Source: Phalacrocorax aristotelis (taxonomy: Eukaryota > Chordata > Aves > Suliformes > Phalacrocoracidae). Taken from it: a DNA stretch of 64,000 nucleotides. Under the pieces are notes generated by a model. It had not been told where the DNA came from, searched no databases, and saw nothing but the letters and a program-made list of their open reading frames with translations. Below are positions 1 through 64,000 of this stretch, in pieces. Within the stretch, counting starts at the first letter, position 1; the number at the start of each line of letters is the position of its first letter. The stretch spans positions 310,001-374,000 of the forward strand of contig NW_027441212.1 of the NCBI RefSeq assembly GCF_949628215.1, written 5' to 3'. The translations under genes and the position numbers were made by a program.

Positions 1-270
1 CAAAGAAGGGCAGCGAAGCTGGTGAAGGGTCTAGAGCACAAGGTTTAGTTGGGATCTTAGGAAAAATTTCTTCACAGAAAGGGTTGCGAAGCAGTGGAAC
101 AGGCTGCCCAGGGAAGTGGTGGCGTCACCATCCCTGGAGGGAGTTAAAAGACGTGCAGACGTGGCGCTTTGGGACAGGGTTTAGTGGTGGACTTGGCAGT
201 ATGAGGTTTACAGTTGGGCTCGATGATCTTAAGGGCCTTTTCCTACCTAAATGATTCTACGAGTCTATGA
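1..270 (+). mobile_element. CR1 LINE 3' end fragment
   Basis: The segment reads as the last part of CR1 ORF2 and its 3' end, including the family phrases 'aacaggctgcccagggaagtg' (in part) and 'ccatccctggaggg'. It finishes in the degenerate ATTCTACGAGTCTATGAT tail typical of CR1. It is cut by the window edge. It lies upstream of the first visible ELYS exon, so it is probably intronic. Confidence 0.9.
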
Positions 271-1797
271 TCTGCCTGTGCACTTTGCCCTCTCTGTGTC
301 TAATAGGTTCCTACACCTACAAGCTCTTAAAGCAATAGCTTCTGGCTTCCCTCGTCCAGACCGACAGTTAAAACTCCTCTGGTGTCTTTCATTACCTTGC
401 AATAATGAGATGTGCATCTCTGGGTTTGCACATCCAGTGATGCTCTGAGCACATCTCTGAGCCGGCTGCAGTGATAACTTTCACAGCCTTTTGTTTGGGT
501 GTGTGAATGCCCTTCCCTCTCTTCTTACTGGCCTTAACTTATGTCTGCTTGTTACAAAGACGACACTGGCATGACTTTCTAGGCTATTTGTGTTTATTAG
601 CTTTGACTTAGTCCTGAAGAGGCAGCTTCCACCTCTTTTGGGGTGCCATCCTCTAACAACAGCGTGTCAAAATCTAATGAAAACTCCTTTGGATTTTCTC
701 CACTTGTGTCACGATTCTGAGGAGAGGGCCTTCTAAAACTTTGTCAAAAACAACCAACACACGCACCCACCAAAAAACCCAAACCAAAACCAACAAAAAA
801 GGCCCTTTCGGTCCCCTTTTCATGAAGTCTGAGGCATGGAAAAATGCTTGTCATTTTTCTGATGGCTCCTCATTAGCTTTTATCCAGAAACTATTCAAGT
901 TGTAGGCCCACATGAGCTTCTGTTGGATGTGGGTTGAGGTTAGAAATGCAGCTGGCTTCTGATTTATGAAACTAATTGACATCTTCAAAGGCAGTTTCAG
1001 CGGCTCACACAAGTGAAAGGGCACAGAAGCTCACGATGACACACAGTAAAGCGTGGGAGGCTCCCTGAGCAGCCCTGATGAACTCAGCAGAGAAGAGAGA
1101 CCCATTTTGCCAAATGACCTGTCTCCTGGTTCCCTGCTCTGTCAGGGTAAAGGATGCACCCCCCACTTTGCTCACATCTGGAGAATGCCTTCTCCCCAGA
1201 GGCGACAGACCATGCCACTTCTTGAGAGAACCCGAGTGTAACATGGTCAATGTTTGATGTTAAACTCTTTGTTCCAATCTCCTGTTTGTTGGGGTTGGAT
1301 TTTGGTGTTTGTTTTGTGTGATAATTGTGTTCTTTCATTCTGACTGTGCTGGAAAGGAGCTATTCGTAACACTCGTAATCGAGTCGAATCTGGAAATTAA
1401 TCATGCCAGCTGAGTGATCAAGTGTATATGACAAGAATTTGTATGCTTTCTAAAAGCAGCAATGTATGTTTTCCTAGGGTGGTGGGTTGGTTTTTGGTTT
1501 TTGGTTTTTTCTAACCATCTTGATGCACTCTTACTGTATGGGAAACTTGATTACCTGACAATTTTGTATTGGATTTGTCTTAGGACGGATACAGGTTGAA
1601 CTCGCAAAGGGGGGCAGCATGACTGAAACCTATCACAGAGGTGATGCTATGGTGTACATTGTTAAAATTCTTCTTAGTCAAGTGTTGCGTTTCATGAGTG
1701 ACGTAACAGAATGAATCCAAAATAGAAAGTGATGTTTTGAAAATGTCAGATAGATTGTATTTTCTCCCACTAAGAAACAATGTCTTGCCTTTTCCAG
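271..1797. other. Non-coding stretch, probable intron of ELYS copy 1
   Basis: I see no exon, RNA gene or intact mobile element here. There is an A/C-rich low-complexity patch near 745-800. The preceding ELYS exons expected from the human gene order are not in this stretch, so they must lie left of the window or be missing. Confidence 0.5.
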
Positions 1798-1930
1798 TCA
1801 TATCTCCTGGCACCAGTGTCTCAGTCTTCAGCTGGCAAGTGAATACACGCGGCCAGGGAAAACCATCTACTTATTTGGGTGTATTTGACTTTGACTGCTG
1901 GTATCAGGCTCAAATGCCAGGCTCACTAAG
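1798..1930 (+). CDS. AHCTF1: ELYS copy 1 exon (end of beta-propeller, SVFSWQV)
   Basis: The acceptor is CTTTTCCAG and the donor AG|GTAGGT. It encodes [20 protein letters not shown] and ends QMPGSLR. The first two bases finish a split codon, so an upstream exon in phase 1 is required. Confidence 0.92.
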
Positions 1931-4900
1931 GTAGGTTTTTATGAAGCTGTTTTCAGTATCCCTCCCCATAATTCATTGGAAAGTTGGCGTTTAGCTTCTG
2001 CGCTTGTTTTCTTTCAGGCCAGAAGAATCCCTTCAGGACTGCCCCTATTTTGCACTGTGGTCACTGGACGCTGTAACAAGCACGAATGCTCCAAACCTCC
2101 TTCTGGATGTTGTGGTGCAGGAGCGCAGCCTAAGCTGGAGAGTTCCTCCTTCTTATCCACAACCTGAGCTGTGTTTTCATCCAAGCACCTATAATTTTGG
2201 TAGGTATTACACGGCTTTGAATAGTGATAAGCTTAAACGAGCTCAAATGCCATTTATTGGTTCTCCTGTTCACTGTTTGTCACGCAAAAACCCAACCAAA
2301 CCGAAACACCCCAACCCCCCACCCACCCAACTGTGATGACGTTGTACTGACCAAGTGTGTGCTGTTGTGACACCTGCCTGACAGGCGGCTGGGTCTGGCA
2401 GTTGGGTGCTTCTGTAACGCAGCCCGTGAGGTGGTGCTGGTGATCAAATGAAATGACTCTGGGCTGAAGCTCAAAGCGCAGCACCTCGATAGCCCCGGAG
2501 GTAAAATCTCTACACTCAGCCATTATTTTTCTAAAAAAGGCTGTAAGTGATGTCATGAGGAGAACGGGTACTCAGTTGTACCTTTCCAGAGGTTGCTGTG
2601 ACAAAAATGTAAACTGGTGCCACCATCATGGTGAGAGTATGGAATGTTGTCCAACGTTCGTTGTCTCTGCAGATGGCACGTGCCTGCTGAGCTCTGGAGT
2701 TGTTCATGTGACGTGCAGCGGCTTCCAGAAGGAGGTGAGCTTTTACTGTGTCTTTATTGAGAATGTCAAGAGATGGACCTTTCCTAAGCTTTCCATGGCG
2801 CTGCTTTCGGTGTCAGGGACCATTTAATGCTCCTCCTGCCCATCCACACGTGTAACTGCAATTGTACCCTACCAGTTTTATCAAATGTAATGTTTGAGGT
2901 CCCCTCTTGGGAGTGTAAACCCACCGTTGTCTCCCGTTGAAGCACGATCAGGGCCTGAATGTCTAGAAAGGAAGAGAGTGCTGCTCTAGGAGCAGGAAGA
3001 GAAAGTTGGGGAAAGCTGTTCCTTCTCTCTCATCAATGAGTGCAACTGCCTGCGTGGTCCTGAGTTCGGGTTTTGATCCCTGATTACCTTGGAAAAGAGG
3101 ACAGAACGGAGAAAAGGAAGCATCGTTCCCTCAGAACAACCTTCTCCCCCGTCAGTCTCTCAAAGCATTAGGTTCCGTGCAGGACCTGACGACGGGGGTG
3201 TCTCACTCGGATGCGAGTAGCTGCGAACATCTGCTTGCGGGACTATACCTGATCATTTGCTTCCAAGGCAGTGAGCTGCAGCAAACAATTGCTGTTGGCA
3301 GCTCTACCCGATGACTTCCCTGTATTTTCCCTTCATCGGTCGGCTTTGCTGCAGCCTCTCAAAGCAGATCTTCACCCCTGTAGCCTTTGCCTTGTGCTAC
3401 AGGTGCCCAGTTGACTCCTCTGGGACTGCCCTCTTGTTGCTGCAACACCTCAGTCACCTTTAGCTCGTGACACCCACCACCTTCTCTCTGCTTTATCCCA
3501 CCGCAGTGACTTCACCCCCCTCCTTCAGAGGTTTCCCATTTGCAGGGCACCAACCTTTCTCTCTCCTCTGAAGGATTTCCCTGAGAGATGCAGCCTTTGT
3601 GATGAAGAACCCATCTTCACCCAGGCAGGCTCCAAGCGAAATGCTGAGCGAGCGAGTCATCAGGCAGAGGAGCACTTAGTAGGAAGGGGAGAGCAGGCTT
3701 TCCCTGCCCTCATCTTCCTCTCTACTGGATTCCTCACCAGATCTGTGGGGGTGCGCTGGGGCAAAGAGCACTTGTGCACAGTGTGGTAGCTAACATGAAC
3801 GTCTTGGCAGGTTGGCCTGGCCCATAGGCTGTCTCTTTTGCAAGCCTGATGTAGGCTCTTCCATTCAGATTGGGTGATCTGATGTCAGCTCCACGTTGGA
3901 AATAATTGGGAAATGCAGAAATTTGTCATACCCTTTGCTGAATTGAGACTAGATCATTCAGAGGCTTGTTAGGCATTTGAGCAGGAATTGCTTGTGAATG
4001 TGAGTAAGACAAATCTCAGAATTAGGGGCAAGAAGCTTGGTTTGGGGTTTTGTTTGCCACCGTAAGTTGTACTCGGTGTGTTTCCTTGTCTGAGACTGGT
4101 TTTCAGAAAAAGATGGAAATCTGATGTGTGTATTCGAATGTGTAGAAATGGCTTTGAATGTGATGATTTTATTTAGAAGGGAAAGATACTTCTGAATGTG
4201 CTTAAAAAGCCAAAGAAACAAGCAAACAAAAAGCAAAAGCCCTAAAAAGGAAAATTTGCTGAGGGCTCAGTCTTGGGCCCCTCGGGACAAGAAGGACATA
4301 GCGTTGCCGGCGCGTGTCCAAAGAAGGGCACCAAAGCTGGGGAAGGGTCTGGAGAACAGGTCTCATGAGGAGAGGTTGAGGGACCTGGGGTTGTTTGGCC
4401 TGGAGGAGAGGAGGCTGAGGGGAGACCTTATCGCTCCCTGCAACTGCCTGACAGGAGGCTGTTGTGAGGTGGGGCTTGGTCTCTTCTCCCAGGTCACTAG
4501 CGATAGAACGAGAGGAAACGGCTTCAAGCTGCATCAGGGGAGGTTTAGGTTGGATATTAGGGAAAATGCCTTCACTGCAAGGGTGGTCAGGCATTGGAAG
4601 AGGCTGCCCAGAGAGGTGGGGGACTCACCATCCCTGGAGGTATTGAAAAGACATGTAGACGTGGCACTTGAGGGCACGATTTAGGAGACATGGTAGTGTT
4701 GGGTTGACAGTTGCACTCAATGATCCTAGAGGGCTTTTCCAACCTTAAGGATTCTATGATTCTATGTTTCTATGATCATTTCACCTGGAAGAAGTATCAG
4801 AACACCAGCTGCACTCAGCTACTCCTTAACAGTGCACGTCTGTGCCTGCCTGTGCTTTGCCCTTCTGAAGGATTGCCACGGCATTAGAACACAGTGTTTG

Positions 4901-7900
4901 AAGCGCCTAAAACTGAAACCTATTAGAACATCAATGTTTCACTTCTTTTCTGTCGTTTTGGGAAATGACAACTTAATGTTTGGGGTGTCGTAACTCCTTC
5001 ATGTCTTCATAGCCTGGAAAGCTGCTTGATCTTGGCTTCACTGCTTCCATGCAAACGTTGCAGAGTTCTGTTTGTTCTGTCCCCTTCGCGCATTCCTGAT
5101 GGCAAACTTCTCTGCACCCCATGTGCCATGGGTATAAGCAGGGCACGTTGCTGGGAATAGTTAATTGGAACGCAGTAAATTGAGAGGATAATGCAGAGGC
5201 ATGCAAATAAAGATTAGAATTAGCCTTTGGGAAGTTGTCATGTCATGGGGAAAATTCCATGTGCTCCTCAAAGCAACAAGCAGCCCAGCCTGTGATGCCT
5301 GAGTGTAGAGTTAGAAACAAGCACTTACTGTTGGTGGTTTGGATGTTGAAAGCAGGTAGGATTCTCCTTTGATTTTGCCTGTTACTTTTAGGAGGAGCAG
5401 TTAGAGGCGGTCTTGTCAGCTGCTGCCCAGACAGGTTCTGTAGGGCTTCTGACTGGCTGCATTAAGCTTTGGACATCTAAAGGTAAGACTTGTTATGTGG
5501 TTTTTATGTTGCATGGTTTCTTCGTTTGGAATTCTTGATTCATTTCTTTTTTGTTCTCTCTTTTTAAAGAGCAGCCAAGTTCTGCTGCTAATTTAGAGTT
5601 GGCCCTTGACTGGACGTGGAGCCGAGTGATCTATACAAAAGGCGCATTTGAGCAAATCTGTGAGTACTAGTACAGCCATGCTGCAAACCTAGAATCAGTC
5701 TTTCCATTTGAGCTTATTCAGTGATCTGCTGGTAGATGGTCTTGCCCGCAGATCTGGAAGTGCACTTTGAAACTCTGAAATGGCTCTGTAGGCTAACGAT
5801 TTCATACTTGTTCTTGAAAAGGTGTTGCGCTGTTTGACGGCTCCTGCAGCTCCACTGACCCGGAGAGGTTACAGGCTCTGCAGCACCGCCAGTTGCTTTT
5901 GAGCAACCTTAGCACAGTCTTAAACTGTTTTCTAACAGAGGCACAAGAGCTCGCTGGAAAAGGTTTGTCACAGTATTTCTAACTCTCTGGTGTGTCTTAT
6001 GAAGATTTGGAACGATGCTGGGGCTGTAATTGTGGAAAGAGGAGCTGTTGTTGGTTTTGCTGATTGGCAGAAAGTCAAATGTAGCGGGGAGAAGGGGCTT
6101 AAATGGGAGGGGTTGGGGCTGCCACTTAACGCGCGTTGAGTTCAGGGCACGAGTTTGTTGGGGAGCTCGTGCGAGTGGGTGGGGAGGCTGCGTTCAGCAA
6201 GGAGCTGTGCAAGCACCCAGCTTGAAATTATAGCAACGGGATGTGGCACTGTGACAAATACTCCCTTTGATTGTCAGCTAGCAGTGCGTAATTGCATGCA
6301 AATATTGGGCTGGAAATTACTAAAATCAGAGAGGAAGCCTAAATGAGTAACATGTGAAGTGAGTTGCATGAGTTTCTGTAGCTGTTTCTATTAGAACTTG
6401 TTCCTGGCATATTGAGGAGAAAAGAGAAAATCCCTTTGCTAGAGTAAACCTCTCTGCTACGTGAAGAACAGGTGCCTTATCCATGAGTGGATTTAGTAGT
6501 TCCGACTTCACTTTTTTTTATTAAACCTTTAATGAATCTTCTTCTTTGTAGGGGTTGCTTGTGATTGTGGGCTTTTTCTTCAGTTAAGGAAGTGATACGG
6601 AGTGAAAAATGCACAGGCAAAGATTCCTACCGTGTTATTTTTCTACTTTCTCTTTAGTGCAATGAGGGGACTTTTATAAAAAAACAAAAGAAATTGCACA
6701 CCAACAGTCCTCTTAAGCTTCTTTTCATGTTTTGCAGACTTGACAAATAAGCTGGCGGTGACCAGCCTCGCAGCTTTGTATGCACGAGTGGTCCTCTGGT
6801 TCTGTGGGTCCCGTCTCCTGCCAGAGGGCTCAGGTAAGCCTAAACTGTCACGCATCTGTAGCAGTCGGTGCTTCCTATGAACACGTGCTTCCCCATGGTT
6901 TTGTCAAGGCTTCATCAATACCAAGTCATGCCGGTTCAGTGACAGCAGATGCTGAAGTTCTGCTGCTGAAATTGAGATTTCACTGTTTTTTCAACTCCGT
7001 CGTGTAGAATGATGGAAGCAGTTTCTTTCCGGGGTGTTTCTCAGAAACAGCACTAAGCCTCTGAGTGAAGGAGTTGCTCGTGCCCACAGCTTGAAATCCT
7101 TGGGATTGTAAATAAGTAACTCCTAAAGCACCAACACGGGAATGCTTGATTTTACAGTAAAAGCCTGACGTGCGTGTTTTGAACTTTTTACGGATTGTTT
7201 GAGGAAAAAAATACACCTTGGAAATAGTTCATCATTTGGATGGGTTATAAACCCTATTGTCAGCCTTAACTGTCTTACGCATGTTCACATGACATGTTTA
7301 AAAACCCATTCCCTTTGAGAACTGGGGTTTTTTTTTAGAGTGAACTTCAGCTGACACTACATGTTCTGGATGCTACATCACCTGTAAGCTTGAAATGGCA
7401 CTTAGGACAAGGAGGAATTGACTCCTGTGTCGTAGGTCTCTTTTAGCAAAGGCAGAAGGAGGATGGGCTTCTTTCAAAGTCGGAGGCTGGCCTGTGCTTT
7501 TGATGCTCAGCTTGTGTGTTCTTCTGTCTTTTTAGTCAAAAACTGTAGGTTGAAAATGTGATATGACTTCTTTAACTTACTTCTTATTTATTGCCTGTAG
7601 GTGATGAGATGCGTTTCTCTAGACCTTTCTACAATTATCCTCTGATTCGGAGCTACTACGCTGGTCATCGACAGAAACTGGAGTGTTTATCAAGGTAGGA
7701 CGTGCAGGAAAGCTCTAGAGCAGTTCCGCTGCAAATTCAGAAGCGGCAGCAAGTGGCTTTTCCATCAGCAGCTGTATTTGCTATGCTTCATGCGTTTGCT
7801 GGCAACACTCTTGACTGGAGTGATGCGTGTGTCCTGCTGAACAGAGAGGTTCCTTTCCTGTGTTGAAATGTTGATATATACCTCTGCTTAGTGCCCTTTG

Positions 7901-10900
7901 TTGGTGTCATCATTGTTTTGACGTGCACGTAATTCACTGGCAATTCTGTGTCATTTGTTACCACTGGAAAAGGTCGTGTGGTGAGGACAGGATCAGTCAC
8001 GGCCAGGTCAGCAAGGCACGGCCTTTGCAGAGCAATTGTTCTGGACACAGAAGAAAGCATGTTTTAGGAAAAAAAAACCAAAAAACAAAGGAAAAATAAT
8101 CTCTCTCAATGACCAGTGATAGATGGCGATAAGGGGATTGGCCCAAATCTCCTACTCCCAAGCACTGCGGTGTCATTGAAGGAGATGGGCAGAGTCACAT
8201 GCAGCTGGCACAGCCAGCGCGCTCCTGGCTACTGGATAAAAGTGCCTTCCTCACGGGAACTCCCTTTCCTGGGCTGGCTCACGAGCATAATGGTGATGTG
8301 CCTTGGGTTAGGTGAGAACAGATTTTTCTTTGGCAACTGTTCTGTAACCTAAAGAAAGTCCTCAAGTAGCCGTGGCCGTGGCACCGTGAGCAAGGTGCAG
8401 CAGGAGGAGCCCAGGTGGAAGCTGCTCTATGTCAGGCGTTGGCTTTCAAGCTCCTCTTCCTGCGCGTCCTTCTCAGGTAACTCTCGTACAGGCTCACGGG
8501 CTCCTTAGAAGCACCACCTCCAGCGTGCTGCTTCTGCTCGTCCTCCTCGGGAAATGAAAGGCTGGCGTCGCAGCCCGCAGGAGCCTGCGATGGGCTTCTG
8601 AGCAATGCCGTGTTTAACAGGCCAGCCCTCCATCACTGTGATGGCATGTGCAGAGGCACAAACGTGCTGCTTCAGGTGATACCAGAATTCAGCTGTGGGC
8701 TCAGCTTTCTGACCGTGACTGTTTTTCAGTAACAAAAGCGAGGTGCTGAGACCAAAGCCTGACATTTCCGTGCTGTGGTCTCACCGCTGTGTGTGGGAAC
8801 GCTCCCACTGGAGGCGTGGGGTTTGGGTTAGCTTTGCTCACACTGCCCTTGTATTACAAGTAATGCGGCACAAAAGAAAACCTGAAAACTAAAAGGTCGC
8901 TGCAACTTTCCCCTTAATAAGGGAGCTTTTTGGATTCCTATTTGGAGCTCCTTTAATAATTCACTAGGATCTAATGAGCACCTTTCACCTGACTCCGAAA
9001 TTTCTTTCCAGTCTATTTCAAGTCACGATCATGCCTTTGTCTGTTTGTTCCTTTCTTGGAGTCGTGGGAGCTTTAGCTGGGTTTGTTTTGGCTGGAGGAA
9101 ATCTGTGACACTGAGAGGCCAGAATTAGTGTTTTCCTCTGTGCAAATCCTCGCTAGGTTTTGTTCCAGAAGAAAATGGGACTCTGACTGCCTGATGGTCG
9201 ATGGCATGGTTTCCCAGTTAGGAGACCGAGTTGAGAAGTTGTGGCAGAGAGATGAAGGAGGAACGGGGAAATACCCACCTCCTAGTTTACGGGTGAGTGT
9301 TGTGTTCGCTGAAGGCAACAACAACAGCCACAACAAACCCCAGCCCCAGCCCAGCCCTCCCCCAAAGCCAATGATTTCTCAAAGAGAGGAGTTTTAAAAA
9401 GCTTCTACCTTTTCATTCCAGGCACTGCTGGAGCTCTATTTGCTAGAAGGTGTTGAAGAAAGCCACAAACATGCAATCGTATCCCTTGGAGTTATTTCTG
9501 TTACACCTCCAGTATACGCGCATCAGGGGTCTGAAATGTCTGTCACCTACGTGTTCGATGCATTTTCTAATTTGTGCTTCAAACACACTGCGGATGAACA
9601 CGTGTAGTTAAGAATTAAGTCGCAGACAGAAGCATTGTTTGATTTCTTTGTACTGTGGATTTTTTAGGAATTTTTAAAATGTTTTGTTGCAAAGTCTTTT
9701 CTGATGTGAGAAAACAGGTCTACTAAGCAATGTTAAAGGTAGAAAGCTCCCCTAGATTTTCTCAAAATGTAAACTGTTTTTCATTTTTGAAGCACCCATA
9801 GCTGTAGCAAACAGCTGCTTCCTCAAGCGATGCACTAGAATGTGCTGCTTCAGAGCAAAAGGATTTCTGACAGCGGTTTACCAGGACCTGATTTTGCTGA
9901 AATCATCCATTTTCCAGCACAGCTAAGAGGGCTTGCTTTTGTGCTGTTACAAGTGCAGGCACACAGAATAATAGAGAGAGAGAAGGGAAAAGCCATTGGG
10001 CAGAAACTGAATTTTTAAGCTGCCGAAATACACTGTGTTGCTTTGGTTGTTTGTTGCCTGAGCCGAGAGGGGAGCCTAGAGAGCAGGGGCTTTAAAGCTG
10101 TTGCACCCCGGAGCTCTCTGATGAGAATAGACCCCCCAAACCAGCTGTCAGAAAGAGAAAGTGACACTGCCGATGAGTGATCCACATACTGGTTTAAATC
10201 CAGTTTTAATCATTCAGAGCTAAGCTGTGCTGTAAGGACACCCTAATTTCACTTGTTTTATATACGCTGGAAAGGAGGGAAGAAACCAACTGTAGAATTT
10301 GTTTGCTTTAATAATCAAGCATTGGCCGTTCTCGTGTTTTGAATGTCTAGCTGGTGGCTCCAGTGACTAAAGAGGGAGCCTGAGTTTCCAACGAAACTGT
10401 TTAAATATCGAAAGGCAACCTTTCTGAATGCCTTAGAGAAATCAGAGAGTCTGTCTTTCTGGTTATTTATTCAGAATGCAATTTTGTTGTTAGGGCCTGA
10501 CTATCTTCAGGTTGCAACAGCATAAAACGGCAAGACTAATACAAGAGTATTTTCTGCGTCCTACCACTATGATATACTTATTTCCTTTTATTATTTATTC
10601 CTATTATATTAATCATAGGAATAATATTATTTCATGTGATAAATTGTTGGTCTTGCAAATTTATCAGCCTTAATTAGATACTTGATATCAGACAATTTAC
10701 TTGCTGCTGGACATCATACATTCCTTTCCGAACAAAACAGAAACTTCCGTCGACTCCTTCGCAGCTGCCTTTGCCATCCCTTCGGGCCTTGTTAAGCTTA
10801 TCCAAGGATTTTGGCTTCTAGACCACAAGGACTATGAAGTAAGCATGTGACAGTTTAGTTAGGCATACGTTGTAGTGCAAGGCTATGATCTAGCAAATGA

Positions 10901-13900
10901 CTTTAAAACCCTGGTGCTTAGCTAATAACAGGTGATAAAACATGGGAAGCTTCTTTTGTAATCCTGCTTCAGCAGCACCTTCAGCAATACGTGATGATCT
11001 GCAGTTTGGTTTTAATTACGATGAGAGGAAATGGATTAAGACAATGAAGAAGTCAGCGTTAATAATGCTTGAGATGTGAATTGCCAAAGCCGTCTGTTCA
11101 GGTTGTTCTCAGCAGAGCAGTCGAGCGCTTTCTCAAAAGCAGTGGTTTGGGTACTTTAAATAGTCAAATGACCATCCTGGCAGCAAGATTTGAGACAGAA
11201 GACCGCAAAAGTGACTCTTCAATCTAATTCATGTTCCTTCTGATGCTGAAGGTTGCTCTTTGCCTGTCACAATTTTAATACAACCTGTCTGGGAGAATAA
11301 CTTGTATTTATAAGAAGTGATGTTTGCCTATGGGGATTTGGTTACCCTAGCCGAGTGTGAATCACTCCTTTTAAAAGACTCTGGTTTTTTTCTGTATGGC
11401 TAACTGATTTTTTTTTCCTGCAAATAGTAAAGAATGTATATTTACCTGTCCGGTATCAGGGACATTCACCCTTACTGAAGAAACTTTTGAACAGTTTTGT
11501 TGTGTGCTTGTGTGTCCAGTCTGATCCCCTCTATACAAACAGGCTGTGGCCAGGCTGGAAGGGGCCCAGAGAGGGGCCACCAGGATGATCAGAGGACTGG
11601 GAAGCTGCCATACGAGGATGGGCTGGGAGAGCTGGGTTTGTTCAGCCTTGAGAAAAGGAGGCTCAGAGGGGATCTCATCCCCATGTACCAGGACTTAGGG
11701 GGTAGCTACAAAGAAGGTGGAGACTCCCTTTTTACACGGAGTCCCATAGAGAGGACAAGGGGGATGGACACAGGTTGCTCTTGGGGAGATTCCGACTGGC
11801 CACCAGAGGGAAATTTTTCACACTGAGGACAGTCACCGTTGGAATAATCTCCCCAGGGACGTGGTTGACTTGGCCACGTTGGACACCGTCAAGAGTTGTC
11901 TGGACAGGGTGCTGGGCCATCTTGTCTAGACTGGGCTCTTCCCAGATAGGTTGGACTAGATGATTGCTGAGGTCCCTTCCAACCTGGGATTCTGTGATCT
12001 TAGTAAACCTGATCTCCACCTTCTGCAGAATTCCCTGGCCCTGCTCTTTCACCCAGCTACAACCAAACCTGTGTCGTGGCAACACGTGAGAATTCTTCGG
12101 TCCCTCATGTGCCAAGGAGAGCATGGGCGAGCCCTCAGATACATGCAGGTGATGAAGCCACCATTCGCAAGCAGTTGTGAAGAGCGACTTTTCCTCACTG
12201 TGCTGTTGTCCAATAGGTAAAGAAATATCTGCCACCATTTTGGCATTGAAATACTGTGAAAGGTGGAGAACAAACACTAGAAATCACAATCCCCTAAATT
12301 TCCTTTAAACTTTGAGCACAATAACTGTGGGGCATCTTTTTAGTTATACTATTAATACACCTTTACATCTCAAAAAATTAACTACAGGTGCATGGCGGAG
12401 GCTTGGGCTCTGCTGCAGGAAGACGCCGCTCAGTTAAAGGAGGAAGAGCTATTAAAAGACATGTATGACATCTGTCGGGAGATGGGACTAGTGGGAGACT
12501 TCCTGAGGCTGCCTTTCACAGACTCTGAACAAGTAAGTGTGGGCAAGAGGAAAATCTGAATCCCTTCTTTGCCAAGAGAAGAGGCAGGGTCATCATATAT
12601 GTTTTAAAATGTGTTATTTCTCATAGAAGTGTTTGGAGAAATTTTTACGGATTCATGAAATTCTTTTAGCCCGGCATCTGCAGCGTGCCAACTGTATGGC
12701 AGCAGCACGGCTGAACCAGGCGATGAACGTTCATCTCATGGTAAGCGTAAAAGTCCTGCCAAGTGTGCCAGTTTCTCTCAGGGGTTACTGACCGGTTTAA
12801 CAGCGCTCAGTAAGAATCCTGCTTTCTTTATCACACCCTTCTTTGAAATACTTGCAATAAGCCTCTGCACCTTACGTTACAGCTGAACCTAAAAGTTGAA
12901 CAGAATGTGTCACTACTCCAGAGCTACCCCGTGCAGTTGGAAATTCTGTGTTCCAGGCTGTTGTTGACTCCACTTCGAACAGTTTGTTTGTGTCTAAGGA
13001 TTAAATAAGTATCTCCTGTCAGCCACTCTTACCATTCAGTTATTCAGGGACGTACGTTATGTAGGGTTCAGATGATTGGAAGTTGTTTGGGTCACTGTGG
13101 AATGAAGAGTGTGGTTTATGTCATCTCCTGTATCTCACACGCAGCTCTGGGTGCCAACCCACAGGCAACATTTGCATCATGGGTTGATGTTTTTATTATT
13201 TCCTCAAGTTATAGCGTGAGGTCTGCAATTCCACAGCTTTCATTTTACCACTTTTTGGACAGAAATTCTTACCTAACTTCTGTATCTCAAAGTAGCCATA
13301 TCAAATTCTGTGTTATGGGAACTTCTGTTGCGGTTCTGTGATCCATGTGCTGCTTTCCGGAACCATAGTTCTCCAGGGAAGCAAACTTATGGGGTGGTTC
13401 TGGAAGGTTGAGGTCCTGCATTTGAAAGCTTCCATCCAGGGGGAAGGGGTGTGTAGGCAGCTTTCTCTTCCTCATTTTAATCCTCACTTCCTCTTGTCCA
13501 ACGTAACCCGCCGCTGCCCTGGAGATTCAGTCACCTGGGGCAGTGGCGTTTCAGGAAAAACAAGGGAAAGGCTGCTGTTTTGTCAGCCACGTGAAACTTG
13601 TGGGTGCTGACAAGTGTGTCAGAATGAGGTTCTGCAGGGTGCCGGCATGGTTTTACCTTAAAGTTGTAGGTTCTGCTATTATTCTAGTCTTCCTTCCACT
13701 TGGCTAAATATACAGGGTGAAACTTCTTGCTTTACGCTTTTTGTTCACCAGAATGATCGTGCTCCTCGCTGGAGACAGAGAGCAGTTGCCAGAAATTCTC
13801 TCTCGGCCCAGCACGGCAAGACCCTTCCTAGAGGTCAGAGGCAGCTGGCTGTAGAGAGAGCCAAGCCTTACCATCTGCCTTCGTCCGGACCAAGAGAAGG

Positions 13901-14094
13901 TGATTTTTAGGGGGGGAATATAACGCACAACTAACCCTCGCTTTGATTGCACAAGGCTGATCGTTTTTCCCTCGTGCTTTACAGCTGCAAGACCAAAGCC
14001 ATCCTCGACAGTAACAAAACCAGCTAATGCAGGAAATGTGCATCCAAGGGCACCTTTCAGCAGTCGTGTGTTGGCCAAAGTTAGAGAGTTATGG
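1798..14094 (+). CDS. AHCTF1: AHCTF1/ELYS-like gene, copy 1: 16 internal exons, both ends open
   Basis: ELYS is the nucleoporin that binds chromatin and recruits the Nup107-160 complex to start post-mitotic pore assembly. The exons are 1798-1930, 2018-2199, 2673-2734, 5392-5482, 5570-5659, 5822-5962, 6738-6833, 7601-7694, 9169-9292, 9422-9478, 10692-10838, 12029-12216, 12388-12532, 12627-12740, 13752-13899 and 13985-14094. All have AG/GT borders and their phases join without a stop, giving about 640 codons. Segments such as [34 protein letters not shown] and [10 protein letters not shown] match ELYS in collinear order, from the end of the beta-propeller through the helical domain (about human residues 385-1,050). 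The exon between 2734 and 5392 (about 43 residues in human) is not found, and the loss keeps frame. The AT-hook C-terminal half is absent. The start lies left of the window. It could be a working truncated paralogue or a recently silenced copy. Confidence 0.93.
2018..2199 (+). CDS. AHCTF1: ELYS copy 1 exon ([10 protein letters not shown])
   Basis: The acceptor is TTTCTTTCAG and the donor TTTTG|GTAGGT. It contains [12 protein letters not shown] and VPPSYPQPE and ends FHPSTYNF, collinear with ELYS. Confidence 0.93.
2673..2734 (+). CDS. AHCTF1: ELYS copy 1 exon ([15 protein letters not shown])
   Basis: The acceptor is GTCTCTGCAG and the donor GAG|GTGAGC. It encodes [20 protein letters not shown] plus a final Glu. 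It ends in phase 0, so the loss of the next ancestral exon is frame-neutral. Confidence 0.92.
2735..4257. other. Intron of ELYS copy 1; one expected exon not found
   Basis: In human ELYS an exon of about 43 codons lies between the exons matching 2673-2734 and 5392-5482. I read this interval in the forward frames and saw no matching segment with splice sites. Nothing else is recognisable. Confidence 0.5.
4258..4776 (+). mobile_element. CR1 LINE 3' fragment in ELYS intron
   Basis: About 520 bp of the CR1 ORF2 end and 3' terminus. It contains 'tgtccaaagaagggcacc', 'ggtctggagaac' and 'ggaagaggctgccca', and it closes with ATTCTATGATTCTATG repeats. It lies in the same orientation as the host gene. 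The long forward frame at 4196-4684 is the old reverse-transcriptase tail, not a host protein. Confidence 0.93.
4777..5391. other. Intron of ELYS copy 1, nothing recognised
   Basis: Plain non-repetitive intron between the CR1 fragment and the acceptor at 5391. No exon with plausible splice sites was seen. Confidence 0.5.
5392..5482 (+). CDS. AHCTF1: ELYS copy 1 exon ([15 protein letters not shown])
   Basis: The acceptor is TTACTTTTAG and the donor AAAG|GTAAGA. It encodes [20 protein letters not shown] and then [10 protein letters not shown], matching the start of the ELYS helical domain. Confidence 0.93.
5570..5659 (+). CDS. AHCTF1: ELYS copy 1 exon ([11 protein letters not shown])
   Basis: The acceptor is TTTTTAAAG and the donor ATCT|GTGAGT. 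It encodes [20 protein letters not shown] and ends FEQI with a split Cys. Confidence 0.92.
5822..5962 (+). CDS. AHCTF1: ELYS copy 1 exon ([12 protein letters not shown])
   Basis: The acceptor is CTTGAAAAG and the donor AAAAG|GTTTGT. It encodes [19 protein letters not shown] and then [13 protein letters not shown], as in ELYS. Confidence 0.92.
6738..6833 (+). CDS. AHCTF1: ELYS copy 1 exon ([20 protein letters not shown])
   Basis: The acceptor is TGTTTTGCAG and the donor TCAG|GTAAGC. The reading is collinear with the ELYS helical domain and ends SRLLPEGS. Confidence 0.92.
7601..7694 (+). CDS. AHCTF1: ELYS copy 1 exon ([11 protein letters not shown])
   Basis: The acceptor is TTGCCTGTAG and the donor CAAG|GTAGGA. 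It encodes [20 protein letters not shown], matching the ELYS segment before the conserved exon at 9169. Confidence 0.92.
7695..9168. other. Long intron of ELYS copy 1, nothing recognised
   Basis: No exon, RNA gene or identifiable transposon was seen. The stretch includes an A-rich patch near 8069-8100. Frames at 7788-8060 and 8505-8765 on the minus strand lack any feature of a gene. Confidence 0.5.
9169..9292 (+). CDS. AHCTF1: ELYS copy 1 exon ([13 protein letters not shown] ... GTGKYPP)
   Basis: The acceptor is TTGTTCCAG and the donor CGG|GTGAGT. It encodes [20 protein letters not shown] and [14 protein letters not shown], one of the best conserved ELYS blocks. Confidence 0.95.
9422..9478 (+). 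CDS. AHCTF1: ELYS copy 1 short exon ([19 protein letters not shown])
   Basis: Nineteen codons between a TTCATTCCAG acceptor and an ATC|GTATCC donor. The donor is weaker than its neighbours, but phase and sequence join the next exon exactly (HAI then TIYLLLD). Confidence 0.9.
9479..10691. other. Intron of ELYS copy 1, nothing recognised
   Basis: No exon or complete transposon was seen. The stretch 10570-10700 is AT-rich, with TTATTATTTATT-like sequence, just before the next acceptor. Confidence 0.5.
10692..10838 (+). CDS. AHCTF1: ELYS copy 1 exon ([18 protein letters not shown])
   Basis: The acceptor is TTGATATCAG and the donor GAA|GTAAGC. It encodes [18 protein letters not shown] and ends [17 protein letters not shown], a hallmark ELYS segment. 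Confidence 0.95.
10839..11534. other. Intron of ELYS copy 1, nothing recognised
   Basis: Plain intron upstream of the third CR1 fragment. No exon was seen. Confidence 0.5.
11535..12000 (+). mobile_element. CR1 LINE 3' fragment abutting an ELYS acceptor
   Basis: It contains CR1 phrases such as 'ccaggctggaaggggccc' and 'aggatgatcagagg' and ends 'gggattctgtgatct'. Its 3' end lies only about 28 bp before the exon at 12029, so the polypyrimidine tract of that acceptor sits directly after the insertion. The minus-strand frame at 11732-12277 is antisense to it. Confidence 0.9.
12029..12216 (+). CDS. AHCTF1: ELYS copy 1 exon ([15 protein letters not shown])
   Basis: The acceptor is CACCTTCTGCAG and the donor AATAG|GTAAAG. 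It encodes [20 protein letters not shown], then [17 protein letters not shown] and LTVLLSNR. Confidence 0.95.
12388..12532 (+). CDS. AHCTF1: ELYS copy 1 exon ([10 protein letters not shown])
   Basis: The acceptor is AACTACAG and the donor CAA|GTAAGT. It encodes [20 protein letters not shown] and ends [10 protein letters not shown], as in ELYS. Confidence 0.93.
12627..12740 (+). CDS. AHCTF1: ELYS copy 1 exon ([17 protein letters not shown])
   Basis: The acceptor is TTTCTCATAG and the donor ATG|GTAAGC. It encodes [20 protein letters not shown]. Compared with human it lacks about six residues before the HLQRAN motif. Confidence 0.92.
12741..13751. other. Intron of ELYS copy 1, nothing recognised
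   Basis: No exon, structured RNA or transposon was recognised. Frames at 13072-13341 and 13338-13610 look like chance. Confidence 0.5.
13752..13899 (+). CDS. AHCTF1: ELYS copy 1 exon ([16 protein letters not shown])
   Basis: The acceptor is TTTGTTCACCAG and the donor GAAG|GTGATT. It encodes [17 protein letters not shown] and ends [19 protein letters not shown], the well-conserved end of the helical domain. Confidence 0.94.
13985..14094 (+). CDS. AHCTF1: ELYS copy 1 last recognised exon ([16 protein letters not shown])
   Basis: The acceptor is CGTGCTTTACAG and the donor TTATGG|GTAGGA. It ends [11 protein letters not shown]. If this donor is not used, the frame reads on for eight more codons to a stop at 14117-14119. 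No later ELYS exon follows. Confidence 0.92.
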
Positions 14095-14119
14095 GTAGGA
14101 AATGAGCAGAAACCCAGTT

Positions 14120-15139
14120 GAGAGAGAGTTTTTCTGTTATGATAATGTTTGCTATGCAAAATACATATATTTATATTATGGTAAATATGTTTAGAGAATT
14201 TAAGAGAGCTGAAACTAAAACAATGATTAGCATCAAGCTATTGGTGTACACATCTTGCTAGACTTGATTGTGTGATCAAATAGTGATCTCTTCCCACTTG
14301 CTGACACCTTTCTGCTTTGTTTCTGCCTCTTTTACTTAAAAATAGGCAGAACGGTAAAGAGCAGGAAAGAGGCCAGTAGCTGTCAGATGATTTTCCTACA
14401 GGTGGTGTGGCCAAATCAACCTCAGTTCTGGTATATTTGGACTTGAGGGCAATGAAGGTCAGTTACTGCCCTTCTCTACTGTCCTTTTGCCATGAGAAAA
14501 GACCAAGACCTTGGGCAGATCGTACTATAAGGACATGCCCGGCGTGCAAATAAGGCCGCAGATAACTAAAAGTAGTTTAATCCCCCATCAGAACTTCTTC
14601 TCATGGAAGATGACTCTCAGGGTTGTCAGCGCACTCCATTTATTTGCTGCAATTCATCCCTTCCCATGTAACCAACCATAAATAGCTTCTGGTGAGGAAG
14701 AAGCAAGCTCCAGGCAGGAGCCAACCCATAGTCTCTTGTGAGTTGTTAGGCAATGCTTGTAACCTCTTAGCCTAGGCCAGTCGGAAAATGCAATGAAAGA
14801 ATAGAATTTCTCGTAGTAAGATAGCATTTGTTTCTTATGTTGTTGGTACTTTTGTCTTCTGTGCAAAACTTGCAGGTTTCCATCGCAGGAATGCTGTTCT
14901 CACCAAAGCAGTCACGATAATGAGTGCCTTTGAGATGCTCGGAGAGAAATGTTCTGCGGTTCCTTCTGAATTACAGCTGTTCCTCAAATAAAAAGCGTTT
15001 TCCAATGCACTGAGCTGTGTGGGTGACCCATACGTGAGGCAGAGGGAAAAATGCAAGTGGCGGTTCCTGATGTGCCTGTTGGTTCAGGTCACTCACTCCT
15101 GGGCTGTGCATCACCCGGCGTGGTTCAAGAGCAGGCTTA
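14120..15139. other. Region between ELYS copy 1 and the palindrome; candidate terminal exon at 14,875-14,997
   Basis: No further ELYS exon is visible. A segment after the acceptor CAAAACTTGCAG at 14,874 contains the frame AVLTKAVTIMSAFEMLGEK, which ends in a TAA embedded in an AATAAA signal (CTCAAATAAAAAG, about 14,985-14,997). This looks like a terminal exon, but its phase does not match the donor at 14,094. The rest shows nothing recognisable. Confidence 0.3.
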
Positions 15140-15323
15140 TCCCACAGCAGCCATCGGTGTGGTGTGCCTTGCTCTCGAACTTGGTTTAAACCCAGACTAG
15201 ACCATGACTTATTAGTGAAAGCCTGATTGCTGGTAGTTCGATACTACAATTGTAATGTTAATAGGCAGGGAGAGAAGGATGCGGGAAGCAGGTGTGTGAC
15301 TTCTGTGAACAGCGGCAGCACAG

Positions 15324-15458
15324 GCGTGTGTGACCCTAGGAATCCAGGGCACAGCAAAGCCTTTGCTTCTGATCCAGCCTATTGGTCTCACAGTAGCTTC
15401 CTAAAGGACGAGAACGGCGTGCTCATCTCTGCAGGATCCAGCAGTTCCGTGGTCCAGG
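15324..15458 (+). other. Exon-like segment of unknown gene, left arm copy
   Basis: An open segment between a possible acceptor (GCAGCACAG) and a good donor (GTCCAG|GTAAGC). It encodes DPRNPGHSKAFASDPAYW and then KDENGVLISAGSSSS. The composition is protein-like and the mirror copy at about 49,979-50,113 is also open, but I do not recognise the family. Several differences between the copies change amino acids (for example DPAYW here, DPADW there). Confidence 0.3.
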
Positions 15459-15839
15459 TAAGCCTTGAGTCAAAGAACCAGCTGGAAGCAGCTGTCACTA
15501 ATATGCAGCTGGAGGCCGGTCAGTTCCTTTATCTCCCGTTATTAACATCCATGTCAGCGTAACGCAAAAGACCGGCATTTATCACTTTCCTGGTGTGAAG
15601 CAGTGGCTAGATTTTATCTACGTGTCTTGTCACCCTGGAACTGAGTGTTGCTGTCAAGTGTGCTTGCCAGTCTTGATTGCTAATTTAAACTGCTAGTGAG
15701 GGCTCTCCTGGCAGAGAGCAGTGCTTGTGTGTGCATTTGGTGGCTCGCTTATGAAGAGGAGGCACTTGATGGTTTGTTAGAGAGAGGTCTTTGGTGATCA
15801 TGGTCAGGGAGTGCTGGAGAGCGCCTGGCAAGGTTGTAA

Positions 15840-17035
15840 CGCCACGCTGCCGGCGTACGGTCAGAGGGGCTCAGGGAAGAGCCCATGAGCGACGATCGGG
15901 TATGGTGCGAACAGAGGCTGGGTGCCCGTTGTGCGCCAAGAGCTCTTCAAAGCCCCCCGCACTCGGGAGAACCACAAGCAGTGCCAGGTGGGATTAGCAC
16001 AAAGTGATGCTACATGGAGTAAATGGGTCGCACTGATCACCCAGCGGGCTTGAATAGGAAACCCCAGTGGCCCAGGAGTCTTGGAAGTGACCATGGGCTG
16101 GCCAGAAGGCAAAGACTTTGGAATATCCCCAGAGGAGGGGGTGCCACGTGCTGAAGAGGCCCCACTGTATAACAAACTCTCAGAAGATTAAAAGCAACAC
16201 GCCCTGTTCATTGTAAGCGCCATGTGCTTACAATGGTGGATGCAGCGACCGGCTGGCTGGAAACATATCCCATCCCCCCCGCCCCTGCCCAGACACCATT
16301 CTGGGTCTGGAAAAACAAGTCCTGAGGTGACGTGGCACCCCAGAGAGTGGTCAGACAGCGGACTCATTTCCGAAACAACCTCATAGACACCTGGGCCAAA
16401 GAGCGCGGCACTGAGTGGGTGTATCACACCCCCTGTCACGCACCAGCCTCTGGGAAAATGGAGCGGTACAATGGACTGTTAAAAACTACGCTGAGAGCAA
16501 GGGGGGGTGGGACATTCAGGCCCTGGGGTGCACATTTGGCAAAAGCCACGTGGTTAGTCAACACGAGGGGATCTGCCAGGCGAGCTGGCCCTGCCCAGTC
16601 AGAAATCCTACATGCTGTGGGAGGGGATGGAGTCCCAGTAGCGCACGCAAAAAGTACGCTGGGCAACACAGTCTGGGTCCTCCCTGCCTCAGGCAAAGGC
16701 AAAGCCATTCGTGGGATTGCTTTTGCTCGAGGACCTGGGTGCACTTGGTGGGTGATGCGGGAGGACGGAGAAGTCCGATGTGTGCCTCAAGGGGGTTTGA
16801 TTTTGGGCGAAAACAGGCAATGAACTGAATGGCGCAATGCGAACTGCTATATAATACTGTGTGTCACCTCTGTGTTGTATCCATGATATCAGAGTACGAG
16901 CCTCCCAAGCCATGGACGATAAACTGCGACACAAGCAGAGTGCAGCAGTGACGGAACGGTGCCTGACTCGGCGTGCAGCAGCCCAGGTATGGGACCTGGG
17001 CATGGCGTGAGCGGTGTGGAATAGGGGGAGGCGGC
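15840..17035 (+). pseudogene. pol: Decayed ERVL pol fragment, left arm
   Basis: The frames read RQELFKAPRTRENHKQC, then LYNKLSED followed by a stop (about 16,187), and then integrase sequence such as HFRNNLIDTWAKERGTEWVY, PCHAPASGKMERYNGLLK and RGPGCTWWVMREDGEV. RNase H and the front of integrase are fused by a deletion around 16,190-16,260, and the frame shifts there. This is the 3' end of an avian ERVL (class III) element whose LTR follows directly. Confidence 0.85.
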
Positions 17036-17565
17036 TGTGCTGGTTTTGGCTGAGAAGGGGTTAATTCTCCTCACCGTGGGGGGCGGCTGCCTTTCCGGCT
17101 TCCCGCGCTCTGCCGCGGGGGGGGGGGGGGGGGGCTGGGAGGGGCGGGGCCGCGGTGGGGGCGGCTGACCCCGACTGGCCAGTGGCAGGTTCACTCCATA
17201 CCACGTGACACCACGACCAGGATATTAAGGGGGGTGGGGGTGGGGGGGGCAGTTGCGGCTCGGGAGCGGCGCGGCGGCGGGTCGGCGGTGGGGGAGCGGC
17301 TGCGGCGCGTGGGGTTTGTTCCGGCGGTTCGTTCCCCCTCTCCCGCCCCCCCCCCCCCTTCCCACCCCTTTCCCCCCACCCCGCGGGGCTTTGCGCCTCT
17401 CGTTGTTCTCCTTTCCATTGCATTTCTGTTGTTGTTTCTTTTACTTTCATTTATGAAACTGTTTTTATCCCAACCCACGAGCGTTACCCTTCTGATTCCC
17501 TCCCCCATCTACCGGTGGGGAGGGGGCGAGCGACTGTGTGGGGCTGAGCTGCCGGCCAAACCACA
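17036..17565 (+). repeat. ERVL 3' LTR, left arm
   Basis: It begins TGTGCTGGTTTTGGCTGAG, ends CGGCCAAACCACA, and has the avian ERVL LTR body with G- and C-runs and the 'caacccacgagcgttaccct' stretch. It directly follows the pol fragment. The repeat array starts at its right edge. Confidence 0.85.
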
Positions 17566-20500
17566 GGCCCTAGAAGTGAAGTTTTGGAATTTAATGGGGA
17601 GGCTTTTAGCTTTAAAAGTGGGGTTTGGACCCTGAAAGTGAGGGTTGGGGCCTATAGATGAGGCTTTTAGCCTTATACGAGGGGTTTGGATTCTAAAACG
17701 CACGGTTTTCAAAGAAAAAATGCTGGTTAGTGCATGAAAGGACCGGAGTCGATGCTAAAAGTGAGGGTTTGGGAGCTAAAGAGGAGGCACAGAGCGTTAC
17801 AGGTGGGGTTTGGATGCTGGAAGTGCGGCTTCGGGTGTTAAAACTGAGGCTTTGACTTTTAAAAGAGGAATTTGAACCCTGAAAGTGAGGGTTTGGCTGT
17901 TACAAATGAGGCTTTGAGCGTTAAAAGAGGGGTTTGGACCCTAAAAGTGAGGTTTGCAGTCCTAACTATAAGGCTTTGATGTTAAAAGAGGAGTTTGGGT
18001 GCTTTAAAGTGAGTCTTTGGGACCTGGAAATGAGGCTTTGAGCGTTAAAATAAAGGTTTGGACAACGAAAGGGAGGGTTTGGAATTTTAAAATGAGGGTT
18101 AGTCCATGAAAAGGATGGGTTTGGGACCTCTGAATGAGGCTTTGTGCCTGAAAAGTGGGGTTTGGACGCTTGAAGTGAAGGCTTGGACCTAAAAACGGAG
18201 GCTTTGAGAGTTAAAAGAAGGCTTTGAACCCTGAAAGTGAGGGTTTGGCTGTTAAAAATGAGCCTTTGAGCTTTAAAAGAGGGGTCTGGACAATAAAATG
18301 GAGGCTTTTGAACTTAAAAATGAGGGGTTGTCCCTAAAAAGGAGGGGTTTGGGTCCTAAAAATGAGGGTTTGGGACTGAAAAAATGAGGCTTTGAGTGTT
18401 GAAAGACGGGCTTGGGACATAAAACCCTCACTTCTAGCATCGAATCCTGTCTATTAATGCTCAAGTCATGATTTTTTTCCTTCCAAACGCTACGTTTTAG
18501 AGTCAAAACCCCTTGTTTAAGGCTCAAAGCCTCATTTTTATGTGCCAGACCCTCACATTCAGGTTTCAAACCCCCCCTTTTAACACTCAAAGCCTCATTT
18601 CTAGGTGCCAAAGTTTCACTTTTAGCACCCAAACCTGAGCTCACTTTTAGGAGCCAAGACCTCATTTTTTGTGTCCAAAGCCCTATTTCCACTGGCAAAG
18701 GCTTATGTTTAGATCCCAAACCCTCATGTTCAGGGTCCAAACCCCTCTTTTTATGCTCAAAGCCTCACTTTCAGTGTCTAAACCCGTTTTAAACCTTGCA
18801 GCCTCTGCTTATGGGGTCCCACAGCCTCTGCTTCTGGGGTCCTGCTGCCCCTCATTTTTTGAGTTCCAAACTCCTCTTTTAAGGCTCAAAGCCTCCTCTT
18901 AAGGTCCCAGACCCTCACTCTCAGGGTGCAAACGTGTCATTTTTACTCTCAAAGCCTCTTTTATATCTTGCAAAGCCTCACGTTTAGCTGCCAAACCCGT
19001 CTTTTAAGGCTCAAAGCCTCAGTTTTCTTTTCTAAACTGCCACTTTCAGGGTCCAAACTGCTCTATTAAGCATTAAAACCTCACTTTTAGGTATCAAAAC
19101 CTCATTTGTAATGTCCAAAGCCCTATTTTCTGCAAACCCTCATTTGTAGATCCCAAACCCTCACTTTGAGGGTCGAAACACCTCTTTTAAGGCCCAAAGC
19201 CTTATTTTAGGTCCCAAAGCCTCATTTTTTTTTGTTCCAAACCCGTGTTTTAAGGCTCAAAGCTTCATTTTTAACTCCCAAACCCTCACATTGACGGTCC
19301 AAACCTGTCTTTTGGGTTCAAAGCCTCATTTTTATCACTCGAAGCCTCACTTTCATGGTCCAAACCCCTCTTTTAATGCCCAATGCCTACTTTTAAAGTC
19401 CCAAAGCCTCGCTTGTAGCATCCAAAGCCTCACTTCTAGGTGCCAAAACCTCATTTTTTAGATCCAAAGCTCTATTTTCACCCTCAAAGCCTCATTTTTG
19501 TATCCCAAAGCCTCACTATCACGGTCCAAACCTGTCTTTTGGGTTCAAAGCCTCATTTTTATCACTCGAAGCCTCACTTTCATGGTCCAAACCCCTCTTT
19601 TAATGCCCAATGCCTACTTTTAAAGTCCCAAAGCCTCGCTTGTAGCATCCAAAGCCTCACTTCTAGGTGCCAAAACCTCATTTTTTAGATCCAAAGCTCT
19701 ATTTTCACCCTCAAAGCCTCATTTTTGTATCCCAAAGCCTCACTATCACGGTCCAAACCTGTCTTTTGGGTTCAAAGCCTCATTTTTATCACTCTAAGCC
19801 TCACTTTCATGGTCCAAACCCCTCTTTTAATGCCCAATGCCTACTTTTAAAGTCCCAAAGCCTCGCTTGTAGCATCCAAAGCCTCGCTTCTAGGTGCCAA
19901 AACCTCATTTTTTAGATCCAAAGCTCTATTTTCACCCTCAAACCCTCATTTTTGTATCCCAAAGCCTCACTATCACGGTCCAAACCTGTCTTTTAGGTTC
20001 AAAGCCTCAGTTCTAGGTCCCAAACCCTCACTTCCAGGGTCCAAACCTGTCTTTTAGGTTCAAAGCCTCAGTTTTAGGTCCCAAACCCTCACTTTCAGGG
20101 TCCAAACCTGTCTTTTAAGGCTCAAAGCCTTATTCTAAGTCCCAAACCCTCATTTTTGGTGTTCCAAATCCCTGTTTTAAGTCTAAAAGCCTCCTTTTCA
20201 TATCCCAAACCCTCACTTTCAGGGTCCAAACCCCTCTAGTAAGGAATAAAGCCTCATTTTTAGGTGCCAAACCCTCACTTTTCAGGTCCAAACCTGTCTT
20301 TTTTTAGGGTCCAAACCCTCATTCTTAGGTCCCAAGCCCTCACTTTTAGGGTCCAAACCCCAGTTTTAAAGCTCACAGCCTCATTTTTACCACCCAAAGC
20401 CACACTCCAAGCATCCAAACCCCTCTTTTAACGCTCAGTGCCTCCTTTAAAGGCCCAAAGCCTCACTTGTAGCATCCAAAAGCTCACTTTGAAGTGCCAA

Positions 20501-20985
20501 AACCTCATTTTTACTGTCCAAAGCCCTGTTTTCACCTGCAAAGCCTCAGTTTTAGGTCCCAAAGCCTCACTTGCAGGGTCCAAACCCCTCTTAATACTCA
20601 GTGGCCTCCTTTTTAGGTCCCAAAGCCTCCCATTTAGCATCAAATCTGCTCCATTAATGCTCAAACCGTGCGTTTCAGTCCAAACCCCTTGATTAATCCT
20701 CAAAGTCTCATTTTTAACAGCCAAGAGGGGCCCAAACCCCTTTTTTAATGCTCAGTGCCTCCTTTAAAGCCCCAAGCCCTCACATTTAGGTACTAAAACC
20801 TCATTTTTATTATCCAAGCCTCCTTTTTATATCCCAAACCTTTACTGTTGGCATCGAATGCGGTCTTTTAATGCTCAAACCGTCATTTTCTCTTTCCACA
20901 CTGAGTTTTAGAGCCCAAAGCCATCTTTTAACGCACAAAGCCTCATTTAGTGGTCCCAAACCCTCACTGTTAGGGTCCAAACCTG
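17566..20985. repeat. Tandem-repeat block L1 with internal strand switch
   Basis: An array of diverged ~20-21 bp units of the type GGGTTTGGACCCTAAAAGTGA / GGCTTTGAGCCTTAAAAG, often grouped in ~62 bp trimers. From 17,566 to about 18,420 the T-run strand is +; from about 18,421 to 20,985 the same repeat runs on the minus strand. The alternating T3 and A4-5 clusters spaced by 6-8 GC-rich bases resemble avian CNM/PO41 and W-linked XhoI/EcoRI repeats (from memory). Long frames inside are artefacts of the period. Confidence 0.9.
19298..19978 (-). repeat. 227-bp higher-order unit, three tandem copies (left arm only)
   Basis: The 227-bp block starting GGTCCAAACCTGTCTTTTGG occurs three times nearly unchanged. 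The mirror position in the right arm (about 45,895-46,125) has one copy. This recent local expansion accounts for most of the 479-bp change in arm offset. Confidence 0.88.
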
Positions 20986-22760
20986 ACGTGAGGCTCTTCG
21001 CTCTTGCTGCAAAAGCTATTTCAAATCACAGCTTTGAATAAGAAACACTATACTAGGTTTGTTCCAAGTACATTCATCATCCACTTGTTTCTTTCAATAT
21101 CTGATCATTTCTATTCAAGGCAAGTAAGAACAGGGTCTCTCCCAATGTCAGGCAACACTGGACCTGTCCAGCAAGCGTCAGTCATACTAGAGAGACAGTA
21201 AAAAGCTGAGTATTGTAAAACTCCTGCTTCGGCCCTATTGGTGAGAGAACTTTTGAAGGGAAATATTTCTGACCTTCAAGTCAGTCAAAAGCCAAAGTCA
21301 GTCAGCTATTGCATTTCCTCTGGCTGTGGTTCCACGAATGGATCACACTCAGGTGGAATAAATCTGCTTGAGATGCTTGCAAGCACAAATGCTTACAAAC
21401 CAAATCATTTCTCTTAGTCTGGCACTGCTTAGCTCATGCAAGGACGTAAGTTTACTTGGTTTAGGTGTAAGGACGTCAGCGGCAAGTCCTCTGGAACCGG
21501 GGCTGGAAGTTGTATTTTAGCTTTACGTATCTGGAAATCACAACTCCTCCTCCTTTTTCTTGTTCACTAAGTAGCATCTACGTGAAGGGCATGAACAAAC
21601 ATAGGCGAGTGCACAGAAACGTTCATCGTCCTTTAACTCTGCTGCATTTCCGATTTTTAACATTATTGTATTTGTGTGTATATACCATATATTAAGTTTA
21701 TTGGTTAATTTCATATTTGATAAAAATAGTCCATTTGCTTTCCCCTGCCGTTTAATTTTAATGGTGTTTACTGACTGTGACAGAAATGTGCTTTGTTCAC
21801 TCAACACACTTTCCCCTGTGCTTTAATAGCCTACTTTTTACTAAAGCATATTTTCACATTTTCTTGCCGTGTCAATATTCCAAACATCCATTTTGCACAA
21901 AGTATTTCACCAAGTAATTACGTTTGGCTGCTCCTTGGCTACTGGCTCTAAAAAAAAATTAAATTTTTGAGGTTAATGGGTTTTCTTTATTACAGCTTAA
22001 AATACTTCATTGTCACACTTTACTAAATTGCTAGCCTTCCATGTCTCTGTTGGGGGGAAATACACACACACACCCCCAGCAGTGCGTTGTTGATTGATTT
22101 TTGTTCACATCTGCACAAACACATTTCTTATCTCATGAAGTAGTTCTCTTTATTCCAGAGGACAACGCCCGTGCCGTTATTCCTCAAAAGGAAACAAAAC
22201 CATCTGCTTCTCATAATTTGCACTTGTATTTCCAGATTTCCTGGTTATTTAAAAACCTAAATACTTTGGTATGTGCCACAAGACTTGGATCAACATGCTG
22301 TCTTCAGGTTATGCCATGCACGTGTGGTGAGTCTTTTATACAAGCACCAGATCAAATTCACCCCCTGCTGATCAAGTATTTGACAAAATGTTTTTTTGTC
22401 AGCGATAACGAACAGCTGACCTGATACATCCATCAGTTAACTCACAAAGTGTAAGGTCAGCTCAATAAGCGTGACATTTGGAGCTAGCTTAAAAAGAAGG
22501 CTGGCAGTCACCTAACGGCTCAGAAATCTTTCAATAATTTTATTGACTTGTTCTTTGCCGCTAAATACTGTAGCTTCATTCTGAAAAGCTACTCTCAACG
22601 TTGCCTAAAGGCTGATGCTTTCCTACAGCACTCTCAGGCTAGCTTAACCCCTGAGCTTAAGGAGCAAAGGGACAGGAAACCAAGTCACGCCATCAAGTAT
22701 CGCTAATAGTCATGCTGTAACCAAAGTGATGAACTTAATCAACCAGGGACGTTGTTATAT

Positions 22761-22970
22761 TCTGGGGACATGGAGTGTACGAATCAGCGTATCTGTCGAC
22801 CTGTGTTTTAGTCCCTCGGCAATCATTAATGTGACCGAAACAACAGACAATGTGCTGGTGTCAGAAAATGATGACAAAATGTAGTTTCGTGTAGCGGGCT
22901 GAGAAAACCGGCCAGGACCGCCAAGATAAAGGGCGAAGTAGGTAAGAGGCAATTCCGGCAGGGGGAGATC
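22761..22970 (+). mobile_element. LTR-retrotransposon fragment, left arm
   Basis: From TCTGGGGACATGGAGTGTAC to CAGGGGGAGATC this matches 52,605-52,814, where it leads into a full LTR-like sequence. Here the match stops in the 5' part of that LTR, so this copy is truncated. Confidence 0.6.
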
Positions 22971-24316
22971 TGGACCCGGGAAGATTTAAGGTTGCTGGGA
23001 GGTGTGAAGGTCTGCATGTGGGATCAAGTCAGCTCAGCCCTTTACGGTTTTGAACTGCTTTTCATTTGGAGGAAAACTAAAAGCTTATAACACTGGGAAG
23101 CCCTTTACAGCACGAAATCAAAGGGCTATTGAGACACTCCGGCCTGAAGGACTTCAAGGTTTGCAGCTTTCCCTTGGGCGGGATGTTCTGAGGTTTCCCC
23201 ATTATTAACCTCTGGTGCGGCACACTCCCGTGGGGCTGGGGAGCACAGATCCGATTAAGCGCAGACTTGCTGATGCCACATTGTCACCGTGGTGGCCACC
23301 GTAACAGAGCCCCGGATGTAGTGCTGTGCAGCAGAAGCTACATCCCTGGACTGTGTCTCAGCTGCTTTCTTACTATACAAATATCTGTGTACGTCGAGTA
23401 GTAAAGCCTGCGCAACACAGCTGCATTTCTTTGAGGACTGCTGTGCCATAAGCCACATCTTAGCCCCAAAATTTTCCTTCCCCCTCAAGCTCGGAGCGTG
23501 CACTGCCCTTCATGCAGGGATACTCTCACTGCCAATGTGTTTGTTCTCCTTTTCCCCTTTATAACCGTTCCCTTCCCGGAGCTTTCTATTTCCTGACGCC
23601 CTTAATATCCAGAGCTGTCAGGGATGAAAACCAAAGCCCTGCCGGCAGCTCAGGGAGGGTGAGCGGCTGCCCTTTTCCAAGCAAGCGGCTGAAATACAGC
23701 ACGGTCAGCGGCGCTCTCAGTGTCCAGGCCTGTCACTGTCACGCTCCCACAGCACCTCCACCTGCCCAGACCCTGCCGGGGGCTCAGCCACCGAGAGCAG
23801 CTGTCCTGGGGAGAGACTGGGGGGGCCTCGCAGGCCCTGGGGGTGTTGGCATGGCCCAGGCCCCTCTCTCCCTTCGTCCCCTCTCCAAAGCCCTGCCTGG
23901 GAGGGAGGCTGCTCATCTCTCTCGGGAAGTGCAACCTGTTGATAGTCTTAAAAGAGGTTAAATGCAGCCTCTGTGGGGTCTGGTACCCCCATGCAGCCCC
24001 CTCAGGGCAGCCTCACAGAACTTGCTTCCTCAGCAGGCACAAAGCGATACCTGAATCAATACTGAGCTGCAGCAAAGTGATGAAGCAGGAAAAAATTCCG
24101 TGCAAGTTTTCATACTCTGGGCAAGTTTGATGCGAGATGTGGTCACGCGAGGCTCTCAATAGGATCAGGTTAGGAGCGCACAATAAATACCGCCAGCTGT
24201 CCCCTGCAGCACTGGGGCTTGTTAGCTGACTTGTGAGCCAGGCTGAGCGTTGCAGTAAGGAGCCGTTCCTCCGGCCCCAGGGACCGTTACGCGCTCACCT
24301 GAGGCTGAAGTGAAGC

Positions 24317-24384
24317 ATGGGTTCAGAGCTCAGTGTCAGCGTGCCTGGGCAGAAGCCCAAGCTGCCACCCCTTTGCATCCAAGG
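24317..24384 (+). CDS. Candidate short first coding exon (MGSELSVSVPGQ), unknown
   Basis: ATG GGT begins a 22-23 codon frame that ends at a strong donor (CCAAGG|GGTAAGTG). A TATA-like AATAAATA lies about 135 bp upstream. The N-terminal Met-Gly could be a myristoylation site. The frame is unchanged in the mirror copy at about 41,534-41,601. No family was recognised, and it may be chance. Confidence 0.2.
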
Positions 24385-25469
24385 GGTAAGTGCCATCAGT
24401 GGGTGCAGACGCTGGGGTGCATTTCCCACAGCTCATGGCACTCTCTGTTTATACCAGCACGGTGCATTAGAATGGCTAAGCCGCGCTTTATTAGCTCGCC
24501 AGCCCAAAGGGCTGTGATTCAGGCCGATAGTGGTGTTGCTCAGCTGGTTGCGAGCTGGTTACAGCACAGCCTCACCCTGTGGGGTCTGTTTCCCAGCAAA
24601 CAGCGGGAACAGATGAGGAACAGAGGGCTCTGCAAGGGGCGAGTTGTTCGATCTGAAGTGAAACACGAAGGCACGAGCGAGCTGGAGCGACGCACTGAGT
24701 CCCTCCTGCAAGAGCTGAGTACGGGGAGGTGCTGGCGGAGGGGAGATAATTTGGCAGCCTGGAGAGCAAAGCAGGCACTTGGAGGAAGCGGAGAGAGAAA
24801 GAAACAAGAACGACTGGCAAGAGCCTGTGGAGGGTGTGAGAAGCAAAGATTTAAAATCAGACCTTGAAATAATGCTGACTCAGCACAGCTGCTGCACGCT
24901 ATTGCTAATGGTGAAAAGCCTCAGGGATTTTTAGAAGCAAAACCAACAAGCAAACCAACAGAAAACCAGCTGGGTGATTTTTTCCCCCTCAGCTCGGTTA
25001 CTTTTCCCCAGCCCTGGCCACTCTGCAAGGCGATGCTCGTCACCCATATCAGGGTGCAGGATTGGGCCCAGGGCAGGGCTTTTGCAGGCAGCACATTTCT
25101 TGTTCCCAGTAACACAGTCGCTGGGCATTGATCAACAACTGGGGCAGTTGCCCAGAATTACCATTCTTGCTCTCTCCCCAGTTCCCTTCACTTTTGCTCT
25201 TCCTTTTTCTTTCTTTCTCTGTCTGACTCCCTGCCTGTATTTTCTAACTCCTCCCTGTCTGTCCTACAGCCTGATGCTATGTTTTCCTTTCCCTACACCT
25301 CTCTCCCGCTCCCTGGCCTTCTCCTTCCTCTGTCGCCGTGTCCTGGCCACATGGTTCCCCTCTGTGCTGCCGCCTGTCCCCTCTCTCCCGCCTGTGTCCC
25401 CCGCTCGGCTGGCCCTGCTGCTCTCGGGGCCTCCGTCCTGCTCCCCGGCCCCTTCTGCTCCTCCTGCAT

Positions 25470-27935
25470 GAACCCTGAAACTCACGGTTTGGGACCTAAA
25501 AAGGAGGCAATGAGTGTTAAAATAGGGGTTTGGACGCTGAAAGTGAGTCGTTGGGTGTTACAAATGAGGATTTGGCTGTTAAACAAGGGCTTTGGTTCCT
25601 AGAAGTGAGGGTTTGGCTGTTAAAAATGAGGCTTTGAGCCTTAATAAAGGGGTTTGGACCCTGGAAGGGAGGGTTTGGGACCTAAAAATGATGCTTTGAG
25701 CCTTAAACAACGGATTTAGACCCTAAACGTGAGGCTTTGTGACATACAAATGAGGCTTTGACAGTAAAAAAGACAGGTTTGGACCCTGACAGTGAGGGTT
25801 TGGGAGCTCTAAATGCGGCCTTGAGCCTTAAAAGTGGGGTTTGGACCTTGAGAGTGAAGGTTTGGAACATAAAACTGAGGCTTTGAGAGTTAAAAGAGGG
25901 ATTTGAACCCTGAAAGTGAGGATTTGGGTGTTAAGAAGGAGGCTTTGAGCCTTAAAACAGGGGTTTGGACTCTGAAACTCACGGTTTGGAATGAAAATAT
26001 GACTGTTTGAGCATTAGAAGACCAGATTCGATGCTAGAAGTGAGGGTTTGGGACCTAAAAATGAGGGTTTGTCCCTTAAAAGTAGGGGTTTGGACCCTAA
26101 AACTGAAGATTTGGAATGAAAAACTGAGGCTTTTAGCCTTAAAAGAGGGGTTTGGACCCTGAAAGTGAGGGTCTGGGACCAAAAGATGAGACTTTTAGCC
26201 TTAAACGAGGGGTTTGGAGTCTAAAACGTGAGGCTTTGGAAAGAAAAACTGATGGTTTGAGCATAAAAGGACTGGGGCCGCTGCTAAAAGTGAGGATTTG
26301 GGACCTAAAGAGGAGGCACTGAGCGTTAAAAGAGGGGTTTGGACATTGGAAGTGTGGCTTTGGGTGTTAAAAATGAGGCTTTGAGTGTTAAAAGGGGGCT
26401 TTGGACCCTAAAAGTGAGGTTTGCGGTCCTAACTATAGGGCTTGAGGTTGAAATAGGGGTCTGGACAATAAAAGGGAGGCTTTGGAACTTAAAAATGAGG
26501 GTTTGTCCCTAAAAAGGAGGGGTTTGGATCCTAAAAGTGAGGGTTTGGGATCCAAATTAATGCTTTGAGCCCTAAAGGATGGTTTTAGACCCTAAACGTG
26601 AGGCTTTTCAAAATATAAATGAGGCTTTGACATTAAAAAAGACAGGTCTGGACCCTAACAGTGAGGGTTTGGGACATCTAAATGAGGCTTTGAGAGTTAA
26701 AAGAGGGGTTTGGACCCTGAAAGTGAGGGTTTGGCACCTGAAAATGAGGCTTTATTCCTTATTAGAGGGGTTTGGACCCTGAAAGTGAGGGTTTGGGATA
26801 TAAAAAGGAGGCTTTTGCCCTTAAAACAGGGATTAGGAAAACAGAAAAATGAGGGTTTTGGACTTGAAAGAGGGGTTTGGACCCTGAAAGTGAGGGTTTG
26901 GGACCTAAAACTGAGGCTTTGAACCTAAAAAAATGGAATGAAAAAAATGACGGTTTGAGCATTAATAGGCTGGATTCAATGCTAAAAGGGAGGGTTTTAT
27001 GTCCCAAGCCCGTCTTTCAACACTCAAAGCCTCATTTTTTAGTCCCAAACCCTCACTTTCACGGTCCAAACCCCTCCTTTTTAGGGACAAACCCTCATTT
27101 TTAACAGCCAAAGCCTGACTTTTATTGTCCAAACCCATCTTTTAACGCTCAAACCCTTATAGTTAGGACCGCAAACCTCACTTTTAGGGTCCAAACCCCT
27201 CCTTTTTTAGGGACAAACCCTCATTTTTAGGTCCCAAAGAATCACTTTAAAGCACCCAAAACCTCACTTTTAACATCACAGCCTTAATAGGTAGGACAGT
27301 AAACCTCACTTTTAGGGTCCAAATCCCCGTTTTAAAAATCAAAGCCTCATTTTTAACAGCCAAAACCTCACTTTCAGGGTCCTAACCCCTCTTTCAACGC
27401 TCGGTGCCTCATTTAGATGTCCCAAACCCTCACTGTTAGGGTCCAGACCTGTCTATTTTTACTGTCAAAGACTCATTTATTTGTTGCAAAGCCTCACGCT
27501 GAGGATCTAAATCCATCCTTTAGGGCTCAAGGCATTGTATTTAGGTCCCCAACCCTCCCTTTTGGTCTCCAAACTTGCCTTTTCTAGTGTCAAAGCCTCA
27601 TTTTTAGGTCCCAAACCCTCACTTTCAGGGTCCAAACCCCTATACTAACCTCTCAAAGCCTCAGTTTTAAGTTCCAAACCTTTAATTTCAGGGCCCAAAC
27701 CCCACTTTTAAGGCACAAAGCCTCATTTAGAGGTCCCAAACCCTCACTTTGAGGCTCCAAACCTATCTTTTCTGTGCAAAGCCTTATTTTTATATCCCAA
27801 GCCTTCACTTTTAGGGTCCAAATTCCTCCTTTTTAGGGACAAACCCTCATTTTTTCACCTCCAAAGCCTCTCTTTTATTGTCCAAACCCAGCTTTTAACA
27901 GTCAAAGCGTTATAGTTAAGACGGCAAACCTCACG
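25470..27935. repeat. Tandem-repeat block L2 with internal strand switch
   Basis: Same repeat family as L1, but the block is inverted with respect to it: + orientation to about 27,000, then minus to 27,935. The switch core (GGGTTTTATGTCCCAAGCCC) is the exact reverse complement of the L1 switch. It lacks about 580 bp present in the matching right block R1. It ends abruptly at the truncated ERVL. Confidence 0.9.
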
Positions 27936-29161
27936 ACAAGTAGCAGAAACTGCTGAAGGAGAAGGTGAATGGAGCCAGTTTGCAGAGGTAAAGGCCATCC
28001 AGCTGGCCTTAGACATCGCTGAACGGGAAAAGTGGCCAGTGCTCTATCTCTATACTGACTCCTGGATGGTGGCAAATGCCTTGTGGGGCTGGCTGCAGCA
28101 ATGGAAGCAAAGCAACTGGCAGCGCAGAGGCAAACCCATCTGGGCTGCCGCACTGGGGCAAGATATTGCTGCCCGGGTAGAGAACCTGGTTGTAAAGGTA
28201 CGGCATGTGGATGCTCACGTCCCCAAGAGTCGGGCCACTGAAGAACATCGAAACAACCAGCAGGTGGATCAGGCTGCCAAGATTGAAGCGGCTGAGGTGG
28301 ATCTGGACCGGCAGCAAAAGGGTGAACTATTTCTAGCTTGGTGGGCCCATGACACCTCAGGCCATCAAGGGAGAGATGCAACATACAGGTGGGCTCGTGA
28401 TTGAGGGGTGGACTTGACCATGGATATTATTGCGCAGGTTATCCACGAATGTGACACGTGCTGCAATCAAGCAAGCGAAGCGGGTAAAGCCTCTGTGGTG
28501 TGGGGGACGATGGCTGAAATATAAATATGGGGAGGCCTGGCAAATTGACTATATCGCACTCGCACAGACCCGCCAAGGCAAGCGCCATGTTCTCACCATG
28601 GTAGAAGCAACCACTGGCTGGCTGGAAATATATCCTGTCCCCCACGCCACTGCCCGGAACACTATCCTGGGTCTGGAAAAACAAGTGCTGTGGCGACATG
28701 GCACCCCAGAGAGAATTGAGTCAGACAATGGGACTCATTTCCAAAATAACCTCATAGACAGCTGGGCCAAAGAGCACGGCATTGAGTGGGTGTATCACAT
28801 CCCCTGTCACGCACCAGCCTCTGGGAAAATCAAAAGATACAATGGACTATTAAAGACGACACTGAGAGCAATGGGGGGTGGAACATTTAAACGCTGGGAT
28901 ACACATTTAGCAAAAGCCACGTGGTTAGTCAACACGAGGAGATCTGCCAGGCGAGCTGGCCCTGCCCAATCAGAATCCTTACGTACTGTGGAAGGGGATA
29001 GAGTCCCTGTAGTGCACATAAAAAATATGCTGGGCAAGACAGTCTGGGTTATTCCTGCTTCCAGCAGAGGCAAACCCACTCGTGGGATTGCGTTTGCTCG
29101 AGGACCTGGGTGCACTTGGTGGGTGATGCAGGAGGATGGAGGAGTCCGGTGTGTACCTCAG
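27936..29161 (+). pseudogene. pol: ERVL pol fragment (RNase H and integrase), 5' truncated, interrupted by ERVK
   Basis: The RNase H part has LYTDSWMVANALWGWLQQWK and HVDAHVPKS...NNQQVDQA. The integrase zinc-binding part (HDTSGHQ ... HECDTC) follows, and a long core frame runs at 28,430-29,200, containing ESDNGTHF and PASGKIKRYNGLLK, with the end mark GPGCTWWVMQEDGGVRC. An in-frame TGA at about 28,402 breaks it. The 5' edge is a clean cut into the repeat array. At 29,156-29,161 the target site CCTCAG precedes a nested provirus, and the ERVL resumes at 35,373. Confidence 0.9.
29156..29161 (+). other. Target-site duplication CCTCAG (left)
   Basis: This 6-bp sequence occurs immediately outside both LTRs (also 35,367-35,372), and the ERVL reading continues across when the insert is removed. 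Six bp is the usual duplication for ERVK/alpha-betaretroviral integrases. Confidence 0.95.
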
Positions 29162-29600
29162 TGCGGCGAGCGAGGAAAGCAAGCAGCCAACTCAACGTGA
29201 GTGATAGAGCAAGCTTCAGCTTTATTTTTAAGTCACAGCGCTTTTATATGCTCTTGTAAACAAGCTTCAACAATTACTTAATACGGGTTGCGACACCTCC
29301 TTAACGAACAGTCTATTTCTGTACTTCGTGCCTAAACTCCTTGTTCTTGTTTATCGTTTGCTCTCAAGGCCGAGAGATATCCCTGCCTTTCTTCTTTGCT
29401 CTCAAGGCCGAGAGATATCCCTGCCTTTCTTCCTCCTCCTGGTGACTTGCAGATTCTCTGTAATTTCCCATCAGCGGGTCTGACACTGGGTCTGTAGTCA
29501 AGCTAATTCCATCGCGTACCTATAATCCTCCAGCCCGCTTTCTATCTCAAACAACTTATCATGGGACCCACATGTGGATTCAAGCTTATAGTTTCCCACA
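29162..29600 (-). repeat. 3' LTR of ERVK-type provirus
   Basis: In element orientation it begins TGTGGGAAACTATAAGC and ends CTCGCTCGCCGCA. It has two copies of the 37-38 bp repeat, while the 5' LTR has three. A TATAAAA lies at 29,248-29,242 and an AATAAA at 29,226-29,221. The last 34 codons of env lie inside it. Confidence 0.95.
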
Positions 29601-30865
29601 TTTCCCCCTTTTTCTTTTGTTCCTTGAGAAAGGAACACGGCACTCATACTTCTTTCCATCATTCGTCGCATACATTGCGATATACAAGGAACACACATTA
29701 ATACGATGATAAACAGTATAAATATCATTAGTCCCATCTGCAAAATACTCTTAATCCAATTGCCAATGCCCCATCTGTTAAACAAGCTGTTAAACCAATG
29801 CCATGGATCATCCTCCCTAAGTTCTGAGACCCTCCTTCTTAAGCTCTCAATACTTGCATGTATTGACTCTGAATGATCTGATAGATTCATGCAACACATC
29901 CCTTCAAACTCAGCACACCCATGTCCTTGGGCTAAAAGCAAAAAATCTATGGCTGCGCGGTTTTGCAGCGTAGCGTGTCTTACAGAGCCTACATCTAGTA
30001 ATAAGTCAGATAACGCCTTTGATGTGGCATTTGTTTGCTTAGCTAGCCAACACCCTAGCTTGTTTAATGTCGTGAGGCTTCGAGCAACACCAACTCCAGG
30101 AGCCAAGAAGGAAGCAGCTATGATCTTTGCCGGATTCCAAAACTCAGCTGTAGAGTCACAGCTGTTCTCAAACTTATGAGTGCTCCTTTTGCTTCTCATC
30201 TTTCTATAATGTTGATAAATCATTGAAGTGTTAGGAGTAAGAAGTGTTAGGCGACCTATAGAGCAAGGCCCTCCCTTTATATGTGACGGGATGCCAGGCC
30301 AAGCCCGGTCTCCACAAATTAAAAACAAACCTGCAGGTATCACAATAGGCATATTGCTAGAGCGTGAGATATTTGCAGAGGTGTAGTTACACCAAGCAGT
30401 GGCATTTTTATACACACTTAGGGTGGCATTCACAGGCCAAGAAAGAGACTGGTTTCGTTCCGTATAATTAAAGTATAAGCAAGCATCCATTGACAAAGAA
30501 CCCAATAGCTCAAGCTCTTGTGGCTCGAGATTAGTTTGAGGGCGATGGACTGCCCAACCGTCCCAATTATTCACACAATTCTGGGGAGTATCACAAAGGC
30601 TCCCTAAGTGTGGTGTATTTTGTGGTATCACTAGCGTCCAATTATCAACCGGCACTCCAACCAAACAGGTGGAGAGGGGATTTCCTGGCGATGACAATGA
30701 TAGGCAGATGAAATCTTGGCCTGTTAGATTTGCCAGGGTAACCCATACATTCTGTTTTGGCTGGGGCGGTATGTACATGCCCTCGGTGATTCTTATCACG
30801 ATACTTACGATGACTAACGGGAGTACTATTGATTTGTCTAATCCAGTCAAGGGTGTGCAATTCAT
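29498..30865 (-). CDS. env: Env glycoprotein of ERVK-type provirus (open, 455 aa)
   Basis: A complete frame. A hydrophobic leader at residues ~10-30 is followed by a surface subunit rich in N-glycosylation sites and ending at a furin-type RSKRS. The transmembrane subunit then has a hydrophobic fusion segment, an immunosuppressive-domain-like stretch followed by C-X6-CC (CAEFEGMCC), a membrane anchor (MGLMIFILFIIVLM) and a ~70-residue tail whose end lies in the 3' LTR. The C-X6-CC arrangement is the gamma/alpharetroviral type, not the usual betaretroviral one, suggesting a recombinant origin. The surface subunit is short (about 225 residues). The start overlaps the preceding cysteine-rich ORF by about 220 nt. 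Confidence 0.93.
   Translation of the reverse strand: MNCTPLTGLDKSIVLPLVIVSIVIRITEGMYIPPQPKQNVWVTLANLTGQDFICLSLSSPGNPLSTCLVGVPVDNWTLVIPQNTPHLGSLCDTPQNCVNNWDGWAVHRPQTNLEPQELELLGSLSMDACLYFNYTERNQSLSWPVNATLSVYKNATAWCNYTSANISRSSNMPIVIPAGLFLICGDRAWPGIPSHIKGGPCSIGRLTLLTPNTSMIYQHYRKMRSKRSTHKFENSCDSTAEFWNPAKIIAASFLAPGVGVARSLTTLNKLGCWLAKQTNATSKALSDLLLDVGSVRHATLQNRAAIDFLLLAQGHGCAEFEGMCCMNLSDHSESIHASIESLRRRVSELREDDPWHWFNSLFNRWGIGNWIKSILQMGLMIFILFIIVLMCVPCISQCMRRMMERSMSAVFLSQGTKEKGGNVGNYKLESTCGSHDKLFEIESGLEDYRYAMELA
29601..29618 (-). other. Polypurine tract of ERVK-type provirus
   Basis: In element orientation AAAAGAAAAAGGGGGAAA directly precedes the TG of the 3' LTR, as expected for plus-strand priming. 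Confidence 0.9.
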
Positions 30866-31082
30866 ATCGTCTAGAACCCTCTATTTCGTGGCCTGCGATA
30901 ATTAAAACCTTATATGTCTGTAATGGGTGATAGTAGCAACTGTCACACCACCTCCTAGCTCGATGGGTTCTTACCCACCCGCGCTGTTGACAGCTATGAC
31001 ACTCTCTTAGTACCCAGGGTCGGCACTTATTACATTGGGGACATTCTATCCGTATCCTGGCTACCTCTACCGGTGCAGTCAT
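30645..31082 (-). CDS. Cysteine-rich ORF between pol and env (145 aa)
   Basis: The ATG overlaps the integrase stop as ATGA, and the end overlaps env by about 220 nt in another frame. Residues 14-52 hold clustered cysteines (CPQCNKC, CHSCQQRGW, WCDSCYYH) among arginines, followed by a basic middle. This could be a zinc-binding accessory protein. It could also be a mere overprint kept open by chance near env. I know no named homologue and give no function. The frame is intact although pol next to it is broken. Confidence 0.5.
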   Translation of the reverse strand: MTAPVEVARIRIECPQCNKCRPWVLRECHSCQQRGWVRTHRARRWCDSCYYHPLQTYKVLIIAGHEIEGSRRYELHTLDWIRQINSTPVSHRKYRDKNHRGHVHTAPAKTECMGYPGKSNRPRFHLPIIVIARKSPLHLFGWSAG

Positions 31083-31765
31083 ACGTCTTCACTGTCTCCT
31101 GTCACTTTGCAGATTTCGTTCTTCTGTTCATTAGGCATAGCCTTTACCCATCTACTGGGTATCCACCTTGGACCTGTGGGGGTAAGCACACACATGTAAC
31201 CTCGACCAAAGTATTTGACTTCTACGGGCCCTTGCCATAGACCAGTGGAAGGGTCTCGATACTTTACCATTACTGCCTGTCTTGACTCCTTCCTACCGTC
31301 ATTCCCATGCACCCACGCAGGAGGGTTATCGTGTTCTGCAAATATGCACAAGTGATTTAATACAAACAAAACTTTTGCGAGCCGTTCTTGTACATCTTTT
31401 ACGTCTCGAAATTTGTTTAGATATTGTTTTAGAGTCTGGTGCGCCCTCTCAATTATTGCTTGCCCTGTGGGTGAATGTGGAGTGCCCGTGAGATGGCGTA
31501 CCCCCCATGCCTGTAAAAATTTCCTAACCTTCTGACTACAGTATGCTGACCCATTGTCTGTCTTAATCTGTGTTGGAGTTCCCATTACAGCAAAACAGAC
31601 TGTTAAATGATGTATAACATGGACGGCCTTTTCCCCTGACTGTGCTGTTGGTCATAAAAACTTGCTATAAGTATCGATAGTAACGTGAACATATTTTAGT
31701 TTCCCAAATTCTGACACATGCGTAACGTCCATTTGCCATATTTCCCTGGCCTGAAGGCCTCTGGG
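31079..31765 (-). pseudogene. pol: Integrase fragment of ERVK-type provirus, one internal stop
   Basis: The frame starts in the zinc-binding region (CPTCSHHG), passes IWQMDVTHV (first catalytic Asp), meets a TGA at 31,654-31,652, then continues with IKTDNGSAY (second Asp) and IIERAHQTLK (Glu), and ends in a C-terminal domain with GPRWIPSRWVKAM. The upstream part is joined by a deletion to the end of RT. The TGA looks like a changed Trp codon. Confidence 0.9.
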
Positions 31766-31766
31766 A

Positions 31767-32820
31767 TTAACTCCTAGCCCTATGCCTGCTCCGTGATGGC
31801 TGCAGGTAGGGCAGGCTTGTCTTCGGCTGTAGGCTTGTAAATATCCATTCCAACACCCTTATCTTCTCCCCCTTTTTCTTTTTGCACTGAGTAAGTGCAC
31901 CCAAAATGTGAGTAGAACCATGGAGTATGGTGAGATCGATGGGGAGATCGGGGTCCAGCCGGTCTACTGCTCTCTGAACGATCTCGGAGCTGAGGCGTTG
32001 TATCATCGAGGTTTGTTCGGCAGTCGGTGGGACCGGCGTGGCAGGGTCAGTGCCCTTTAACATAGGGCGAAGAACCTCCAAGTCATCATTAGTGATTCCG
32101 GCTACTGGCCGTAGCCATTGTAGGTCTCCTAACAGCCGTCGAGCATCATTAAGGGTTTTGATTGCCGTGTGTAACGTAAGTTTCTGTGGACTGACTTGAG
32201 AGTCACTGATGCGCCATCCGAGGCATTTCCATACTGGCGAACGTTGAGCTTTCTCTGCTGCTATTACTAGGTCGTGTAGCTGGAGCTGTTGCTTTAAATA
32301 TAATTCTTGCTGTGCCGAGAAGGGTTGTTGTAGCGCAAACAAGATGTCATCCATGTAATGGTAAATTATAGTGTCCGGCCATTGCTGCCTCACGTCTTTT
32401 AATGCAGCATCTACGAAAAGTTGACACAGAGTAGGGCTATTCTTCATGCCTTGTGGCAATACTGTCCATTCGAAACGTAAGTCAGGACCCTCTCTGTTGA
32501 TTGCTGGTAATGTAAATGCAAATCGCTGGGTATCCTGAGGATGCAGCTTTATAGTAAAGAAGCAGTCCTTTAAGTCGATAATTAGCAAATGCCAACCAGC
32601 TGGTAACATGGCTGGACTTGGAAGGCCAGGCTGTAAAGCCCCCATCGCTTGCATTTGCTGATTTACTGCCCGTAAATCATGTAACAGCCTGTATTTCCCT
32701 GACTTTTTCTTGATAACAAAAATAGGGGTGTTCCAGGGGCTTGTCGACGGTCAGAGATGTCCTTGATCTAACTGTTCTTTTATTAATATGTGGGCTTGCT
32801 GTAGACTTTCCCGTTTGAGC
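31767..32820 (-). pseudogene. pol: Reverse transcriptase fragment of ERVK-type provirus
   Basis: It shows VGQWPLKRESLQQAH, TPIFVIKKKSGKYRLLHDL, IIDLKDCFFTIKLHPQD, VLPQGMKNSPTL and the catalytic YMDD, then thumb/connection sequence. A TGA interrupts the frame near 32,757, before TPIFV. After HGSTHILGALTQ the frame runs into unrelated codons, because most of RNase H and the front of integrase have been deleted. Confidence 0.93.
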
Positions 32821-33072
32821 GGCCACTGCCCGACCCATACTGGCTCTTCTGTGAGCCATGCTGATCTTCTGTGGACGAGTGTCCATCAAAGTGACATCTA
32901 CTGCTGTTGCCAAGTCCAAGCCGAGGCTTCCTCTGGTGGCGGGTTGCAAATTGGAAGCTGGCTGGAGTTGCTCGGCATGCCTGGTGGCGTGGTGACGGAG
33001 TGCTGATAAGTCACTGGAGCCGCAATTGGTGCCTGCGCGCTGCGACTCTGGGCGCTCAGCTTCCCGTTTCCC
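32677..33072 (-). pseudogene. pro: pro-frame fragment with dUTPase start, protease deleted
   Basis: After the frameshift site the -1 frame reads REAERPESQRAG and reaches GSLGLDLATAVDV, a dUTPase beginning. The rest of dUTPase and the whole protease are gone: the frame runs directly over RT sequence and stops at 32,677. A dUTPase in the pro frame is a betaretroviral trait. Confidence 0.8.
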
Positions 33073-34646
33073 GAACGCTGGCAGGCAGTTGTATTGTGGC
33101 CTTGAGCCTGGCAGTGTTTGCACCATAAGTTAGCTTCGCTGCACTGTCTCTTCATGTGTTCTGCTTTTCCGCAGCGGAAGCATCTAAAAGTAGCTGGCCT
33201 TCTGTTAGGGTTTTTAGCTGGACCCAATGGGGCGAGAGCGGCACAAACCTGTTGTTGAACCTGTACCATTCCCTGCCCAACTTCCCTCAGTGCCTCAACT
33301 AACATAGCTTGAGGACCGGTAGGTACTCGACTCATGCGTTCAAGCATCACCTCAATGCCTGCGTCTAGGGGAAGTGTAATTAAAATACTTTTAGTAGCTT
33401 GGTTGGAGTTTTCCATAACACATTGACGCAGCAATGGGCCCTTCATAAACTCAGGTAAGTCGGTACGATCTAACGCTTCTGTAACTCGATCTACAAATGT
33501 GGCAAAAAGCTCTTCCCTCCCTTGCTTAATCGACATGTAAGAAGGGGTGATTGGTGCTGTTTTGACGCGCCGTAAGGCGTCCCTTGCTAGCCTCATTGAT
33601 TCTCTTAATACATCAGGGCCTGTCTGCATTTGCATGTCCAGAGACGAGAAGGGTCCTATTCCCATAAGTTGCTCTACTATTACTCCTGCTAGCGGATCGT
33701 TTTGCTGGCGCTGGGTGTTTGCCGATCTATCGCATAGGGCGTGCCAGTGAGCCTGCCATAAAAGCTGCTGCGACTGTGTCAGTATGAACTTCATAATGTT
33801 TTTAATATCCTCGGGACAAAGCAGCCCGCTTCCCCAAATGTAATTTAGCATCTGTCTGGTCGGCTCACTGTGTACACCCGATTCGCTGACCGTACTTCTC
33901 AGCTGGTTCAAGATTTTCCAATCAAGAGGAGTATGGTGTGCGAATAAATTTTGATTGTTAGCAGGGTCCGGTTGATAGATGACAGGGAAAGCCTGAGCCA
34001 ACAAGTCGGCGGTCTCTAGGTCCCCATTTTGTAATGCCTCTAACCCGATTTTCCGCCAGTCAACTCGGCTGCGCACACTAGGCACAGAACGGTGACTAGA
34101 CGGGGTGCTCGGCTTATTTTCCTCCACTGGAGAAACTACATCGCATACATTTTCAATATCTTCACCTCCCTTACCCAAGCTTATTCCTTCTCTGCTAGTT
34201 TCTACAGATGTAGATCTACCAGGAGGGGGAGGAGGGGGGGGAGGAGGAATAAGGGGCCTTCGAGGTACGGTAACTGGGATCCCCGAGAAGGGAGGCGAAG
34301 GATTGCCTAAGCCAATTCCAATCTTTCCAGCATTGGGGTCACAATTGTCTAGCCGATCAGAGGCGGCTGTTGCTAATCTTTTTTCAGTTTTATATTTTTT
34401 CATACAGTTAATCACTTCCCGCCAAGGTTTCATTAGCTTTTTCGCTGTCTTATCGTCATCTATCACCAAGTCCCACAAACAATCACCATAAGCTCTCCAC
34501 TCCTCTACTTCAAAAATCGACTCCGGTTCTTTAAAGAACTCTTTCACTTTGCCCACTGTAACTAGCCTTGACAAGTCTTTTAACTGACTTACTCCCCGCT
34601 TTTCTAAAAAGCACTTTAATAATTCAAAAGCTACCTCGACCTCCAT
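32898..34646 (-). CDS. gag: Gag polyprotein of ERVK-type provirus (open, 582 aa)
   Basis: A complete frame. The matrix-like N-terminus lies at residues 1-110, with no N-terminal Gly for myristoylation (it begins MEVEV). A proline-rich linker follows, with a nine-proline run near residue 140. The capsid begins near FPVIYQPD and has the major homology region QGREELFATFVDRV. Two CCHC knuckles (CFRCGKAEHMKRQC and CKHCQAQGHNTTAC) form the nucleocapsid, then a Gln/Pro-rich tail. The pro frame overlaps its end. Being open in a copy with ruined pol suggests recent insertion or trans-complementation. Confidence 0.95.
   Translation of the reverse strand: MEVEVAFELLKCFLEKRGVSQLKDLSRLVTVGKVKEFFKEPESIFEVEEWRAYGDCLWDLVIDDDKTAKKLMKPWREVINCMKKYKTEKRLATAASDRLDNCDPNAGKIGIGLGNPSPPFSGIPVTVPRRPLIPPPPPPPPPGRSTSVETSREGISLGKGGEDIENVCDVVSPVEENKPSTPSSHRSVPSVRSRVDWRKIGLEALQNGDLETADLLAQAFPVIYQPDPANNQNLFAHHTPLDWKILNQLRSTVSESGVHSEPTRQMLNYIWGSGLLCPEDIKNIMKFILTQSQQLLWQAHWHALCDRSANTQRQQNDPLAGVIVEQLMGIGPFSSLDMQMQTGPDVLRESMRLARDALRRVKTAPITPSYMSIKQGREELFATFVDRVTEALDRTDLPEFMKGPLLRQCVMENSNQATKSILITLPLDAGIEVMLERMSRVPTGPQAMLVEALREVGQGMVQVQQQVCAALAPLGPAKNPNRRPATFRCFRCGKAEHMKRQCSEANLWCKHCQAQGHNTTACQRSGNGKLSAQSRSAQAPIAAPVTYQHSVTTPPGMPSNSSQLPICNPPPEEASAWTWQQQ
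33066..33072 (-). promoter_or_regulatory. gag-pro -1 frameshift heptamer GGGAAAC
   Basis: In gag frame the codons read TCG GGA AAC, giving the canonical X XXY YYZ slippery site. The -1 frame from here is the dUTPase/pro reading. The heptamer lies just after the second zinc knuckle, as in betaretroviruses. Confidence 0.85.
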
Positions 34647-34870
34647 CGCCCGATGTGAGGATAAATCAGCGTCGTTTGTACGGCTCTCGCTCCCGGGTTA
34701 GCTTCAACTGCGGAAAGCGGATCCCCTCTTGAATTCCGAGGTTGGGTCCAGGCCGGAGGGTCGGAACGTATCAGAAATGATGCATAAATCGACTCCTCTT
34801 TTGCCCCCTGGCCGCCGTCTGCCAGTGCGTCTCCGTCTCTCGCTGCCGTATCAGAAATAGTCCTTTTCAG
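34647..34870 (-). other. Leader between primer site and gag
   Basis: About 220 bp that should hold packaging signals and a splice donor; I could not fix either. A 97-codon frame (34,631-34,924) crosses the primer site and LTR and is taken as chance. Confidence 0.5.
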
Positions 34871-34888
34871 GTCCCTGTTCGGGCGCCA
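34871..34888 (-). other. Primer binding site for tRNA-Lys
   Basis: In element orientation TGGCGCCCGAACAGGGAC, two bases after the 5' LTR. It is the complement of the 3' end of tRNA-Lys (the Lys3/UUU type). Confidence 0.95.
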
Positions 34889-34890
34889 GT

Positions 34891-35366
34891 TGCGGCGAGC
34901 GAGGAAAGCAAGCAGCCAACTCAACGTGAGTGATAGAGCAAGCTTCAGCTTTATTTTTAAGTCACAGCGCTTTTATATGCTCTTGTAAACAAGCTTCAAC
35001 AATTACTTAATACGGGTTGCGACACCTCCTTAACGAACAGTCTATTTCTGTACTTCGTGCCTAAACTCCTTGTTCTTGTTTATCGTTTGCTCTCAAGGCC
35101 GAGAGATATCCCTGCCTTTCTTCTTTGCTCTCAAGGCCGAGAGATATCCCTGCCTTTCTTCTTTGCTCTCAAGGCCGAGATATCTCTCGCCTTTCTTCCT
35201 CCTCCTGGTGACTTGCAGATTCTCTGTGATTTCCCATCAGCGGGTCTGACACTGGGTCTGTAGTCAAGCTAATTCCATCGCGTACGTATAATCCTCCAGC
35301 CCGCTTTCTATCTCAAACAACTTATCACGGGACCCACATGTGGATTCAAGCTTATAGTTTCCCACA
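34891..35366 (-). repeat. 5' LTR of ERVK-type provirus
   Basis: 476 bp, TG...CA ends, three copies of a 37-38 bp repeat (units with 'ctctcaaggccgaga'). TATAAAA is at 34,977-34,971 and AATAAA at 34,955-34,950, so the polyadenylation signal lies about where transcription should start. This implies a very short R with the signal in U3, as known for beta- and alpharetroviruses. Confidence 0.94.
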
Positions 35367-35372
35367 CCTCAG
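35367..35372 (+). other. Target-site duplication CCTCAG (right)
   Basis: Second copy of the 6-bp duplication flanking the ERVK-type provirus. Confidence 0.95.
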
Positions 35373-35869
35373 GGGGATTTAATTTTGGGTGAAAACAGCC
35401 AATGAACTGAATAATATGCTGTGAATTGCTATATGATGTTGTATGTCATCACTACTATGGTTGCATCAATGGAATGTTATCATGGTGGGAATCTCCCAAT
35501 TAATAATAATAGCGAATGAACCTTCAATGGAACCAGGCAAAGTGCAGCAGTGAGAGAACAAGAACTACCAGTGCAGCGGTGATGGAACAAGGACTGACAT
35601 GCAACAACCTGACCCCACGCACACCGCCTCTCTGAAGGACCCTTACAAGAGATGAAATCCAAAGTCATGGACTAAATGAACTCAATGGACATTTCACAGG
35701 CATTCTGCAGGGGTGTTCCATAGACTAGTGGAATGATAAATGAAAATCTGTATATAGAGAGATATATATATTGTTAAAGGATGAGAAGATGGATAGGGAT
35801 TATTGAATTTGTACTGAATAGTATGGGACCTGAGCATGATGTCAATGATATGGAATAAGGGGTAGATAC
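35373..35869 (+). mobile_element. ERVL internal 3' end, resumed after the nested provirus
   Basis: It continues from the pol reading at 29,161: GGGGATTTAATTTTGGGTG corresponds to the end of pol in the other ERVL copies (about 16,793). The untranslated 3' part follows, up to the LTR. Confidence 0.85.
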
Positions 35870-36483
35870 TGTCATGGTTTCAGCTGGGATAGAGTTAATT
35901 TTCTTCACTCTAGCTGGTATAGTGCTGGGCTTTGAAATTAGCATGGAAAAAAAACCCTGTTGAGATAACACACAGATGTTTGGGCTGTTGCTGGGTAGCG
36001 CTTACACTAGTCAAGGACATGTCCAGCCTCCCATGCTCTGCTGGGTGCACAAGAAGCTGGGAGGGGAGGGGGCACAGCTAAGAGAGCGGATTCAAACTGA
36101 CCAAAGGGATATTCCATATCATGTAACGTCATGCCCAGTATGCTACCTGGGAGGGGCTGGCCGGGGGAGGGAGGGAGCAATCGCGGCTCGGGGACGGGCA
36201 GCATCGGTCGGCGGGTGGTGAGCGGCTGTATCGTTTGTGTTTCCATGGTTTTTTTTCCCTGTTTTCCCTTTCCTTCCTTTTCCCTTTTATTATATTAACA
36301 TTATTGTCATTATTATCATAATCATTTATCATCATCATTTTATTGTAATCATTAAACTGTGCTTATCTCAACCCACAAGTTCTTTTGCTCGTCCGATTCT
36401 CTTCCCCATCCCACAGGGGTGGGGGGGGGTGTGAGCGAGCGGCTGCGTGGTGTTCAGTTGCCAGCTGAGGCTGAACCACGACA
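35870..36483 (+). repeat. ERVL LTR A in palindrome spacer
   Basis: It begins TGTCATGGTTTCAGCTGGG and ends GAACCACGACA, about 614 bp. It is an avian ERVL LTR of a different subfamily from LTR B, with an AT-rich run (attattatcataatc) near 36,290-36,350. Confidence 0.8.
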
Positions 36484-36627
36484 ACAGGGAAGATCCATGA
36501 ACTAAGGGAATGATGTCTGTGTATTATGTTAAAGGATGGGAAGGGGAGGGGTGGTGGTTGGTACGGTTGTATTGCATCATATGGGACCTGGGCATGGTGT
36601 AAATGGTATGGAATAAGGGGTGGAGAA
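36484..36627 (+). mobile_element. ERVL internal remnant between two LTRs
   Basis: The sequence (gatccatgaactaaggg ... gaataaggggtggaga) is the same kind of pre-LTR internal tail as 35,690-35,869 but diverged. The 3' ends of two related ERVL elements therefore lie side by side. Confidence 0.6.
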
Positions 36628-37123
36628 TGTGCTGGTTTTGGCTGAGAAGGGGTTATTTCTCCTCACCGTGGGGGTCGGCTGCCTTTCCAGCTTCCTGCGC
36701 TCTGCCGCGTGGCGGGGGCGGGGCTGGGAGGGGCGGGGCCATGGTGGGGGCGGCTGACCCCGACTGGCCAATGGCAGGTTCATTCCATACCACGTGACAC
36801 CATGACCAGTATATTGGGGGGGGGGCAGTGGCAGCGCGGGGGCGGCGCGGCGTCGGGTCGGCGGGCGGCGAGCGGCTGCGGCGCGTGCGGTTTGTTCCGG
36901 CGGTTCGTTCCCCCTCTCCCCTCCCTTCCCCCCTCCCCGGGGCTTTGCGCCTCTCGTTGTTCTCCTTTACATTGCATTTCTGTTGTTGTTTCTTTTAATT
37001 TTAATTATTAAACTGTTCTTATCCCAACCTACGAGCGTTACCCTTCTGATTCTCTCCCCCATCTACCGGTGGGGGAGTGAGCGAGCGACTGTGTGGGGCG
37101 GAGCTGCCGGCTAAACCACGACA
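36628..37123 (+). repeat. ERVL LTR B in palindrome spacer
   Basis: It begins TGTGCTGGTTTTGGCTGAG and ends CTAAACCACGACA. It is close to the LTR in the palindrome arms (17,036-17,565). The repeat array resumes at its right edge. Confidence 0.85.
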
Positions 37124-40100
37124 TCACTACAAAGGAGGGGTTTGGACCCTAAAAGTTTCATTTATGGTCCTAACTATAAGGCTTTGCTGTTAAAAGTGAG
37201 GTTTTGGGTGCTTTAAAGTGAGGGTTTGGGAGCTCTAAATGCAGCCTTGAGCCTTAGAAGTGGGGTTTGGACCTTGAGAGTGAAGGTTTGGAACTGAAAA
37301 CTGAGGCTTTGAGAGTTAGAAGAGGGATTTGAACCCTGAAAGTGAGGATTTAGGTGTTAAGAAGGAGACTTTGAGCTTTAAAACAGGGCATTGGACCCTA
37401 AAAGTGAGGTTTGCCGTCTTAACTATAACGCTTTGACTGTTAAAAGCTGGGTTTGGACAATAAAAGAGAGGCTTTGGAGGTGAAAAATGAGGGTTTGTCC
37501 CTAAAAAGGAGGAATTTGGACCCTAAAAGTGAAGGCTTGGGGTATAAAAATGAGGCTTTGCACAGAAAAGATAGGTTTGGAGCCTCAAAGTGAGGGTTTG
37601 GGACCTCTAAATGAGGCTTTGTGCCTTAAAAGTGGGGTTTGGGCCCTGAAATTAAAGGTTTGGAACTTAAAACTGAGGCTTTGAGAGGTTAGTATAGGGG
37701 TTTGGACCCTGAAAGTGAGGGTTTGGGACCTAAAAATGAGGCTTTGACACTAGAAAAGGCAAGTTTGGAGACCAAAAGGGAGGGTTGGGGACCTAAATAC
37801 AATGCCTTGAGCCCTAAAGGATGGATTTAGATCCTCAGCGTGAGGCTTTGCAACAAATAAATGAGTCTTTGACAGTAAAAAAAGACAGGTCTGGACCCTA
37901 ACAGTGAGGGTTTGGGGCATCTAAATGAGGCACCGAGCGTTGAAAGAGGGGTTAGGACCCTGAAAGTGAGGTTTTGGCTGTTAAAAATGAGGCTTTGATT
38001 TTTAAAACAGGGATTTGGACCCTAAAAGTGAGGTTTACTGTCCTACCTGTTAAGGCTGTGATGTTAAAAGTGAGGTTTTGGGTGCTTTAAAGTGATTCTT
38101 TGGGACCTAAAAATGAGGGTTTGTCCCTAAAAAAGGAGGGGTTTGGACCCTAAAAGTGAGGTTTGCGGTCCTAACTATAAGGGTTTGAGCGTTAAAAGAT
38201 GGGTTTGGACAATAAAAGTCAGGCTTTGGCTGTTAAAAATGAGGGTTTGTCCCTAAAAAGGAGGGGTTTGGACCGTGAAAGTGAGGGTTTGGGACTAAAA
38301 AATGAGGCTTTGAGTGTTGAAAGACGGGCTTGGGACATAAAACCCTCCCTTTTAGCATTGAATCCAGCCTATTAATGCTCAAACCGTCATTTTTTTCATT
38401 CCATTTTTTTAGGTTCAAAGCCTCAGTTTTAGGTCCCAAACCCTCACTTTCAGGGTCCAAACCCCTCTTTTAAGTCCAAAACCCTCATTTTTCTGTTTTC
38501 CTAATCCCTGTTTTAAGGGCAAAAGCCTCCTTTTTAGATCCCAAACCCTCACTTTCAGGGTCCAAACCCCTCTAATAAGGAATAAAGCCTCATTTTTAGG
38601 TGCCAAACCCTCAGTTTTCAGGTCCAAACCTGTCTTTTTTAGGGTCCAAACCCTCATTCTTAGGTCCCAAGCCCTCACTTTTAGGGCCCAAACCCCAGTT
38701 TTAAAGCTCAGAGCCTCACTTTCAGGTCCCAAAGCCTCACTTTCAGGGTCCAAACCCCTCTTTTAATGCTCAATGCCTATTTTTAAAGTACCAGACCCTC
38801 ACTTTTAGGTACCAAAACCTCATTTTTTCATTTCCAAAGCCCTGTTTTCTCGTGCAAAGCCTCATTTAGAGGTCCCAAACCCTCACTGGTAGGGTCCAAA
38901 CCTGTCCTTTTCACTATCAAAACTCATTTGTATGTCGCAAAACCTCATGTTTAGGGTCTAAATCTGACTTTTAACACTCAAAGCCTTCTTTTATGTCCAA
39001 AAGCTTCACTTTTAGGGTCAAAACCCCTCTTTTAACTCTCAGAGCCTCAGTTTTAAGTTGCAAACCGTCCCTTTCATTGTCCAAACCCTTCTTTTACCAC
39101 TCAAACCCTTATTCTTAGAACCGTAAACCTTCACTTTTAGGGTTGAAACCCGTTTTAAAGCTTAAAAATGAGGCTTTAACAGCCAAACCCTCACTTTCAG
39201 GGTCCAAACCCCTCTTTTAACTCTCAAAGCCTCATTTAGATGTCCCAAACCCTCACTGTTAGGGTCCAGACCTGTCTTTTTTAATGTCAAAGCCTCATTT
39301 ATATTTTGAAAAGCCTCACGTTTAGGGTCTAAAACCATCCTTTAGGGCTCAAAGCATTAATTTGGATCCCAAACCCTCACTTTTAGGATCCAAACCCCTC
39401 CTTTTTAGGGACAAACCCTCATTTTTAAGTTCCAAAGCCTCCCTTTTATTGTCCAGACCCCTATTTCAACCTCAAGCCCTATAGTTAGGACCGCAAACCT
39501 CACTTTTAGGGTCCAAAGCCCCCTTTTAACACTCAAAGCCTCATTTTTAACACCCAAAGCCACACTTCCAATGTCCAAACCCCTCTTTTAACGCTCAGTG
39601 CCTCCTCTTTAGGTCCCAAACCCTCACTTTTAGCAGCGGCCCCAGTCCTTTTATGCTCAAACCATCAGTTTTTCTTTCCAAAGCCTCACGTTTTAGACTC
39701 CAAACCCCTCGTTTAAGGCTAAAAGTCTCATCTTTTGGTCCCAGACCCTCACTTTCAGGGTCCAAACCCCTCTTTTAAGGCTAAAAGCCTCAGTTTTTCA
39801 TTCCAAATCTTCAGTTTTAGGGTCCAAACCCCTACTTTTAAGGGACAAACCCTCATTTTTAGGTCCCAAACCCTCACTTCTAGCATCGAATCTGGTCTTC
39901 TAATGCTCAAACAGTCATATTTTCATTCCAAACCGTGAGTTTCAGAGTCCAAACCCCTGTTTTAAGGCTCAAAGCCTCCTTCTTAACACCCAAATCCTCA
40001 CTTCCAGGGTTCAAATCCCTCTTCTAACTCTCAAAGCCTCAGTTTTCAGTTCCAAACCTTCACTCTCAAGGTCCAAACCCCACTTTTAAGGCTCAAGGCC

Positions 40101-40447
40101 GCATTTAGAGCTCCCAAACCCTCACTGTCAGGGTCCAAACCTGTCTTTTTTACTGTCAAAGCCTCATTTGTATGTCACAAAGCCTCACGTTTAGGGTCTA
40201 AATCCATCGTTTAAGGCTCAAAGCATCATTTTTAGGTCCCAAACCCTCCCTTTCAGGGTCCAAACCCCTTTATTAAGGCTCAAAGACTCATTTTTAACAG
40301 CCAAACCCTCACTTCTAGGAACCAAAGCCCTTGTTTAACAGCCAAATCCTCATTTGTAACACCCAACGACTCACTTTCAGCGTCCAAACCCCTATTTTAA
40401 CACTCATTGCCTCCTTTTTAGGTCCCAAACCGTGAGTTTCAGGGTTC
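37124..40447. repeat. Tandem-repeat block R1 with internal strand switch
   Basis: Same ~20-21 bp family, + orientation to about 38,341, then minus to 40,447. It mirrors L2 but holds about 580 bp more in 38,760-39,735. Its first ~280 bp (37,124-37,401) have no partner in the left arm, as if the left partner was lost when the ERVL was truncated. Confidence 0.9.
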
Positions 40448-43400
40448 ACGCAGGAGGAGCAGAAGGGGCCGGGGAGCAGGACGGAGGCCCCGAGAGCAGC
40501 AGGGCCAGCCGAGCGGGGGATACAGGCGGGAGAGAGGGGACAGGCTGCAGCACAGAGGGGAACCAGGTGGCCAGGACACGGCGACAGAGGAAGGAGAAGG
40601 CCAGGGAGCGGGAGAGAGGTGTAGGGAAAGGAAAACACAGCATCAGGCTGTAGGACAGACAGGGAGGAGTTAGAAAATACAGGCAGGGAGTCAGACAGAG
40701 AAAGAAAGAAAAAGGAAGAGCAAAAGTGAAGGGAACTGGGGAGAGAGCAAGAATGGTAATTCTGGGCAACTGCCCCAGTTGTTGATCAATGCCCAGCGAC
40801 TGCGTTACTGGGAACAAGAAATGTGCTGCCTGCAAAAGCCCTGCCCTGGGCCCAATCCTGCACCCTGATATGGGTGACGAGCATCGCCTTGCAGAGTGGC
40901 CAGGGCTGGGGAAAAGTAACCGAGCTGAGGGGGAAAAAAATCACCCAGCTGGTTTTTTGTTGGTTTGCTTGTTGGTTTTGCTTCTAAAAATCCCTGAGGC
41001 TTTTCACCATTAGCAATAGCGTGCAGCAGCTGTGCTGAGTCAGCATTATTTCAAGGTCTGATTTTAAATCTTTGCTTCTCACACCCTCCACAGGCTCTTG
41101 CCAGTCGTTCTTGTTTCTTTCTCTCTCCGCTTCCTCCAAGTGCCTGCTTTGCTCTCCAGGCTGCCAAATTATCTCCCCTCCGCCAGCACCTCCCCGTACT
41201 CAGCTCTTGCAGGAGGGACTCAGTGCATCGCTCCAGCTCGCTCGTGCCTTCGTGTTTCACTTCAGATCGAACAACTCGCCCCTTGCAGAGCCCTCTGTTC
41301 CTCATCTGTTCCCGCTGTTTGCTGGGAAACAGACCCCACAGGGTGAGGCTGTGCTGTAACCAGCTCGCAACCAGCTGAGCAACACCACTATCGGCCTGAA
41401 TCACAGCCCTTTGGGCTGGCGAGCTAATAAAGCGCGGCTTAGCCATTCTAATGCACCGTGCTGGTATAAACAGAGAGTGCCATGAGCTGTGGGAAATGCA
41501 CCCCAGCGTCTGCACCCACTGATGGCACTTACCCCTTGGATGCAAAGGGGTGGCAGCTTGGGCTTCTGCCCAGGCACGCTGACACTGAGCTCTGAACCCA
41601 TGCTTCACTTCAGCCTCAGGTGAGCGCGTAACGGTCCCTGGGGCCGGAGGAACGGCTCCTTACTGCAACGCTCAGCCTGGCTCACAAGTCAGCTAACAAG
41701 CCCCAGTGCTGCAGGGGACAGCTGGCGGTATTTATTGTGCGCTCCTAACCTGATCCTATTGAGAGCCTCGCGTGACCACATCTCGCATCAAACTTGCCCA
41801 GAGTATGAAAACTTGCACGGAATTTTTTCCTGCTTCATCACTTTGCTGCAGCTCAGTATTGATTCAGGTATCGCTTTGTGCCTGCTGAGGAAGCAAGTTC
41901 TGTGAAGCTGCCCTGAGGGGGCTGCATGAGGGTACCAGACCCCACAGAGGCTGCATTTAACCTCTTTTAAGACTATCAACAGGTTGCACTTCCCAAGAGA
42001 GATGAGCAGCCTCCCTCCCAGGCAGGGCTTTGGAGAGGGGACGAAGGGAGAGAGGGGCCTGGGCCATGCCAACACCCCCAGGGCCTGCGAGGCCCCCCCA
42101 GTCTCTCCCCAGGACAGCTGCTCTCGGTGGCTGAGCCCCCGGCGGGGTCTGGGCAGGTGGAGGTGCTGTGGGAGCGTGACAGTGACAGGCCTGGACACTG
42201 AGAGCGCCGCTGACCGTGCTGTATTTCAGCCGCTTGCTTGGAAAAGGGCAGCCGCTCACCCTCCCTGAGCTGCCGGCAGGGCTTTGGTTTTCATCCCTGA
42301 CAGCTCTGGATATTAAGGGCATCAGCAAATAGAAAGCTCCGGGAAGGGAACAGTTATAAAGGGGAAAAGGAGAACAAACACATTGGCAGTGAGAGTATCC
42401 CTGCATGAAGGGCAGTGCAAGCTCCGAGCTTGAGGGGGAAGGAAAACTTTGGGGCTAAGATGTGGCTTATGGCACAGCAGTCCTCAAAGAAATGCAGCTG
42501 TGTTGCGCAGGCTTTACTACTCGACGTACACAGATATTTGTATAGTAAGAAAGCAGCTGAGACACAGTCCAGGGATGTAGCTTCTGCTGCACAGCACTAC
42601 ATCCGGGGCTCTCTTACGGTGGCCACCGCGGTGACAACGTGGCATCAGCAAGTCTGCGCTTAATCGGATCTGTGCTCCCCAGCCCCACGGGAGTGTGCCG
42701 CACCAGAGGTTAATAATGGGGAAACCTCAAAACCTCCCGCCCAAGGGAAAGCTGCAAACCTTGAAGTCCTTCAGGCAGGAGTGTCTCAATAGCCCTTTGA
42801 TTTCCTGCTGTAAAGGGCTTCCCAGTGTTATAAGCTTTTAGTTTTCCTCCAAATGAAAAGCAGTTCAAAACCGTAAAGGGCTGAGCTGACTTGATCCCAC
42901 ATGCAGACCTTCACACCTCCCAGCAACCTTAAAACTCCCCGGGTCCAGATCTCCCCCTGCCGGAATTACCTCTTACCTACTTGGCCCTTTATCTTGGCGG
43001 TCCTGGCCGGTTTTCTCAGCCCGCTACACGAAACTACATTTTGTCATCCTTTTCTGACAGCAGCACGTTGTCTGTTGTTTCGGTCACATTAATGATTGCC
43101 AAGGGACTAAAACACAGGTCGACAGATACGCTGATTCGTACACTCCATGTCCCCAAAATATAACAACATCCCTGGTTGATTAAGTTCATCACTTTGGTTA
43201 CAGCATGACTATTAGCGATACTTGATGGCGTGACTTGGTTTCCTGTCCCTTTGCTCCTTAAGCTCAGGGGTTAAGCTAGCCTGAGAGTGCTGTAGGAAAG
43301 CATCAGCCTTTAGGCAACGTTGAGAGTAGCTTTTCAGAATGAAGCTACAGTATTTAGCGGCAAAGAACAAGTCAATAAAATTATTGAAAGATTTCTGAGC

Positions 43401-44931
43401 CCTTAGGTGACTGCCAGCCTTCTTTTTAAGCTAGCTCCAAATGTCACGCTTATTGAGCTGACCTTACACTTTGTGAGTTAACTGATGGATGTATCAGGTC
43501 AGCTGTTCGTTATCGCTAACGAAAAAACATTTTGTCAAATACTTGATCAGCAGGGGGTGAATTTGATCTGGTGCTTGTATAAAAGACTCACCGCACGTGC
43601 ATGGCATAACCTGAAGACAGCATGTTGATCCAAGTCTTGTGGCACATACCAAAGTATTTAGGTTTTTAAATAATCAGGAAATCTGGAAATACAAGTGCAA
43701 ATTATGAGAAGCAGATGGTTTTGTTTCCTTTTGAGGAATAATAGCACGGGCGTTGTCCTCTGGAATAAAGAGAACTACTTCACGGGATAAGAAATGTGTT
43801 TGTGCAGATGTGAACAAAAATCAATCAACAACCCACTGCTGGGGGTGTGTGTGTATTTCCCCCCAACAGAGACATGGAAGGCTAGCAATTTAGTACAGTG
43901 TGACAATGAAGTATTTTAAGCTGTAATAAAGAAAACCCATTAACCTCAAAAATTTAATTTTTTTTTAGAGCCAGTAGCCAAGGAGCAGCCAAACGTAATT
44001 ACTTGGTGAAATACTTTGTGCAAAATGGATGTTTGGAATATTGACACGGCAAGAAAATGTGAAAATATGCTTTAGTAAAAAGTAGGATATTAAAGCACAG
44101 GGGAAAGGGTGTTGAGTGAACAAAGTACATTGCTGTCACAGTCAGTGAACACCATTAAAATTAAATGGCAGGGGAAAGCAAATGGACTATTTTTATCAAA
44201 TATGAAATTAACCAATAAACTTAATATATGGTATATACACACAAATACAATAATGTTAAAAATCGGAAATGCAGCAGAGTTAAAGGACGGTGAACGTTTC
44301 TGTGCACTCGCCTACGTTTGTTCATGCCCTTCACGTAGATGCTACTTAGCGAACAAGAAAAAGGAGGAGGAGTTGTGATTTCCAGATACGTAAAGCTAAA
44401 ATACAACTTCCAGCCCCGGTTCCAGAGGACTTGCCGCTGACGTCCTTACACCTAAACCAAGTAAACTTACGTCCTTGCATGAGCTAAGCAGTGCCAGACT
44501 AAGAGAAATGATTTGGTTTGTAAGCATTTGTGCTTGCAAGCATCTCAAGCAGATTTATTCCACCTGAGTGTGATCCGTTCGTGGAACCACAGCCAGAGGA
44601 AATGCAATAGCTGACTGACTTTGGCTTTTGACTGACTTGAAGGTCAGAAATATTTCCCTTCAAAAGTTCTCTCACCAATAGGGCCGAAGCAGGAGTTTTA
44701 CAATACTCAGCTTTTTACTGTCTCTCTAGTATGACTGACGCTTGCTGGACAGGTCCAGTGTTGCCTGACATTGGGAGAGACCCTGTTCTTACTTGCCTTG
44801 AATAGAAATGATCAGATATTGAAAGAAACAAGTGGATGATGAATGTACTTGGAACAAACCTAGTATAGTGTTTCTTATTCAAAGCTGTGATTTGAAATAG
44901 CTTTTGCAGCAAGAGCGAAGAGCCTCACGTC
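40448..44931. other. Non-repetitive core of right arm
   Basis: Mirror of 20,986-25,469. The candidate exon (MGSELSVSVPGQ) reads on the minus strand near 41,601-41,534 with no change. The ERV/LTR fragment is mirrored at about 42,948-43,157. No protein family was recognised. Confidence 0.6.
42948..43157 (-). mobile_element. LTR-retrotransposon fragment, right arm
   Basis: Mirror of 22,761-22,970 with several substitutions (for example a changed stretch near the CATTTTGTCATCC box). The fragment predates the palindrome. Confidence 0.55.
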
Positions 44932-47876
44932 AGGTTTGGACCCTAACAGTGAGGGTTTGGGACCACTAAATGAGGCTTTGTGCGTTAAAAGATGGCTTTG
45001 GGCTCTAAAACTCAGTGTGGAAAGAGAAAATGACGGTTTGAGCATTAGAAGACCTCATTCGATGCCAACAGTAAAGGTTTGGGATATAAAAAGGAGGCTT
45101 GGATAATAAAAATGAGGTTTTAGTACCTAAATGTGAGGGCTTGGGGCTTTAAAGGAGGCACTGAGCATTAAAAAAGGGGTTTGGGCCCCTCTTGGCTGTT
45201 AAAAATGAGACTTTGAGGATTAATCAAGGGGTTTGGACTGAAACGCACGGTTTGAGCATTAATAGAGCAGATTTGATGCTAAATGGGAGGCTTTGGGACC
45301 TAAAAAGGAGGCCACTGAGTATTAAGAGGGGTTTGGACCCTGCAAGTGAGGCTTTGGGACCTAAAACTGAGGCTTTGCAGGTGAAAACAGGGCTTTGGAC
45401 AGTAAAAATGAGGTTTTGGCACTTCAAAGTGAGCTTTTGGATGCTACAAGTGAGGCTTTGGGCCTTTAAAGGAGGCACTGAGCGTTAAAAGAGGGGTTTG
45501 GATGCTTGGAGTGTGGCTTTGGGTGGTAAAAATGAGGCTGTGAGCTTTAAAACTGGGGTTTGGACCCTAAAAGTGAGGGCTTGGGACCTAAGAATGAGGG
45601 TTTGACCCTGAAAAGTGAGGGTTTGGCACCTAAAAATGAGGCTTTATTCCTTACTAGAGGGGTTTGGACCCTGAAAGTGAGGGTTTGGGATATGAAAAGG
45701 AGACTTTTAGACTTAAAACAGGGATTTGGAACACCAAAAATGAGGGTTTGGGACTTAAAATAAGGCTTCGAGCCTTAAAAGACAGGTTTGGACCCTGAAA
45801 GTGAGGGTTTAGGACCTAAAACTGAGGCTTTGAACCTAAAAGACAGGTTTGGACCCTGAAAGTGAGGGTTTGGGACCTAAAAGACAGGTTTGGACCGTGA
45901 TAGTGAGGCTTTGGGATACAAAAATGAGGCTTTGAGGGTGAAAATAGAGCTTTGGATCTAAAAAATGAGGTTTTGGCACCTAGAAGTGAGGCTTTGGATG
46001 CTACAAGTGAGGCTTTGGGACTTTAAAAGTAGGCATTGGGCATTAAAAGAGGGATTTGGACCATGAAAGTGAGGCTTCGAGTGACAAAAATGAGGCTTTG
46101 AACCCAAAAGACAGGTTTGGACCGTCAATGTGAGGGTTTGGGAGTTAAAAATGAAGCTTTGAGCCTTAAAACACGGGTTTGGAACAAAAAAAAATGAGCC
46201 TTTGGGACCTAAAATAAGGCTTTGGGCCTTAAAACAGGTGTTTCGATCCTGAAAGTGAGGGTTTGGGATCTACAAATGAGGGTTTGCAGTTGAAAATAGG
46301 GCTTTGGACATTACAAATGAGGTTTTGATACCTAAAAGTGAGGTTTTAATGCTTAATAGAGCAGTTTGGACCCTGAAAGTGGCGGTTTAGAAAAGAAAAC
46401 TGAGGCTTTGAGCCTTAAAAGACGGGTTTGGCAGCTAAACGTGAGGCTTTGCAAGATATAAAAGAGGCTTTGAGAGTAAAAATGACATGTTTGCACCCTG
46501 AGAGTGAGGGTCTGGGACCTTAAGAGGAGGCTTTGAGCCTTAAAAGAGGAGTTTGGAACTCAAAAAATGAGGGGCGGCAGGACCCCAGAAGCAGAGGCTG
46601 TGGGACCCCATAAGCAGAGGCTGCAAGGTTTAAAACGGGTTTAGACACTGAAAGTGAGGCTTTGGGTGGTAAAAATGAGGCTTTGAGCATAAAAAGAGGG
46701 GTTTGGACCCTGAACATGAGGGTTTGGGATCTAAACATGAGGCTTTGCCAGTGGAAATAGGGCTTTGGACACAAAAAATGAGGTCTTGGCTCCTAAAAGT
46801 GAGCTCAGGTTTGGGTGCTAAAAGTGAAACTTTGGCACCTAGAAATGAGGCTTTGAGTGTTAAAAGGGGGGTTTGAAACCTGAATGTGAGGGTCTGGCAC
46901 ATAAAAATGAGGCTTTGAGCCTTAAACAAGGGGGTTTGACTCTAAAACGTAGCGTTTGGAAGGAAAAAAATCATGATTTGAGCATTAATAGACAGGATTC
47001 GATGCTAGAAGTGAGGGTTTTATGTCCCAAGCCCGTCTTTCAACACTCAAAGCCTCATTTTTTCAGTCCCAAACCCTCTCTTTTAGGACCCAAACCCCTC
47101 CTTTTTAGGGACAACCCCTCATTTTTAAGTTCAAAAGCCTCCATTTTATTGTCCAGACCCCTCTTTTAAAGCTCAAAGGCTCATTTTTAACAGCCAAACC
47201 CTCACTTTCAGGGTTCAAAGCCTTCTTTTAACTCTCAAAGCCTCAGTTTTTAGGTCCAAACCTTCACTTCACGTGTCCAAACCCCACTTTTCAGGCACAA
47301 AGCCTCATTCAGAGGTCCCAAACCCATCCTTTTCATGGACTAACCCTCATTTTAAAATTCCAAACCCTCCCTTTCGTTGTCCAAACCTTTATTTTAACGC
47401 TCAAAGCCTCATTTCCAGGTCCCAAAGACTCACTTTAAAGCACCCAAACTCCTCTTTTAACATCAAAGCCTTATAGTTAGGACTGCAAACCTCACTTTTA
47501 GGGTCCAAACCCCTCTTTTAACGCTCAAAGCCTCATTTGTAACAGCCAAACCCTCCCTTTCAGGGTTCAAATTCCTCTTTTAAAAGTCAAAGCCTCAGTT
47601 TTAACACCCGAAGCCACACTTCCAGCATCCAAACCCCACCTGTAACGCTCAGTGCCTCCTCTTTAGCTCCCAAACCCTCACTTTTAGCATCGACTCCGGT
47701 CCTTTCATGCTCTAACCAGCATTTTTTCTTTGAAAACCGTGCCTTTTAGAATCCAAACCCCTCGTATAAGGCTAAAAGCCTCATCTATAGGCCCCAACCC
47801 TCACTTTCAGGGTCCAAACCCCACTTTTAAAGCTAAAAGCCTCCGCGTTAAATTCCAAAACTTCACTTCTAGGGCC
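44932..47876. repeat. Tandem-repeat block R2 with internal strand switch
   Basis: + orientation to about 47,021, then minus to 47,876. It mirrors L1 but has a single 227-bp unit where L1 has three. Confidence 0.9.
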
Positions 47877-48401
47877 TGTGGTGGTTTGCCCGGCAGCTCA
47901 GCCCCACACAGTCGCTCGCCCCCGCCCCACCGGTAGATGGGGGAGGGAATCAGAAGGGTAACGCTCGTGGGTTGGGATAAAAACAGTTTCATAAATGAAA
48001 TTAAAAGAAACAACAACAGAAATGCAATGGAAAGGAGAACAACGAGAGGCGCAAAGCCCCGCGGGGTGGGGGGAAAGGGGTGGGAAGGGGGGGGGGGGCG
48101 GGAGAGGGGGAACGAACCGCCGGAACAAACCCCACGCGCCGCAGCCGCTCCCCCACCGCCGACCCGCCGCCGCGCCGCTCCCGAGCCGCAACTGCCCCCC
48201 CCACCCCCCTTAATATCCTGGTCGTGGTGTCACGTGGTATGGAGTGAACCTGCCACTGGCCAGTCGGGGTCAGCCGCCCCCACCGCGGCCCCGCCCCTCC
48301 CAGCCCCCCACCCCCCCCCCGCGGCAGAGCGCGGGAAGCCGGAAAGGCAGCCGCCCCCCACGGTGAGGAGAATTAACCCCTTCTCAGCCAAAACCAGCAC
48401 A
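47877..48401 (-). repeat. ERVL 3' LTR, right arm
   Basis: Mirror of 17,036-17,565. At its inner end it reads CCTGTGGTGGTTTGCCCGG, a small difference from the left copy. Confidence 0.85.
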
Positions 48402-49597
48402 GCCGCCTCCCCCTATTCCACACCGCTCACGCCATGCCCAGGTCCCATACCTGGGCTGCTGCACGCCGAGTCAGGCATCGTTCCGTCGCTGCTGCACTCT
48501 GCTTGTGTCGCAGTTTATCGTCCATGGCTTGGGAGGCTCGTACTCTGATATCATGGATGCAACACAGAGGTGACACACAGTATTATATAGCAGTTCGCAT
48601 TGCGCCATTCAGTTCATTGACTGTTTTCGCCCAAAATCAAACCCCCTTGAGGCACACATCGGACTTCTCCGTCCTCCCGCATCACCCACCAAGTGCACCC
48701 AGGTCCTCGAGCAAAAGCAATCCCACGAATGGCTTTGCCTTTGCCTGAGGCAGGGAGGACCCAGACTGTGTTGCCCAGCGTACTTTTTGCGTGCGCTACT
48801 GGGACTCCATCCCCTCCCACAGCATGTAGGATTTCTGACTGGGCAGGGCCAGCTCGCCTGGCAGATCCCCTCCTGTTGACTAACCACGTGGCTTTTGCCA
48901 AATGTGCATCCCAGGGCTTGAATGTCCCACCCCCCCTTGCTCTCAGCATAGTTTTTAACAGTCCATTGTACCGCTCCATTTTCCCAGAGGCTGGTGCGTG
49001 ACAGGGGGTGTGATACACCCACTCAGTGCCGCGCTCTTTGGCCCAGGTGTCTATGAGGTTGTTTCGGAAATGAGTCCGTTGTCTGACCACTCTCTGGGGT
49101 GCCACGTCACCTCAGGACTTGTTTTTCCAGACCCAGAATGGTGTCTGGGCAGGGGCGGGGGGGATGGGATATGTTTCCAGCCAGCCGGTCGCTGCATCCA
49201 CCATTGTAAGCACATGGCGCTTACAATGAACAGGGCGTGTTGCTTTTCATCTTCTGAGAGTTTGTTATACAGTGGGGCCTCTTCAGCACGTGGCACCCCC
49301 TCCTCTGGGGATATTCCAAAGTCTTTGCCTTCTGGCCAGCCCATGGTCACTTCCAAGACTCCTGGGCCGCTGGGGTTCCCTACTCGAGCCCGCTGGGTGA
49401 TCAGTGCGACCCATTTACTCCATGTAGCATCACTTTGTGCTAATCCCACCTGGCACTGCTTGTGGTTCTCCCGAGTGCGGGGGGCTTTGAAGAGCTCTTG
49501 GCGCACAACGGGCACCCAGCCTCTGTTCGCACCATACCCGATCGTCGCTCATGGGCTCTTCCCTGAGCCCCTCTGACCGTACGCCAGCAGCGTGGCG
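48402..49597 (-). pseudogene. pol: Decayed ERVL pol fragment, right arm
   Basis: Mirror of the left-arm copy, with the same RNase H/integrase deletion. Two stops present on the left (after LITQRA and after KLSED) are open here, giving a 154-codon frame at 49,051-49,515. The left stops are therefore later mutations. Confidence 0.85.
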
Positions 49598-49978
49598 TTA
49601 TAACCTTGCCAGGCGCTCTCCAGCACTCCCTGACCATGATCACCAGAGACCTCTCTCTAACAAACCATCAAGTGCCTCCTCTTCATAAGCGAGCCACCAA
49701 ATGCACACACAAGCACTGCTCTCTGCCAGGAGAGCCCTCACTAGCAGTTTAAATTAGCAATCAAGACTGGCAAGCACACTTGACAGCAACACTCAGTTCC
49801 AGGATGACAAGACACGTAGATAAAATCTAGCCACTGCTTCACACCAGGAAAGTGATAAATGCCGGTCTTTTGCATTACGCTGACATGGATGTTAATAACG
49901 GGAGATAAAGGAACTGACCGGCCTCCAGCTGCGTATTAGTGACAGCTGCTTCCAGCTGGTTCTTTGACTCAAGGCTTA

Positions 49979-50113
49979 CCTGGACCATGGAACTGCTGGA
50001 TCCTGCAGAGATGAGCACGCCGTTCTCGTCCTTTCGGAAGCTCCTCTGAGACCAATCGGCTGGATCAGAAGCAAAGGCTTTCCTGTGCCCTGGATTCCTA
50101 GGGTCTCACACGC
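49979..50113 (-). other. Exon-like segment of unknown gene, right arm copy
   Basis: Mirror of 15,324-15,458, with the same donor (CAG|GTAAGC on the minus strand). It reads DPADWSQRSFRKDENGVL. The minus frame is open. I do not recognise the family. Confidence 0.3.
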
Positions 50114-50330
50114 CTGTGCTGCCGCTGTTCACAGAAGTCACACACCTGCTTCCCGCATCCTTCTCTCCCTGCCTATTAACATTACAATTGCAGCGTCAAA
50201 CTACCAGCAATCAGGCTTTCACTAATAACTCATGGTTTCGTCTGGGTTTAAACCAAGTTCAACAGCAAGGCACAGCTTCATCTCCTAAGCACACCACAGA
50301 AGATGCTGAGGTGGGAAGGCTTGTAGATGT

Positions 50331-52604
50331 GGCTCATCTAGCCTAACCCACAGCCGCCTTTAGTGACGTATGCCTTGCTTTAGCTTTCGTTGTGCAGAAC
50401 AATGCCTAGAGTCACACTGATGCAGCCTGCTTGATTTCTGGGTGCAACAAGCCCTCAAATACCAGATTTGTGGTTTCCTAAGCACAACTCTGTTGGATCG
50501 GTCAGCTCCAAAACTTAAAAAGCTCAACTCACCTCAAAAATGTTAACTTGCGCCCCTCTCCTATTTTGGAATATCCAGACAGCGAAGCACCACGGAAGCC
50601 TTGTTCACCAGACAGTTGCCTGACAAACCCCTTTGTGACACAGAGCAGCAAGTCAACAGGAGCACAGGCTGCACAAAGTCAGTGCCTGGCAGCAACCTCA
50701 TACAGAGCAGGAACTCCACTGGCAGAAAACCTCTTCAGCTTCCGCTGGACTTAGGAAGGGACTTCCTAAAGCCTCTTTCCTCCACGGCTACCCCAGCAAC
50801 CAGCAGTGGGGCAGCAGTGGGGCAGCAGTGGAGCAGCGCTGCCTGGCTCCCCTCCTGCACCACTGACAAGCAACACAGCAGGCACGGTGCAAAAATCAGC
50901 CTCCACCAATGGCCCCGAGTGATCCGCATCAGAGATTCAAAAGAAGGAACGGCGCAACAAATCCACAAACAGAAACACACTGTTTACTACCAAGGCGGAG
51001 CAGCCGGCATGGTGTGTGCTATCCTAAAGCACTCTGAACATGAGGGACACAGTTTCACCTCAAACACAGCAAGTGAAATCCACCTGAGGGTGGCACCCCA
51101 GCGCCTCTCAAGGGAGGCCAGCCGTGCAGCCGACCTGCTGAAACAACCAGCCAGAGAGCGCAGCGTGACCACAGCAGTGCCCAGCGCCTTACGAGACGCA
51201 CTGCTGGCGCTGCTGCAGGGACAGGGTTTGTGTCCACTGGAACAGAGGCTGCCGTCAACCCAGCGGCAGCCGCCAAACCCAAAATAACCCTTAGACCTGG
51301 TAGCATTGCCCCAGTCCAGGAACAAACCCTAAATCCAGACGCACCCCACACCTGGCTGCTCCCACCAGACCTAGCAGCATGCACCTGACACAGCAACACC
51401 CCCAAATCCTCAAGTTTCCCCCAAAATTGGCAGCAACCAGCAGACCCAGGCACACCCCCCAAAACCTGTCAGCGACCTGTCAGCACAATCAATAATTATA
51501 CAGCTAAATAACAAAAGGATTAGACAATACTTTGTCTTCACTGCCCCCCAATCCATTTTCTTTCTCTTATTTCTTTTTTTTTTTGCATTTTTAATTTCAG
51601 CTTGTTTTGCTTGTGATTTTTATATAAGACCTGCTTTTGTAGAAGCGTGAAAGGTCTCTGTGGTCCCTCTGCTCATGAATCCATTTGCTAAAATAATGTT
51701 TTTGAAATCCTCTTTTTTGAAAACCTCTGTTTTAGGTATCTTACTGACCAGTTCATTCATGTCTAATATTGAAAGCTTTTGAAAAGCAGGAACGGGTTTG
51801 TTTCTATACAGGACAGCGTTGCTCAGAAATGGACCCCAGTCCCTGCTGGCCTCAGCGACCCAGTGGCACACACTCCTGTTACCGGCTCATCTGGTGGCTG
51901 GCTGCAAAGAAATGTCATCTTTTTTTGCCGTGGCTGGGGGTGGTGATGGTGGTGTTGCTGGTGTTCTGTCTCAGCTCTATAATCCATAAAGGAACAGAGA
52001 CTTTAAGGTGCATCATGTTACTGGTTTGACAGGACTTGCATGCTAGAGAAGAGTTGCTCAAGTGACTTGCTACTTTTACAACCTCTTGCTAGAAGGAGCA
52101 AGAGGGAACAGGGAAGGGTGTAGAGGAGGACTGGAGCAGCCCCGTAGCCGGTGTGTGCCGCCAGCATCGCCCTCGTACAGCCGTCTCACCAGCAAAACGC
52201 AGGAGGAACAGAGCAGCTTATGGCCACTGCACGAAGCAGCTGCAGCGCAGGAAGGGGAATTTAACTGCGAGGCTGTGGGGCACAGCCCGCGTGGTAGCCG
52301 AAGCCTCGCGGGAATCACGCGGAGATGTCAAGCTCTCTAAAGGACCCTGAGATATGAACAGGAAGAACTTAGCAATTGTTGACTTGGTATTTCTTGCAAA
52401 TGGAAGCAGCTGATGGCTTCCTCTTTATTTGCTTCTAGTCCAGTCCTTGGGCAGATAGGCCAGACCTTGCAGCAGGGCATGCCTGCTGGAGAAAAACTGC
52501 TAAAGCCGCCTCTTTGTTGCTGCTCCTGTAACCAGAGCGATCGAATTAACCAACCATAGATGTTGCTATACTCCTTGTACAGCCTTATCCAACTGGACGT
52601 TAAG
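50331..52604. other. Right flank of palindrome, no recognised gene
   Basis: Non-repetitive apart from a 12-bp GGGGCAGCAGTG repeat near 50,800-50,835 and a C/A-rich patch at 51,260-51,480. The minus-strand frame 51,620-51,871 is listed separately. Confidence 0.5.
51620..51807 (-). other. Unrecognised protein-like minus-strand segment
   Basis: The frame reads KLSILDMNELVSKIPKTEVF and then FKNIILANGFMSRG before a TAA at 51,620. It has coding-like residue use and a possible acceptor (TGTCCTGTATAG). It could be a last exon or a retrocopy remnant, since an A-run follows on the minus strand near 51,580-51,570. The family is not recognised. Confidence 0.3.
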
Positions 52605-52723
52605 TCTGGGGACATGGAGTATACCAATCAGTGTATTCTTTGATCTGCGTTTTAGTCCCTCGGTAATCATTAATGTGAACGAAACAATAGACAATGTGCT
52701 TCTGTCAGAAAAGGATGACAAAA
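52605..52723 (+). mobile_element. Internal remnant upstream of LTR-like sequence
   Basis: Homologous to 22,761-22,880 in the palindrome arm. It belongs to the same LTR element as the next feature. Confidence 0.5.
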
Positions 52724-53136
52724 TGTGGTTTCGTGTAGCGGGCTGAGAAAACTGGCCAGGACTGCCAAGGTTAAGAGCCAAGTAGGTAAAAGGTAATTCC
52801 GACAGGGGGAGATCGCGACCACCGACTCACGGACCACCACCGACCCAAGTAATACCACCTACTCAAAAGAGAACAACAAAGAGGATAACTGAGTCTGCGC
52901 AGTAATTTACATATGGAACGAGCAAGTTTGTACCAATCGGTAGAAAGGACAATAATGAATATCTATGAATATGTGAATTTTTGATCTATAAATTGTACGG
53001 GAAAGGTGCGTAAGGTACGCACGTTAGGAGCAGCGATCCCACGTGCATCCGGCGCTGTGAATAAAGAATGCCTGCTCTTTAATACTAAATTGCTGTTAAA
53101 GAGTTGTTTCTGATTTTACCGCGTTTTTCGGTAACA
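52724..53136 (+). repeat. LTR-like sequence, unassigned family
   Basis: It begins TGTGGTTTCGTGTAGCGGG and ends TTTTTCGGTAACA. TATAAATT lies near 52,987 and AATAAA near 53,061, with a T/G-rich stretch after, so the orientation is +. No clear target duplication and no standard primer site after it were found. Confidence 0.6.
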
Positions 53137-54624
53137 CTCCTACCAGTCTGTCACGATCCACTGTCGGGCTGAACAATTTGGCAGAGGTTAAACCCCCTTG
53201 CTTTCCAACCGACCTCAGGGAATTCTGGGAGGTTGGGGGCGGCTGGGCTTAACTTCTGACTGACTCCAACGTGTTGCCGTGGCCACGTTCCTTCTACATT
53301 CTCGGGAACAGAACTAAGACTCAAAACGGAATCCAAGTGCCAAGTCCCTTCATTTGGCCAGCGATGGAGACGCGAGAGAAAAGCAGAGAAAGAGAGAAAA
53401 AAGGGAGAAAGGGGGGAGAGAGAAAACGAGAGCGACACCAGAGTGTTGTAATACCTACCGCCGCGGGTCTGGGGCGGTCCGTCCTTCCGCGGGGTCCGTC
53501 CCTCCGCGCGGTCCGTCCTTCTGTGCGGTCCGTCCCTCCGCGCGCTCCGTCCTTCCACGGGGTCCGTCCCTCCGTGCGGTCCGTCCTTCCACGGGGTCCG
53601 TCCCTCCCCGCGGTCCGTCCTTCTCTGCGGTCCGTCCCTCCGCGCGGTCCGTCCCTCCGTGCCGACTGTGAGATTTGATTCTGCGCTTTTGAACAACTGA
53701 GGAGACGATAAGCAGTGAGTCACGTGTCTCTCTGATAATGTTTTCCTAGCGTAAGCTTACCTGGGGCTGGGGGCATGATATAATTCAATAGGCTGGAAAA
53801 GGAGAAAGAGGACAGTTACCCTTTTTCCTTGTGGTAAAGCTGCACTTGAGCCTGAGCTCTCAAGAAACACTGCTGAGTTTATTTCAGTAAAACTGAAATC
53901 GAGAGGTTCTAAGGCAGTGTTGCAAAGCCCTTCAGGATTCAAGGGACACCTGGAGTTATAAACGTGAAACGCTCTTTTTTCCAGGTCATAGACGTTAAAT
54001 AAGTCCATCAATCGCTCTCTGAGAGCTTGCTTGCATATTTTTACGTATTTGAATATTGCTGGAAATTTTTTCAGTTTTCAAGTCCTTTAATGACAGTTCA
54101 CGGTTTTTAGTATTTCGTATAAAACCAAGATGTTGCTGCTGACCCCACCTATTGAATAGTTGCGTGTTTTAATTGCCCAAGCCTCTGGCTGAGTATTCAT
54201 GCCATTGAACGTTACTCACTGAAGGTGTGTGCGTGAGGCATGAATCCAACCTTCGTACCCAGGTGGCGAATAGGAGTTTCCCCAGGGACGGATCCAGAGC
54301 AGGGAATTAAGCTCTCACTGCACTGCGCTTTGGAGGAGGAGCGGGTTTGTGCCCCTTCTCTGAGTGGACGGCGAGCTGAGGGGTGTTTCGCCCTTAGGGA
54401 ACCTGAAGCTAAGCCAAAGAATGTCGAGTGAGCTCAAAACCCTGCCCAAGCCTTTGGAACATCCCGGCTCTATTCACTGAGGCAAAGGAGTATTTTAGTT
54501 GAGCAACACTTATGCTGGGTAAAATGAGAGGATGAGAGGCTTTTGCTGCTTCAAATACTCATGGAAATGTCATTTTAAACGTGGTTCTTCAGACGAGATA
54601 AGTCTGCACCTCTTTTCTTAGCAG
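53137..54624. other. Flanking region with minisatellite, no gene recognised
   Basis: It contains a purine-rich tract (53,365-53,435) and the 17-bp minisatellite. Expected upstream RBBP6 exons (zinc knuckle) were not found here. Confidence 0.5.
53476..53662 (+). repeat. 17-bp minisatellite, 11 units in alternating pairs
   Basis: Units are of the form GGTCCGTCC[C/T]TCCGCGC. Units with CCTCC and CTTCC largely alternate, giving a 34-bp higher-order period. The array is GC-rich and open in several frames only because of its period. Confidence 0.9.
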
Positions 54625-54764
54625 GACAAAACTTCTGAGCCTGTTCCCAGAGATCGAAAGAGCACAGGAATTCCGTGGAGTTCCATGGTGGAGGTGAAAG
54701 ATCCCAACCCAAAGGGTGCTGTGCTGACAAGCAGTGGGAAATACGCGATGCCAGCTCTTCCTGC
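54625..54764 (+). pseudogene. RBBP6: RBBP6-like exon (KSTGIPWSSMVEVKDPN)
   Basis: RBBP6 is a RING-type E3 ubiquitin ligase with DWNN, zinc-knuckle and RING parts. This exon lies between a TTCTTAGCAG acceptor and a GC|GTAAGT donor. It encodes RKSTGIPWSSMVEVKDPNPK and GKYAMPALPA, which match the linker between zinc knuckle and RING. Upstream DWNN and zinc-knuckle exons are not visible, so the copy is partial. Confidence 0.88.
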
Positions 54765-55693
54765 GTAAGTATGGAATGAATTGGACTGACCGAGCAGTGA
54801 ACAAGAGAAACCACGCGCACAAGTGTGAGTGGCAATGCAACGGAACTGGCCAGCGCCTGCAGTTACGGGGGAGGAAGCACTGTCACTGCGTCTTAATCTT
54901 AAAATCTGTGATACTGTCTAACGTCGCAGTAGGGTGGTCCCCGTGTTCATGCCCCTGGAAGCTGGTTAAACCTGTGCTGTGCTAAGAACGTGTATTTCTG
55001 CAAAGCATTTTGGTGGTGTTTGTAGCGGAGTTGTTCTCTTTGAGAGGTCGTTTTGGTTCTGTTTGATGTTGCAAAGGCTCCTTGCAAAACGTAAGAAATT
55101 GCCGCTGGACTGAGATGTCCTCCCCCTCTGACTTCTATGAACTCCCGTGTGTGGAAGAGACGGAACTTTTCCTGTTGCTGTAAATTAAGAAAACACTCCT
55201 GTGTGCTGAGAGGAGCAGCTGTTTTAAACTGCACTTGGTAGCACTTCTGTTTTGCTGCCACGGATCTCCTTCTGGAGAAGCTGTAACACAGGCTCCTTCC
55301 CTTTCTAAAATGTAATCACTCAGAGACTAACTTGATCGGAGACTAACTTGGTGCTGCGCCTGCAATGTACATTTGCCGTCTGGCAAAGGAGAGGTGGGAT
55401 TCATTTCACCTGATTTCTAGCTGTCAAAAAGTTAATTTTCTGGTCTGAGCTAATTTCTTGCTTGATCAAAGGAAAGGGAGAGTTCTGCAGCAGGAAAATT
55501 GTTCCCCCCTCCCTCTTCTGGTGTTGTGGCTCTAGAAGAGTAGTTTAATCTGAAGGCCTATGTTTTAGAAGGCAAATGTGGAGTGAGAAGAATTCCACCT
55601 GTTCTCTTCCTTTGATAAAATCCAAAGCTTGGAAGAGTTTTCTTTGACCCATCTTTAAACTTTTCTCTCCCACCAGGCCCTCTCCCCCTCCAG

Positions 55694-55878
55694 GGAAGCT
55701 TCTGTGTGAGGAAAGAAGGAAAAGCCTCCCTTTTTGCCAGAGGAGCCATCGCCCTCTTCTTCCTCCTCATCCTGCTCTGGTGATCCTAGTCCAGATGAGT
55801 TGTTGTGTCTCATTTGTGAAGATACAATGTCCGATGCCGCTGTTAGTGCCTGCTGTGGAAGCAGTTCCTGTGACGGAT
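55694..55878 (+). pseudogene. RBBP6: RBBP6-like RING exon with in-frame stop
   Basis: The acceptor is CCCCCTCCAG and the donor GGAT|GTAAGT. The phase joins the exon at 54,625. After EASV it has a TGA at 55,707-55,709, then GKKEKPPFLPEEPS, a serine run and the RING start DELLCLICEDTMSDAAV and ACCGSSSCDG. All zinc-binding cysteines of this half are kept. The next RING exon was not found. The nonsense codon and missing partners mark it as a pseudogene fragment, though a start inside this exon cannot be excluded. Confidence 0.88.
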
Positions 55879-58800
55879 GTAAGTGCAGCTCCCATGGTTG
55901 TTACTTCAAAACATCACATCTGATCTTCTGAAAGCAGAAAGAGGAGATCAGGGAATTACTTTGTCACCAGTTCTATTTAAGACTTAAGCAGAGCCTGAAT
56001 AGGAAAGGACTTGTCTCACTTAAAGGGAAAAAAGGCAGGAAGCTTTTTTCCCTTTTTACGTATGTAGTTAAATCCTCTTGACAGGTGGAAGGAGGAGTTT
56101 GAGAAGAGAGCCTAACTGCGCAGGTGATTACAGTATTAGATATCAAACGCGTTTGGTGTGTCCGCAGCCCTTTCCCTCACACAAAATTATAGAGCCATCT
56201 CTGGTGCCTTCCTGTGGTCTGCAGCCAACGGGGAGCTGGGCATTTCATCCACACTCTTCTCCACGGGAGAGGTGGTTAAAAACTTCAGAGCTGTGCTGGT
56301 TGTAGCTGGGATAGAGTTAATGTCCTTCAGCGTCGCTGGCATAGTGCTGAGGGCACACTGATGTTTCAGCTGCTGTTAAGTAGCGGCTCCGTGTCGCTAA
56401 GTAGCGCCTCTACTAGTCAGGGGCCTCTCCAGCTTCCCGAGCTCTGCCCGACAGGTATGAGTGGCAGCGCCAGGGACCCCTCTGCCCGCCCAGCTCCATC
56501 AGGGGTGATGCCCAGGTGCGAGGGCAGAAGGAGGACCCGAGCCGTGCGTCAGTTGGCCAGAGTGAGTCGGCCAGCATCAGTCGGCCAGCATCACCTGCCC
56601 GGACTCAGCTGGCTGGCGCCAGTCAGCGTCAGCGTCTGTTGTCGGGAGTCAGTCAGGACTTAATCCTGTCGGCACCGCTGACCCCCCGTCTGGGGTGTGG
56701 GGCTGAGCGCGGTGGTTCAAGTGCCGCCTTAGGCCCGTCAGTCAGGGTGGCTGTGTCAGCCTTGGCTGGCAGCTGTCACCTGTGTTTGGGCACACGGTGC
56801 CGTGTCCTGCTCTGCTGAGGGCGGCTCCTCATTCCCTGCCTGCTTCAGCTCATTTTCCTGCTTCCACATGCCTGGGGTTTGCTGGTTTAAGGCAGTGAAA
56901 CGAACTTAATCAGGCTTCCCTTAACTTTGTGTCTTCTGCCTAGTGAGCCATCGGACAGAGCTTTGGAGGAAGAATGGTGACAAGCCCCTGCTGGTGTGGT
57001 GGTGTTTTACTGGTGTGGAGGAGAGGATACTTCAGTTGGTCGGAGCGAGTCCCCAAACCCCTGGGCCTGTCGCGTGGGCTGCCAACGTTTCCGCAGTTCC
57101 CCTCGTCGGGCGGCTGTTTGCAAGGGGTGTGTTGGAGCACTGGGGGTTCAGCAGCCGCCGGGCCCTGGCCCTGGGCAGCCTGCTCTGGGTGACCCTGCCT
57201 GCGCAGGGGCTGGACCAGCTGCCCCCAGGGATTCCGGAAGGCCTTTCTCTCCCTTGTGACTCCGTGACTCTGGAACCGGTGCTGCGAGGGGCCAGCGCTG
57301 TGGGAGCACTGGGAACGTTGTCTTCGCTGGGCTCTGCCTCTGTCAGGACAGCTGCGTGTGTGCTCTGCCCTGAGACACTCGGCGCCTGCGCCCGTCTGTC
57401 CAGGTACGCCAAGCAGTGTGCAACAGAGCACACTTTCAGGAGTGACCTGAGGAGCTTTTGCTAGCTTTGCCGCGTTGGAGAGGGACTGCAGCTCCTGAAT
57501 GCAGGAATAGTCATGTTGGAGAATAACCATAGGAGGCAGCTGGGTAAAGTGGCTCTAGTGTCAAACGCTGATGTGTCTCGGGTTTGGGTTTTTTCATGTA
57601 AAGGGAAATGAAATCTGTGGTCTGCATCAGATACGGGATCGGGGCTGTTGGGGGCTGTATTTCTGGGGAAAATGTCACTGAACCAGTCATTAATAGTAAT
57701 TCAGAAAGCTCTATAATTGTGATCTTTCCCTGCAGTTCAACAAAGCGGATGCTGTTTTTTCTCAACAGAGCATAGTTTTTCTTCCATTTCTTCTTCTTTG
57801 GCTTCTTCCCACTCTTTGTCCTCTTTCCTTAGACAATGTGACCCGAGCAGTGTCAGGCAATGGTGTCCCTTCTCTGACCACCAAGTAACTAACGCTTCCC
57901 TGAGATCACTTTAGCTTCCACATCTGGCTGAGTGAAAGAATGACGCCCGTCAGGCTCAGCCTCCCTCCGTGCGAGAGTGAGCCTCTACGTGCACGAGGGA
58001 GTCCAGAGTTGACTGAGAGTGCCTTGGGTGCTGCCCTTTCTAAAAGCGAAGGAGTTTCTTGCAGCTCTCCTTGCAAAGTGAGTGTGTGGTTTCACACGTG
58101 CATGAGCTAGCAGGACGGCTTACGGCCACAGAATGGAGATGGGCAAATCCCCTCTCCTTCTCCCCGGTGCAGTGTCCTGCCTCCTTCCTTGTGCCAGCTT
58201 TTATGCTTGCTGGCTCTCTCTGCAACCCCGTTTCACTCTCTAAGCTGGTGGGAAACTCTCTGCTCTTGTGGGTGCGTTCCCTGTCTTCTTGGGGAGTTAA
58301 TGTGGCTCCTAAGGAGCTCTAAAACGTGTGCAGGTCAGGGCAAGGGAAGGCACAGGGATACAGGAGCAGAAGGAAGGAGCAGATGGAGAGAGGGGGGCAG
58401 CAGCAAGGCCTCTCTTTTGGTGGCACTGAAGTGAACCTGGTTTGTGACATCACGTCTTCAGCTGCGACTGACCGTATCTTTAGCTTTTCCTTCAGTAAGC
58501 CCGTAACATTGTTGGCCTTTGAATCTGACTTTCATGTACTACATGTCAGTCAACGGTGACATCCCAGAACACTGACTTGGCTGGATGTGATTCTGCTCAA
58601 ACATGTAATTTCTCAACTTGTTCTTTTTTGTTTATTTTCTGGAGCTTTTTAATGCAAAACTCGGTCTCTGACTCGTGCCGCCTTGCTTGACTTGACTCCA
58701 GTGTCTTGGGCTTTTTCCCCGTGTTGTTTATCCTGTCAATACCCCTGCGTCCCTTTTTGTTGGTGATCTCGTAGGCATCAGAAAAGCAAAGGATTCTCCT

Positions 58801-58970
58801 TTTGCTCTGCTGTGAGATCCAAACCTGTCCTGAGTGCCCTTTTGTTAAGGAAAAGAGCCACAGGAGGTGGACGGGAGATTATTCACGGCAAAGGGATGAA
58901 AGTTCTGTCAATCTCAAAAATGTCGATGGCTGTCAGGAGCCTCTTTTTGCATTTTTTTCTCTATTCACAG
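55879..58970. other. Region between RBBP6 fragment and ELYS copy 2
   Basis: Apart from an ERVL LTR fragment no feature was recognised. The stretch 56,500-57,430 is GC-rich with long overlapping frames on both strands and could be a decayed CpG-rich region. None of the frames resembles a family I know. Confidence 0.5.
56292..56460 (+). repeat. ERVL LTR 5' fragment
   Basis: It begins TGTGCTGGTTGTAGCTGGG and continues 'atagagttaatgtcc' and 'actagtcaggggcctctcc', matching the first third of ERVL LTR A (35,870). It then breaks off into unrelated sequence. Confidence 0.75.
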
Positions 58971-58976
58971 TGAAGA

Positions 58977-59097
58977 ATGCGAGACCTCGCGGCTCAGGTA
59001 ACGAGCAGCCTGCTGCAGTTTCCCGAGGTGACCATTCAGGCTCTTGGGGAAGATGAGCTCACCCGAGGTTCTGTGCTGCGTGGGCGGTTTTCCAGAG
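58977..59097 (+). CDS. AHCTF1: ELYS copy 2 first coding exon
   Basis: The acceptor is TCTATTCACAG and the donor CAGAG|GTGAGC. It encodes [18 protein letters not shown] and then [18 protein letters not shown]. Confidence 0.95.
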
Positions 59098-62000
59098 GTG
59101 AGCCTTTTCCTTGAAATTGGGTCTTGCTGTGAAGTTGTTACTGCCTGGAGGTGACCTGAGGCACGGGGTCACAGTATCAGCTGTGTCAGGTTGGTGCTGC
59201 TCAGGTGCATCAGGTTTTGAGAGAACAGAAACGATGAACTATGACAAAATGATGAAAAATGTTAACATTAAAACATTAGTAGAGTTAAACTTTGAAAGGA
59301 CAACAGCCTGCGCCAGTCTTGAGCTATTAAAATAACACGGGCAAGTCAGTGAGCCCTCCTCAACTTCTAATTGAAGGAAAGGCAGTTTTCAAAAAAGTCC
59401 TGGTGTGGTTTTGGGCTGTATTTATTTGTACCATCATAACATCCCATGCAGAACTAGTTCTTCCACAGTGTTAGAGAGGCAACCCCCCCTGCTTTTTCTT
59501 TCCTAGCCTGACTAAAAACAGAAGGAAGAGGAAAGCCCTGTTAGGCGCTGCAGCCAGGTTTGCAGAGCATTTAATGGGACGCAGAGGAGTGTCCCGGGAG
59601 AGCTGCTGAGAGCGGCTGAGCAGATGAGGTAGCTGACTTTGTCGGTGATCTGAAGGTAGCGCTGGGGGCCTGCCTGGGTGTCCGGGCGCCTGTGAAGACC
59701 ATGTAGGATCTCTCTGTGTGACTGTAAGTGCAGTAGTTGAGTTAATACTCCCTTTGTGTTGGAAGTAGTTCAGTGAAACTAAATGTGCTAACTTCTCTCT
59801 GTGATCAGCGTGTGTAAAAGTTGAAATTGGCTCCCGCAGTGCCCATTTTAAGGTAATTCCTTGTTGAAGTCCAAATCCCTGCCCAAAGTAGGCGTGTGTC
59901 GAGCAAAGTTAGTAAACTAGAAAAGAATTGGCTGAGATTTTGCCATATTTGAAGTATATGCTTTAGGAGTTGTATTCTCCTATGTATTTAGATGATTTCT
60001 AGCAAAACCAAGCTGAATATGGTATAAAGACTAGAGACCAATCTATTGTAATCTTTATCCCAAACAACCAGAACTCTTCAGTGCAGGAATGACAAGTCCA
60101 AATGCAAAATAATAAGGTGGTTCATTTTACGATGCATTGGTTGAGGATTCAGTGGGTGATTTTCAATAATCGACCGGAATTGGGTAAGCCTCTCTTGCTC
60201 TGTGAGGTACTTCTGTTGAAGCAAAGGGGCGGTGATTGTGATTTTCCCGTTGTTTTCAACCCTCTCTTGGGAGTTTGCTTTAGCCAGCCTTTTCTCTTCT
60301 TCCAGGGAGAGATGGGCTGGCCTGGCTGGCGTGTGGCCCTCAGCTGGAGGTCGTGAGCGCTGTGACGGGAGAGCGGCTCTCTGCACACCGTTTCAGTGGA
60401 GCCCGTGAGCAGCCTCCCACCATCCGCGTGGTGAAGGAGGTTTCCTGGCAGACGGGAACGGGGCTGCTGGTTGGCTTGAGAGAAGCAGAGGGAAGTGTTC
60501 TCTGCCTGTACGACCTTGGAACATCAAGCGTGGTTACAGCAGTAGTTCTGCCAGGAAGGGTAGGTCCTTTTTAATGGGGGAAACGTTGTCAGGTGCTGCA
60601 TAACGCTGTTTCAGGAGCAGCTTTGGAGCGTCTCTTTGCTAGGACGTCCATTTTCTCTATTGTGTCATCATACTGTCACTGCAGAGTGTCCAGTCGAGAG
60701 CACCTTGATGTGAAATCGTGGGGTTAACGGTACCGTTATCCTTTGAGTTTGCTGAGAGAGTCAAACAAGTTTTCTGGTTTTACAGTAGAGCACGTAGTTA
60801 CCTAATTCTCCACTTTGACAAAAAGGCCTTGAAAACTACCTTTTTTTTTAGCCAGAGTGACAAAGACCTCGTCCTCACCCTGCCTTTCAAGTGTTGGTAA
60901 CATACATGTCCTGAATGGTTCATTATGTCAGAAATACTGTCTTTAAAATATCTCAGACTTCCATGGCTGTGCTGTAGCTGACTTCGGCACATTCCCAGGA
61001 GTCTCGGACTAGCAAGCAGGTGACTTTAGAGCAAAGCACATTTTTCTGTTGACTTAGGATTGCAAAAAACAGGCTTCACTGCATTACCTGGCAGGTGGTT
61101 ACAGACCGACTTTCAGCCTGAAGCCCTTGAACCTCTGCTTATTGCATATGGTGCTTGTGCGGGTGGGATACTCTGGTGTAATGTTGCTAATTTTCCCTGC
61201 CTTCTCTAACCCATAAACTCAAATGACGTCCTTTCCCCTCGGCTCCTTATCTGAATGTAGACAAGAGTCACCTTAAGGTAATGGAACATCAAGATTCACT
61301 CTATCTTTACCACCTTAGAATCTGCGACAGATAAATACTTCCGTATTACTCAGCTTTCCAGAGCGTGATTGGGTTTGACTTGCTAGAATCCAGGCGGGGT
61401 TTGTTTGTCTGTAGCGCTACAGTGTGATTGCTGGCAGCGAGCGTTTGTGTGGTGGTGATTTCTAACGAGCTGAGCTGGGTTGGTGCTCCGCTGTGTGGGT
61501 TTGCCGATCGTCCTGATAAATCTCAGCGTTTGAGATGGAAAGGCAAGCTGTGTGCTGACATAGACGTGCAGCCATTCAGACTTGTAAAAGCAAACCCGAA
61601 TTGAAAATATTAATGGTATTAAATTGGTTTATAACGGTTGCATGTTTCAGAGCTCTGGAATGGTATTTTCCCCACTCTTCCTGGTTTGTGTGAGGCAGAA
61701 GGGCAGCTTTCAGAGTGAGGGAGCTGAGACAGGATTTCTGTGTTCGTTCCCAGAATGAGCTGGCAGCAGTGTAGGAGAGTGTGCAAAGCCAGTGCCTGGT
61801 GCCGTGGGAAAATAGGCAGTTCCAGGAGCTTCTACAGGGAAAACTGAAGCGTTAAAACTGGGAACCTGTATGCAAAGGTGGAAAAGGTGGATTTGGGGCC
61901 AGTTGTACAACAACAAAACGAGACCTTAAAAGAAAAAAAGTTAACAGCAACACGGGAACTTTGGCTGATTCTGCAGCACGATATGTGCAGTGTTTCTGCT

Positions 62001-63510
62001 TTCCTCCTGAGAGTCATCAAGGCTTAGAGCAGCAAGAATTCGAATAATCAACGCACTTTTGGTGGTGCTTTGAGTAGCTGAGAAGATTGGAGATTTCATC
62101 TGATTTCCAGGAAGTGTGAAACAATATAAAGTTGTCTCAATTACTGCGGGCACTTCTAGGAGTAGAATTCTTGTGGCCCAAAGGAAAGGTAAATTCTGTA
62201 GCAGATTGCCAGGCAGCGCAGTCACAGCAAGTGCTTGATACGGGAGAGGAGAGAACTTTGGGGCTTGGAGGTTTGGTCAATTTTTCCCCACCTCTGGGGA
62301 GAAAAACCAATATATATAAAAAAAGGAATCCTTGTGGTGCTCACTGCTCTGTTCCATTGTCGTGTAACAGGTTGGTGTTGATGTAAAGCTCCCTGGTGTC
62401 ACTGTGTGACATTATGCAAGGAGGCTGAAGGGCAGCCCGTGTTCTTTTGTTGTGGAGCCTTAGTGCAGGAGCCGTCACGTGCTGGTGTCTCTGCTGGAGC
62501 AGCCAGGGCTGTCCCGGGAGGGGCTGCAGGTGCTGAAAGGTCTGTCTTCATCAGGGCCTTGTACTAAAGCTGCTGGCAGGCGGCTCCGCGTGTTACAGAG
62601 CAGCGTGCGCTTCTCCTCAGCGGGAGCTGGCTTTTGGCGAACCAGCTGCTGGGCTTTTTGCCGCTGTTTCGGCACTGAAAACTTTTCTGCTTTCCCTGGT
62701 TGCTCTTTTGATTCTAAATGAGGACTGGTGTAACTTTCCCTAAGCTGGTATCTCCCTTCCACTATCTGTAACAATACTCCATTGCCGTGGCAGCGGTGTG
62801 TCTCCCCTGCAACTTGGCCGCTGCCGCGTCTGACTGAGAGCCGAGATTTGCCCTAATACCTGTTTGGCAAAGAAGGCGTGGGCTGTATCCCAGTGCTGAC
62901 GGGCTGGGGGCCGTGGGAGAGCGAGAGTGAGTTTGGTCTTTCTTACTCCAGTCCCTTAAATACGGTCAAGTTTCTTGCATTTAACGGATTTTCTGTGTTG
63001 TCTTCGAGTTAATGGTTTCTAAGTAGAAAATGGAACTTGGTAAGCTGTGATAATAGACTGCACCATTGCAATTGGAGTGAGCTCAGCGAAATCCCTGCAG
63101 GAAACCCAGTAAACGGAAGGCAGTAACGGATTTTTGTACCGGACATTTTTGGGGGTTGGTTTGTTTGTTTGTTTTGTCTGGATATAATTGGGATCAATGC
63201 TGTGTTTTTAAGTCTTACAACCCTGTATTGACTTTCTTGCTTCTGATGGGCTGGTTCTGGCTTCACTTTTGAGTGATTTCTATTTAGCTTGTCAAAGAGC
63301 TTAAATACTAACTTGTAGTTTTCCTGTAGGTAACTGCTGTAGAGCCCATAACTAACCCCGGAGGAGCCAGCGTGAGGCCTTGGCACCTGCACCAGGCTCT
63401 GCAAGGGTTTTGTGGCGTGGCAGCGGTGGCGACAGATGTTGGTCATCTGCTTGTGGTGGACCTTGGTTTGGATGATCTCTCTTGCAGTCAGAGGGAGAAT
63501 GAACCATCGG
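58977..63510 (+). CDS. AHCTF1: AHCTF1/ELYS-like gene, copy 2: first three coding exons
   Basis: Coding exons 58977-59097, 60306-60559 and 63330-63510 join in phase to about 185 codons: the ELYS N-terminus and first blades of its beta-propeller. The start codon is chosen because it matches the known ELYS start (MRDL...), sits seven bases after an acceptor, and the frame then matches throughout. The exon begins at 58971, so a 5' untranslated exon lies upstream, not found. No broken site or stop is seen. The gene continues beyond the window. It is a second copy in the same direction as copy 1; the two show non-overlapping parts of the protein. Confidence 0.94.
59098..60305. other. Intron of ELYS copy 2, nothing recognised
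   Basis: No exon or transposon was recognised. Confidence 0.5.
60306..60559 (+). CDS. AHCTF1: ELYS copy 2 second coding exon
   Basis: The acceptor is TCTTCTTCCAG and the donor AAGG|GTAGGT. It encodes [20 protein letters not shown], then [16 protein letters not shown] and VVLPGR. Confidence 0.95.
60560..63329. other. Long intron of ELYS copy 2, nothing recognised
   Basis: About 2.8 kb without a recognised exon or mobile element. Confidence 0.5.
63330..63510 (+). CDS. AHCTF1: ELYS copy 2 third coding exon
   Basis: The acceptor is TTTTCCTGTAG and the donor TCGG|GTGAGC. It encodes [20 protein letters not shown], then [20 protein letters not shown] and DLSCSQ. Confidence 0.95.
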
Positions 63511-64000
63511 GTGAGCTTGCGGTTTCTAAACTTGAACGGAAAAGTAAGAAAACTTGTGTCTTTTAAATCAACAACACGCATCCCACTTTGAAGCTACTGC
63601 TGTGCAGACGTGTATGGCTGCTGATTACAGGTGGCGGTTTGACATCGTCTAGTCCTGAATGGATTAAAAATGGGAGTGGCTTCATACTCCTCCTAAGGTT
63701 ACAAATACCCCCTCCCACCAGGGTCCCTCTGTCACGGTGACTCTCGCCAGTGAGGGGTAGGAATTTGACCATCCGAGTCGGTGCAGCTGCCTGACAGGAA
63801 GGTGTGTCGGACGTGCCCTATTTCCTGGGAATGTTCTTCTGCTTCTGTTCATTGACTTGGGGCAAAGTTTAGGCTTGTTTTTTAAAGTAAATATGCCTTA
63901 CCAAAATCCCTGCATTTGACCAAACGGAACCTGTACTTGGTGTACTCGGATTGCATACGCTGTTTTTGCTCTTACAAGAGTGGCCTCGGGAGCTGGTGTC
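63511..64000. other. Start of the next ELYS copy 2 intron
   Basis: The next ELYS exon is not within the remaining 490 bp. Nothing else was recognised. Confidence 0.5.

Follow-up and report, generated by a model that had tools for sequence, protein, structure and literature searches.

In the human Y palindrome P6 the arms are separated by a spacer, and a palindrome on the W chromosome of New World sparrows was reportedly described by Davis et al. in 2010, which, going by the title alone, would be another avian case. The locus analysed here likewise consists of large inverted arms around a spacer, its arms being 98.8% identical as against the more than 99.9% identity, with gene conversion, reported for human Y palindrome arms (PMC3723533). 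The duck W is reported to carry 38 palindromes made of repeats, 15.2-345.5 kb in length and without robustly expressed genes (PMC7787181). The present palindrome is similarly long, with nested repeats and without robustly expressed genes, but while those of the duck were assigned to the W by male/female depth, it sits between ELYS-like copies. The chicken W is described as carrying an abundant 21-bp satellite, sate-21, and an amplicon of HINT1W in which the amplified gene is tied to tandem repeats, as is the case here (PMC9974502). The satellite of our locus shares with sate-21 the 21-bp period, the tracts of T and A and the diverged higher-order repeats; it differs in unit sequence (TRF consensus such as TTTTAGGTCCCAAACCCTCAC, against TTTTCN5GAAAAN6 in chicken), in the amplified gene, which is ELYS-like instead of HINT1W, and in its palindromic arrangement (PMC9974502). 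ELYS-like proteins are annotated in gulls, penguins, gannet and passerines, and these are, like those encoded here, shortened forms of ELYS, of about 1,000-1,300 residues and often with several member sequences.

Results

The window, a 64,000-nucleotide stretch of contig NW_027441212.1 of the shag (Phalacrocorax aristotelis), contains a palindrome of about 35 kb overall, mostly satellite DNA and old retroviruses. BLASTN and MAFFT delimited a left arm at 15163..27934 (+ strand, 12,772 bp) and a right arm at 37404..50274 (- strand, 12,871 bp), with a spacer of 9,469 bp between them (27935..37403). Aligned globally and in register with MAFFT, the arms differed at 150 of 12,263 sites (98.78% identity), with 13 gap runs. 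The palindrome with arms of more than 12 kb and a 9.5-kb spacer that the initial annotation had proposed is therefore real, its ends shifting from 15140 and 50330 to 15163 and 50274. When the window was compared with its own reverse complement by BLASTN, 39182-46803 matched 26735-19080 (95.6% over 7,689 columns including gaps), 45559-50274 matched 19859-15163 (95.8%) and 37404-39872 matched 27934-25486 (84.1%), the last crossing a 580-bp length difference without staying in register. Five first-order Markov shuffles of the window gave inverted matches of at most 36.2 bits, against 12,251 bits for the best one in the real sequence.

Mirror sums, taken in 250-bp bins, moved from 65437-65445 to 65419-65422 past a 21-bp gap, to 65880-65893 past 474 extra bp of the left array (from 19540), to 65916-65918 past a 23-bp gap and to 65337 past 580 extra bp of the right array (about 38.61-39.19 kb). 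Only two shifts had been claimed; the two large ones were recovered, both inside 21/62-bp satellite arrays, and the two small ones are additional. The nine remaining gap runs are of 1-6 bp each. The arms had also been described as largely tandem repeat lacking intact genes, and they are indeed satellite-rich, the satellite share of the left arm being about 46%, beside a non-satellite core of about 35% and kinesin/ERVL relic of about 19%. The core (20986..25465) gave no coding match in the frames tried, and no intact gene was found inside the arms, with the core searched in selected frames only; what was found in them is a kinesin-like exon relic and retroviral relics, the ELYS-like exons lying outside.

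Satellite array 1 (17568..20985, by TRF) flips its orientation at about 18.42-18.47 kb and includes a 227-bp higher-order unit (19194-20056, by TRF), and array 2 (25466..27934) bears an inverted copy of that flip at about 26.96-27.0 kb. Their right-arm copies, placed by TRF and alignment, are at 37404..40445 for array 2, with the 580-bp excess, and at 44933..47876 for array 1, without the 474 bp. Gaps between A/T tracts peaked at 6-7 in all four left-arm array segments, with no such peak in core or flanks, and AA/TT autocorrelation of the arrays was seen at 10, 21 and 62 bp, so that the tracts are phased at close to 10.5 bp, as in the chicken W satellite. The junction motif GACATAAAACCCTC has exactly four copies in the window, at 18416 and 38334 on the + strand and at 26990 and 47013 on the - strand: one inversion junction has been copied four times. 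When non-mirror copies are compared, segments of some 300 bp next to the junctions show 82-84% similarity, a figure that is about 70-76% in most other pairs of arrays; at a length of 600 bp, junction copies from one arm show 74.5%, which is not above array background. The arms share an older inversion of the array, which lies to either side of the core in opposite orientations, and at the inner end of the arm homology satellite lies at both sides.

The spacer is a retroviral relic, which like that of the arms we take to be ERVL-like, with RNase H, integrase and two LTRs; it is split by a provirus and followed by satellite from about 37124. The provirus, young and ERVK/alpharetrovirus-like (29162..35366, - strand), lies within the ERVL-like integrase. 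Its LTRs (29162-29600 and 34891-35366) have 3 mismatches in 439 aligned sites, its ends show the 6-bp target duplication CCTCAG, its primer binding site is presumably of the lysine type, and Gag_p24, RVT_1, rve, TLV_coat and Avian_gp85 were matched in Pfam on separate open frames. A degraded ERVL-like integrase piece with an LTR is found in the left arm (16215..17567, + strand; inverted copy at 47878-49222) and is 85-86% identical to the spacer copies at 28580-29160 and 36580-37119; its ORF at 16326-16820 had no Pfam match.

An exon relic resembling a kinesin-3 motor (15257..15523, + strand) lies at the left arm's outer edge; its right-arm copy (49980..50180, - strand) was located by tblastn, with an in-frame stop confirmed. 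In phmmer searches the left-arm relic matched the KIF1A motor at E 0.0065, with 12 kinesin-3 sequences below 0.01, and Pfam gave nothing for it even at a limit of E 10; judged by sequence, the kinesin match is a weak one. The relic forms the C-terminus in 4 of 18 cormorant ELYS-like clusters (P0088, P0089, P0090 and P0092), the last 42 residues of the shag protein P0092 being 100% identical to the left arm at 15434-15559, compared with 95% for the right arm. The stork protein P0098 also runs from ELYS into kinesin, with a relic-like stretch adjoining its Pfam kinesin match, and the left arm is thus likely to have the ancestral order.

The palindrome lies between two ELYS-like copies that are arranged head to tail, both on the + strand. 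The upstream copy (1797..14121) extends from residue 373 to the C-terminus in 17 exons, with a TGA at 14119-14121, and a spliced alignment that allowed GT-AG introns only gave 664 of 677 aligned codons identical to shag P0087, with no stop or frameshift. Its 17 joined exons, with 6718-6833 among them, are open to a single terminal stop (97.1% against P0087 over 692 columns). A 5-nt exon at 6467-6471 was discarded as probably an aligner artefact; on its omission the frame was broken by 21 stops with 6738-6833 and open with 6718-6833. The segment 12380-12547 matches ELYS in PDB and the ORF at 1995-2333 has a Pfam ELYS-bb match, while alignment to P. carbo P0085 introduced a stop and an additional codon at 2827-2872, a region that is intron against P0087. 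The downstream copy (58977..63533) comprises exons 1-3, residues 1-193, and runs past the window end; its frame is open, 185 of 192 codons are identical to P0087 in the spliced alignment, and 60311-60439 has a Pfam ELYS-bb match. The two copies have no exon in common inside the window.

By identity the closest proteins are cormorant ELYS-like proteins, at 94-97%, and the best match by E-value is from the razorbill, at 65%. Pieces of the ELYS beta-propeller are present in the window, and the propeller and the ELYS helical domain occur together in the cormorant models P0089 and P0092. The frame ends at P0087 residue 1059, the shag canonical ELYS having 2,280 residues, and nothing from canonical ELYS beyond residue 1069 (shag P0122) was found in the window below E 0.3. 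Judged from sequence, the flanking genes are a truncated paralogue of the nucleoporin ELYS/AHCTF1. The long C-terminal region of ELYS/AHCTF1 binds chromatin, and the portion retained here would be the part that binds the nuclear pore Y complex. Pfam was searched with 37 window frames in four batches: 6 of 10 frames matched in the first, all retroviral, and 0 of 10 in the second; at E up to 10, the third gave 2 ELYS matches, 2 sub-threshold and 6 without a match among 10, and the fourth no credible match among 7. Rfam returned no match.

For P. carbo, 14 ELYS-like clusters with 56 member sequences were retrieved, a count in which sources and isoforms are perhaps counted twice, and all are listed with a 5,560,761-bp contig. 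A tree of 24 proteins placed the suliform ELYS-like proteins in one fast-evolving clade beside suliform ELYS, and in this tree the gull ELYS duplication is independent of the suliform one.

Discussion

The ELYS-like copies on both flanks, the P. carbo clusters and the use of the relic as a C-terminus together make it probable that truncated ELYS-like genes form a tandem amplicon in the cormorant, and that the palindrome is an inverted duplication located in the spacer between two of these genes. The amplicon unit is at least 61.7 kb; one gene-palindrome-gene interval lies within the window, and the palindrome may recur throughout the array. The left arm would be the upstream gene's native 3' flank, in the order kinesin relic, ERVL-like relic, satellite, core and satellite, and the right arm its inverted copy. 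The inversion junction would already have been present in the satellite, in both orientations around the core, before the outer arms existed; a break within the inverted satellite, followed by fold-back repair or inverted exchange, could then have generated these arms, although no diagnostic scar of the route is readable. The provirus would have inserted into the older ERVL copy of the spacer. No gene product of the palindrome itself was seen, and its main role may be to promote rearrangement, and hence copy-number change, in a methylated repeat array.

Other explanations have to be weighed against this. The palindrome could be an old one, on any chromosome, with arms kept alike by arm-to-arm gene conversion, which we hold to be possible, if on balance doubtful. 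Arm mismatches show overdispersion (in 250-bp bins the variance/mean is 2.17, a value reached in 0 of 2000 random placements), the longest identical run between the arms is 679 bp (reached in 64 of 2000), and over 1,114 aligned sites the arms have in common 126 differences from the spacer ERVL copy and differ from each other at 9. However, mismatches occur at 61 of 641 CpG-context sites and at 89 of 11,622 others, as expected for DNA that would be methylated, and the clustering is mostly due to this CpG effect: it becomes marginal without CpG-context sites, being equalled in 81 of 2000 random placements with 250-bp bins and in 144 of 2000 with 500-bp bins. Moreover, polarised changes (4 AT-to-GC against 2 GC-to-AT) show no clear bias, and a single recent duplication also accounts for the arm data. 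Very improbable, in our view, is an assembly artefact, caused by a read folded back on itself or by wrongly joined repeats. Assemblers do fail in tandem arrays rich in satellite and ERVs, and in both cormorants the contigs listed with ELYS-like proteins are short, from 0.365 to 5.56 Mb. Fold-back reads, however, yield near-identical arms and little spacer, whereas these arms are set apart by 150 substitutions and 13 gap runs, and by a 9.5-kb spacer containing a provirus with a 6-bp target duplication of its own; the shag assembly is reported as HiFi at 42-fold with QV 61.7 (PMC12605584).

It is rather unlikely that the array is an ampliconic part of the cormorant W, with intrachromosomal gene conversion keeping the arms alike. 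The resemblances to bird W chromosomes include the duck palindromes cited above (PMC7787181), ERV insertions in the palindrome region, a satellite of 21-bp period that, much like chicken sate-21, has phased A/T tracts and higher-order units (PMC9974502), and a GC content of 47.9% in the window, near the 47.5% given for the shag W (PMC12605584); the provirus gag also has a distant relative in shag (43%) that is listed on a 31,346,572-bp contig, the size of the shag W. Yet shag chromosomes 13, 16, 17, 19 and 27, at 47.0-48.0% GC, are equally like the window, chromosome 3 having 41.0% (PMC12605584). The satellite sequence is unlike the chicken W repeats, with 7 matches (at most 1 mismatch) to the chicken motif TTTTCN5GAAAA against 6.3 expected, hence no enrichment, and none to the chicken XhoI W-repeat primers at up to 3 mismatches. 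In the window no W gametolog came to light, the one tried by name being HINT1, the multicopy gene of the chicken W, whose protein as query gave two chance matches only (E 3.1 and 9.3). A galliform W as the source is at odds with the ELYS exons, which point to cormorants. The shag canonical ELYS is listed on a chr3-sized contig, the three shag ELYS-like clusters retrieved are on contigs of 1.466 and 0.365 Mb, compared with a W of 31.35 Mb (PMC12605584), and gull ELYS-like is listed on a 132-Mb contig. A published gannet genome is given as that of a male (PMC13419459), and gannet ELYS-like proteins exist, though not necessarily from that bird. Nothing here shows a W or other sex-chromosome location; of the ampliconic sex-chromosome setting first suggested for the palindrome, the ampliconic part is upheld by the flanking ELYS-like copies and the remainder is not borne out by the evidence.

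A more far-reaching and decidedly speculative idea, to which we attach little probability, is that in cormorants truncated ELYS genes, tens of them, form an array of megabase size with satellite/retrovirus palindromes as spacers, that suliforms and gulls amplified the gene independently with accelerated protein change, and that the tail-less, Y-complex-binding proteins could act as dose-dependent germ-line decoys, in which case the array could have arisen from genetic conflict, through either drive or suppression. What looked like a heterochromatic palindrome becomes, on the amplicon reading, the spacer of an apparent large coding gene array, of a kind for which a limited literature search on ELYS/AHCTF1 found no description. 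Palindromes of such make-up are readily taken as a sex-chromosome signature, an inference that would not hold were this one autosomal. The independent amplification, with fast evolution, of a truncated factor for nuclear-pore assembly in several seabird lineages would be an instance in which amplicon evolution can be tested, and conflict may be its driver.

Structure and composition of the palindrome

Global alignment of the window with its own reverse complement bore out the large palindrome: its left arm (15163-27934, plus strand) and right arm (37404-50274, minus strand) were 98.78% identical, with 150 mismatches over 12,263 aligned sites, and inverted matches above 36.2 bits were absent from five Markov shuffles of the window. 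The limits in the initial annotation (15140 and 50330) were trimmed to 15163 and 50274. Its two length differences that shift the mirror sums were recovered: in one the left arm holds 474 bp more, roughly twice the length of a 227-bp higher-order repeat, and in the other the right arm holds 580 bp more. They were not the only ones, as 11 further gap runs of 1-23 bp were found. All four gaps of at least 20 bp lay inside satellite.

Outermost in the left arm lies the relic of a kinesin-motor-like exon (15257-15523); the KIF1A motor was its closest match in PDB (E 0.0065), and Pfam gave none. Inwards follow a decayed integrase and LTR reaching 17567, which we take to be ERVL-like, a satellite array (17568-20985), a 4.48-kb core and an innermost array (25466-27934). 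The arms had been described as mostly satellite without intact genes; satellite makes up about 46% of the arm, and no recognisable gene was found in the core in the frames tried. The basic unit is 21 bp, with frequent 62-bp trimers. The spacing between A-tracts and T-tracts was 6-7 bp in all four of the left-arm array segments examined, while AA/TT steps recurred at 10, 21 and 62 bp; neither feature was present in core or flanks. A 217-bp interspersed repeat, 88% identical, is common to the core (22754-22970) and the right flank (52599-52814).

The satellite unit reverses strand near 18.45, 26.96, 38.37 and 46.98 kb (J1 to J4), and the 14-mer GACATAAAACCCTC forms the junction, its four copies in the window lying at 18416 and 38334 (plus) and 26990 and 47013 (minus). 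Mirror copies were 98.4% (J1/J4) and 97.5% (J2/J3) alike. With one junction common to all flips, the core would sit between members of an older inverted pair, which we read as an inner, older palindrome; within-arm copies were 74.5% alike over about 630 sites, no higher than the array background, although stretches of roughly 300 bp next to the junctions were 82-84% identical between non-mirror copies. The inner arm ends also fall in satellite already carrying inverted junctions, and fold-back repair or inverted exchange within satellite could have produced the large palindrome.

Spacer and age of the arms

The 9,469-bp spacer (27935-37403) begins with ERVL-like RNase H and integrase. A young ERVK/alpharetrovirus-like provirus (29162-35366, minus strand), bordered by a 6-bp duplication (CCTCAG), interrupts this integrase; its own Gag, RT, integrase and Env domains lie in separate open frames. 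Two LTRs and then satellite occupy the remainder of the spacer. The proviral LTRs are near-identical, with 3 mismatched positions among 439 aligned, and one unit of a 38-bp repeat is the main difference between them. The make-up of the provirus is mixed: the primer binding site adjoining the LTR (34871-34890) is presumably of lysine tRNA type, yet Env matches the avian gp85 family. Among the matches listed (at least 82 proteins), gag was closest to birds (Cuculus canorus, 59%).

The spacer ERVL copy, compared over 1,114 sites, showed 126 differences common to both arms, against 9 between the arms; thus arm divergence or homogenisation is far more recent. Gene conversion between the arms is unproven: 61 of the 150 mismatches fall at the 641 CpG-context sites (9.5% mismatched, against 0.77% elsewhere), and mismatch clustering becomes marginal once these are removed. 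The CpG excess suggests that arm DNA is methylated, which fits heterochromatin on any chromosome.

Flanking ELYS-like genes

A short exon at 12.4 kb, picked out by a codon-usage scan, matched ELYS of nuclear pore structures (E 7e-14), and Pfam recognised parts of the ELYS propeller in each flank. One of these propeller pieces, used as query, returned 142 proteins; among the best 120, razorbill ELYS-like ranked first by E-value (65%), and ten clusters of cormorant ELYS-like proteins, 94-97% identical, came next. Spliced alignment, restricted to GT-AG introns, to the P. aristotelis protein P0087 gave 664 of 677 aligned codons identical for the left copy (1797-14121; 687 residues submitted), without stop or frameshift, and 185 of 192 over exons 1-3 for the right (58977-63533). 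The 17 left exons, with 6718-6833 replacing one split by the aligner, join into an open frame with a single terminal stop; the right-copy exons are likewise open. When aligned to P. carbo P0085, the left copy showed a stop and an additional codon, both within sequence that is intronic in the P0087 alignment. Since open ELYS exons lie on both flanks, the palindrome occupies the gap between two head-to-tail ELYS-like genes. Provided that both share one structure, their starts are at least 61.7 kb apart (57.2 kb separate residue 373 from the next start, residues 1-193 add 4.6 kb, and a further part is unseen). A GC-rich 17/34-bp minisatellite (53474-53659) lies upstream of the second copy.

Probable amplicon and its chromosomal setting

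At least 18 cormorant ELYS-like clusters occurred among the best 120 of 195 proteins. For 14 (56 member sequences, which may repeat sources or isoforms) a P. carbo contig of 5,560,761 bp is listed, the equal size suggesting one common contig. Seven of 202 retrieved proteins (four of the 18 cormorant models, one stork, two fish) had palindrome matches with E no greater than 1e-4, each of them located at 15257-15559 or in the mirror copy. The last 42 residues of the shag protein P0092 are identical to left-arm sequence, and public shag and great cormorant ELYS-like models end in arm-like sequence, which may reflect mis-annotation or true fusion to the kinesin relic. These protein matches make the European shag the most probable species. 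In the stork protein, ELYS precedes the arm-edge segment and then a Pfam kinesin match; by this order, the ancestral arrangement is likely retained in the left arm, of which the right arm is the inverted copy. We consider it probable that the palindrome is an inverted duplication in the intergenic spacer of a tandem, truncated ELYS-like amplicon. Among literature matches listed for ELYS/AHCTF1 with birds or duplication, where subscription papers are thinly covered, no report of this amplification appeared.

Location of the array on the W chromosome appears doubtful. The W-like style of the satellite, the GC content, the ERV insertions and a resemblance to the make-up of duck W palindromes (PMC7787181) speak for it, but the satellite sequence differs, the one W gene sought was not found in the window, the contigs with shag ELYS-like clusters are small and not W-sized, and gull ELYS-like lies on a 132-Mb contig.

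ELYS evolution in seabirds

Among the matches listed, the Larus michahellis cluster on that contig held 63 member sequences and the gannet cluster 27. In the main tree of 24 hand-chosen proteins, all eight suliform ELYS-like proteins formed one clade (100/100) adjoining gannet and shag canonical ELYS (98/94), inside the suliform group (100/98). The cormorant ELYS-like stem measured 0.27 changes per site and the canonical shag branch 0.036. Cormorant and gannet ELYS-like were likewise united (99) in a faster tree of 50 proteins, but there they fell, with weak support (54), beside the ELYS-like proteins of hoazin and penguin and not with suliform ELYS. Gull ELYS-like proteins clustered with curlew ELYS in the main tree (100/99), which argues for their independent origin. 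Any role of the palindrome would lie in destabilising copy number, and ELYS amplification may be recurrent in seabirds.
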